A stretch of 36,602 bases of DNA. It comes from an uncultured Cocleimonas sp. (GTDB taxonomy: Bacteria > Pseudomonadota > Gammaproteobacteria > Thiotrichales > Thiotrichaceae). Positions 1 through 36,602 of this stretch are shown here, piece after piece (positions within the stretch are counted from its first letter, which is position 1; each line of letters opens with the position of its first letter). The position numbers and the translations under genes are program-made. The notes under the pieces are model-generated. The model worked only from the letters and a program-made list of their open reading frames with translations. It was not told the origin of the DNA and ran no database searches. The DNA lies in assembly GCA_937929875.1 (NCBI GenBank), contig CALFUP010000057.1, positions 1-36,602 on the forward strand. Direction: 5' to 3'.

Positions 1-990
1 AATCGCTGGGCAGTCGGTACTTTCCCAAATACTCCTGAAGGCGAAGACGTTTTTTCAATTACCCAAGAACGCTTAGACAGTGCTCTTTTAAACTTCCCAA
101 ATCTCGCCGACAAATTAGCTTTCTTTATTGATTGGGATACAGATAACTTCAAGTCATCTATGACTGATTCTGAAGTGTTACTCACTTGGAACTTCCCTAC
201 CGAAAACCTAACGACAGTAGCACCAAAATTAAAATGGATACATTGTTCTGGCTCTGGTGTGGAACACTTAACCCCAATGGATTGGATGCCAGAAGGACTC
301 ACTTTAACCAACAACAAGGGCATTCATGCCGCCAAAGCAGGTGAATTTGGTTTAATGGCTGTATTGATGTTGCACTCACACATTCCAGCAGTGGTTAGCA
401 ATCAACGCAGTCACACCTATGATTCGTTATATGCCTCACCCATAGCCGGCAAAACACTAGTTGTGGTTGGCCCTGGAAGCTTAGGCGGAGCTGCTGCGAA
501 AAAAGTCCAAGCATTAGGTGTACACGTGATTGGAGTCAATCGAAGTGGTAATCCTGTAGACGGTTGTGATGAAGTAGTAACAACTGCAAAATTAGATGAC
601 GTTTTACCATTAGCTGATTATCTACTTGCTTCTGCACCTGATACTGTTGAAACGAGAGGTTTGATGAACAAGCATCGCTTAAATCTATTGAAACCCAAAG
701 CTGGAGTTATCAATATCGGGCGAGAGGCCATCATGGATTATGACGCTCTTTGTGACAAACTCGATGAAGGTAGTTTAGCAGGAGCAATTCTAGATGTTTT
801 TGACCCTGAACCAATTGAGGAGTCATCTCGTTTATGGAACACAAAAAATCTCATTATCACACCTCACATTTCTGCTGATGATGGAGATGCATATATTCAA
901 ATGACTTTACATTTATTCTTCCGAAATATGCAACGTTATTTAGCTGGAGGTGGTTTACTTAATCCAGTGCGCCCAGAGTTGGGATATTAG
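1..990 (+). CDS. D-2-hydroxyacid dehydrogenase, 5' end outside the window
   Basis: The frame is open from base 1, so the gene starts before the window. The ATG at 160 is internal; 329 residues are visible. It belongs to the NAD-dependent D-isomer-specific 2-hydroxyacid dehydrogenase family, which interconverts 2-oxo acids and D-2-hydroxy acids in the cytoplasm. Visible residues 157-163 carry the Rossmann glycine motif GPGSLGG. The three catalytic residues of the family are in place: Arg in VINIGRE (about 241), Glu in DVFDPEP (about 270) and His in TPHIS (about 289). The usual ARG before the catalytic loop is IGR here, a mild variant. The stop codon lies 12 bases from the convergent alkB-like gene. 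The substrate cannot be told; glyoxylate/hydroxypyruvate or phosphoglycerate-like substrates are all possible. Confidence 0.9.
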   Translation, partial: NRWAVGTFPNTPEGEDVFSITQERLDSALLNFPNLADKLAFFIDWDTDNFKSSMTDSEVLLTWNFPTENLTTVAPKLKWIHCSGSGVEHLTPMDWMPEGLTLTNNKGIHAAKAGEFGLMAVLMLHSHIPAVVSNQRSHTYDSLYASPIAGKTLVVVGPGSLGGAAAKKVQALGVHVIGVNRSGNPVDGCDEVVTTAKLDDVLPLADYLLASAPDTVETRGLMNKHRLNLLKPKAGVINIGREAIMDYDALCDKLDEGSLAGAILDVFDPEPIEESSRLWNTKNLIITPHISADDGDAYIQMTLHLFFRNMQRYLAGGGLLNPVRPELGY

Positions 991-1002
991 TTTCCTAAAA
1001 GC

Positions 1003-1614
1003 TTAAAACTGTTCAAAAATAGTTCTAAAAGTTAGGTTTACACGAGGCTCAGTTACTCTGGTCGTTTTGGGTAGACTGTGTTGCCAATGTTTTTGCGTAA
1101 CACCTTTCATGAAAAGCAAACTACCTCTCTCTAAAAGCAACGAGATATTTTCTTTAGTCCTTTTATGTTTGAATGAAAACTTACGTTCCGCACCTAAACT
1201 AATTGACGCGATAGTTGGCTCCTCACCTAACTCCTTTTCATCGTCACTGTGCCACGCCATCCCTTCAACTCCACTATGATAAAGGTTGAGCAAACAACTA
1301 TTAAAGGACGTCTGGGTTTGCTTCTCGACCAAGTTCTTTAAACTAGATAATGCTGGAACCCAAGGTAGCGCTGTTTTAGTAGTATTTGAATAAGAGTATT
1401 TTAAAGCACTATCACCATACCATGCAGTTTTACGATTGGTGATAATATGTCTACCATAAATAAATAACTCATCATGCCTCCAACGTATATTTTGTATCAA
1501 CTCTGACAACAATATACTAGCAGCGTCATCATCATCGATAAACTGACCAAAATAATAAACCTCACCATCATACGGAAGAATATTTATTTGATAATCAAAA
1601 CCGAATAAATCCAT
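1003..1614 (-). CDS. AlkB-type 2-oxoglutarate/Fe(II) dioxygenase
   Basis: A 203-residue protein of the AlkB family (closest in style to the ALKBH2/ALKBH3 branch), which oxidatively removes alkyl groups from DNA or RNA bases. The iron ligands are visible as H122 and D124 in WHSDDE and H179 in WQHSLPK. The 2-oxoglutarate-binding arginines are R191 and R197 in the RVNLTFR motif near the C-terminus. The segments NLYHSGVEGMAWHSDD and ASISLGAERKF are typical of the family. The ATG at 1614 has a GGAG ribosome site about 7 bases upstream, supporting this start. It is transcribed alone, convergent with the dehydrogenase and divergent from the kps operon. No Ada box was seen in the promoter gap. Confidence 0.92.
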   Translation of the reverse strand: MDLFGFDYQINILPYDGEVYYFGQFIDDDDAASILLSELIQNIRWRHDELFIYGRHIITNRKTAWYGDSALKYSYSNTTKTALPWVPALSSLKNLVEKQTQTSFNSCLLNLYHSGVEGMAWHSDDEKELGEEPTIASISLGAERKFSFKHKRTKENISLLLERGSLLFMKGVTQKHWQHSLPKTTRVTEPRVNLTFRTIFEQF

Positions 1615-1651
1615 TGAAACTCCAAAACTTAAATGAACTAAACATTACAAT

Positions 1652-1671
1652 TGACACCCCCCACTTTTTGA
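1652..1671 (+). repeat. Dispersed intergenic repeat, copy 1 (divergent gap)
   Basis: TGACA + C6 + ACTTTTTGA, one base shorter than most copies. It lies in the 206-bp gap between the divergent alkB-like and kpsE-like genes, 38 bases upstream of the alkB-like start. A possible -10 box TATACT for the kps operon is at 1763-1768. Confidence 0.9.
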
Positions 1672-1820
1672 AGCTCTATCAAAATCCAATATTGCGCATT
1701 ATTTAAAACATATTACAAATAGACAAAGCCAATACAAGGTTTTGTAGTTAGAATGGCAGTGGTATACTCATCACACACTATCATAATGTTTACCTTAATA
1801 AGAAACCCAAACACTAAACT

Positions 1821-2924
1821 ATGAAACTTTTTAAATCAGGCATGTTCTGGTTATTCTTCCTAATACCGATGGCGCTAGGAATAACCTACTATTATAAATT
1901 CGCAAGCTACCAATATCAGGCAACAGCACATTTCACCATTGAGAAAAGTGGCAAAGAACAAGCAGACCCATTAGGTGCATTGACTGGTTTGCCAGGTAAC
2001 GTTTCATCAACTCGCGATGCATTAATCATCAAAAACTTCATAGAGTCTCGTGAAGTAATTGAACGTACCCGAGATGATTTTGACTTGAAAAAACTCTATG
2101 CTCGAGAGGACAAAGACTGGCTTTCGCGATTAGAAAAAAATAGCAGCATTGAGGAAATTATTGAATATTGGCGGAGCAAAATAAGTGTAGAATTTGATCT
2201 AGCCTCAGGTATTGTAACTTTGGGTGTTATGGCTTTTGAACCCAATGAAGCAGTTGAAATAATCAACGCAGTACTAAAAGAGAGTGAAGAATTAGTCAAT
2301 AACCTCTCAGAAAAATCACGACAAGATAGCTTAGCTTTTGCCCGGAAGGAACTAAAAAATGCTGAAACTAAATTAAAGAAGGCAAGAACTGATGTCAGGG
2401 AGTTTCGTGAAAAAGAACAATCTCTCAGCCCTGAAAAAAATGCTGAATCTAAAATAACATTGGTCGAAGAACTTGAAGCTGATCGTGCTCGTGCAGAAGC
2501 AGAATTACAAAGTTTAAGATTAGAATTACCTGATAATTCACCTAGAATTCAAATTGCAATTTATAAAGTTGCTGCGCTTAAACAACAAGTATTAAAAGAA
2601 AGAGAAAGAAGCTCTAGAAGCAATGGTTCTAAAGATGCAAAAACAATGAGTTCAATCATTTCAAAATATGAAGAATTGATTACAGAACAAGGCTTTGCTG
2701 AAAAATCGTATGAAGTAGCTCTAATAAATATAGAAACGGCACGTATAGATGCTACTCAACAACAAAGATATTTAACGATGATTGTTTATCCACAACTTCC
2801 TGAGGATCCAATTAAACCTAATCAACCCAATGATTATATCGTCCTGTTTCTTGCCTGTTTATTAATGTGGGGAATCCTTAGTTTAATCTTAGCATCTATA
2901 AGAGATCATGCTGGGTGGCTTTAA
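1821..2924 (+). CDS. kpsE: Capsule polysaccharide export inner-membrane protein, KpsE/BexC/CtrB type
   Basis: A 367-residue Wzz/KpsE-family protein of the polysaccharide co-polymerase class, which bridges the inner-membrane ABC exporter and the outer-membrane channel of group 2-type capsule systems. It has one N-terminal membrane segment (about residues 8-26), a long periplasmic region rich in charged heptads (coiled coil about 160-310) and a C-terminal membrane segment (about 337-357). The family motif PQLPEDPIKPNQP precedes the second membrane segment. It begins the operon kpsE-kpsM-kpsT. No strong Shine-Dalgarno sequence is visible, but the ATG directly precedes the membrane segment, as expected. 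No outer-membrane channel (KpsD/Wza) or kpsC/kpsS gene lies beside it, so the rest of the capsule locus must be elsewhere. Confidence 0.88.
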   Translation: MKLFKSGMFWLFFLIPMALGITYYYKFASYQYQATAHFTIEKSGKEQADPLGALTGLPGNVSSTRDALIIKNFIESREVIERTRDDFDLKKLYAREDKDWLSRLEKNSSIEEIIEYWRSKISVEFDLASGIVTLGVMAFEPNEAVEIINAVLKESEELVNNLSEKSRQDSLAFARKELKNAETKLKKARTDVREFREKEQSLSPEKNAESKITLVEELEADRARAEAELQSLRLELPDNSPRIQIAIYKVAALKQQVLKERERSSRSNGSKDAKTMSSIISKYEELITEQGFAEKSYEVALINIETARIDATQQQRYLTMIVYPQLPEDPIKPNQPNDYIVLFLACLLMWGILSLILASIRDHAGWL

Positions 2925-2970
2925 ATAATGTTAAATATTTTTTAATTGATTATGAATACTGGTAATTAGT

Positions 2971-3750
2971 GTGGAGTTATTCCAAGCATTAAATGTTCAA
3001 GGTAGGGTTATTTCGGCACTTACCCTTCGTGAAACACGGGCTCGTTATGGGAATAGTAAGCTAGGCTTCTTTTGGGCTTTGTTTGAACCTTTTGCACATA
3101 TCACTGTTTTTATAGGTATATTTTCTGCACTAGGCCGTGCTGTTCCTTTGGGAGACAGTATGGGGTTATTCATGCTAACCGGAATAATTCCCTGGTTACT
3201 TTATAGCAATACAGTAAGTAATGTAATGGGTGGACTTAATTCAAATAAATCTCTGCTTGGCTATCCCCAAGTAATGCCCATGGACATAACCATTTCACGT
3301 GTTGTTTTAGAGGCTGCAACATTATTTATTGTTATGCTACTATTTTTAGCAGGCTTCTTTTATCTTGGAGTTAGAATTGAAATTGATAGCTTTCTACAGA
3401 TGTTTAGTGCTTATGCTTTACTTATTTTATTAGCTACAGGTGTTGGCTTAATCAATGCTGCTATCGTTCCAATTTATCCATCTTATCAAAGCATCTATAG
3501 TGCTTTCTCTAGGCCATTATATTTTATTTCAGGAGTGTTCTTTACTGCAGACTTTCTCCAGCCTGAAGTTTTTGCTGCAATTGACTTTAACCCTTTGATT
3601 CATTTAATTGAATGGTTTAGATCTGGGTTTTACCCTAGCTTCCAAAGCCATCTGTATGATCCTGAATATGCAGTTGCAGTCTGCGTAAGTGTTTTTGCAT
3701 TAGGCCTTATAGTGGAGCGTGTCAACAGTAAGAAGGCTAGACAAGTATGA
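2971..3750 (+). CDS. kpsM: Capsule polysaccharide ABC transporter permease, KpsM type
   Basis: A 259-residue ABC-2 type permease that forms the membrane channel for capsular polysaccharide export. About six hydrophobic segments are visible, starting near residue 30 (GFFWALFEPFAHITVFIGIF). The early segment with TLRETRARYGNSKLGFFWALFEP is the characteristic KpsM/Wzm/TagG cytoplasmic lead-in. The start is GTG at 2971; the upstream ATG at 2951 runs into a stop in five codons, so GTG is the only sensible choice. Its TGA overlaps the ATG of kpsT by four bases (ATGA), indicating translational coupling with its ATPase partner. Confidence 0.92.
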   Translation: MELFQALNVQGRVISALTLRETRARYGNSKLGFFWALFEPFAHITVFIGIFSALGRAVPLGDSMGLFMLTGIIPWLLYSNTVSNVMGGLNSNKSLLGYPQVMPMDITISRVVLEAATLFIVMLLFLAGFFYLGVRIEIDSFLQMFSAYALLILLATGVGLINAAIVPIYPSYQSIYSAFSRPLYFISGVFFTADFLQPEVFAAIDFNPLIHLIEWFRSGFYPSFQSHLYDPEYAVAVCVSVFALGLIVERVNSKKARQV

Positions 3751-4403
3751 TAGAGTTTCAGAAAGTCTCGAAATCCTATGCTATTAAGAATGGTAAAAAT
3801 ACTATTTTAGACAATGTTAGCTTTACATTTCCTGAAAAGAAAAATATTGGTGTTTTGGGTGTAAATGGAGCAGGTAAATCAACCTTGTTACGCCTAATTG
3901 CAGGAAGTGAATACGCAGATAGCGGTAAAATCATTCGAAGAGGAAGATATTCATGGCCTCTTGGTTTTTCTGGTTCTTTTCACCCTTCATTATCTGGGAT
4001 CGAAAATTTACGATTTGCCTGTAGAATATATGGTTGTGATATCAAGTACGTTACCGACTATGTTAAGGATTTCTCTGAGTTAGGTAAGTACATTGAAGAA
4101 CCCATAAAGACATATTCCTCAGGTATGCGCTCAAGACTAGCCTTCGCTTTAAGTATGGCAATTGATTTTGAAGTCTACCTCGTTGATGAAATCATGGGTG
4201 TTGGCGACCAAGGTTTTCAAAAAAAATGCCACGATGCATTTGAATCAAAGCGTGAAAAATCTAGTATTATCATGGTTTCACATAGCATGAATACTATTAG
4301 AGATTATAGTGATGTAGCAATATTACTAACTGGTGAAAGCCTAGAAATACACCATGATGTAAATCAAGCAATTGATCTTTACAACGATTTAACTAAAGCC
4401 TAA
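3747..4403 (+). CDS. kpsT: Capsule polysaccharide ABC transporter ATP-binding protein, KpsT type
   Basis: A 218-residue ABC ATPase that energises export through KpsM at the cytoplasmic face. Walker A is GVNGAGKST (residues 38-46), the signature is SSGMRSRLAFALSMA (about 123-137), Walker B is VYLVDEIMGVGD and the switch histidine lies in MVSHS. The short C-terminal end without an extra carbohydrate-binding domain fits KpsT/Wzt-short proteins, as does the family length of about 220. It overlaps kpsM by four bases and ends only 5 bases from the convergent CPBP protease gene, leaving no room for a conventional terminator between them. Confidence 0.94.
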   Translation: MIEFQKVSKSYAIKNGKNTILDNVSFTFPEKKNIGVLGVNGAGKSTLLRLIAGSEYADSGKIIRRGRYSWPLGFSGSFHPSLSGIENLRFACRIYGCDIKYVTDYVKDFSELGKYIEEPIKTYSSGMRSRLAFALSMAIDFEVYLVDEIMGVGDQGFQKKCHDAFESKREKSSIIMVSHSMNTIRDYSDVAILLTGESLEIHHDVNQAIDLYNDLTKA

Positions 4404-4408
4404 ATTAA

Positions 4409-5242
4409 TCAAGGCAACCACTGTTGAGGCAATCCCTTAGTTTGTAACAATGCAGCAATATCCATACTCAATGCAATCGACACATGTACTAAAACACCAC
4501 CCCAAATAGATCGTGTATGCAGTGCTAACACCCCCAAAAAAAGTCCAAAGAAGATTGCACCACTAGCTTCTAACCATGGTTTTGAAAGATGTATCATCAT
4601 GTATGGCACAATCATGATAAAAATAGCATTGACACCGAAGACAGGACGACAAGCTTGTAAAATAAAGCCACGAAAAAAGAACTCGACACAGAAAAATTGG
4701 AATAAATACAAAACTTCCCAAGCAATTAAATCAAGCCAACTTCGATGCGCTAATTTATAAAAGGGATAATGATTCGTGAAATCTTCTCGAAAACTCACGA
4801 TAACGACAAAACATAAAATCGGCGCAACTAATAGAAAATACCATTTTTTATGTTGATTTAATTTACCCAACCCTAAGCCATAATTACTCATTGGCTCTTT
4901 TAGAATCCATTTAATCGTAATAACAGGGATGATAAGAAAAGTAATTAAATGCCAAAAGGCCCACCATGCCTGCGACATTAACGGAAAAAAAGTTTCACGG
5001 CGTAAAGATCTAATTACATTTGCAGCGTTATCAGTGGTTTGGCTAAACCATAAGTCTAAAGCGGCATAAAAAGTGGTATTAAATTTAAAATAGTGCAGCA
5101 TCAATAAACATAAAGCGACAACCATCAAAACAATCGCAGGACGCTTATCCCAAACATAAAGATCTCTTTTAACGTCTTGTGAATCAAACGATTCTGAATG
5201 AATATGTTGTAATAAATCAAGAAATTTACGAAGTACAGTCAT
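4409..5242 (-). CDS. CPBP-family intramembrane protease (CaaX-protease-like)
   Basis: A 277-residue, strongly hydrophobic protein with about seven membrane segments after a charged N-terminal tail of 35 residues. The C-terminal half carries the CPBP (Abi) motifs: glutamate and arginine in VEFFFRGF (about 190), histidine in MMIHLSKP (about 216) and a last histidine in GGVLVHVSIALSMD (about 250). The first motif has a single E before FFFR rather than the usual EE, a small departure. The family includes CaaX prenyl endopeptidases and bacteriocin self-immunity proteins; the substrate here is unknown. The gene is transcribed alone, convergent with kpsT. Confidence 0.8.
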   Translation of the reverse strand: MTVLRKFLDLLQHIHSESFDSQDVKRDLYVWDKRPAIVLMVVALCLLMLHYFKFNTTFYAALDLWFSQTTDNAANVIRSLRRETFFPLMSQAWWAFWHLITFLIIPVITIKWILKEPMSNYGLGLGKLNQHKKWYFLLVAPILCFVVIVSFREDFTNHYPFYKLAHRSWLDLIAWEVLYLFQFFCVEFFFRGFILQACRPVFGVNAIFIMIVPYMMIHLSKPWLEASGAIFFGLFLGVLALHTRSIWGGVLVHVSIALSMDIAALLQTKGLPQQWLP

Positions 5243-5370
5243 TCATATATTGTATCTTATGTCCTCATAATTTACATGAAGGTAAAGCTTGAAAATCTAG
5301 ATGACTATTAAAAGTCATATAATTTAGAGAGACCTGTCACTTTTTAACTACTATAACTATCTAACTTTTT

Positions 5371-5379
5371 TGCTAAAAT
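5371..5379 (+). promoter_or_regulatory. Extended -10 box immediately before the MazG-like start
   Basis: TGCTAAAAT resembles an extended -10 element (TGnTATAAT) and ends only 5 bases before the ATG at 5385. No Shine-Dalgarno sequence is visible. If it is the promoter, the transcript would start at or next to the ATG and be leaderless. Inference from position and sequence only. Confidence 0.35.
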
Positions 5380-5384
5380 AAAAC

Positions 5385-5735
5385 ATGCCTACAGAACTAG
5401 ATAACTTAAAACTCCGTTTACGTGAATTCGCCAAAGAACGTGATTGGGATCAATTTCATTCGCCCAAAAATTTTTCCATGGCAATGATTGTTGAATGCGC
5501 CGAATTGGTTGAACACTTCCAATGGCTAACTGATGATCAAAGTAAAGAGTTGCCCGCCGATACTTTAAAGGAAGTTCGTTTAGAAATGGCTGATATCTTT
5601 TTATATTTAATTCGATTGGCAGATAAATTAGATGTTAATTTAATTGATGCGGCCAACGACAAAATAAAATTAAATGCCCTGAAATACCCCATTGAAAAAT
5701 CAAAAGGGCTCGCCACTAAGTACAATAAACTATAG
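5385..5735 (+). CDS. MazG-like nucleotide pyrophosphohydrolase (dCTPase/iMazG type)
   Basis: A 116-residue all-alpha NTP pyrophosphohydrolase of the MazG superfamily, related to RS21-C6/dCTPase. It hydrolyses (deoxy)nucleoside triphosphates to monophosphates and cleans non-canonical or excess nucleotides from the pool. The metal-binding motif is visible as ECAELVE (about residues 37-43) with a second acidic set in EMADIFLYLIRLADKLD (about 67-83). The C-terminal KYPIEKSKGLATKYNKL is a family hallmark. The length is normal. It stands alone between a divergent protease gene and the convergent gmk. The start lacks a ribosome site and sits directly after a possible -10 element. Confidence 0.88.
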   Translation: MPTELDNLKLRLREFAKERDWDQFHSPKNFSMAMIVECAELVEHFQWLTDDQSKELPADTLKEVRLEMADIFLYLIRLADKLDVNLIDAANDKIKLNALKYPIEKSKGLATKYNKL

Positions 5736-5779
5736 CCTTAAATAAATTTCATTTTTTCGTAAATTATTCAGTCACTCAT

Positions 5780-6397
5780 TCAAGCTGACGTTAATTCATC
5801 CAATAAAGATTGGTTACGCTGACGTTGTTTCTTCAACGTAATTCGATTGGCTTGGAATACGCTTTCTAGCTGGTGCATTGCCTTAGCAAAATCGTCATTT
5901 ATCACAACGTAATCGAACTCATGGTAATGTGCCATATCAGCACAGGATTGAGCTAAACGCTTCTGGATCACTTCATCTGAATCCGTTCCACGACCTCGCA
6001 ATCGGCTTTCCAACTCAGCACGGGAAGGTGGCAAAATAAAGATAGATGAAGCAGCTGGCATTATCTTGCGCACTTGTTGCGCTCCCTGCCAATCTATCTC
6101 CAAAATGACATCGATACCTTTTGAAGTAATATCTTCTACTGCCTTTTTAGATGTACCGTAGTGATTACCAAAAACACTAGCGCTCTCTAAAAAATCACCA
6201 TTTCCAATACCTTCCAAGAACTCTTCTGCACTTATGAAATGATAATGTTTTCCATCAACTTCACCTTCTCGCTTAGCACGAGTAGTATGCGAAACTGCCA
6301 TTTCAGCGTCATCTAAACCTTCTAAAAGTTTGGTGATAAGGCTAGTTTTACCTGCACCCGATGGAGCAGAAATGATATAAAGTGTTCCAGAACTCAT
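5780..6397 (-). CDS. gmk: Guanylate kinase
   Basis: A 205-residue guanylate kinase (GMP + ATP to GDP + ADP), essential in purine nucleotide and (p)ppGpp metabolism. The P-loop is SAPSGAGKTS (residues 9-18). The GMP-binding region SHTTRAKREGEVDGKHYHF follows at about 37-55, and the LID/EIDWQGAQQVR segment near residue 100 is typical. The length matches the family. It is divergent from gloB with only 42 bases between the start codons. The usual gmk-rpoZ-spoT neighbourhood is absent: rpoZ does not follow at 5780. Confidence 0.96.
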   Translation of the reverse strand: MSSGTLYIISAPSGAGKTSLITKLLEGLDDAEMAVSHTTRAKREGEVDGKHYHFISAEEFLEGIGNGDFLESASVFGNHYGTSKKAVEDITSKGIDVILEIDWQGAQQVRKIMPAASSIFILPPSRAELESRLRGRGTDSDEVIQKRLAQSCADMAHYHEFDYVVINDDFAKAMHQLESVFQANRITLKKQRQRNQSLLDELTSA

Positions 6398-6439
6398 AGT
6401 TTTCTCTTAATTCGTATTTTCATTGAGCATTTAATAAAT

Positions 6440-7231
6440 ATGGCACACATTATCACCGTACCCGCGTTCTCTGACAACTATATCTGGCTAGTTTGTGACG
6501 ACAAGCAAGAAAATGCCGCGATTGTTGATCCCGGCGACGCTAAACCCGTCATTGCTGCCTTAAAAAGTAACAACATTACCCCAGCAGCTATTTTGATCAC
6601 TCACTTTCATAATGATCATGTTGGTGGCATTGCAGAATTGTTACGTGAATACCCTGGCTTAGCAGTTTACGGCCCGCATTCAGAACGTATTCCACATATC
6701 ACGATCAAACTCAGTGGCGACGAAACTGTTCGTATCGACGAAATTGATGAAGAGTTTAAAGTAATGAATGTTTACGGTCATACTGCAGGGCATATCGCTT
6801 ACTTTACAAATGACGGAACGCAAAACAGATTATTCTGCGGGGACACCATTTTTGCCGCAGGTTGTGGCCGCGTATTTAACGGCACGATGGAGCAGTTGCA
6901 TGATTCACTTGCTAAAATAGCTGAACTTCCTGAAGACACATTACTTTACTGCGCACATGAGTACACCATGGCAAACATCGGTTTTGCTAAATGGGTAGAA
7001 CCTGAGAGTGCTGATTTGTTAGCGCGTGAACAAACCGCGCAAGCAATGCGTGATAACAATCAACAAACAGTCCCATCATTATTATCTTTAGAAAAAAGTA
7101 CCAATCCGTTCTTGCGCACGCATTTAGATCATGTCGTAGAAAAAGTCGCTATAGAAACAGGAAAAACACTAAATAACTCAACAGAAGTGTTTGCAGCTAT
7201 GCGTACTTGGAAAGATACCGAATATGATTAA
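6440..7231 (+). CDS. gloB: Hydroxyacylglutathione hydrolase (glyoxalase II)
   Basis: A 263-residue metallo-beta-lactamase-fold enzyme that hydrolyses S-D-lactoylglutathione to D-lactate and glutathione in methylglyoxal detoxification. The dinuclear metal motif THFHNDH is at about residues 54-60, followed by the ligand-bearing segments GHTAGHI (about 114), CGDTIFAAGCGR (about 133) and CAHEYT (about 172). The C-terminal HAGH domain with NPFLRT is present and distinguishes GloB from other members of the fold. The length is normal. The gene ends 14 bases before copy 2 of the dispersed repeat, with no clear intrinsic terminator. Confidence 0.95.
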   Translation: MAHIITVPAFSDNYIWLVCDDKQENAAIVDPGDAKPVIAALKSNNITPAAILITHFHNDHVGGIAELLREYPGLAVYGPHSERIPHITIKLSGDETVRIDEIDEEFKVMNVYGHTAGHIAYFTNDGTQNRLFCGDTIFAAGCGRVFNGTMEQLHDSLAKIAELPEDTLLYCAHEYTMANIGFAKWVEPESADLLAREQTAQAMRDNNQQTVPSLLSLEKSTNPFLRTHLDHVVEKVAIETGKTLNNSTEVFAAMRTWKDTEYD

Positions 7232-7245
7232 ATGGAGGATAAAAA

Positions 7246-7266
7246 TGACACCCCCCCACTTTTTGA
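7246..7266 (+). repeat. Dispersed intergenic repeat, copy 2 (convergent gap)
   Basis: TGACA + C7 + ACTTTTTGA preceded by AAAAA, lying between the convergent 3' ends of gloB and the CDGSH-protein gene. A second block shared with copy 9 follows 16 bases downstream. Confidence 0.92.
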
Positions 7267-7282
7267 ACCTATTTTTAATAAC

Positions 7283-7310
7283 TTAAGGAAGATCTGATTA
7301 CGTCGATATA
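7283..7310 (+). repeat. Secondary shared block next to repeat copy 2
   Basis: TTAAGGAA, two variable bases, TCTGATTA, one variable base, GTCG, then a short AT stretch. The same layout recurs at 27821-27849 beside copy 9, with 20 of 23 aligned core bases identical. It may be the end of a decayed mobile or miniature element. Confidence 0.6.
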
Positions 7311-7402
7311 ATAGAAGCGCAAAAAAAAAGAGTATGTAAGTGTCAAGAAGTAGGTCGTAAAAGTCCTCTTATTACACCGATATTCGGGAAAGTTTCAGAT
7401 GC

Positions 7403-7421
7403 TTTTATTAATCTAATAAAA
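7403..7421. other. AT-only inverted repeat between convergent genes
   Basis: TTTTATTA, a 3-base loop and TAATAAAA form a perfect 8-bp dyad 19 bases beyond the stop of the CDGSH-protein gene. It could act as a weak bidirectional terminator, but the stem has no G-C pairs. Confidence 0.3.
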
Positions 7422-7439
7422 TATTGGACCAGAATTTCC

Positions 7440-7865
7440 TTAAGTATCAAACTCAATACTCTGGTGACTACCGTCACAATAAGGCTTATTTGCAGATGCG
7501 CCGCAGCGGCATAACGCAGTCATTCCGGATTTCTCTTCTACTGTTCCATCAGATAATTCAATTGTTAAAGAGCCTTTGATTAATAATGGACCACCTTTGC
7601 TAACAATAACCTTAGTCGAACCAGTTATCGTTTCTTCAATCTCTTTAATCACGTCACCTTCGATAGATAATGCCCCTGACGGACATTGCTTAACCTGCTC
7701 AATAATATCTTCAGACGTTTTATGATCCAACTGTACCCAAGGTCTATTCTCAGGATTAAACACTTCAGGCAAACCAGCAAAACATTTTTTAGAATGAGTG
7801 CACATAGTGGGCTGCCAAACAATAGTAAGATCATCTTTGCTATAACGTTTAATTACTTCTTTCAT
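7440..7865 (-). CDS. Iron-sulfur protein: divergent Fer4_19 domain plus CDGSH domain
   Basis: A 141-residue two-domain iron-sulfur protein. Residues 1-70 match the divergent single-cluster 4Fe-4S domain (Fer4_19 style), with cysteines in MCTHSKKCFAGLPEVF and CPSGAL. Residues 85-141 hold a CDGSH-type 2Fe-2S site: CRCGASANKPYCDGSH supplies three Cys and one His. The fusion is known in bacteria, but its physiological role is not settled; redox sensing or electron transfer is the usual guess. An AGGAT ribosome site lies 6 bases before the ATG. The gene follows pqiC by 26 bases on the same strand and may be the last member of that operon. No membrane segment or signal peptide is present, so it is cytoplasmic. 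Confidence 0.88.
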   Translation of the reverse strand: MKEVIKRYSKDDLTIVWQPTMCTHSKKCFAGLPEVFNPENRPWVQLDHKTSEDIIEQVKQCPSGALSIEGDVIKEIEETITGSTKVIVSKGGPLLIKGSLTIELSDGTVEEKSGMTALCRCGASANKPYCDGSHQSIEFDT

Positions 7866-7891
7866 TATAATATCCTATTGCTGAAGTTTTT

Positions 7892-8515
7892 CTATTGAGG
7901 GTTCTTCTGAATATAAGTCACAATTTCTTGACTAAGACGGCTGACAGCCTGACTCTGGGCTTTTACATATGCACCATAGCTAGAAGATGATGAGGTACCT
8001 ATAGCAGATACGGGCACTTCAATCACCGCACGCTTCACTAGCAACTCTTTATTATTGTTAACTAAACGCCAACGTGCATTTAACACGGCACTTTTACCTA
8101 TTTGACCATCGAAGCTTTCAATGTCGATACGTACTTGATAATTAGGCTTGAAAGACGACTTCCAAGGATACTCTTCAATGCGTTCAGTTTTCAATAGTGA
8201 TGAAAAATTGTCTGTTAGTGCTTTGACTAACTCCTCTTTATAAGAGCCACCCCATTGATGCATTTCAGCAATAATGATTTCGGTATTATTTTTACGACTT
8301 ACAATCTGTGGGCGATTCAATAATCGAGGTATTTCAACTGGTCCTATTCCAACACTAAGTTTGTTATTGATAGTTGAAGAATTAGGTAAAGGTGAAGATA
8401 GAGAATAAAATTTCGTACCACCAATTGAACCGGCACCTGTTCCGCTATCAGAACCACTACAAGCAGTTAAAAAACTAAGCATAAATGGGAATAAAACTAA
8501 AAACTGTTTTTTCAT
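7892..8515 (-). CDS. pqiC: PqiC-like outer-membrane lipoprotein
   Basis: A lipoprotein of the PqiC/YmbA (ABC-type transport auxiliary) family, the outer-membrane partner of the PqiAB lipid-transport system. A signal peptide ends in the lipobox LTAC at about residue 20, followed by a glycine/serine-rich linker. The conserved start of the mature domain (YSLSSPLP) and VGIGPVEIPRLLNRPQIV are characteristic. I prefer the ATG at 8515: AAGG lies about 9 bases upstream of it but only 3 bases from the alternative ATG at 8521. It is separated from pqiB by about 20 bases, consistent with one transcript pqiA-pqiB-pqiC. Confidence 0.87.
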   Translation of the reverse strand: MKKQFLVLFPFMLSFLTACSGSDSGTGAGSIGGTKFYSLSSPLPNSSTINNKLSVGIGPVEIPRLLNRPQIVSRKNNTEIIIAEMHQWGGSYKEELVKALTDNFSSLLKTERIEEYPWKSSFKPNYQVRIDIESFDGQIGKSAVLNARWRLVNNNKELLVKRAVIEVPVSAIGTSSSSSYGAYVKAQSQAVSRLSQEIVTYIQKNPQ

Positions 8516-8536
8516 ATACATTGGCCTTGAATTAAT

Positions 8537-10414
8537 CTATTTACCAAAAATCACTGAATTCGGTTTACGCTGAATTGTATCGGCTAATACCGAAAATGAT
8601 TTTGATGCTTCGCTTAAATCATTAATTAATAACTGCAAACGATACTGTAAGCCCGAGTCTTCACCCAGTGTGGCATTTAAACCTTTATCCATCGTGTTAC
8701 TCGCTTTACTGACACTGTTAAGAGTAACCGATACATCTTTTTGTAATTTATTAGCAACATTATTAAAGGTTCGCATGCTTTGATTGGCATCTTTTTGTAA
8801 TTTATTAGCAACATTGCTGAAGCTTTTCATGGTATTACTGGCATCTTTTTGCAACAAATTGGTAGCGTTTCCAATTTTCCCTATTGCTGAGCGACTGTCC
8901 AAAATTAACTGACTGATATCCTTAGTGGCTTTTTTTGCATTATTAAGCATTGCAAGGAGCTCACCAGAAAAACCTTCTTGATCAAGCTGTTGACTGATAC
9001 GACCGAGACTATCAGTAGTAGTCGCCAATCCGCTAAGCATTTGCTTAATATCATTAGAGCTTACTAATGCGGTAACACTGGCAAGCGTTTTGTTAAGCTC
9101 TCGAGATACTTCAGTTGCATCAAAGTTCAACAACCCAGTTTTTGCAATCGTAGTAGGGAATCGAGGCACATTATCGTCAGTACTAGCTAGCAGCTCGAAT
9201 TTTGGTTCACTACTTTTGTTTATTTCATCTGTACTCGCTGGCATATTCAAAGCAATAAATTGAGCACCGGTAATTAAACTATCGACAGTTAATTGTGCAG
9301 CTAAACCATCGGCAACAAGACCTCGAAGTAGTTCCTCGGCTTCTTTTGCATCTTCATCCCGTGAAAATTTATCAATATTAAGAGACACTTTTACTCTGGC
9401 TTTGATATGACTACCATCGTCAGTCTTCACCAATCGAATACCTTCAACTTTACCGACTTTAACGCCACTAAATTCTATAACCGAACCCCGACTTAATCCG
9501 TGCAGCGAATCATCAAAATACATTTCATAAAATAACTTATTATCTTTTTGGGTATTATCTTGAGCAACTTTATAAGACTCGAAAAGCCTAAAGGCACGCT
9601 CTCCATCTATCTCTTTACTAATTCTAGACTTCGGTGTCTCAAACGCTATACCTCCAATTATTAACGATGTTAAGGACTCCATACGTGCAGATACACCAGC
9701 AGAATTTACCTCTACTTCAACTCCACTAGCATTCCAAAAGCGCGTATTGCTTTTTACTTTCGCGTCATAGGGCTCATGAATATAGATGAAAACATCAATG
9801 TTATCTGTTGTCGGGCTTAAGCGATAACTCGTGACTTCACCCACGTTAATTTTATTGAAATAAACGGGTGAGCCTACATCAAGCGAACCTAGACTATTGG
9901 TTCTTAGCGTTATTCTCGTACCTTCTTTTTTACTGGTGATGTAAGGCGGTGAGGGTAAACCATTATAAGTTTCTAACGGTTCGCTTCTTACACCCGGGTC
10001 AATTCCTATATGAACACCTGAAAGCAAGGTATCGAGACCACTCACACCCTGAAATGAAATACGTGGTTTTACTACCCAAAACCGAGTGTTACTTCCCAGG
10101 ATTTTAGCCATGCTTGGGAAAATTTCAGCAGTTACTCTCACTTTGTTTAAATCATCCGTCAAATCTAAAGTTTTAACTTTACCGACAACTACATTTTTAT
10201 AGCGAATAGGTGTTTTCTTCTCTTCTATTCCAGCCGCTTCGTCAAAAGTAATATCAATCATGGTGCCGCGTTCAGAATAGTATTTAAACAGTAACCAACT
10301 GCCAATTAATATTGCTGTAAGTGGAATTATCCAGATAAGCGAGAAACGCGCTTTCGGCCTTACCTGAGCAGTAGGCAATTGGTTTGCTACTTTGCTGGAC
10401 TCTGCTTGTGTCAT
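8537..10414 (-). CDS. pqiB: PqiB-like MCE-domain lipid transport protein
   Basis: A 625-residue inner-membrane-anchored protein with three MCE domains, which in PqiB build a hollow periplasmic needle carrying lipids between the membranes. A single membrane anchor spans about residues 24-44. MCE units start near residues 50 (MIDITFDEAAGIEEKKTPIR), 167 and 294 (FYEMYFDDSLHGLSRGSVIEF). A long C-terminal helical part (about 430-610) forms the tip coiled coil. That tail contains a tandem 18-residue repeat at 521-574. The length exceeds E. coli PqiB (about 546), mainly in this tail. The start ATG overlaps the pqiA stop by one base (TAATG), showing tight coupling. Confidence 0.93.
   Translation of the reverse strand: MTQAESSKVANQLPTAQVRPKARFSLIWIIPLTAILIGSWLLFKYYSERGTMIDITFDEAAGIEEKKTPIRYKNVVVGKVKTLDLTDDLNKVRVTAEIFPSMAKILGSNTRFWVVKPRISFQGVSGLDTLLSGVHIGIDPGVRSEPLETYNGLPSPPYITSKKEGTRITLRTNSLGSLDVGSPVYFNKINVGEVTSYRLSPTTDNIDVFIYIHEPYDAKVKSNTRFWNASGVEVEVNSAGVSARMESLTSLIIGGIAFETPKSRISKEIDGERAFRLFESYKVAQDNTQKDNKLFYEMYFDDSLHGLSRGSVIEFSGVKVGKVEGIRLVKTDDGSHIKARVKVSLNIDKFSRDEDAKEAEELLRGLVADGLAAQLTVDSLITGAQFIALNMPASTDEINKSSEPKFELLASTDDNVPRFPTTIAKTGLLNFDATEVSRELNKTLASVTALVSSNDIKQMLSGLATTTDSLGRISQQLDQEGFSGELLAMLNNAKKATKDISQLILDSRSAIGKIGNATNLLQKDASNTMKSFSNVANKLQKDANQSMRTFNNVANKLQKDVSVTLNSVSKASNTMDKGLNATLGEDSGLQYRLQLLINDLSEASKSFSVLADTIQRKPNSVIFGK
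8693..8854 (-). repeat. In-frame 54-bp tandem repeat inside pqiB
   Basis: Three 18-residue units occupy residues 521-538, 539-556 and 557-574. Each begins LQKD, and the first two end in NVANK. Units 1 and 2 are closely similar also at the DNA level; unit 3 is more diverged. The repeat length of five helical turns suits extension of the C-terminal coiled coil. Confidence 0.85.
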
Positions 10415-11163
10415 TATTTTTCTACCAACCTATCGCCATTCATTTCAATCACACTATCATCTTCTTGCTCTGACTCATCAGCTAATTCAGGCTCGGGTAA
10501 ATTATCCCAAATCAATCGCGGATCAAACGAATTAGCCGCGAACATCGTCAATATAACAACGGCTGCAAATGATAAAGCACCTAAATCGGGACTCACACTG
10601 GCGGTATTACCAAACTGTACCAGTGTCACTAAAATCGCGATCACGAATACATCGACCATTGACCATCTACCAACAAATTCTGTAAAACGATACAACTTGG
10701 TGCGATCCTTAGGATGCCATTGAGCTTTTGTATTAATACTCACCAGCAATAAAATCAAAATGATTAATTTAAGCACTGGAATAACGATACTAGCGACAAA
10801 TATTAGCAATGCCAACGGCCACAAACCCGCTTTTAATAACTGCATTACACCGCTCAAAATTGTATCTGGCTGACCATCACCCCAAAATGAAACGGCCATA
10901 ATCGGTAAAACATTGGCTGGAATATATAAAATCATCGCCGTGATCAAAAGCGCCCACGTTCTATTCAGACTATTTGGTTTCCGTGAATGCATAATAGACT
11001 TACAACACGGACAAATTAAATCATCATCACTATTAATCTCGCTAGCAATGCGACTATTTATCTCATCGTTAGTTGTCTGACGCGTAGGCAATGAACTCAT
11101 GGTGCTGCAAAAATGGCATGAAATCAGTCCTGCATTGCGTGCTGATGTGACTTCGTAAGGCAC
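10414..11163 (-). CDS. pqiA: PqiA-like membrane protein, second half-unit
   Basis: A 249-residue PqiA-family inner-membrane protein. It has two zinc-ribbon-like CxxC pairs (CHFC at 16-19 and CPCC at 51-54), then four hydrophobic segments (about 70-90, 113-140, 165-190, 195-215) and an acidic C-terminal tail. PqiA partners PqiB in lipid transport or membrane stress resistance. E. coli PqiA is about 417 residues and contains two such units in one chain; here each unit is a separate gene, this one adjoining pqiB. The stop overlaps the pqiB start (TAATG). It is 81 bases downstream of the other half-unit gene on the same strand. Confidence 0.9.
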   Translation of the reverse strand: MPYEVTSARNAGLISCHFCSTMSSLPTRQTTNDEINSRIASEINSDDDLICPCCKSIMHSRKPNSLNRTWALLITAMILYIPANVLPIMAVSFWGDGQPDTILSGVMQLLKAGLWPLALLIFVASIVIPVLKLIILILLLVSINTKAQWHPKDRTKLYRFTEFVGRWSMVDVFVIAILVTLVQFGNTASVSPDLGALSFAAVVILTMFAANSFDPRLIWDNLPEPELADESEQEDDSVIEMNGDRLVEK

Positions 11164-11244
11164 TATTGCTTATTAACCAGTATAGCTTCAAACATTCTCA
11201 TTTCTCAGACACTTTCATTTTTCAAACACTCTCATTCTCAGGTA

Positions 11245-11886
11245 CTAGGGTTGATCCGCCATATTATTTCTCAATCTGGTCCATACATCTTGCGGATTCA
11301 AAGAATGAGACATTAAAGTCAAAGACAATATTAATAATATAAAAGCATATAATGAGATGCCGAACACTACATCAGCATAATCACCCAGCTTTACCAATGA
11401 GACGATTACCGCCAACATAAAAATTTCTAACATTCCCCAGGTATCAGTACTACGCAGAAAACGAAATACTGGAGCCGTATAATCATTAAATTTATCTCTT
11501 TTAACCTGCATTAAAATATAGATTGTGCCCAACAACGTAGTCAGCGGAAATAAAATCGTGGTTAGAAATAACAAGATTCCTAATAGTGGCATGCCAGCCT
11601 TAAATAATGATAAAGATGTGGAGAATAACGTCCCTTCTTGGACAAAACCTAAAGCCTTTAATGAAAGGAATGGAAACATATTCGCAATGATATAAAACAA
11701 TAGGCCTGTGATAGCGAACGCTAAACTTCGGTCAACGGAGTTTTTTTGATTAGTGAACAATACAGCATCACATCGCATGCAATAAGCTACTTCACCCACA
11801 GCCAACCTTGGTGTTGTTTGGAGTAAATCACAATCATGACAAGCAATTCGATTGAACGCGATTGCCGGCAAACCTGTTTCTTTCAT
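11245..11886 (-). CDS. PqiA-like membrane protein, first half-unit
   Basis: A 213-residue PqiA-family protein with the same design as its downstream neighbour: CHDC (16-19) and CMRC (36-39) followed by four membrane segments and the LNPQDVW ending. It corresponds to one half of the usual fused PqiA. The pair of single-unit genes probably gives the equivalent of a full-length PqiA for this PqiBC system. The ATG at 11886 has no evident Shine-Dalgarno sequence. It heads a minus-strand group that runs to 7440. Copy 3 of the dispersed repeat lies 53 bases upstream, in the promoter region. Confidence 0.88.
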   Translation of the reverse strand: MKETGLPAIAFNRIACHDCDLLQTTPRLAVGEVAYCMRCDAVLFTNQKNSVDRSLAFAITGLLFYIIANMFPFLSLKALGFVQEGTLFSTSLSLFKAGMPLLGILLFLTTILFPLTTLLGTIYILMQVKRDKFNDYTAPVFRFLRSTDTWGMLEIFMLAVIVSLVKLGDYADVVFGISLYAFILLILSLTLMSHSLNPQDVWTRLRNNMADQP

Positions 11887-11939
11887 ATGCGCAATTTTGA
11901 CAGAAATTAACCTTTAAATCCTCTTAAATGAGTTTAAAA

Positions 11940-11960
11940 GCACACCCCCCCACTTTTTGA
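11940..11960 (+). repeat. Dispersed intergenic repeat, copy 3 (co-directional minus gap)
   Basis: GCACA + C7 + ACTTTTTGA preceded by AAAA; the first two bases differ from the TGACA consensus. It lies upstream of the pqi group and downstream of the next minus-strand gene. Confidence 0.88.
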
Positions 11961-12050
11961 CAGTATCTCAACGTGATCTCACAGAGATTCGACGTTTAAT
12001 TGCTGAAATTGTTCAATTTGGATTAATCATAAATTCAAAACAAAGTCGCT

Positions 12051-12476
12051 TTACTTAGACAGCCAATTATTTTTCATAGCAAAAAAGGTCAAACCTATTA
12101 ACAAATTAGCGACCAATATTGGCAATAAAATCATGACAAATATCTCACTCACAGCAAAAGTCTCTTTAGCAACAACCACCTGCAAGGTATGAATCATCGT
12201 CACAAAAATACCCATCAATGAGATCATAAATACCAATCCAGCCAATGGCTTTCTTAATAACAGAAAAAGACAGCCAATGGTTCCACCGAATACGCCAACC
12301 GCAAAACCACCTGTAGCCCAAGCAGGACGACCTTCAATAATCGCACGATGGGTATCAGGCAAATCAGCGACAAAGTCAGGCTTCATTTGCATCATATAAT
12401 TGATGATGCCGCCAACATTCCACAGCAACCCTAATATCGCAAATAGCCAAAATGCCCAATGTATTTTGTTATTCAT
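12051..12476 (-). CDS. Four-helix membrane protein of unknown function
   Basis: A small integral membrane protein of 141 residues from the chosen start. Four hydrophobic segments are visible at about 6-28, 54-74, 80-102 and 111-133, with a periplasmic or cytoplasmic loop containing MKPDFVADLPDTHRAIIEGRPAWA. The motif ADLPDxxxxxxEGRPAWA recalls small 'sugar transporter'-annotated proteins of marine Proteobacteria, but I cannot assign a function. An in-frame ATG exists at 12500. The ATG at 12476 has an AAGGA site 7 bases upstream and begins at the first helix, so I take it as the start. It is transcribed toward pqiA, behind rluE. Confidence 0.72.
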   Translation of the reverse strand: MNNKIHWAFWLFAILGLLWNVGGIINYMMQMKPDFVADLPDTHRAIIEGRPAWATGGFAVGVFGGTIGCLFLLLRKPLAGLVFMISLMGIFVTMIHTLQVVVAKETFAVSEIFVMILLPILVANLLIGLTFFAMKNNWLSK

Positions 12477-12542
12477 TCGTTCGTCCTTAAATTTACCCAT
12501 TATTAATATACTGATATTTGTATGTGAGAATGTCTCACAGAA

Positions 12543-13085
12543 TCAAATCTCTAACAATTGCTGTTGCCCATTATCCAAACCATCAATCGTCCATGACCCT
12601 ACTCGATAACGGATTAATCGCAACGTAGGATAACCAATCGCTGCCGTCATACGCCTCACTTGTCTATTACGGCCTTCAGCAATAGTAATCTCTAGCCAAC
12701 TATCAGCTACGGTTTTTCTTACTCGCACTGGTGGATCACGATCCCAAAGCTTAGGCGGTTCTGCTATTTTTTTCACTTTAGCAGGCTTAGTTAAACCATC
12801 TTTCAACTCAACACCATCTCGTAATGGCTGGATATCCGCTTCGCTAGGCTCACCTTCAACTTGAACCCAATACGTCTTACTCATTTTATGTTTAGGGCTA
12901 GCGATACGGTTTTGCAACTTTCCGTCATTGGTAAGCACCAACAACCCCTCGCTATCTCGATCTAATCGACCTGCCGCATAAACACCTTTCTCACTGATAA
13001 AATCGGCCAGCGTTTTACGCCCTTCTGTATCCGTAAATTGCGTTAAAACACCAAAGGGTTTATTGAATAGAATAATTTTTGCCAT
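12543..13085 (-). CDS. rluE: 23S rRNA pseudouridine synthase, RluE type
   Basis: A 180-residue RsuA/RluE-family enzyme that isomerises a uridine in 23S rRNA (U2457 in E. coli numbering for RluE). The catalytic aspartate lies in [17 protein letters not shown] (about residues 39-55). The conserved [27 protein letters not shown] near the C-terminus places it with RluE rather than RluB/RsuA, as does the absence of an N-terminal S4 domain and the short length. The opening [10 protein letters not shown] is likewise typical. No strong ribosome site is seen. It is divergent from the DUF2333 gene across a 429-bp gap. Confidence 0.92.
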
Positions 13086-13125
13086 AGCGCTGAACTATCA
13101 CATACAAAGTGGTATTTGTCTTATG

Positions 13126-13150
13126 TTTTGCTATCTTAGAGTGAGCAAAA
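13126..13150. other. Inverted repeat upstream of rluE
   Basis: TTTTGCT, 11-base loop, AGCAAAA: a perfect 7-bp dyad 40 bases upstream of the rluE start. It could be an operator or a structured transcript end; no further evidence. Confidence 0.3.
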
Positions 13151-13235
13151 TCTAGAAGGTTATTGATGGATTTTCGCAATAAAGTATTGGAAAAAGGTTA
13201 AGTCAGTGTGCTGATTCACTCGAACACATAGAAAA

Positions 13236-13256
13236 TGACACCCCCCTACTTTTTGA
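13236..13256 (+). repeat. Dispersed intergenic repeat, copy 4 (divergent gap)
   Basis: TGACA + C6 + T + ACTTTTTGA preceded by GAAAA, in the divergent gap between rluE and the DUF2333 gene. A T-rich stretch (13260-13267) follows. Confidence 0.92.
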
Positions 13257-13273
13257 TGGTTTTTTTTCGATTA

Positions 13274-13313
13274 GAGTGTGTTTATTTAGATTTGAGTGTG
13301 TTTATTCAGATTT
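13274..13313 (+). repeat. 20-bp tandem repeat, two units
   Basis: Two adjoining 20-base units, each beginning GAGTGTGTTTATT and ending AGATTT, differ at one base (T/C). They lie 18 bases after repeat copy 4. With the hairpins at 13416-13485 they are what I can see in the 429-bp gene-free stretch 13086-13514. Confidence 0.85.
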
Positions 13314-13415
13314 GAATGGATGTTTTCGATGATAGCTTTGATTTAACTCAGCGAAATATGCAGCTTCCCTCGGCATTTCCTTACGGAAAATAGCCCTGCT
13401 TGTCGTGATCAACTA

Positions 13416-13445
13416 CCTCTTCGATTTCTAGGAAATCTAAAGAGG
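13416..13445 (+). promoter_or_regulatory. Leader hairpin 1 of the DUF2333 gene
   Basis: CCTCTT ... AAGAGG encloses GATTTC-TAG-GAAATC, giving two stacked 6-bp stems separated by a small internal loop. It lies 70 bases before the DUF2333 start codon, so it is probably within the 5' leader. Confidence 0.45.
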
Positions 13446-13465
13446 CACTTGAATAGTCCCACTCA

Positions 13466-13485
13466 AAGCCTCATATTCTAGGCTT
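13466..13485 (+). promoter_or_regulatory. Leader hairpin 2 of the DUF2333 gene
   Basis: AAGCCT, 8-base loop, AGGCTT, 20 bases after hairpin 1 and 29 bases before the start codon. A short AT-rich stretch and then a CGGAG ribosome site follow. The stem lacks the T run expected of a terminator. Confidence 0.4.
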
Positions 13486-13514
13486 ATCACATTTAATAAA
13501 ACTCGGAGTTTTAA

Positions 13515-14558
13515 ATGGGCGCCATAGGAACAGTCTTTTCACTATATAAACCCTCAACGTGGAAGGCAAAAGGCCTGAAATGGTCGATTGGTTTGCTCAT
13601 TGTCACTCTATTAATCATAAGCCTTATTTTGATGTTTTATTGGAGTCGTGAGCCTTCTCGTTTTGATGTTAACGAGAACGCGCAAACTTATGCAAATGAA
13701 ATGGGCGCGGATATGGTGACGGGTTTTACAACCACTGCAACCCTTTCCCATTTGATGAAAACATTGGTCGATAAGCCCGGTGGATTTATTGAGAACGATC
13801 GTATACCACCCGGTGTGGTGATGGATAATATGCCAAATTGGGAGTTTGGTGTGTTAGTTCAAACCCGTGACATGGCATTGGCTTTAAGAAATGATTTTAG
13901 TCGATCTCAATCACAATCCATTGAAGATCAAGACTTGATCAACACTGCGACTAAATATCATACAGATACCAATTTATGGATTTTACCGCCTGCAGAAAGC
14001 CAGTATAAAGATGGTACTAAAACCTTAGATAGCTACCTCTCACGCTTATCAAAGACCTCCGAGAAGAATGCTCAGTTTTATGCCCGTGCAGATAATCTTA
14101 GAGAGTGGTTAGACCTTGTTCAAAAGCGTTTAGGCTCATTAGCACAAGAATTGAGTTCGAGCGTCGGCAGAGAGCAAGTCGATTCATCAATGGTTGGCAA
14201 TGGTGATGCAACCGCAACTCAATCTACTCCTACGGGCGGCACTAATTTTATTCAAACTGACTGGACTAAAATTGATGATGTGTTTTTTGAAGCGCGTGGA
14301 CAAACTTATGCGTTGATTCATTTGCTAGAAGCGATCGAAATCGATTTTGCTGAAGTTTTAAAAGATAAAAATGCTAATGTGAGTATTCGTCAAATCATTC
14401 AGGAGTTAGAAGGCACTCAGCAAGCAATTTGGAGTCCTGTGATTCTTAACGGTAAAGGCTTTGGCTTTGTGACTAATCATTCATTGGTAATGGCATCTTA
14501 TGTATCACGCGCTAATGCGGCTTTGAATGATCTGGCGAGATTATTGAAAGATGGTTAA
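13515..14558 (+). CDS. DUF2333 family membrane-anchored protein
   Basis: A 347-residue protein that I recognise as DUF2333, a family of unknown function common in marine and pseudomonad-type Gammaproteobacteria. It has a single N-terminal membrane segment (about residues 23-43) and a large, probably periplasmic domain. The conserved blocks TTATLSHLMKTLVDKPGGF (about 71-89), MDNMPNWEFGVLVQTRDMALALRNDFSRSQSQS and the C-terminal GFGFVTNHSLVMASYVSRANAAL support this. A GGAG site lies about 8 bases before the ATG. A low-complexity Ser/Thr/Gly stretch near 220-240 interrupts the domain. It appears to be monocistronic, with two hairpins in the upstream leader. A role in the envelope is inference only. 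Confidence 0.83.
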   Translation: MGAIGTVFSLYKPSTWKAKGLKWSIGLLIVTLLIISLILMFYWSREPSRFDVNENAQTYANEMGADMVTGFTTTATLSHLMKTLVDKPGGFIENDRIPPGVVMDNMPNWEFGVLVQTRDMALALRNDFSRSQSQSIEDQDLINTATKYHTDTNLWILPPAESQYKDGTKTLDSYLSRLSKTSEKNAQFYARADNLREWLDLVQKRLGSLAQELSSSVGREQVDSSMVGNGDATATQSTPTGGTNFIQTDWTKIDDVFFEARGQTYALIHLLEAIEIDFAEVLKDKNANVSIRQIIQELEGTQQAIWSPVILNGKGFGFVTNHSLVMASYVSRANAALNDLARLLKDG

Positions 14559-14584
14559 ATCTAAGGTTTCTTTTAATATATATG

Positions 14585-14613
14585 ACAGATTCCTTCGATT
14601 AAAAGGAATCTGT
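14585..14613. terminator. Perfect 11-bp hairpin between the DUF2333 gene and the small ORF
   Basis: ACAGATTCCTT, 7-base loop, AAGGAATCTGT. It lies 26 bases after the DUF2333 stop on the plus strand and 21 bases after the small-ORF stop on the minus strand. It therefore fits a shared bidirectional terminator, although neither side has a clean T run. Confidence 0.5.
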
Positions 14614-14634
14614 AGAGAACTTAGAACTTAGAAT

Positions 14635-14727
14635 TTAGAACGAAGAAACCAAAATATTAGCAGATACAATAATTGTTGCTGCAAGCATTAGGCTTATCGA
14701 AATAAGTGATATGAATGATAGCTTCAT
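14635..14727 (-). CDS. 30-residue hydrophobic small protein
   Basis: A short ORF in the gap before ilvD. The minus-strand ATG at 14727 is preceded by a perfect AAGGAG Shine-Dalgarno sequence with 6 bases of spacing, the best ribosome site in the window. The peptide starts MKLSFISLISISLML and ends in SSF; almost all other residues are hydrophobic or small, so it would form a single membrane helix or a secretion-type leader. A possible CRP-like site and an AT-rich stretch lie upstream, and an 11-bp hairpin follows the stop. I recognise no family. The combination of ribosome site, hydrophobic pattern and terminator-like hairpin suggests a real small membrane protein. The ORF is too short for sequence statistics. 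Confidence 0.5.
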   Translation of the reverse strand: MKLSFISLISISLMLAATIIVSANILVSSF

Positions 14728-14789
14728 GATGGTCTCCTTGTCTTTAATGGTTGATAAGTTCTAGATTATTGTTTTGTCGTTCTAAGTTC

Positions 14790-14805
14790 CGTGAAATACA
14801 TCACA
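14790..14805 (-). promoter_or_regulatory. CRP-like palindrome upstream of the small ORF
   Basis: On the minus strand TGTGA-N6-TCACG differs at one base from the CRP consensus TGTGA-N6-TCACA. It lies 63 bases upstream of the small-ORF start and 134 bases from ilvD. Whether this organism's CRP/Vfr homologue binds it is unknown. Confidence 0.4.
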
Positions 14806-14835
14806 GTATTCAGAATGGGTTTATTTAGTTAAAAA

Positions 14836-14856
14836 TGACACCCCCCACCTTTTTGA
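14836..14856 (+). repeat. Dispersed intergenic repeat, copy 5
   Basis: TGACA + C6 + ACC + TTTTTGA preceded by AAAAA, the same internal variant as copy 10. It is in the 380-bp gap between the DUF2333 gene and ilvD, which also holds the small ORF, the hairpin and the CRP-like site. Confidence 0.92.
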
Positions 14857-14938
14857 CCCTTTTCAATCTACAAGCTATTCCAAAGGGTTTAATTCAGCGC
14901 TACACTAAGCGTATACAATTAATTTAGGAATTAGTCTC

Positions 14939-16789
14939 ATGCCAGAATATCGTTCACGCACCACAACCCACGGCCGCAACATGGCGGGCGCACGCGCACT
15001 TTGGCGCGCTACTGGTATGAAAGATGGAGATTTTGATAAGCCGATTATTGCAATCTCAAACTCATTCACTCAATTCGTACCCGGACACGTTCACTTAAAA
15101 GACATGGGTCAATTGGTCGCACGTGAAATCGAGAAGATGGGCGGCGTTGCAAAAGAATTCAATACCATCGCTGTCGATGATGGCATCGCAATGGGACACG
15201 ACGGTATGCTCTACAGCTTGCCATCTCGCGAGATTATCTCAGACTCGGTTGAATACATGGTAAACGCGCATTGTGCGGATGCTTTAGTGTGTATCTCAAA
15301 CTGCGACAAAATCACACCGGGCATGTTGAACGCGGCGTTGCGTTTGAATATCCCTGTAATTTTCGTTTCTGGTGGCCCGATGGAGTCAGGCAAGGCGATG
15401 ATTAATGAGCAAGTCGTAAAACTCGACTTGGTTGATGCAATGGTTTCTGCTGCTGACAAAAGCAACACCGATGAAGATGTTAGAAACATGGAAGTGTCGG
15501 CCTGTCCTACCTGTGGTTCTTGCTCGGGTATGTTTACCGCTAACTCAATGAACTGTTTGACGGAAGCTTTAGGTTTATCGCTTCCGGGTAACGGTTCGAT
15601 GTTAGCAACACACTCAGACCGTGAAGAGTTATTCTTAGAAGCAGCGCGCCAGATTATGGTGCTAACAAAGCGCTATTACGAAGAAGACGATGAGACTGCA
15701 TTGCCACGTAACATCGCTAACTTCAAAGCGTTTGAAAACGCGATGAGCCTTGATATCACTATGGGTGGTTCGACAAATACAATTCTACATTTATTAGCAG
15801 CAGCGCACGAAGGTAAAGTTGATTTCGATATGGACGATATGGATCGTTTATCTCGCACTGTGCCTAACTTGAGTAAAGTGGCTCCTGCGACACAGTTATT
15901 CCACATGGAAGATGTGCATCGTGCGGGAGGTGTTTTCAGAATTTTAGGCGAGCTTGAACGCGGTGGCATGTTACACACAGATGTAAATACAGTTCACGCA
16001 AAGACCATGGGCGAAGCCCTAGAAAAGTGGGATATCAAACGTAACCCTTCGGAAGAAGTACAAACCTTCTACAAAGCGGCACCAGGCAATGTACGCACGG
16101 TGCACGCCTTTAGCCAAAGCAAGCGTTGGGATAGTTTAGACATTGATGATGTAAACGGCTGTATACGCGACTTTGAACACGCTTATTCAAAAGACGGGGG
16201 TTTAGCAGTGCTTTACGGCAATATCGCTGAAGACGGTTGCGTGGTTAAAACTGCGGGTGTTGATGAACACATTTTAAAATTTTCTGGTCCAGCGCGTTTA
16301 TTCGAGTCTCAAGATGATGCGGTTGAAGCGATTCTTGACGATAAAATTGTTGAAGGCGACGTGGTTGTGATCATTTACGAAGGCCCGAAAGGCGGCCCGG
16401 GTATGCAGGAAATGCTTTACCCAACGAGTTACTTGAAAGCACAAGGCTTGGGCAAAGCCTGTGCTCTAATCACTGACGGTCGTTTCTCCGGTGGTACTTC
16501 AGGATTATCCATCGGTCACGCTTCACCAGAAGCAGCAGAAGGTGGCGCAATCGCTTTAGTACAGGAAGGCGATATGATTGATATCGATATTCCGAACCGT
16601 GGAATTTCACTTCGAATTTCTGATGGTGAGATGGCACAGCGTCGTGCGGATATGGATGCAAAAGGCAGTGCTGGCTGGAAAGCTGGTCCTCGTCCTCGTA
16701 ATGTAACTCCTGCGCTTCGCGCTTATGCGGCGTTAGCTACTTCTGCTTCGAAAGGTGCGGTTAGAGATGTGTCTCAAGTTGAAAAGTAA
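14939..16789 (+). CDS. ilvD: Dihydroxy-acid dehydratase
   Basis: A 616-residue dihydroxy-acid dehydratase, which converts 2,3-dihydroxy-isovalerate and 2,3-dihydroxy-3-methylvalerate to the 2-oxo acids in valine, isoleucine and leucine synthesis. The length equals that of the E. coli enzyme. Iron-sulfur cluster cysteines are visible at C122 ([10 protein letters not shown]) and in the [12 protein letters not shown] motif (C189, C192, C195). The C-terminal [20 protein letters not shown] is the second family signature. A TAGGAA ribosome site lies 8 bases before the ATG, and a possible -10 box TATACA is at 14912-14917. No ilvC or ilvBN neighbour is present. The SUKH-domain gene begins 9 bases after the stop. 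Confidence 0.97.
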
Positions 16790-16798
16790 CTTAGAGAC

Positions 16799-17449
16799 AT
16801 GCGTTTCCTAAAAGTATTTATTGTTTTCCTTACTGTTTTTATAAGCTTTTTCACCACTTCCCATGCTAATGAAAACTTATCGAGCGAAAAACTATGGCAA
16901 TTTTATGAAACGTGGCTACAAGCTAATTATCCCGCAGGAAAGCAAGCGCTTAATGCGGGTGCGAGTGAACAACAATTAGCAAAGTTTGAGTCGCAAATTG
17001 GCATTGAACTACCAGCCGATTACAGGGAATTTTTGAGTATACATAATGGCCAGCATCATACAGCTGCTGGGCTGTTAGTGGGTCATGAGTTCTTCCAAAC
17101 GAGTGATATTCTAATTGAATGGAAGTTAATGAAAAAGCTGTTGGATGACGGAGTCTTTAAGCATAAATCAGAGTCTGACCCAAAAGGTGCGATTAAACCA
17201 GATTGGTGGAATAAAAACTGGATACCCATTACAGGTGATGGAGCGGGCAACTTAATTTGCTTAGATATGTCTCCAGACAAAAATGGTACGGTTGGGCAAG
17301 TTATAGATTTTGATCATGAAACGGTTGAACGGACAGTACTAGCAGACAGTTTCAATGAATATATAAACGACTATTTATCTGATCTAAAATCAGGATTGTA
17401 TGTATATCATGAAGAATATAATCAAATAATCTTGCTAGAAGATTTATAG
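16799..17449 (+). CDS. Exported SMI1/KNR4 (SUKH) domain protein
   Basis: A 216-residue protein with an N-terminal signal peptide (about residues 1-23, hydrophobic core FIVFLTVFISFFTT, cleavage likely after SHA) followed by a SUKH/SMI1-KNR4 domain. Domain hallmarks are FESQIGIELPADYREFLSIHNGQ (about 63-85), IPITGDGAGNLICLDM (about 141-156) and the C-terminal SFNEYINDYL. SUKH proteins are often immunity proteins against contact-dependent or polymorphic toxins, but many are housekeeping or unassigned. Export is unusual for the family. No toxin gene is adjacent. It begins 9 bases after ilvD and may be co-transcribed. If it is an immunity protein, its target toxin would act in the periplasm; this is inference. 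Confidence 0.78.
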   Translation: MRFLKVFIVFLTVFISFFTTSHANENLSSEKLWQFYETWLQANYPAGKQALNAGASEQQLAKFESQIGIELPADYREFLSIHNGQHHTAAGLLVGHEFFQTSDILIEWKLMKKLLDDGVFKHKSESDPKGAIKPDWWNKNWIPITGDGAGNLICLDMSPDKNGTVGQVIDFDHETVERTVLADSFNEYINDYLSDLKSGLYVYHEEYNQIILLEDL

Positions 17450-17484
17450 ACATAATGCAGTATTATCATTCGTTGTATTAAAAA

Positions 17485-17501
17485 TGCCCCCCACTTTTTA
17501 A
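17485..17501 (+). repeat. Dispersed intergenic repeat, copy 6 (degenerate, convergent gap)
   Basis: TG + C6 + ACTTTTTAA: the ACA after TG is missing and the final GA is AA. An AAAA lead-in is retained. It lies between the convergent SUKH gene and the dadA-like pseudogene. Confidence 0.75.
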
Positions 17502-17541
17502 ACGTTTTTTTTGATTATTTAACTAGATCGAGTCTAAAAAA

Positions 17542-18139
17542 TCAAAAACGCGTAGCAGAAAACGCTTCAATAATATCTGCAAAATCTTTTAGCGTTTGAT
17601 TCTTTTTATCCCCTTCAAACATTGCCGTAATTAACTTTGCTGAAATTGGCGATTGGGTTAAGCCCAAGTGCTGATGACCAAATACCATTCCAATGTGTGG
17701 ATGCTTTGGGTGCAGGTCTATCACTGGCAATGAGTCAGGCGTTGTTGGTCGTCGCCCCATCCAAGTTGTTGGTTCTTGTTGATCTGCCCGCATATCTTTG
17801 ATCAAACCATTCATATGTGTGTTTAATTGCAGATAACGTTTTTCGATTGGTTTTGACATCATTTTTGAAAACTCACCAAAGCCTGTCACTCTCATACCAG
17901 TACTTAAGGGCGTTAATACCAAATGGCGGTCTTCTGATTTTATTAGATGTTTAACTTTAACTGGGCTATCAGGATAAGTCAGGTGATAACCACGTTCTGG
18001 TACAAGAGGTATCTGTAAACCACAGTTTTTACCAGATTCATCAGTGATCTCTTCATAATTCAAGTGCGGTGCAAATACCGACTATTCCAGCACCTATGAC
18101 GGCTATGCTACCTTTTTCAATTTGCTTGTTAATATTCAC
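17542..18139 (-). pseudogene. DadA-like FAD-dependent amino acid dehydrogenase, internally deleted and frameshifted
   Basis: On the minus strand a GTG start at 18139 opens a frame encoding an FAD-binding beta-alpha-beta motif, SIAVIGAGIVGICTALEL, which ends at a TGA near 18053. From about 18063, in another frame, the sequence continues as the C-terminal domain of a D-amino acid dehydrogenase-like protein. Recognisable parts are ITDESGKNCGLQIPLVPERGYHLTYP, TWMGRRPTTPDSLPVI and the final GHQHLGLTQSP. About 28 N-terminal and 173 C-terminal residues remain of a protein that is normally about 410 long, so roughly 200 central residues are gone. A TTG at 18063 could be read as a start, but the product would lack the FAD-binding fold. 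The intact gene probably oxidised a D-amino acid or D-hydroxyproline. Confidence 0.85.
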
Positions 18140-18234
18140 AGAACAATAGTTCCTAGATACTTTTTTGTCAGCATGGTTGGTAACGCTGTTGATAGCATAG
18201 TTGGAAGCTTTGTTGATAGCTTTTTTGATAGCAT
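18136..18234 (-). other. Repetitive 32-codon ORF and TTGATAGC repeat ahead of the pseudogene
   Basis: Bases 18188-18236 contain three copies of TTGATAGC in an imperfect tandem array, with longer matches GTTGATAGC and GATAGCATAGTT. On the minus strand the array is part of an open frame beginning MLSKKLSTKLPTML. Its TGA overlaps the pseudogene GTG by four bases (GTGA). The encoded peptide is itself repetitive. I judge it more likely a chance frame through a repeat than a gene, but the start/stop overlap is worth noting. Confidence 0.3.
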
Positions 18235-18248
18235 AGTTACTTGGATAT

Positions 18249-19226
18249 TTAGGTATGAGATCTATTCAGTTCTTCATAAGCTAGAATTGCGGCGGCTAAA
18301 TCTTCTCGTCCAGCACCAACTGATTTGAATAGAGTAATGGCAGAATCAGCGTTTGTTAATTGTGATCTACCCGTGTGCACTTTCTTGCTTAATTCTGAAA
18401 GTTCAGCAACGACATCTAAGGGATCAAAATTTCCAGCTGCAATTACTTGAGTCAAATCACCCGCTTCTGATAGGGCACCAGCCCGTGTATCGACAAATAC
18501 CGAGGACTTTTGCACCGCTTCATCATCAGTTTCACGCATCGTTGGGGTAAATGCTCCGACTAAATCTAGATGTGTTCCCTCAGTGAGGTACTCACCTAAA
18601 ATAATAGCCTCTGTAGACATCGTGGCGCAGCTAATGATATCGGCAGCGGCTGTCTGCTTTGGAAGATCCTTAGACGCACAAACTATGGCGTTCTTGCCTT
18701 TTGCGCGTAACTCATCAACCATCTTCTGAGCGGAGGACTGATTGCGACTCCACACCTGTATTTCTGTAATTGGTCGAACCACCTCATGCGCTTCAACTAA
18801 TGACCGAGCGAGACGACCTGAACCTATCATCAGTAATTTGTGTGAATTTTCTCGAGATAAATAACGACTGGCTAACGCTGAAGCGGCGGCGGTTCTGCGT
18901 GCTGTGAGTTCGTCAGCATCTAGTTGCAGTAATGGCTGACCTGTTTTTGCACTGCTCAATAAATAACTACTGTTCAAGCCAGGTAAACCACGCGAATTAT
19001 TACCCGGAAAAATAGCGACTTGTTTGACACCAAGGTATTTCCCTTCGATCCACGCAGGTTTTAGCAACAGAGAAGCACTTGGCTCATTCGGAACATTTAA
19101 ATCGTGTTGATGACGTAAAGGCTCGATGACTTCAGAATCAAATATCACATCTATAGCATCGATTAACGCTAACCATGGGAGCTTATCTATAAGATCTTTG
19201 GTGTTGAGATAGGGGATTAAATTCAT
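18249..19226 (-). CDS. Ornithine cyclodeaminase/mu-crystallin family protein
   Basis: A 325-residue protein (from the preferred start) of the OCD/mu-crystallin family. The family covers ornithine cyclodeaminase, alanine dehydrogenase and ketimine (pyrroline-2-carboxylate) reductases. The Rossmann motif is LLMIGSGRLARSLVEAH (about residues 127-143). KQVAIFPGNNSRGLPGLNSSYLL (about 65-87) and THLDLVGAFTPTMRE, with the family aspartate region DTRAGALSEAGDL, are also visible. An in-frame ATG exists at 19247, but homologues normally begin just before a 'YL...' segment, so 19226 is chosen. The neighbouring DadA-like pseudogene suggests a former two-gene amino acid (for example D- or hydroxyproline) catabolic unit. 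That link is inference. Confidence 0.85.
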   Translation of the reverse strand: MNLIPYLNTKDLIDKLPWLALIDAIDVIFDSEVIEPLRHQHDLNVPNEPSASLLLKPAWIEGKYLGVKQVAIFPGNNSRGLPGLNSSYLLSSAKTGQPLLQLDADELTARRTAAASALASRYLSRENSHKLLMIGSGRLARSLVEAHEVVRPITEIQVWSRNQSSAQKMVDELRAKGKNAIVCASKDLPKQTAAADIISCATMSTEAIILGEYLTEGTHLDLVGAFTPTMRETDDEAVQKSSVFVDTRAGALSEAGDLTQVIAAGNFDPLDVVAELSELSKKVHTGRSQLTNADSAITLFKSVGAGREDLAAAILAYEELNRSHT

Positions 19227-19322
19227 AATAATTGCACCATAATTCACAAATAACCAATTGATTATCGCTAGATTAACAACAATCGAATTAGAATATTAAA
19301 GAGGAATTATAGGTCATTAAAA

Positions 19323-19343
19323 TGACACCCCCCTACTTTTTGA
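19323..19343 (+). repeat. Dispersed intergenic repeat, copy 7 (co-directional minus gap)
   Basis: TGACA + C6 + T + ACTTTTTGA preceded by AAAA, the same variant as copies 4 and 9. It lies between the OCD-family gene and the cupin gene. Confidence 0.92.
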
Positions 19344-19406
19344 TGACATTTGAAGGTAAATGATATTTGCGGGTAAGTAGCTAAGGTTCGAGCTGTTGAG
19401 GATTTA

Positions 19407-19709
19407 TTATTTCAATTCAACTTCAACAAAATGGAACTCAAAATCATTAGGGTTAACAACATTATGTTCGATACCAGCGCCTTTAAAGTAGGATATCCCT
19501 GCACTTAAGTCTGCTAGATTTTCGACAATTGTTTCATCTTCTTTGCTTTCTAAGAGTAGTTGACCATCTAAACCTGGAACTACAATGTAGTCATGTCCAT
19601 GTATATGCCAACCTGTTTCAGCCCCAGGTGCGAAGCGCCATTCGGTAATAATCACGCGATCATTTTCAAGTTGTTTAGTGGGAACTGCTTTAGGTCTATT
19701 ACTGCTCAT
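19407..19709 (-). CDS. Small cupin-domain protein
   Basis: A 100-residue single-domain cupin. Motif 1 is seen in TGWHIHGHDYIVVPGLDG (about residues 32-49), with the HxH metal pair but an aspartate/tyrosine where the usual glutamate sits. Motif 2 is GIEHNVVN (about 79-86). Such small cupins range from metal-dependent enzymes to sensors, and similar proteins accompany beta-alanine or amino acid catabolic genes. The substrate is unknown. GGGAG lies about 12 bases before the ATG. The gene is on the same strand as, and upstream of, the OCD-family gene, separated by about 180 bp that includes repeat copy 7, so co-transcription is uncertain. Confidence 0.82.
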   Translation of the reverse strand: MSSNRPKAVPTKQLENDRVIITEWRFAPGAETGWHIHGHDYIVVPGLDGQLLLESKEDETIVENLADLSAGISYFKGAGIEHNVVNPNDFEFHFVEVELK

Positions 19710-19839
19710 GATGATGAATGACTCCCTATTTGATTGAACTATGTCGATAAAATGATGTAAATAAAACTTTGTAAAACCATGTTGATTTCGTTATGCAGCT
19801 TACAAAACAATGTAGTTTTTAATATTGATGTTGCCGCTG

Positions 19840-20853
19840 CTAAAACTCTGGCTTTAGCTCTCGTCCTAATAATTCTTTTACTGCTTGCTCAGGTGCTAAG
19901 CCGCTATACAGAACTTTCTGTACGGCCTCACATATGGGCATTTCAACACCAGCGCGTTTGGCAAGTGTACTAATACTGTGCGAAGACTTTGCGCCTTCAA
20001 CGGCTTGTCCTATTTCTTTAATAGCTTGGTCTAAATCAGCACCTTTACCAAGTGCCAACCCTAATCGTCGATTGCGTGACAGGTCATCGGTACACGTCAG
20101 GACTAAATCACCAACACCCGCCAAGCCCATAATAGTTTCTGTATTTGCACCCATACTATTTGCAAGACGTAATATCTCAGCCAAACCACGTGTAATAATG
20201 GCAGAACGTGCATTTGCACCAAAACCTAAGCCATCTGAAATACCTGCGGCAATCGCTAACACATTTTTGATTGCACCACCCAGTTCAACACCGATCACAT
20301 CGGTACTGCTGTAAACACGATAGTTTCCACCTTGAAACGCTGCTGCAGTTCGAGTAGCGAGCTCTTCTGTAGATGCCGCGGCAGTCATTGCCGATGGTAA
20401 ACCTTTAGCGACTTCTGTAGCAAAAGTAGGCCCTGAGACTAAACCATATGGAATATCATTACCCAATTCTTCGATTAATACTTCATGGAGGAGTTTTCCG
20501 CTTCCAACCTCCAAACCTTTAGTCGCCCATACAATACTGTGGTCTTGATGAAGATAAGGTTTAATCTGTTTGAGTAAGTCACGAAAGCCATGACTGGGGA
20601 CAACGATCAATTGATCATCGGCATGCTTCATTGCAGTCTCAAGCGAATTTGTGCAATGCAGTGTATCGGGGAATTTTATGCCGGGGAGGTAACAGCTGTT
20701 TTCTCTTTGCTGTTCGTACTGTGCGATTTTATCTGGCTTATGCGCCCAAAGTAATACGTCAATGCCATTTCTGGCTAGCTGTAAGGCTAACGCAGTGCCC
20801 CAAGAGCCTGCTCCATAAACGGTCATCTTCTCGGGGCGCTGCGTATTTGACAT
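19840..20853 (-). CDS. gpsA: NAD(P)H-dependent glycerol-3-phosphate dehydrogenase
   Basis: A 337-residue enzyme reducing dihydroxyacetone phosphate to sn-glycerol 3-phosphate for phospholipid synthesis. The N-terminal dinucleotide motif is VYGAGSWGTALALQLARNG. The catalytic lysine lies in the GGAIKNVLAIAAGISDGLGFG segment, and TCTDDLSRNRRLG is typical. A TTG three codons upstream (20862) is also in frame, but AAGGTG would then sit only 1 base away, against about 10 bases for the ATG at 20853, which I choose. It is last in the group rhodanese-grxC-secB-gpsA, the same order as in E. coli yibN-grxC-secB-gpsA. The cysE that follows in E. coli is absent. Confidence 0.96.
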   Translation of the reverse strand: MSNTQRPEKMTVYGAGSWGTALALQLARNGIDVLLWAHKPDKIAQYEQQRENSCYLPGIKFPDTLHCTNSLETAMKHADDQLIVVPSHGFRDLLKQIKPYLHQDHSIVWATKGLEVGSGKLLHEVLIEELGNDIPYGLVSGPTFATEVAKGLPSAMTAAASTEELATRTAAAFQGGNYRVYSSTDVIGVELGGAIKNVLAIAAGISDGLGFGANARSAIITRGLAEILRLANSMGANTETIMGLAGVGDLVLTCTDDLSRNRRLGLALGKGADLDQAIKEIGQAVEGAKSSHSISTLAKRAGVEMPICEAVQKVLYSGLAPEQAVKELLGRELKPEF

Positions 20854-20922
20854 ATTATTCAATCACCTTGATTTTGCTTCTTGATCTTTTACATATATAA
20901 AAGATTAAGGAAAACTAAAATA

Positions 20923-21471
20923 TTACGCTTTAGTTTCTTCATTATCATCTGTGCCAGCGCCAGCTTCAGCTTCTGCCATTTGCTGTTGTTGCTGCTCAGC
21001 TATATTTTTAGCATACAGTGCATCGAAGTTAATCGGCGAAAGATGCATTTCTGGGAAGCTACCTTTCGACACTAAGTTTGAAATAACTTCACGTGCGTAA
21101 GGGAACAACTGACCCGGACAATAACTAGCTAATAAATGATTCAGTTGATCAGCCTCGTAACCTTTAATGAGGAAAGCACCTGCTTGGATAGCTTCAACTA
21201 AAAATGCAGTCTTTCCATCTTTACCTTTAACCGTTACGTTGAGGTGTAACTCTACTTCGTAGTGGTCATCACCCAATACGTTAACCTGAGTATTTAGATT
21301 TAAGCTTGTGTCTGGCTCCCAGTCTTGAGTGAAAATAGCTGGGCTATTTGGCGCTTCGAATGAGATATCTTTAATGTAAACACGCTCAATTATAAATTGC
21401 TGGGCTGCTGCCGTTGTGTCTGCAGCTGCACCATTTGCCGCACCATTTGTTGATTTATTTTCTTCTGCCAT
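20923..21471 (-). CDS. secB: Protein-export chaperone SecB
   Basis: A 182-residue SecB, the homotetrameric cytoplasmic chaperone that keeps preproteins unfolded and hands them to SecA. Conserved stretches are IERVYIKDISFEAPNSPAIF (about residues 28-47), the EVELHLNVT strand and LNHLLASYCPGQLFPYAREVISNLVSKGSFPEMHLSPINFDALY (about 110-153). It has an Ala/Asn/Thr-rich N-terminal extension of about 22 residues and a Gln-rich then acidic tail, making it longer than E. coli SecB (155). AAGGAA lies about 9 bases before the ATG. It sits 52 bases downstream of grxC. Confidence 0.96.
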   Translation of the reverse strand: MAEENKSTNGAANGAAADTTAAAQQFIIERVYIKDISFEAPNSPAIFTQDWEPDTSLNLNTQVNVLGDDHYEVELHLNVTVKGKDGKTAFLVEAIQAGAFLIKGYEADQLNHLLASYCPGQLFPYAREVISNLVSKGSFPEMHLSPINFDALYAKNIAEQQQQQMAEAEAGAGTDDNEETKA

Positions 21472-21523
21472 GAGATTGCTTTCCTTATTTATGTACTTAT
21501 TAATTTGGCTATTGCTTAGTTAG

Positions 21524-21820
21524 CTAAGCTAGGCCTAGTTTTTGATCTAATTCACCTTTGCTATCAAGTGCCGCGATATCGTCGTAGCCACCAAAAGGCT
21601 CATCATTAATAAAAATTTGCGGGACAGTGTTGCGTCCACTTTTTCGTTCCATTTCGTCCCAGAGTTCTCGATCCCCAGAAACAGATATCTCCGTAAAATC
21701 TACCTTTTTACTTTTCAATAGTTTTCGAGCAAGCATGCAAAAAGGACAAAAACGTGTGCCGTATAACACTACGTTTGTATGCGTATTGATGTCTACAGTC
21801 GTGTTAATTTCATCTACCAT
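21524..21820 (-). CDS. grxC: Glutaredoxin 3
   Basis: A 98-residue dithiol glutaredoxin that reduces disulfides and glutathione mixed disulfides with glutathione. The active site is CPFC (C25, C28) rather than the more common CPYC. The glutathione-binding TVPQIFIND motif (about 65-73) and GGYDDI follow. It has a short N-terminal extension of about 15 residues compared with E. coli GrxC (83 residues). The start lies 9 bases after the rhodanese stop, and no strong ribosome site is visible, consistent with translational coupling in the operon. Confidence 0.95.
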   Translation of the reverse strand: MVDEINTTVDINTHTNVVLYGTRFCPFCMLARKLLKSKKVDFTEISVSGDRELWDEMERKSGRNTVPQIFINDEPFGGYDDIAALDSKGELDQKLGLA

Positions 21821-21829
21821 CGAAGATAA

Positions 21830-22255
21830 CTATCTTTTAACTGTCGGTAAGTTTGCAGCTTCCCAAGCTAAAATACCGCCCGTTAAACTCGATACGTTCT
21901 CAAATCCTGCTTTTGTAATAGTATTACATGCTGAAGATGATCGAGTACCACTGCGGCAATACACTAGAACGGGCGCTTGTTTGTTTGTGCCCAAAAGTCC
22001 GATCCTGTCAGGTAACTGACCCAGAGTGATGTGTTGAGCATTACGGATAATGCCATCCTTGATCTCTTTGTCTTCGCGAACATCAACGATCACAGTGCTA
22101 TCATCATTCATTAATTTGACGGCTTCATTGGTATTCACCATCTTAAATTTTCGTGTGAAGCGTCCTGTTTCTATTTTGATAATCATAGCTAATATGATTA
22201 CAAGACCAATGAAATACAGAGGGTTTTCTACAACAAAATCAATATATTCTTGCAT
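21830..22255 (-). CDS. yibN: Membrane-anchored rhodanese-like sulfurtransferase (YibN type)
   Basis: A 141-residue protein with an N-terminal membrane helix (about residues 12-28) and one rhodanese domain. The active-site loop is CRSGTRS, with the persulfide-carrying cysteine at C100, and the CDC25-like DVRE motif lies at about 58-61. The length and position match E. coli YibN (143 residues), directly before grxC and secB. Rhodaneses move sulfane sulfur, and recent work on YibN also implicates it in membrane protein insertion or quality control. Here it lies just downstream of an ArsR regulator of the persulfide-sensing type, suggesting sulfur-responsive expression. A hairpin-forming palindrome is 67 bases upstream of the ATG. 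Confidence 0.9.
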   Translation of the reverse strand: MQEYIDFVVENPLYFIGLVIILAMIIKIETGRFTRKFKMVNTNEAVKLMNDDSTVIVDVREDKEIKDGIIRNAQHITLGQLPDRIGLLGTNKQAPVLVYCRSGTRSSSACNTITKAGFENVSSLTGGILAWEAANLPTVKR

Positions 22256-22321
22256 GGAAAAAATCTAGTTTGAATTAAAACGAGTAAGATAACCGTAGAC
22301 GCACTTTGGGTAAAGCCCTAT

Positions 22322-22338
22322 TAGCACTTTTAGTGCTA
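22322..22338. promoter_or_regulatory. TAGCACT-TTT-AGTGCTA palindrome upstream of the rhodanese gene
   Basis: A perfect 7-bp dyad with a 3-base centre between arsR and the rhodanese gene. Its AGTGCTAT half-sequence recurs next to the arsR promoter at 22806-22813. It may be an operator for the ArsR-type regulator or simply a transcript hairpin; no T run follows on the minus strand. Confidence 0.4.
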
Positions 22339-22396
22339 TTTAAATCACTCGAATCGCAAGAAATTAACGATGAAGTTGAAGTATTTTTCATGTAAA

Positions 22397-22762
22397 TCAG
22401 GGATCACTACAAAAGGTTTCCTGCATCATCACAATAAGCTTCAAGATCCTAACATCACCCACACGATAGAACACTCGATTCGCTTCCTTACGTGAAGCTA
22501 GAATCCCTTTGTCTTTTAGAATACCTAAATGCTGTGAGATATTACTTTGAGATGTGCCGACATACTTCACAATGTCCTGCACACTGAGTTCATTCTCTTT
22601 TAAAATACATAATATCTTTAAACGCAAAGGATGGGATATTGCCTTGAGAGCACGGGAGGCTGTTTCGACATCTTTTTCTTTGACCATTAAACTATTCATT
22701 AATGGGGAATTCTGGTCATCATCTTGTTCAATAGATAAAGTATCCATGTTTTTGCTATCCAT
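22397..22762 (-). CDS. ArsR-family regulator of the persulfide-sensing BigR/SqrR/YgaV type
   Basis: A 121-residue winged-helix repressor. The HTH covers LSVQDIVKYVGTSQSNISQHLGILKDKGIL (about residues 59-88), and SHPLRLKILC precedes it. Metal-binding ELCVCD-type motifs are absent. Instead there are two cysteines, C52 (ILCIL) and C118 (MQETFC). Their 66-residue spacing and their contexts match the two sensing cysteines of SqrR and BigR, which form a tetrasulfide link with persulfides and release DNA. Several start codons are possible (22762 or 22747); the tail before about residue 30 is not conserved. It lies upstream of the rhodanese gene and divergent from envC. I infer that it represses itself and perhaps the rhodanese-grxC group. 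Confidence 0.85.
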   Translation of the reverse strand: MDSKNMDTLSIEQDDDQNSPLMNSLMVKEKDVETASRALKAISHPLRLKILCILKENELSVQDIVKYVGTSQSNISQHLGILKDKGILASRKEANRVFYRVGDVRILKLIVMMQETFCSDP

Positions 22763-22804
22763 TAAGTCTTAGTTATCTTGGGTTGCACTCACTTTTTTGC
22801 TCGT

Positions 22805-22829
22805 AAGTGCTATACGCTTCAACATTATA
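22805..22829 (-). promoter_or_regulatory. arsR promoter -10 box with overlapping operator candidate
   Basis: Minus-strand TATAAT (22829-22824) is followed by AAGCG-TATAG-CACTT (22819-22805), an imperfect dyad around the expected transcription start. It shares ATAGCACT with the palindrome at 22322-22338. No good -35 box is seen. The divergent gap to the likely envC start (22763-23066) holds no other recognisable feature. Confidence 0.4.
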
Positions 22830-23066
22830 ATGCAGTTTGACTTTTTATATCTGCAAAAGAGACATAATCCTGATGGCTTGTCTCTTTAATCAAGATTTCA
22901 TGATTTTAGATTAATACGGAATCAAAAAGTCATATTTTCATAAATATTCGCATGATTGAGATGTTATTATATAAATCGGGCTATAACGAATAAAAGTAAA
23001 CAAATGATTTCACAACATCTAAGACTCTCGATAATGGGCAGCAGAGCAAATACAACAATCCAAACT

Positions 23067-24371
23067 ATGAGTAAAAACCTTAATATTGGCTTGTTCTCTA
23101 TTATCTTACTCTCTATTTTGTTGTGCTTACCTCTGGCGTCTTATGCTGATAACTCTCCCGCACAGCAAAACAAACTACAGAAAAAAATATCTAAAGCGGA
23201 TTCAAAGCTTAAAAGTTCTCGTTCAAAATCGAATAAACTCGGTAAAAATGTTCGCATCGCCGAAGACAAGCTGAATGATATTTCTAAAAAGCTCTTTAAA
23301 ACTGAAGATCAAATCAATCGTTTAACCACCAAATTATCCAAATCCAATAAAGAACGCGGAAAATTATTAGTTAAAACGAATCAACAAAAAGATGCTTTGG
23401 CACAACAAATGCAGGCTTTATATACTGCAGGTAAGCAATCTCATTTGCGCTTGTTATTAAAGCAAGATGATCCATCTGATATTAGTCGTACGGTTAAGTA
23501 TTTTGAATACATGAACCAACATAGGCTTAAGCGCATTGGTTTAATTAAAACCCGTTTGGATAAAATCGAAACTATCCAAAATCAGATCAATGAAGACTCA
23601 AAAACCTTAACAATCCTGCAAGAAAAGCAACGCGGGCGTAAGTCTTTATTAAAAAAAGCGGTTAAAAATAAAGAAAGAGCACACAGAAACCAAAAAAAGG
23701 TTGTTTATACACAAGAGCAACAGCTCGCTAAATTGCGAAAAGAGGAGTCACGCTTACAGGGAGTGATTCAACGTCTTGCTAAAAAACGACAACAGGAAGA
23801 AGTTAAACGTAAACAAGCTTTAGCTAGAGCAAAAGCACAAGATGCTAAAGAAGCACAACAGCGTAAAAAGCAGAGCCAACAAGCGAGTAAAAAGGCAAAA
23901 CCGACAGTTAAAAAATCTGTTGCAAAAGCTAAACAGAAAAAAACCGTTGCAGCAGTACAAAGACGATATGTTCCTAACAAGCCATTCTCTACCTTACGTC
24001 GCAAGCTTTCTTGGCCAGTAAGAGGTAAGTTAACTCAAAAATTTGGTAGCTCACGAAATAGTAAGCAGCGCTGGAAAGGTGTCATTATTTCTGCGGCAGC
24101 AGGCACTCGTGTACATGCCATTGCGCGTGGCAAAGTAGAATTCAGTGGTCGTTTGCGCGGCTATGGCTATTTGGTCATTATCCGCCATGACAAAAACTAC
24201 CGAAGTCTTTACGCCTACAATCGCGCTGTTTACAAAAAAGAGGGCCAAGTAGTTAAAGCTGGTGAAGTCATTGCCGCTGTCGGCAGTTCTGGCAGCCAAT
24301 CAAACTCGGGCTTATATTTTGAAATTCGCAAGGGGACTGCACCTCAAAATCCTAAAAGATGGATCCGTTAG
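23067..24371 (+). CDS. envC: EnvC-like murein hydrolase activator (degenerate LytM)
   Basis: A 434-residue periplasmic protein from the preferred start: signal peptide (about residues 1-27, core IGLFSIILLSILLCLPLA, ending SYA), a long coiled coil rich in Lys/Gln (about 35-310) and a C-terminal M23/LytM domain (about 330-434). EnvC activates the cell-separation amidases AmiA/AmiB at the division site. The LytM zinc ligands are missing: the HxGxD position reads WKGVII, and the final HxH region reads GLYFEIR. This is as expected for an activator rather than an enzyme. The frame is open back to a TTG at 22956, but only the ATG at 23067 (or 23034) gives a normal signal peptide. The gpmI gene that often precedes envC is absent. 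Confidence 0.88.
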   Translation: MSKNLNIGLFSIILLSILLCLPLASYADNSPAQQNKLQKKISKADSKLKSSRSKSNKLGKNVRIAEDKLNDISKKLFKTEDQINRLTTKLSKSNKERGKLLVKTNQQKDALAQQMQALYTAGKQSHLRLLLKQDDPSDISRTVKYFEYMNQHRLKRIGLIKTRLDKIETIQNQINEDSKTLTILQEKQRGRKSLLKKAVKNKERAHRNQKKVVYTQEQQLAKLRKEESRLQGVIQRLAKKRQQEEVKRKQALARAKAQDAKEAQQRKKQSQQASKKAKPTVKKSVAKAKQKKTVAAVQRRYVPNKPFSTLRRKLSWPVRGKLTQKFGSSRNSKQRWKGVIISAAAGTRVHAIARGKVEFSGRLRGYGYLVIIRHDKNYRSLYAYNRAVYKKEGQVVKAGEVIAAVGSSGSQSNSGLYFEIRKGTAPQNPKRWIR

Positions 24372-24481
24372 GTTCATTAGAAACCAAGACCAAAGCAATT
24401 ATGATTAGTAATTCTGAATAACATTTATATTGCTTTTACGTTACTATCGAGTGACTTTTTAAAAAGGGAATTAGAAAGAGT

Positions 24482-25858
24482 ATGTCTAATAGAAGATCCA
24501 TCTTTTCAGGTGTTTTAGCTGGTGTGGTATTAGGTTTAATCGCCACAGTTAGTTTAGATGTCTTTGCTCTTAAGCCAAACAAAAGCACTCTGCCACTATC
24601 CCAACTAAAAAAATTCTCTGAAGTTTATGCGCGTATCAAAAACGATTACGTGGAAACGGTGGATGATAAAAAATTGATGACTGATGCCATTAGCGGCATG
24701 TTAAAAGGTCTAGACCCACACTCAGATTACCTAGATGAAGATAGCTTTAAACAACTTCGTGAAGGAACCTCGGGCGAATTTGGAGGTTTGGGTATTGAAG
24801 TCAGCCAAGAAAATGGCTTTATCAAAGTGATTGCTCCGATAGACGATACGCCCGCAAAAAAGTCGGGAGTTAAATCGGGTGATTTAATTATTCGCTTAGA
24901 TGACAAATCCGTAAAAGATATGAGTTTAAGTGACGCTGTAAAAATGATGCGTGGCAAACCCGGTGAGCCAATTGAATTAGTGATTACACGTGATGGCAGA
25001 ACGGCCCCCCTTAAAATAAAAATTATAAGAGCAATAATAAAAGTAAAAAGCGTTAAACAGCGCATGTTAGAAAAAGACTATGCTTATTTACGCATCTCTA
25101 GTTTTCAGAGTAAAACCAGTGCCAGCACTCGTGAAGCTATCGCAACACTCAAGAAAGAAAATAAATCAACCATTAAAGGCTTGGTATTAGATCTGCGCGA
25201 TAATCCTGGTGGCGTTTTAACAGGAGCTGTTGAAGTATCAGATGTATTTCTAACTAGTGGCAATATCGTTTATACCGAAGGTCGAGTGGAAGACGCCGTA
25301 ATGAGTTATGACGCCACACCAGATGATTTACTGGAAGGTGCACCATTAGTGGTATTGGTTAACCAAGGATCTGCATCAGCCTCTGAAATTGTGGCAGGCG
25401 CATTGCAAGATCACAAACGTGCACTTGTTCTGGGTGTGAAAACATTTGGTAAAGGCTCTGTTCAAACGGTTTTGCCCTTAGATGAAACTACGGGCCTTAA
25501 ACTAACCACGGCGAGATATTTCACGCCGTCAGGTCGCTCCATTCAAGCCAAAGGCATAGAGCCTGACATTATCGTTGAAGATCTACAATTTAAGTCCAAA
25601 GGTGAATCTAAGGATGATATTGCTGCACTATCAGAAGCTGACTTGAGTGGACACTTGAGTAATCCGAATGGAGAAAGTAAGAAAGAGAGTAAAAACAAAG
25701 GTAATGTTGAGCCAGATAAATCAGATGATAGTGCTTCAATAGATAAAATAGGCTCAAGTAAAAAGAGCTTAGCTGAAGAAGATTATCAACTTTACGAAGC
25801 ACTCAATATTCTCAAAAGCATGAACTTGGTTCGACTGATGAATCTGAAGAAAGGCTGA
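24482..25858 (+). CDS. ctpA: C-terminal processing peptidase (S41 family)
   Basis: A 458-residue carboxyl-terminal processing protease of the periplasm, with an N-terminal signal or anchor segment (about residues 8-29). The PDZ domain covers about 100-180 (GGLGIEVSQENGFIKV...) and the S41 core about 195-380. The catalytic serine is S299 in GSASASE and the lysine is K324 in TFGKGSVQ, at the canonical 25-residue spacing. A hydrophilic, Ser/Lys/Asp-rich linker (about 385-430) precedes a short C-terminal helix. These enzymes degrade tail-exposed substrates and regulate peptidoglycan hydrolases. In many Gammaproteobacteria the gene follows envC, as here, 110 bases apart. The stop codon lies inside the terminator stem. 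Confidence 0.94.
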   Translation: MSNRRSIFSGVLAGVVLGLIATVSLDVFALKPNKSTLPLSQLKKFSEVYARIKNDYVETVDDKKLMTDAISGMLKGLDPHSDYLDEDSFKQLREGTSGEFGGLGIEVSQENGFIKVIAPIDDTPAKKSGVKSGDLIIRLDDKSVKDMSLSDAVKMMRGKPGEPIELVITRDGRTAPLKIKIIRAIIKVKSVKQRMLEKDYAYLRISSFQSKTSASTREAIATLKKENKSTIKGLVLDLRDNPGGVLTGAVEVSDVFLTSGNIVYTEGRVEDAVMSYDATPDDLLEGAPLVVLVNQGSASASEIVAGALQDHKRALVLGVKTFGKGSVQTVLPLDETTGLKLTTARYFTPSGRSIQAKGIEPDIIVEDLQFKSKGESKDDIAALSEADLSGHLSNPNGESKKESKNKGNVEPDKSDDSASIDKIGSSKKSLAEEDYQLYEALNILKSMNLVRLMNLKKG

Positions 25859-25875
25859 TTATTACAGCCTTTTTA
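25850..25875 (+). terminator. Intrinsic terminator of ctpA
   Basis: AAAGGCTG, 7-base loop, CAGCCTTT followed by a T run (T70-T74 of the block). The perfect 8-bp stem overlaps the ctpA stop codon. This is the clearest rho-independent terminator in the window. Confidence 0.85.
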
Positions 25876-25884
25876 AGCTATAAA

Positions 25885-25905
25885 TGACACCCCCCCACTT
25901 TTTGA
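25885..25905 (+). repeat. Dispersed intergenic repeat, copy 8 (co-directional plus gap)
   Basis: TGACA + C7 + ACTTTTTGA, preceded by TAAA, 10 bases after the ctpA terminator and upstream of the argS promoter. The following AACGTTTTT also follows copy 6. Confidence 0.93.
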
Positions 25906-25949
25906 ACGTTTTTATTACTATTTAAAACGCAATTCAGTCTAAACATCGG

Positions 25950-25977
25950 TTAACACCACTCTATTTTACGGTAGAAT
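25950..25977 (+). promoter_or_regulatory. argS promoter, possibly leaderless
   Basis: TTAACA and TAGAAT are separated by 16 bases, a good sigma-70 match. The -10 box ends 8 bases before the argS ATG and there is no Shine-Dalgarno sequence, so the transcript would start within about 2 bases of the ATG. Confidence 0.55.
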
Positions 25978-25985
25978 CTCCGCCC

Positions 25986-27722
25986 ATGAATATACGCACT
26001 CAACTAGATACAATTATCACTCAAGCTTTAGCAAATGTTGGCGCTAATGAAGCTCCAGCTGTTGTTAAAACATCTGCCCGACCTGAATTTGGCGACTATC
26101 AAGCCAACGGTATTATGGGTGCGGCTAAAAAGCTGAAAATGAATCCTCGCGAGCTCGCCACTAAAGTTGTCGCTGAGTTAGAAAATAATAGCGAAATTAG
26201 CCTTCTTGTTGAGAAATATGAAATTGCTGGCCCAGGCTTCATTAATATTCATCTGAAGAACAACTGGTTAGCAGATCAGGTAGAGCAAACCCTCAATAGC
26301 GATAATCTAGCTGTCAAGAAATCAAGCACACCTGAAACGGTTGTAATCGATTATTCAGCCCCCAATCTTGCCAAAGAAATGCATGTAGGTCATTTGCGTT
26401 CAACTATTATTGGCGATGCTATCTCAAGAGTTTTAGAGTTCTTAGGGCACAAGGTTATTCGCCAAAACCATGTAGGTGATTGGGGAACTCAGTTTGGCAT
26501 GTTGCTCACTTATATGGGTGAGTTAAAGAAAGAAAACGCTGAACTAGAGATGCAACTATCCGATCTAGAAAAGTTCTATCAAGCTGCAAAAATTCGTTTT
26601 GATGAAGATGAGGCTTTTGCCACACAAGCGCGTGAAAACGTAGTTAAACTGCAAGCGGGAGATGCTGAATTCCTAAAGCTTTGGCAACAGTTTATTGATA
26701 CGTCATTGAATCACTGTGATGAAATTTATCAAATACTCAACGTCAAACTAAAACGCGAAGATGTTGCGCCTGAAAGCCAATATAACGACGACCTTGCCAG
26801 TGTCATTACTGACTTAGACAAAGCAGGATTACTCAGTGAAGACCAAGGTGCGCAATGCGTATTTTTAGATGAATTTAAAGGCAAGGACGATTCGATCATT
26901 CCGATGATTGTACAAAAGTCCGATGGTGGTTATTTATATGCAACGACCGATCTTGCTGCACTTCGCTATCGTCATAATCAATTAGGTATGACACGTGGCT
27001 TATATTTAGTTGATGCACGTCAAAGCTTGCATCTCAAACAAGTCTACGTCGTTGGCAAAAAAGCGGGATTTTTACCTGAAACAACCAGCCTAGAGCATAT
27101 GGCTTTTGGCACCATGATGGGTAAAGACGGCACGCCATTTAAGACTCGTACTGGAGGCACGGTGAAATTGATTGATTTACTCAATGAAGCCAAACTACGC
27201 GCCTTTGATTTAGTCACATCGAAAAACCCTGATCTTGATGAAGCAAGCCGCAGAGAAATCGCAAACACCGTAGGAATCGGTGCTGTTAAATACGCTGACT
27301 TAAGCAAAAACCGTACGTCAGATTATATTTTCAACTGGGATACCATGCTAAGTTTTGAAGGTAATACTGCGCCCTACTTGCAATACGCTTATGCCAGAAT
27401 ACAAAGTATTTTCAGAAAAGCAGGCGAGATAAACAGCGGCGCAGAAATAGTATTACAAGAACCGGCAGAGCGCTTGCTAGCAACCAAATTACTACAATTC
27501 TCTGAAGCAGTAGATGTTGTTGCCAAAGATGGTACGCCTAACTTCTTATGTAATTATTTGTTTGAATTATCAGGCAACTTCATGAGTTTTTATGAAGCCT
27601 GCCCGATTATGAAAGCAGATGAAGCAACTAAACAGAGCCGATTAAAATTGGCGCAACTCACAGCAAACACCTTGAAGACGGGATTAGATTTATTGGGAAT
27701 TGACGTAATGGAAAGGATGTAG
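25986..27722 (+). CDS. argS: Arginyl-tRNA synthetase
   Basis: A 578-residue class I aminoacyl-tRNA synthetase that charges tRNA-Arg. The additional N-terminal domain specific to ArgRS covers about residues 1-110. The HIGH signature reads HVGH (133-136) inside SAPNLAKEMHVGHLRSTIIGD. The KMSKS loop is replaced by the ArgRS-type GKDGTPFKTRTGG (about 380-392), and the anticodon-binding DALR domain forms the C-terminus ending in GIDVMERM. The length is standard. It appears to be monocistronic; the ATG lacks a ribosome site and follows the -10 box very closely. Confidence 0.97.
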   Translation: MNIRTQLDTIITQALANVGANEAPAVVKTSARPEFGDYQANGIMGAAKKLKMNPRELATKVVAELENNSEISLLVEKYEIAGPGFINIHLKNNWLADQVEQTLNSDNLAVKKSSTPETVVIDYSAPNLAKEMHVGHLRSTIIGDAISRVLEFLGHKVIRQNHVGDWGTQFGMLLTYMGELKKENAELEMQLSDLEKFYQAAKIRFDEDEAFATQARENVVKLQAGDAEFLKLWQQFIDTSLNHCDEIYQILNVKLKREDVAPESQYNDDLASVITDLDKAGLLSEDQGAQCVFLDEFKGKDDSIIPMIVQKSDGGYLYATTDLAALRYRHNQLGMTRGLYLVDARQSLHLKQVYVVGKKAGFLPETTSLEHMAFGTMMGKDGTPFKTRTGGTVKLIDLLNEAKLRAFDLVTSKNPDLDEASRREIANTVGIGAVKYADLSKNRTSDYIFNWDTMLSFEGNTAPYLQYAYARIQSIFRKAGEINSGAEIVLQEPAERLLATKLLQFSEAVDVVAKDGTPNFLCNYLFELSGNFMSFYEACPIMKADEATKQSRLKLAQLTANTLKTGLDLLGIDVMERM

Positions 27723-27791
27723 AAGGGCATTTTGATTAATAGAATGACAGTTCTGTTGATCACTTCTACGAAGCTTCGTCGGAGTATGAAA

Positions 27792-27812
27792 ACACACCCC
27801 CCTACTTTTTGA
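27792..27812 (+). repeat. Dispersed intergenic repeat, copy 9 (convergent gap)
   Basis: ACACA + C6 + T + ACTTTTTGA; the first two bases deviate from TGACA. It lies between argS and the convergent isochorismatase-family gene. A palindrome ACGAAGCTTCGT is at 27768-27779, just before it. Confidence 0.88.
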
Positions 27813-27820
27813 CCATTTAG

Positions 27821-27849
27821 TTAAGGAACCTCTGATTAAGTCGCTTATA
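27821..27849 (+). repeat. Secondary shared block next to repeat copy 9
   Basis: TTAAGGAA-CC-TCTGATTA-A-GTCG and a short AT stretch, 8 bases after copy 9. It matches the block at 7283-7310 beside copy 2. No other copy of the main repeat has it. Confidence 0.6.
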
Positions 27850-27888
27850 TTTAAACTCAGAATAAAACATAGTACTTAGAAAATTATT

Positions 27889-28428
27889 CTAAACAGAGAA
27901 ATCTAGCTCTGTGCTTTCTACGGTTGTTACGACAGGCCCAAAGCTTGTTATATTAGTTAGCATCACATTATGATGAGCAATTACCTGCTGTGGTGATAAT
28001 GCGCTATTTCCCGCAGATGTATGTGCATCGGAAACCAATGTAACTGGAAAACCCAGTGACAGTGCTTTTCGAATAGTCGTATCAACACAGAACTCAGTGT
28101 GCATTCCACAAACGACTATTTCTGTAACATTATGTTGCTTCAGAATCTCTAATAAATCAGTACGTAAAAAAGAATCAGGTGTTGTTTTTCGCACATACAA
28201 ATCATTGGGTTCAGCGTCAAGCCCATTAGCTAATTGCCAAGCCTCAGTTTGGTATTCAAGATATCCAGGTTCAGATTCGTGCTGGATAAAAATCACTGCT
28301 ACCCCAGATTCACGTGCCTTGAGTGTTACTGAGTTGATTCTTCCAATTGTTCCAGAACAATCATAGGCTTCACCTGCCCCCTCACATAAACCTTGTTGAA
28401 CATCGATAATTAATACTGCTGTTGTCAT
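27889..28428 (-). CDS. Isochorismatase-family cysteine hydrolase
   Basis: A 179-residue cysteine hydrolase of the isochorismatase/nicotinamidase superfamily. The catalytic triad is visible as D9 (LIIDVQ), K81 (VRKTTPDSF) and C114 (MHTEFCVDTTIR). The cis-peptide region before the nucleophile, VVCGMHTEFCV, is typical. Members hydrolyse isochorismate, nicotinamide, carbamoyl compounds or similar small amides; the sequence does not settle which. The short length without a carrier-protein domain argues against siderophore-type EntB, and no siderophore genes are nearby. It is convergent with argS and has a repeat copy on each side. Confidence 0.9.
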   Translation of the reverse strand: MTTAVLIIDVQQGLCEGAGEAYDCSGTIGRINSVTLKARESGVAVIFIQHESEPGYLEYQTEAWQLANGLDAEPNDLYVRKTTPDSFLRTDLLEILKQHNVTEIVVCGMHTEFCVDTTIRKALSLGFPVTLVSDAHTSAGNSALSPQQVIAHHNVMLTNITSFGPVVTTVESTELDFSV

Positions 28429-28488
28429 TTATTTTACCTTTTGGGTTTTAATTACAATCATGATGTAAAACTAAATCAATATGGAAAA

Positions 28489-28509
28489 TGACACCCCCCA
28501 CCTTTTTGA
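28489..28509 (+). repeat. Dispersed intergenic repeat, copy 10 (co-directional minus gap)
   Basis: TGACA + C6 + ACC + TTTTTGA preceded by GAAAA, identical in its core to copy 5. It is between the isochorismatase-family and GNAT genes. Confidence 0.92.
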
Positions 28510-28581
28510 TAATTTAATCGTAGCCAGTAACGCTTTATCTAGTAACTTCCAATTCATTGAAATCAATGAATATTAAGTTCC

Positions 28582-29049
28582 TTATAAGAACAATTTAAAC
28601 CCTTCATGAGACGCTTCAAATCCCAACGACTCATAAAATCTTATGGCTTCAGTGCGGGTTTTATTAGAAGTAAGTTGCACAATATTACAGTGCTTTTGTT
28701 TCGCCCGTTGAATGGCCCATTTAAATAAATCAGTACCTAATCCTTTGCCACGATGGTCTGGATGAATTCGCACGCCTTCAATTAAACAACGCCATGAACC
28801 TTTATAGGTAAGATAAGGAATATAAGTTAGTTGCAGAATTCCGACTATCGATGCCTTTTCTACATTATCTGAGTCCAAAACAATCAGTTCATTATTTTTA
28901 TCTGCATCGATTACCTCGAAAGCATCGAGATAGTTTTGGTTGATGGGTATAGAGGGATCTTCTCGGCTATTACCCAACTGATCATCGACTAACATTTGGA
29001 TGATTTGCGGTAGATCTTCTTTAGTTGCTTGGCGATAATTGAGTTGCAT
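28582..29049 (-). CDS. GNAT-family N-acetyltransferase
   Basis: A 155-residue acetyltransferase of the GNAT superfamily. Motif A is EGVRIHPDHRGKGLGTDLFKWAI (about residues 93-115), with the acetyl-CoA pyrophosphate loop RGKGLG. Motif B, AIRFYESLGFEASHEGFKLFL, ends the protein. The start is at 29049, preceded by GGCAAGAG. The frame stays open to 29124, but that extension is translated from spacer and from dispersed repeat copy 11 and is not part of the gene. The substrate is unknown; the domain resembles small-molecule acetyltransferases. The gene lies downstream of tamB on the same strand, separated by the repeat. Confidence 0.9.
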   Translation of the reverse strand: MQLNYRQATKEDLPQIIQMLVDDQLGNSREDPSIPINQNYLDAFEVIDADKNNELIVLDSDNVEKASIVGILQLTYIPYLTYKGSWRCLIEGVRIHPDHRGKGLGTDLFKWAIQRAKQKHCNIVQLTSNKTRTEAIRFYESLGFEASHEGFKLFL

Positions 29050-29110
29050 AGTCTCTTGCCTTTTTAATAAGTACTTTATTCGATAATTTCTAGAATAACA
29101 TCCTGAAAAA

Positions 29111-29131
29111 GTACACCCCCCCACTTTTTGA
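29111..29131 (+). repeat. Dispersed intergenic repeat, copy 11 (co-directional minus gap)
   Basis: GTACA + C7 + ACTTTTTGA preceded by AAAAA; the first two bases differ from TGACA. It lies between the tamB stop and the GNAT start, 62 bases upstream of the GNAT ATG. Confidence 0.88.
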
Positions 29132-29205
29132 ATATATTTATATACCTTCGCTTATCAGTAGCAATAAATAGTCATTATTTCTTATAAGCAATCTGGTTCT
29201 TATAA

Positions 29206-32200
29206 TCAGTCCGTTTCTATTTCATATATAAAGTCTAAACCATAGTCCTCTACGGTTGTTTGAGCTTCTAAAGATAAAAATTTGTTTATTTTATATTCAA
29301 TGGCAATTTTTTGCGTTTGCTCAAAAAGCCCAATTAAGTAACGAACATATAAGCGTGATCCTAAGCGTTTTCCCAGCGCAAGCTCACTGCTTTGTAGATC
29401 AGATCCCGTCACGATATTGACGTCATCAAGACCAAATGACGCGCCTATTTTTGAAATAATACTGCCATTTCCAGTAATACCTAAACCTCGGACTGCAGAC
29501 AGCAATAGCGCACTTTCTTGACCAGATGCTGAAGATAAACTATTACCGGTGAGTAAATAACTTAGCGCTTCACTTTCTTCAATGAGTGGATCAGAAAATA
29601 TCTTCGATTGTGTATTCAAGACATTCCCACCTAGATGGATTCCGACTATTTGTTTATCGATGGTTCTCGTCGCTCTGACATCAATGCCTATCAATTTTGG
29701 AGAACCATTGAATATTAATCGTCCATTATCTATTGCTAGATCTTGCCCATAAGCCTGAAATTGACCATCTTGAACACGTAATGAGCCATTAGCTGTGATT
29801 TCGTTTCGATTGTGACCTATTCTAATATCACCAGAAAGCTTTGCCTGTAAATCGAATGCATCCATTTTAACCTTGTCCCCCAACTGAATAAGAACATTAG
29901 GCCTGATTCTTACTGCGGTAACTTTCTCACCTGCCTTTGTTTCACCAATCACGAAGGTATCGTCTGATTCGTTTATACTTGTCTCAGGTATCGCTTTTAA
30001 ACGAATATCAGCTTCAGGAATAACAATTTTGCCATCAATTTTAACGATGCTTGGGGTTAAGTTGATACTAATGTCTGGCGACATGAACGCGCGTACTTCA
30101 TTACTATTCATAAACAGAATGTTTTTTCCGCTAATTTTTACATTTGCCTGCCACTTAGCAATATCCTTTAAATTCATATCTCCCGAGACGTTCAAGACTC
30201 CTTTTCCCATCAACATTTTTCCATTAATGATGGCTTTATTTGATTCATTTGCTTGGACTGTTAGGTTGATATTCGTTATTTCGGTTCCTGCTTCTGGCAA
30301 TCTTAGGTAGCCATCGACAAGTTTTGCTCGTCCTTTAATTTGAGGCTTTGTTAATAGACCTGTGAAGGTTAATTGGCTGTTTAAAGCACCTCGTAAACCA
30401 CGAGTACGCGGCACTAGATGTTGTGCAAAGTTGATATTTGGAACATCGAAATTGGCTACACCGTCTATAGTATGTTTGCCGTTTTCAGGAGATAGCTTAA
30501 TTTTTGCTTTACTGTTTAAGCTACCTTTACCAATAATATGTGCCTTGGCTTCAGCATTAACTGTTCTGTTGTTTATTGTGGCTGAAATCTCAGCATCTTC
30601 ATAACTAAAGGACTCTTCTTCTCCATCAGCATTTAAGAATGAAAAAGAGCTTTTAGGTAATCTAAATTTAATATTCCCTGTAGGTTTACCACCATTCTGT
30701 TTAATGTCATAGCTACCCTCTATATCACCATTTAGAGTCACCCCTTCGGGTAAGAACGGCTTAAGAAGTTTCAAAGGTGTTTTTTGTAAGGTGCCTTTCG
30801 CCTTTAAGCCTTCCGCTTTAGCATAACTAGCTGTTGAACATGAAACGGTTTTTTCGCTTTGGATACAGAAACTATCCGCACTAAAACTTTCCTTAGACAA
30901 GGATATCTTTGAAGGCTTCTGTAATTTCCAATCACCCGCTTGTGTATCGGCTAGCCTCAAAGTATTTAAAATGCCTGTCCAACGTTGGTTTTGCCAACCA
31001 CCGTTTGCTTTGACATTTAATTTTCCTTCACTATGTTCGACGGATGCTAAAACAACATGATTTTCAATGGTGCCATTTAATTCAGCTTTCGCCGAATCAA
31101 TTTCCTGATCTTCACTTTTGAGTTTACTTAAATCAGCCTTAATCTTGTAAAAACCATTATTTGTGCTTGCCGTTAGGTCACCAGAACGTAATGAGAAATT
31201 TTGGTACTTGAGGTTCTTAGCAGTACCTTTTGCATCAATAATCGGTTTTTCTATGGTTCCTTGGAGTTTTCCTTTGACTATTAGGCTACCTGCTAAATCT
31301 GGCATTATTTGCCCGAGATTTTTACCATCTATATCCCAAGTAAGATCAAAAGGACTACTCGCCCTTCCTGTAATCAAAAAATTGTTATTACCCACTTGGG
31401 TGTTTAATCGCTTAATAATCGGAACGTTTTCTACAATTTGTACTTCACCTTGTAACTTTACATCTCCACTGTTGAAACGCTGTTGCTTAAACGAAAGATT
31501 AGCACCCAATAAATTGGTAATGATGGTAGGAGAATTATAAGGGCCTTTTATGCTTCCCGTTCCAGTAACACGACCAGTAATATCAGGTGAAACTTCGGAT
31601 AGCTTTTGAGCATTAACTTGGAGCGCTAAATCCAGAGGGTCACTGGCTAAACCAGTAAGATTGACACTGTTTGTACCGCTCTTAGCTAGCAGTGATTTTA
31701 TTTGAATAAGCTTGTCATCAAGCCCTATTTCACCTACTAAGCTTATTGCTTCCTCACCTTGCTTAATATCATTGTAAACTAGTTTATTGGCATTAATTTC
31801 AAAAGTAGTTGATGGCTTCTTCAAAGTGCCTTTAAAAACACCACCGCCCTTTATACTACCAGCAATCAAAGGAGTGATTTGCTCAAGCTTTCTTGCATCG
31901 ATATTCCAAACTAAATCGAAAGGCTCAGTTGCTTTGCCCTTAACTTGGACTAGATTTTCTCCTGTTTTAGCTATGATGTTTTTTATATTTAATTCACCGT
32001 CTTCTAAACCTACATCTGTTTCCAGGAATATCGTTTCCTTACTCTGTTTAATCTCCCCATATGCTAGATTTTTTAAACTTAATTTTGAAACGACTTGAGG
32101 TGCTTTATATTCTCCTTTAATAATCGCAGATCCTTTAATTTTACCTCCAAGCTCAGGTAAAATTTGCTTTAGGTTCTCGGCATTAATACTAACTTCCAGA

Positions 32201-33393
32201 TTTAAAGGCTCGGTGACTGAACCAGAAGCGATAACAGTATTATCACCTAACTGTAAATTTACCTTTTCTGCTCTGGTTAAATCAGGTTTATTTACTATAA
32301 GACCATTTCCACTAATTTTTTGACCTTTAAAGTCCCCATCTAAAGAAATAATATTTACTTTATTCTCTAAGCGAGAATCAATATAGCTACCTTCATATCT
32401 GATTTTTGCATCAGCTGTAACTGGGTATTCAGGCAACAGTTTCTTACTATTTAATTCTCTAGCATCAACATCAAAAGCCAATCTGATTTCTGGATCCCAA
32501 AGGACATTTCCTTTGGCCTTAGCCTTACCGTGGATGCTCTCTACTTCAATGTATTTTAATGTCACATTTTTGTAGTCACCTTCACCTGTAGCAATTACCG
32601 TACCTTCACCTAATTCTTCTTGATTAAAAATCGAGTCACTTTCAAAGGTATAATTTGTTAGCGTTCCACCCAATAGAACCTTCCCCTCCAAATCACCTAA
32701 GAGTGGATGCTTAAAAGATACCTCACCACTGGTTTTCACCTCATGGGGTTGATTCATATTCAATGAACCATTAGCTACCTTAATTTTTAACGGTTGGTCT
32801 AATATTATCGGAGCGCCTTGCAAGCTCTCAAAGGTTAATCTCCCATCTTTAATAACCGCTTTATTAAGAACCATACCCTGAATTTGAAATAACAAAGATT
32901 GGAGATCAGGCTCTTTGCTTCCTGCTGTTTGGATAACGGGGACTTTTTTAATTATTTGCAGTGAATCAAGTTTTAATTGGTTAGCGTTTATATTTACAGG
33001 AAGACCGAAATCAGGGAGTTCAATGGGTTCATTTGAAGTTGTTGCGGGAATATCGCTTTCTTCTAAAACTATCGCTAATTGTCCGACAACTAATTTATCA
33101 GCATAGATTTTTTTATTTTCAAGGTCATAACTATCTATATTTACATGGATGTCTTTAAGGATGATACCGACGCTGTCATTCCATGCGAATTCGTCGACAT
33201 GAAGCCCAGTTAAGATACTTCCAGATACCCCTTTAAGACTTAATTTATCAATAGAACCATCAGCTACATAGGCGATTGCTTTAGGTCCGATAGGTGTTAG
33301 AAGCAATAATACGAGGAGAAACAACCCCACCAACAAGAGCGACATTATCCAAAATAAAGGCGAGAAAACGTATTGATTAAGGTGTTGTCTCAT
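29206..33393 (-). CDS. tamB: Translocation and assembly module protein TamB
   Basis: A 1395-residue AsmA-like envelope protein. It is anchored in the inner membrane by an N-terminal helix (about residues 13-34) and spans the periplasm as a long beta-rich groove. The C-terminal DUF490/TamB domain (about 1030-1395) ends in YEIETD and contacts TamA. TamB works with TamA in outer-membrane protein insertion and is implicated in phospholipid transport to the outer membrane. Its length is close to E. coli TamB (about 1259) plus extra material, which includes nearly four units of an exact 95-residue repeat (395 to about 740). The ATG overlaps the tamA stop by four bases. It is the last gene of dacB-tamA-tamB. 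Confidence 0.94.
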   Translation of the reverse strand: MRQHLNQYVFSPLFWIMSLLLVGLFLLVLLLLTPIGPKAIAYVADGSIDKLSLKGVSGSILTGLHVDEFAWNDSVGIILKDIHVNIDSYDLENKKIYADKLVVGQLAIVLEESDIPATTSNEPIELPDFGLPVNINANQLKLDSLQIIKKVPVIQTAGSKEPDLQSLLFQIQGMVLNKAVIKDGRLTFESLQGAPIILDQPLKIKVANGSLNMNQPHEVKTSGEVSFKHPLLGDLEGKVLLGGTLTNYTFESDSIFNQEELGEGTVIATGEGDYKNVTLKYIEVESIHGKAKAKGNVLWDPEIRLAFDVDARELNSKKLLPEYPVTADAKIRYEGSYIDSRLENKVNIISLDGDFKGQKISGNGLIVNKPDLTRAEKVNLQLGDNTVIASGSVTEPLNLEVSINAENLKQILPELGGKIKGSAIIKGEYKAPQVVSKLSLKNLAYGEIKQSKETIFLETDVGLEDGELNIKNIIAKTGENLVQVKGKATEPFDLVWNIDARKLEQITPLIAGSIKGGGVFKGTLKKPSTTFEINANKLVYNDIKQGEEAISLVGEIGLDDKLIQIKSLLAKSGTNSVNLTGLASDPLDLALQVNAQKLSEVSPDITGRVTGTGSIKGPYNSPTIITNLLGANLSFKQQRFNSGDVKLQGEVQIVENVPIIKRLNTQVGNNNFLITGRASSPFDLTWDIDGKNLGQIMPDLAGSLIVKGKLQGTIEKPIIDAKGTAKNLKYQNFSLRSGDLTASTNNGFYKIKADLSKLKSEDQEIDSAKAELNGTIENHVVLASVEHSEGKLNVKANGGWQNQRWTGILNTLRLADTQAGDWKLQKPSKISLSKESFSADSFCIQSEKTVSCSTASYAKAEGLKAKGTLQKTPLKLLKPFLPEGVTLNGDIEGSYDIKQNGGKPTGNIKFRLPKSSFSFLNADGEEESFSYEDAEISATINNRTVNAEAKAHIIGKGSLNSKAKIKLSPENGKHTIDGVANFDVPNINFAQHLVPRTRGLRGALNSQLTFTGLLTKPQIKGRAKLVDGYLRLPEAGTEITNINLTVQANESNKAIINGKMLMGKGVLNVSGDMNLKDIAKWQANVKISGKNILFMNSNEVRAFMSPDISINLTPSIVKIDGKIVIPEADIRLKAIPETSINESDDTFVIGETKAGEKVTAVRIRPNVLIQLGDKVKMDAFDLQAKLSGDIRIGHNRNEITANGSLRVQDGQFQAYGQDLAIDNGRLIFNGSPKLIGIDVRATRTIDKQIVGIHLGGNVLNTQSKIFSDPLIEESEALSYLLTGNSLSSASGQESALLLSAVRGLGITGNGSIISKIGASFGLDDVNIVTGSDLQSSELALGKRLGSRLYVRYLIGLFEQTQKIAIEYKINKFLSLEAQTTVEDYGLDFIYEIETD
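31174..32211 (-). repeat. Internal 95-residue repeats in tamB
   Basis: Residues 395-489, 490-584, 585-679 and a partial unit 680 to about 740 align with an unchanged 95-residue (285-bp) period. Each unit opens with (E/D/S)P(L/F)(N/D)L, passes through a '...P(E/L/D)xxGxxxG' segment near position 20, and full units end in (K/T)G(K/L/R)A(T/S). Units 1 and 2 are the most alike. Confidence 0.85.
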
Positions 33394-35291
33394 AAGTCGG
33401 AGCCTATGCTCAAATATAATTTAGGCTGGCTAAAGTCATCGCTAGGAAAGCCTAAATCTATCCGTACTGGCCCAACAGGAGAACGCCAGCGAGCACCAAA
33501 ACCCACGCCCACCTTTAGATCTGTATCCTTAAAATCATCAAAGGCATTGCCTGCATCTGCAAATACTGCAGCACTCCAACCATTTTTTATGGGATGTTGA
33601 TATTCAAGGCTAAGGTCAATTAACTGCTTTCCACCTCTCACGCTCCCACTTGTATTGGTTTCTCCTAAGCTTTCATAATCATAACCTCTAACACTAAGAC
33701 CTCCACCAGCAAAAAATCGTAAGCTCTTTGGTAAGCGATCAAAATCATGAACCAAGGTTGTTCCATAATTAAGACGCGACAATAGTTTCCCATCACCTAA
33801 CTTCGTTACATATTTTCCTTGAGCTTTAAATTGCAAAACATTTTGATCACTTAAAGCATATTCTGATGCTGCATTTGCTGATAATTTAAAACGCCAACCC
33901 TTACTAGGAAAAATAAGATTATCAGCCTGAACTTTCTCGAAGCCCACCCCAAACAACAATAAAGTTGATCTAGTTTCATCATCTCCTTTAACCTGTGTTT
34001 TATCTTTTATCGCAGTTAAAGAGGTACTTCTTAACCAGCCATTATCTAATTTTCTTACAAGTCTCCCACCAAGAGAGAGGGCATGGCTTTCTACAGCGTC
34101 ATTTGAATCTTCTTTAAATGTGATGCTATATACCAAACTTTCATCTTCAGGGTTATTTCTAGGATTGAACAACTGAATTGAAAGTTCTGGAAGTAACTCT
34201 GAATATTGCGCATTAATTTTTAACTGTTTGCCACTCTTTCCCAGATAACGCCGATTCATTTCTACACCTACACGCGCTCCTGTATCTGAGCCGTATCCCA
34301 CTTTAAATTTATAAGCATTTCGTTTTTTTGATGTTAGCGCTATAGTCACTGGTACGCGTAAATCTACGGCTTGATTGTGCAATGCCTCTATTTTAATGTT
34401 TTTAAAGTAGCCACTGACTTGCAAAAGCTGCTGTTGTTTTATTAAGTCCTCAGCATTATAAAGTTTGCCTTCTTTAATAATTAGATATTTATTTACTGCC
34501 TTTTCAGAAAGAATTTCTTGTTCAATATTTACCTTGCCAAATCGATATCGTTTACCTGTATTTAATACCAAATCGATCCTTGCTTGATAGGACACTGGAT
34601 CAATCCGAATGACCCGCTTTTCAAATTCAGCATCAAAATACCCTAATACCTGAGAAGCTTCCGATAACTTTGTTTTAAAATCAGAATAACTCTGATGATT
34701 TAACACATCCCCCACTTTATAGGGAAGCTCCGACAAAATAGTCTTAAACACTTTTTCTTCACGACCTGCTCCTAACACTTCTATATTTTGAGATACAACT
34801 TTAACAGGCAATCCAGGAGTAACTTTTAATCGTAAATTCCAACACTTATCTACAATCGACCCCCCCGATGTGAACTCAGCATCGTAATAGCCTAAGGCTC
34901 GTGTTGCTTTTCTTAGGTTCTTTTTTACCGTATTAAAAAACAGTTTTACATCGCCACGATCAGCATCACATTCCGGAATCGTTACTGGCATATGCAATTC
35001 GATATTTTTCTTCAAGTCATCTGGTACACCTGTTACATCGATCTTAGCTAATTTCAAGGGGGCTTGATTAATTTCAGCTTGCTTTGTAATTTCTGTAGTA
35101 GTTCTTTCATCTATTTCTGACTTTGCTGCTGTTGACTCTTCAGCAGTGACCGTACTTTCAATCTCTTTTTCGGTTGTAGATAAATTTGATGCATTCGTAT
35201 TTTCGCTGCCAGTACTCTCTTCTGAGTTTGCCGGGCTTATTGAAAATAAGATTAAAAGGAAAATAAATAGATTAAAGTGTAAATAACGCAT
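33390..35291 (-). CDS. tamA: Translocation and assembly module protein TamA
   Basis: A 633-residue Omp85-family outer-membrane protein. The signal peptide covers about residues 1-23 (core FNLFIFLLILFSI, ending ANS). Next comes a low-complexity Ser/Thr/Glu/Ala stretch (about 24-75), then three POTRA domains (about 80-330) and a 16-strand-type beta-barrel (about 340-633) ending in YLSIGSDL. The barrel motif FFAGGGLSVRGYDYE (about 528-542) carries the lid-lock VRGY sequence typical of the family. TamA inserts some outer-membrane proteins together with TamB. The polar N-terminal linker makes it longer than E. coli TamA (577). The start is 2 bases after the dacB stop, and the stop overlaps the tamB ATG. 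Confidence 0.94.
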   Translation of the reverse strand: MRYLHFNLFIFLLILFSISPANSEESTGSENTNASNLSTTEKEIESTVTAEESTAAKSEIDERTTTEITKQAEINQAPLKLAKIDVTGVPDDLKKNIELHMPVTIPECDADRGDVKLFFNTVKKNLRKATRALGYYDAEFTSGGSIVDKCWNLRLKVTPGLPVKVVSQNIEVLGAGREEKVFKTILSELPYKVGDVLNHQSYSDFKTKLSEASQVLGYFDAEFEKRVIRIDPVSYQARIDLVLNTGKRYRFGKVNIEQEILSEKAVNKYLIIKEGKLYNAEDLIKQQQLLQVSGYFKNIKIEALHNQAVDLRVPVTIALTSKKRNAYKFKVGYGSDTGARVGVEMNRRYLGKSGKQLKINAQYSELLPELSIQLFNPRNNPEDESLVYSITFKEDSNDAVESHALSLGGRLVRKLDNGWLRSTSLTAIKDKTQVKGDDETRSTLLLFGVGFEKVQADNLIFPSKGWRFKLSANAASEYALSDQNVLQFKAQGKYVTKLGDGKLLSRLNYGTTLVHDFDRLPKSLRFFAGGGLSVRGYDYESLGETNTSGSVRGGKQLIDLSLEYQHPIKNGWSAAVFADAGNAFDDFKDTDLKVGVGFGARWRSPVGPVRIDLGFPSDDFSQPKLYLSIGSDL

Positions 35292-35293
35292 GA

Positions 35294-36602
35294 TTATTGT
35301 TCAAAACTCCAACGTAATAATGCATCTTGGATTTTTGCACCACGTCCAGCTCCTGTTTTTTTACCATTATGTTGAATCACTATCACAAGCCGTTTTCCTT
35401 GGCGGTTTAACATATACCCTGCTATTGACGTTACAAAATCTAAAGTACCTGTTTTCATATGACTTCTCCCGCGCAAATCATCATTTCGAAAGCGGTTAAC
35501 TAGAGTCCCATCAACACCAGGTAATGACATTGAAGCCATAAATTCAGGCATAAATGGATCTCTGAAAGCTGTTTCTAACAGTTCTCCCATTTGTTTAGCA
35601 TTTATTTTTGCAACTCGAGAAAGACCTGATCCGTTCTCTAAACGTATTCCGTCCGTATTAATTCCATTAGTCTTAAGTATTTCCAAAACAGCGCTTCTGC
35701 CTTTAGCCCAAGTAGCAGGGGCATTGTATTTTTTTGCGCCTAAAGTCAGCAATAACTGTTTAGTCATGACGTTATTGCTCCATTTATTAATTAAACGCAT
35801 TTGTTGTCCTAAAGTTGGAGAGCTATACACATGAAAAATTTCATCTAAAGCCGAAACTTTACCTAATTTTACACTTCCTTTTAATGTGCCTCTTAAATCC
35901 AACCAGAAATCTCGAAAAGCATTATAAACATGCATATAAGGCTTAGTGACACTTCGTAGAATAAAGTTCTGTTTGCACGCAGCAGCATATTTCCCTTTAA
36001 TAGTTAAAGTTCCATCAGAACTTGTTCTAAACTTTGGTCGATAGTGAGATTTCCTACATTTGCCAGAAGTTAATTTAACTTCGTTTTTAAATTTAAAATT
36101 ATCGATTTTAGGTAAAGAAGTAATACTTACTGAACCAGAAACTTTAGATTTTTTATTTTTTGATACTGCTTTTTTATCTATATTGGGTTTGAATAAAAAA
36201 CGAGTTGCCTGAAAGTTAAACATTAGAGCAGAGGCTGGTGCGTTATAAACGCGATACCTTTTACCATCAAATGCAGCTGAATTATGTAATGGCAAATTAA
36301 AATAACTTTCATCAATTATGATATCACCATTAATCTGCTGTAAACCCTTATCCCTTAAGGTTTTAACTAGCTTCCAAAAATTTTCATAAACGAGAAAAGG
36401 GTCACCATAACCTTTTAACACTAAGTCGCCATCGAGAATTCCTTTATTTAACTCACCACGAAACCACACTTCAGTTCTCCAAGAAAAATTAGGACCCAAT
36501 TCTTTCAATGCAGTATAGGTAGTTAACAACTTCATGGTTGAAGCAGGAGTTCGTAGCTTGTCTGCATTATGCTGCAGCATAGGCTTCGAATCATTTATAT
36601 CG
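35294..36602 (-). CDS. dacB: D-alanyl-D-alanine carboxypeptidase/endopeptidase PBP4, N-terminus outside the window
   Basis: A class C penicillin-binding protein (S13 family) that trims and cleaves cross-links in peptidoglycan in the periplasm. The frame is open beyond the ATG at 36580 to the window edge (upstream residues DINDSKP fit the family), so the signal peptide and first residues are missing. All three active-site motifs are present: SxxK as STMK in PASTMKLLT, SxN as SNN in NKWSNNVMTKQLLL, and KTG in SHMKTGTLDF. The large inserted domain typical of DacB lies between the first two. It ends 2 bases before tamA, and the three genes look like one operon. Confidence 0.93.
   Translation of the reverse strand, partial: DINDSKPMLQHNADKLRTPASTMKLLTTYTALKELGPNFSWRTEVWFRGELNKGILDGDLVLKGYGDPFLVYENFWKLVKTLRDKGLQQINGDIIIDESYFNLPLHNSAAFDGKRYRVYNAPASALMFNFQATRFLFKPNIDKKAVSKNKKSKVSGSVSITSLPKIDNFKFKNEVKLTSGKCRKSHYRPKFRTSSDGTLTIKGKYAAACKQNFILRSVTKPYMHVYNAFRDFWLDLRGTLKGSVKLGKVSALDEIFHVYSSPTLGQQMRLINKWSNNVMTKQLLLTLGAKKYNAPATWAKGRSAVLEILKTNGINTDGIRLENGSGLSRVAKINAKQMGELLETAFRDPFMPEFMASMSLPGVDGTLVNRFRNDDLRGRSHMKTGTLDFVTSIAGYMLNRQGKRLVIVIQHNGKKTGAGRGAKIQDALLRWSFEQ

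Follow-up and report, generated by a model that had tools for sequence, protein, structure and literature searches.

The window, a stretch of 36,602 nucleotides from a Cocleimonas-like genome (G000), carries eleven copies of a short repeat. A search of the window combined with gene calls, made with a home-made dicodon caller and not with a standard program, confirmed what the initial annotation had reported, namely that all eleven lie between genes and on the plus strand:

1648..1684, plus strand: motif copy 1, in the gap between an alkB-like gene (minus) and a kpsE-like gene (plus)
7242..7279, plus strand: motif copy 2, directly past the stop codon of a gloB-like gene
11936..11973, plus strand: motif copy 3, GCACA variant, neighbouring genes both minus
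13232..13269, plus strand: motif copy 4, in the gap between a rluE-like gene (minus) and a DUF2333-like gene (plus)
14832..14869, plus strand: motif copy 5, ACCTTTTT variant, upstream of ilvD
17480..17517, plus strand: motif copy 6, degenerate (TGCCCCCCACTTTTT)
19319..19356, plus strand: motif copy 7, neighbouring genes both minus
25881..25918, plus strand: motif copy 8, in the ctp-argS gap
27788..27825, plus strand: motif copy 9, ACACA variant, other repeats on either side
28485..28522, plus strand: motif copy 10, ACCTTTTT variant
29107..29144, plus strand: motif copy 11, GTACA variant

The regular motif pattern fits 10 of the 11 copies, the one at 17485 being degenerate, and the copy at 29111 overlaps only the over-long GTG start of one open reading frame. 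When up to three edits were allowed, 12 plus-strand matches were recovered, the eleven copies and a weak one at 34703 inside a dacB-like gene; the single minus-strand match (24871) is dissimilar to the motif, leaving the minus strand with no comparable copy. Searched literally and with a tolerance of 3 mismatches, the 20-mer caught only 3 of the window copies, versus 0 in 100 shuffles, and Rfam gave no match in the window at the gathering threshold. The motif had been described as TGACA followed by a C-run. This pentamer is indeed found in 7 of the 11 copies, but GCACA, ACACA and GTACA take its place once each, copy 6 is degenerate, and a second T-tract about 10 bp past the first, which had been missed, is part of the motif. 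The earlier tally of neighbouring genes (2 divergent, 3 convergent, 2 both plus and 4 both minus) was correct.

The single orientation holds within the window but is regional only, since G000 as a whole contains 614 looser copies on both strands (104 and 131 strict copies and 270 and 344 looser ones, with contigs arbitrarily oriented). Adjacent copies agree in orientation 57:27, the window included, and because of this regional concordance the odds of about 1 in 1000 once attached to the shared orientation make it look more surprising than it is. The window motif is one dialect of a framework of about 32 bp, made of an A-tract, six C, a T-tract and a second T-tract, which is abundant in 9 of 12 genomes of the genus and has few or no copies in the other 3, raw matches per genome ranging from 0 to 1501. 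Early patterns with a GA suffix were too narrow and found the motif in only four of these genomes, the broader ones in nine. Most copies are located outside genes (102 of 114 sampled in G000, 169 of 227 in G003, and 29 of 46 in G007, where 14 are genic and 3 at contig edges), probably because coding sequences can rarely accommodate a site of more than 30 bp. Some copies form inverted pairs, and copies often adjoin other repeats. In viral contigs, one strict pattern of the G000 dialect had no exact match. An abundant intergenic repeat is also found in the marine Beggiatoaceae, gammaproteobacterial sulfur bacteria presumably related to the present genus at the order level. Their TAACTGA repeats, as described in PMC4679880, differ from our motif in sequence, in their direct-repeat arrangement and in their proposed post-transcriptional role.

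An intrinsic or bidirectional transcription terminator was also considered: 43 of 102 intergenic G000 copies lie in gaps between convergent genes, which hold 18% of intergenic bases, and some copies in G003 and G004 can form a hairpin of C-run and G-run followed by T. However, between codirectional genes the G000 copies are oriented at random (25 same versus 24 opposite), hairpin-type G003 copies run 6 same versus 12 opposite, and G000 has only one codirectional copy of that type. This random orientation to genes contradicts a terminator function, and we hold it to be very improbable.

In two related genomes, G003 and G008, orientation follows replication. In G003 the exact string GTCACCCCCCTACTTT is distributed 138:10 between strands, with 0 matches in the control. 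This strict string was picked once samples had revealed a high polarity of its subtype, and the subtype comparisons reported here are many and post hoc, with uncorrected p-values. Its placements refer to 100 of the 148 matches, all 10 reverse ones included. Among these matches listed, 16 of 17 copies to the left of dnaA on contig C1 are plus and 6 of 7 to the right are minus; on contig C2, 3 of 3 are minus up to 110.7 kb and 51 of 51 are plus from 121.4 kb onwards. A dif site was predicted inside this switch interval and then located at C2:116878, with 3 mismatches from the E. coli dif sequence, the next best candidate in 810 kb of G003 having 8. Split at dnaA and dif, 76 of 78 strict strings on the two contigs are on the leading strand, among the matches listed. 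There were 24 of them on C1 (1.34 Mb) versus 54 on C2 (1.28 Mb; p=0.0004), although looser copies showed no clear rise toward the terminus (108 in 20 sampled stretches of C1 versus 105 in 17 of C2), and the difference in strand bias among the matches listed, 22 of 24 versus 54 of 54, is not significant (p=0.09).

The same string was then taken as it stood to G008, where 100 of 330 matches were listed. Among these, contig C4 has 3 minus copies followed by 15 plus copies around dif at 21976, that is 18 of 18 across the switch, contig C2 has 30 plus and contig C5 15 minus without exception, C6 is split 2:2 and the dnaA contig is mixed (14:6). In both G003 and G008 the orientation thus converges on dif, the G-rich strand pointing to it from both sides; each genome has a single degenerate copy that lies on the wrong side. 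In G000 orientation followed the local GC skew 84:29 (113 of 136 copies used), a weaker result with GC skew as its sole basis; we calculate that about 64% could be expected from C-bias by itself, and the motif exceeds CCCC runs with borderline significance (p=0.07). The suggestion in the initial annotation of a replication-polar motif is therefore supported by the two switches in G003 (one on the dnaA contig, the other at dif), by that at dif in G008 and by the GC-skew tracking in G000. Polarity was not detectable in G007 (30:20 overall, 20:18 in the main dialect), and G009 gave 6:6; all these counts cover dialects other than those of G002, G010 and G011. With KOPS (FtsK orienting polar sequences) as a local direction marker, pairs with the motif ran in the same direction 28 versus 18 in G000 (9 KOPS sites only) and 36 versus 26 in G007.

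Polarity could also result secondarily from strand-biased mutation, if a repeat that is itself non-polar but has a C-run survives better on the C-rich strand. The intergenic C/G strand ratio in G003 is 1.155, the seventh power of which predicts 73%, exactly the overall value (looser copies, 164:62), and CCC runs outside the motif are biased 307:219. However, CCCC runs outside the motif are even (36:35), and the G003 copies that contain CCCCCCTACTTT stand at 56:2 (p=4.5e-6 relative to 73%, uncorrected for the choice of subclass), versus 58:33 for the remaining unpaired copies, a split chosen after looking. Polarity is not universal even within G003, the GG and TA subtypes giving 18:13 and 17:13, and inverted pairs 15:15. 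In G008 the string chosen beforehand gives uniform contigs among the matches listed, and wrong-way copies have C for the consensus T more often, which leading-strand C-to-T change would presumably not produce. Since polarity depends on spelling, we consider a mutational by-product improbable.

Comparison of orthologous gaps showed that some share the motif in the same orientation, each in its own species' spelling. Of 8 motif gaps compared between G000 and G003, 4 are common and all 4 agree in orientation, as do 3 of 3 sites common to G008 and G003. In both G003 and G008 the gloB gap (copy 2) holds a copy on the same strand, and the G004 gloB ortholog is also followed by one; in the ctp-argS gap (copy 8) same-strand copies are found in G009, G008 and G003. 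Other species pairs were without such sites: G004 and G003 had 0 of 3 in common, and G007 had no common site in the same orientation, the 2 common with G004 both being opposite. In G009 the gap orthologous to that of copy 11 has no copy and measures 64 bp instead of 156 bp.

These gaps bear on a mobile or amplified repeat inserted strand-specifically at the fork, in the manner of IS200/IS605 or RAYT elements entering the lagging-strand template. Such a repeat would explain a mainly intergenic, polar element often found beside other repeats, with raw counts that vary so widely within one genus, and in all four comparisons with G003 where only G000 has a copy, the copy-less gap was the shorter one. 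On the other hand, orthologous same-orientation sites that differ in spelling are not expected from fresh insertion, an unsystematic look revealed neither an autonomous parent nor a target duplication, and the Y1 transposase domain was not found in G000, G003, G004, G007 and G009 (several assemblies being incomplete), that is in 5 of the 9 motif-rich genomes; the remaining 4 have it, as do the 3 motif-poor ones. The earlier proposal of a single-stranded DNA transposase is weakened by the orthologous sites and the Y1 distribution, and we regard a mobile origin as rather unlikely. RAYT was tempting via GTRG on the G-strand, a hallmark of REP elements, and was rejected on the same Y1 distribution. 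REP/BIME elements with RAYT resemble our motif in being mainly intergenic and of high copy number, with a 3'-side bias and occasional inverted pairs (in part according to PMC2817692), but single motif copies are not palindromes and dialects occur at orthologous sites.

A DNA uptake sequence (USS or DUS) is another candidate; a pilus-borne receptor would prefer DNA with the site during natural transformation, so that biased uptake accumulates copies and spelling shifts clade by clade. The spacing of the T-tracts resembles that of the H. influenzae USS. Hundreds to thousands of copies per genome, clade dialects round a constant core and inverted pairs, all of which our motif shows, are USS/DUS traits in PMC12616744, as are AT-rich segments beside the core in PMC7811141. 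The core itself is unlike Hin-USS and Apl-USS as given in PMC12616744. Orientation is also random relative to genes, and the sites do not act as terminators. A ComEC domain occurs in 11 of 12 genus genomes, but the three motif-poor ones are among them, which makes ComEC uninformative as a discriminator; a search of motif-rich G004, whose genome is 89% complete, did not find it. Copy number, dialects and T-tracts agree with the earlier idea of an uptake signal, but neither the dif switches nor the 138:10 polarity is predicted by it, and we judge it unlikely.

We give an even chance to the motif being, like AIMS (Architecture IMparting Sequences) and KOPS, a recognition site with replication polarity, though a long one that lies mainly between genes, occurs in dialects and has a putative reader. 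The site would mark the direction from origin to terminus, its leading-strand form being about 5'-AAAA-N6-AAAAGTRGGGGGGTG-N2-TTT-3' (the most polar form in G003 is AAAGTAGGGGGGTGAC), with G-run and A/T tracts spaced about one helical turn apart. Polarity would most likely be read by a putative DNA-binding protein active in chromosome maintenance (such as a translocase, or a replication or recombination factor), much as FtsK reads KOPS, and the earlier suggestion of a nucleoid-protein site is compatible with, and overlaps, such a recognition site. Near-consensus copies would be kept pointing to dif by selection, drifted copies losing their polarity, and co-evolution of site and reader would make the spellings within a species shift together. 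We infer that the motif may have the same function in G000.

In G003 and G008 the motif resembles AIMS in being biased to the leading strand and directed at the terminus, and the eight top-scoring polar octamers (at least 40 occurrences) in 696 kb of G003 are pieces of it, such as AGTAGGGG at 103:20. PMC5993296 describes strand-biased octamers as architectural features of almost every bacterial genome, the functions of most being unknown. AIMS are octamers by definition, and here a discrete element of more than 30 bp with species dialects lies mostly outside genes. G-rich leading-strand strings converging on dif are likewise known from KOPS (PMC5357621), but canonical KOPS of gammaproteobacteria, GGGNAGGG, is not in the motif consensus, which is longer and has A/T tracts. 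Both coexist in G003, where canonical KOPS is fully polar (16:0), so that an orienting code is already present.

The motif could thus be a second chromosome-orientation code beside KOPS, long, mostly intergenic, dif-converging, with species dialects like those of an uptake sequence and a putative protein reader, serving segregation, replication or repair, which we think possible but somewhat doubtful. In a bolder form, uptake and polarity may be one system, the site setting which strand enters the cell and hence the replication strand in which it lands. In one genome, then, the octamers with the strongest polarity are fragments of a single discrete element that can be counted and whose unit, dialects and orthologous sites are directly legible, and what reads chromosome polarity thereby becomes testable, since the element could be used as bait and its dialects would predict co-varying residues of the reader.

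The 11 motif copies that the initial annotation had described were all recovered where it had placed them in the window, each on the plus strand and each between genes, and a search of the window gave no comparable minus-strand copy, as had also been claimed; its tally of flanking genes (2 divergent, 3 convergent, 2 both plus and 4 both minus) was correct. In its source assembly of 3.25 Mb (328 contigs, 87% complete; hereafter G000, the other genus genomes being G001 to G011) the window forms contig C57, and the arginyl-tRNA synthetase encoded in it shares 82% identity with the enzyme of 'Uncultured Cocleimonas sp. isolate 4-1410'. It is colinear with contig C4 of G003, which has no reverse copies of the strict string GTCACCCCCCTACTTT, and with the reverse strand of contig C3 of G008, where 11 of 13 strict copies among the matches listed are reverse, so that the one-strand pattern is common to three species. 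A ~165-bp repeat at 7279-7444, immediately 3' of motif copy 2, recurs in G000 (C132, C82, C320, C46, C157) and also in G004 and G010. Within 27743-27866, motif copy 9 lies between two other dispersed repeats, one of ~70 bp abutting it and a downstream one with GGAACCTCTGATTAAGTCG, and pieces of both are present in congeners too. The pqiB-like gene carries a 54-bp tandem duplication at 8734-8841, with copies 81% identical.

Position counts and the inspection of individual copies showed that in the motif an A-tract is followed by two variable bases, then by ACACCCCCC or CACCCCCC and YAC, and lastly by two T-tracts with 5-7 variable bases between them, with an A/T tract spacing of ~9 to 10 bp as counted on the motif sequences. 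Its spelling depends on the species, being mostly TGACACC in G000, AGACACC in G004, GTACACC in G007, and GTCACC in G003 (with GC, GG and TA variants) and in the few copies inspected in G008. The loci of G002, G010 and G011 revealed additional dialects, ACCCATCCCCC in the first two and mostly GCCACCCCCCCTC in the third. The pattern ACACCCCCC-N(0-2)-ACTTTT has 614 matches in G000 (reversed control 0), 661 in G004, 291 in G009, 248 in G007, 104 in G008, 25 in G003, 2 in G011, 1 in G010 and none in the remaining four genus genomes; outside the genus it gave 5, 2 and 1 matches in three genomes and none in 80 of 83, the controls giving single matches in two of the 83. With one mismatch, the G003-dialect pattern has 797 matches in G003 (controls 1 and 1). 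Nine of the 12 genus genomes are rich in the framework C6-N(0-4)-T4-N(5-7)-T4, with 84 to 1501 raw matches in which overlapping ones count repeatedly (controls 0 to 3); in three it is scarce or absent (G001 15, G005 7, G006 0), and none of the 51 further genomes of the family exceeds 10 matches (controls up to 4). In literature searches that left out most subscription papers, no published description of the motif was seen among the papers listed, which in several searches were far fewer than those matched.

On their A-tract side several copies in G000 and G004 (loci L019, L020, L043, L047 and others) adjoin a repeat resembling GAGCTTGTCGAA, and the two look joined at a fixed point. A short repeat resembling CTCTGTCCTCTGTC is present many times at the G002 loci L049, L194 and L222, at times directly before the motif dialect. 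Close inverted motif pairs, head-to-head or tail-to-tail, occur at L001, L026, L191 and L212, at G004 C12:8942/8994 and on G007 C125, and were frequent among the G011 copies inspected.

Gene context was taken from 479 kb of G000, comprising 11 contigs picked for their hits (the window included) and C131-C150, some of them partial. Of its 114 copies, 102 lie between genes, 10 within genes and 2 at contig edges, and genic bases make up 86% of the sample. Convergent gaps are enriched, holding 43 of the 102 intergenic copies vs 18% of the intergenic sequence, and divergent gaps are depleted, with 10 vs 23%. With respect to codirectional genes the orientation is random (25 to 24). In G007 (14/46) and G003 (58/227) a larger share of the copies is genic than in G000; in G004 the share is 1/41.

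Since GT-preceded copies were the most polar in the sampled stretches of G003 (47:4), GTCACCCCCCTACTTT was counted throughout that genome; it occurs 138 times forward and 10 times reverse (control 0), a count that includes the stretches that prompted its choice. Places refer to 100 of the 148 copies, all 10 reverse ones included. Among these matches listed, C1 has 16 forward and 1 reverse copies left of dnaA (C1:968678-970054) and 6 reverse and 1 forward to its right, the lone forward copy being half of an inverted pair, and C2 has 3 reverse copies up to 110,682 and 51 forward from 121,433 on, with no exceptions. The remaining 70 (22 on C3 among the matches listed and 48 others) are forward, since the totals allow no more reverse copies. 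The chromosome-terminus site dif was predicted between 110.7 and 121.4 kb of C2 before the content of that stretch was looked at, and AGTGCGTATAATCTATATTATGTTAAAT was found inside this interval at C2:116878 (L330:8878). We take it to be the likely chromosomal dif; it differs from E. coli dif by 3 mismatches and from Xanthomonas dif by 1, and the next-best match to E. coli dif in 810 kb of G003 has 8. The motif copies nearby at 110,695, 111,699 and 116,334 are minus and those at 120,117, 121,435 and 121,815 plus, with a degenerate minus copy at 122,465 as a wrong-way exception. Along C1:815975-1020000 the strict string goes from one strand to the other between 816 and 825 kb, within a region of weak GC skew from 810 to 1040 kb (-0.04 to 0.00 in sampled stretches), so the G003 origin may lie up to ~150 kb from dnaA.

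In G008 the strict string stands at 144:186 over arbitrarily oriented contigs (n=330). Among the 100 of 330 matches listed, C2 has 30 plus copies, C5 15 minus, C3 2 plus and 11 minus, C4 three minus and then 15 plus, C6 2 and 2, and C1, the dnaA contig, 14 plus and 6 minus. A likely chromosomal dif, 2 mismatches from the G003 site, lies in the first 40 kb of C4 at 21976 (L332:1976), preceded by seven minus copies and one plus copy (inverted pair, 5.3 kb) and followed at 27.6 kb by a degenerate minus copy, at 37.8 kb by a plus copy and then by further plus copies. The two genomes being related, G008 repeats the G003 arrangement and does not show an independent origin. The flip at origin and dif that the initial annotation had raised is seen at dif in both genomes and on the dnaA contig of G003; the dnaA contig of G008 is mixed. 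DNA uptake sequences (USS/DUS) have in common with the motif their dialects, copy number and AT tracts (PMC12616744, PMC7811141), but uptake would leave the switches at dif unexplained. As for AIMS, by the criteria in PMC5993296, the motif has a leading-strand bias in G003. As to a rise in abundance toward the terminus, the dif contig carries 54 strict copies and the dnaA contig 24 among the matches listed, a higher density on the former (p=0.0004), but for looser copies the two contigs have about the same density (108 from 20 C1 stretches, 105 from 17 C2 stretches). The strand bias of the strict string is 22/24 on the dnaA contig and 54/54 on the dif contig (p=0.09).

Polarity was measured in the dialects of G000, G003, G004, G007, G008 and G009. 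Orientation in G000 tracks local GC skew, at 35:7 where the skew is negative and 12:29 where it is positive, taking values beyond 0.02 (p=7e-7). A looser pattern and threshold give a split of 84:29 in G000 (113 of 136 copies used), 29:11 in G004, 6:6 in G009 and 11:0 on two contigs of G008; in G007 it is 30:20, or 20:18 for the main dialect. Among G000 controls, single intergenic C residues gave 52% agreement and CCCC runs 40/64, the excess of the motif over the latter being borderline (p=0.07). Spelling matters in G003, where, among 149 unpaired exact-pattern copies from C1 and C2 stretches (800-970 kb left out), those with CCCCCCTACTTT stand at 56:2 and the rest at 58:33; by preceding dinucleotide the ratios are GT 47:4, GC 27:15, GG 18:13, TA 17:13, GA 15:3 and CA 8:2, both splits having been chosen after looking at the data. 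The dependence differs in G000 (Y=C copies 40:9, Y=T copies 37:18). A purely mutational account of the polarity explains the bulk 73% in G003, but it fails on the 56:2 of the consensus copies (p=4.5e-6, uncorrected, for a subclass chosen after looking) and on the uniform G008 contigs. The top eight polar octamers by score in 696 kb of G003 leading strand are pieces of the motif, and KOPS GGGNAGGG stands there at 16:0; the motif differs from KOPS in sequence but is alike in pointing at dif.

Twelve species pairs were compared at adjacent gene pairs that their sampled stretches have in common. Of 40 non-tight gaps in G000/G003, 32 are without a copy, 4 have one in both genomes, always in the same orientation (p=0.0008 for sharing), and 4 in G000 only. 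All three motif gaps of G008/G003 are shared in the same orientation; G000/G008 share two, with one in G008 only, G000/G004 share one of one, and G000/G009 share two (one single-copy in the same orientation, one multi-copy), with one in G000 only. G004/G007 share two of four, both in opposite orientation. Shared sites number zero in G004/G003 (0/3), G000/G007 (0/2), G007/G003 (0/2) and G008/G007 (0/3), and the gaps compared in G004/G009 and G009/G003 have no motif copy in either pair. Shared same-orientation sites therefore occur among G000, G003, G004, G008 and G009 and not with G007. In the ctp-argS and gloB-fer4 gaps the place and orientation of the motif are kept, with the spelling of each species, and such shared, respelled sites are left unexplained by fresh insertion biased by the replication fork. 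In the three G008/G003 gaps, identity runs from 78 to 89% for the motif and from 45 to 98% for the flanks, so the motif is not uniformly better conserved than its flanks. In G009 (C188, L257) the ctp-argS gap is ~1.9 kb vs 127 bp in the window, and the motif still adjoins argS.

A reading of the motif as a polar site recognised by a protein must allow for weak or undetectable polarity in G007 and G009 and for the mixed dnaA contig of G008. Because of these, and because the protein itself is putative, we give this reading about an even chance of being right; it would account for the polarity of the consensus copies, the shared sites with changed spelling and the switches of orientation at dif.
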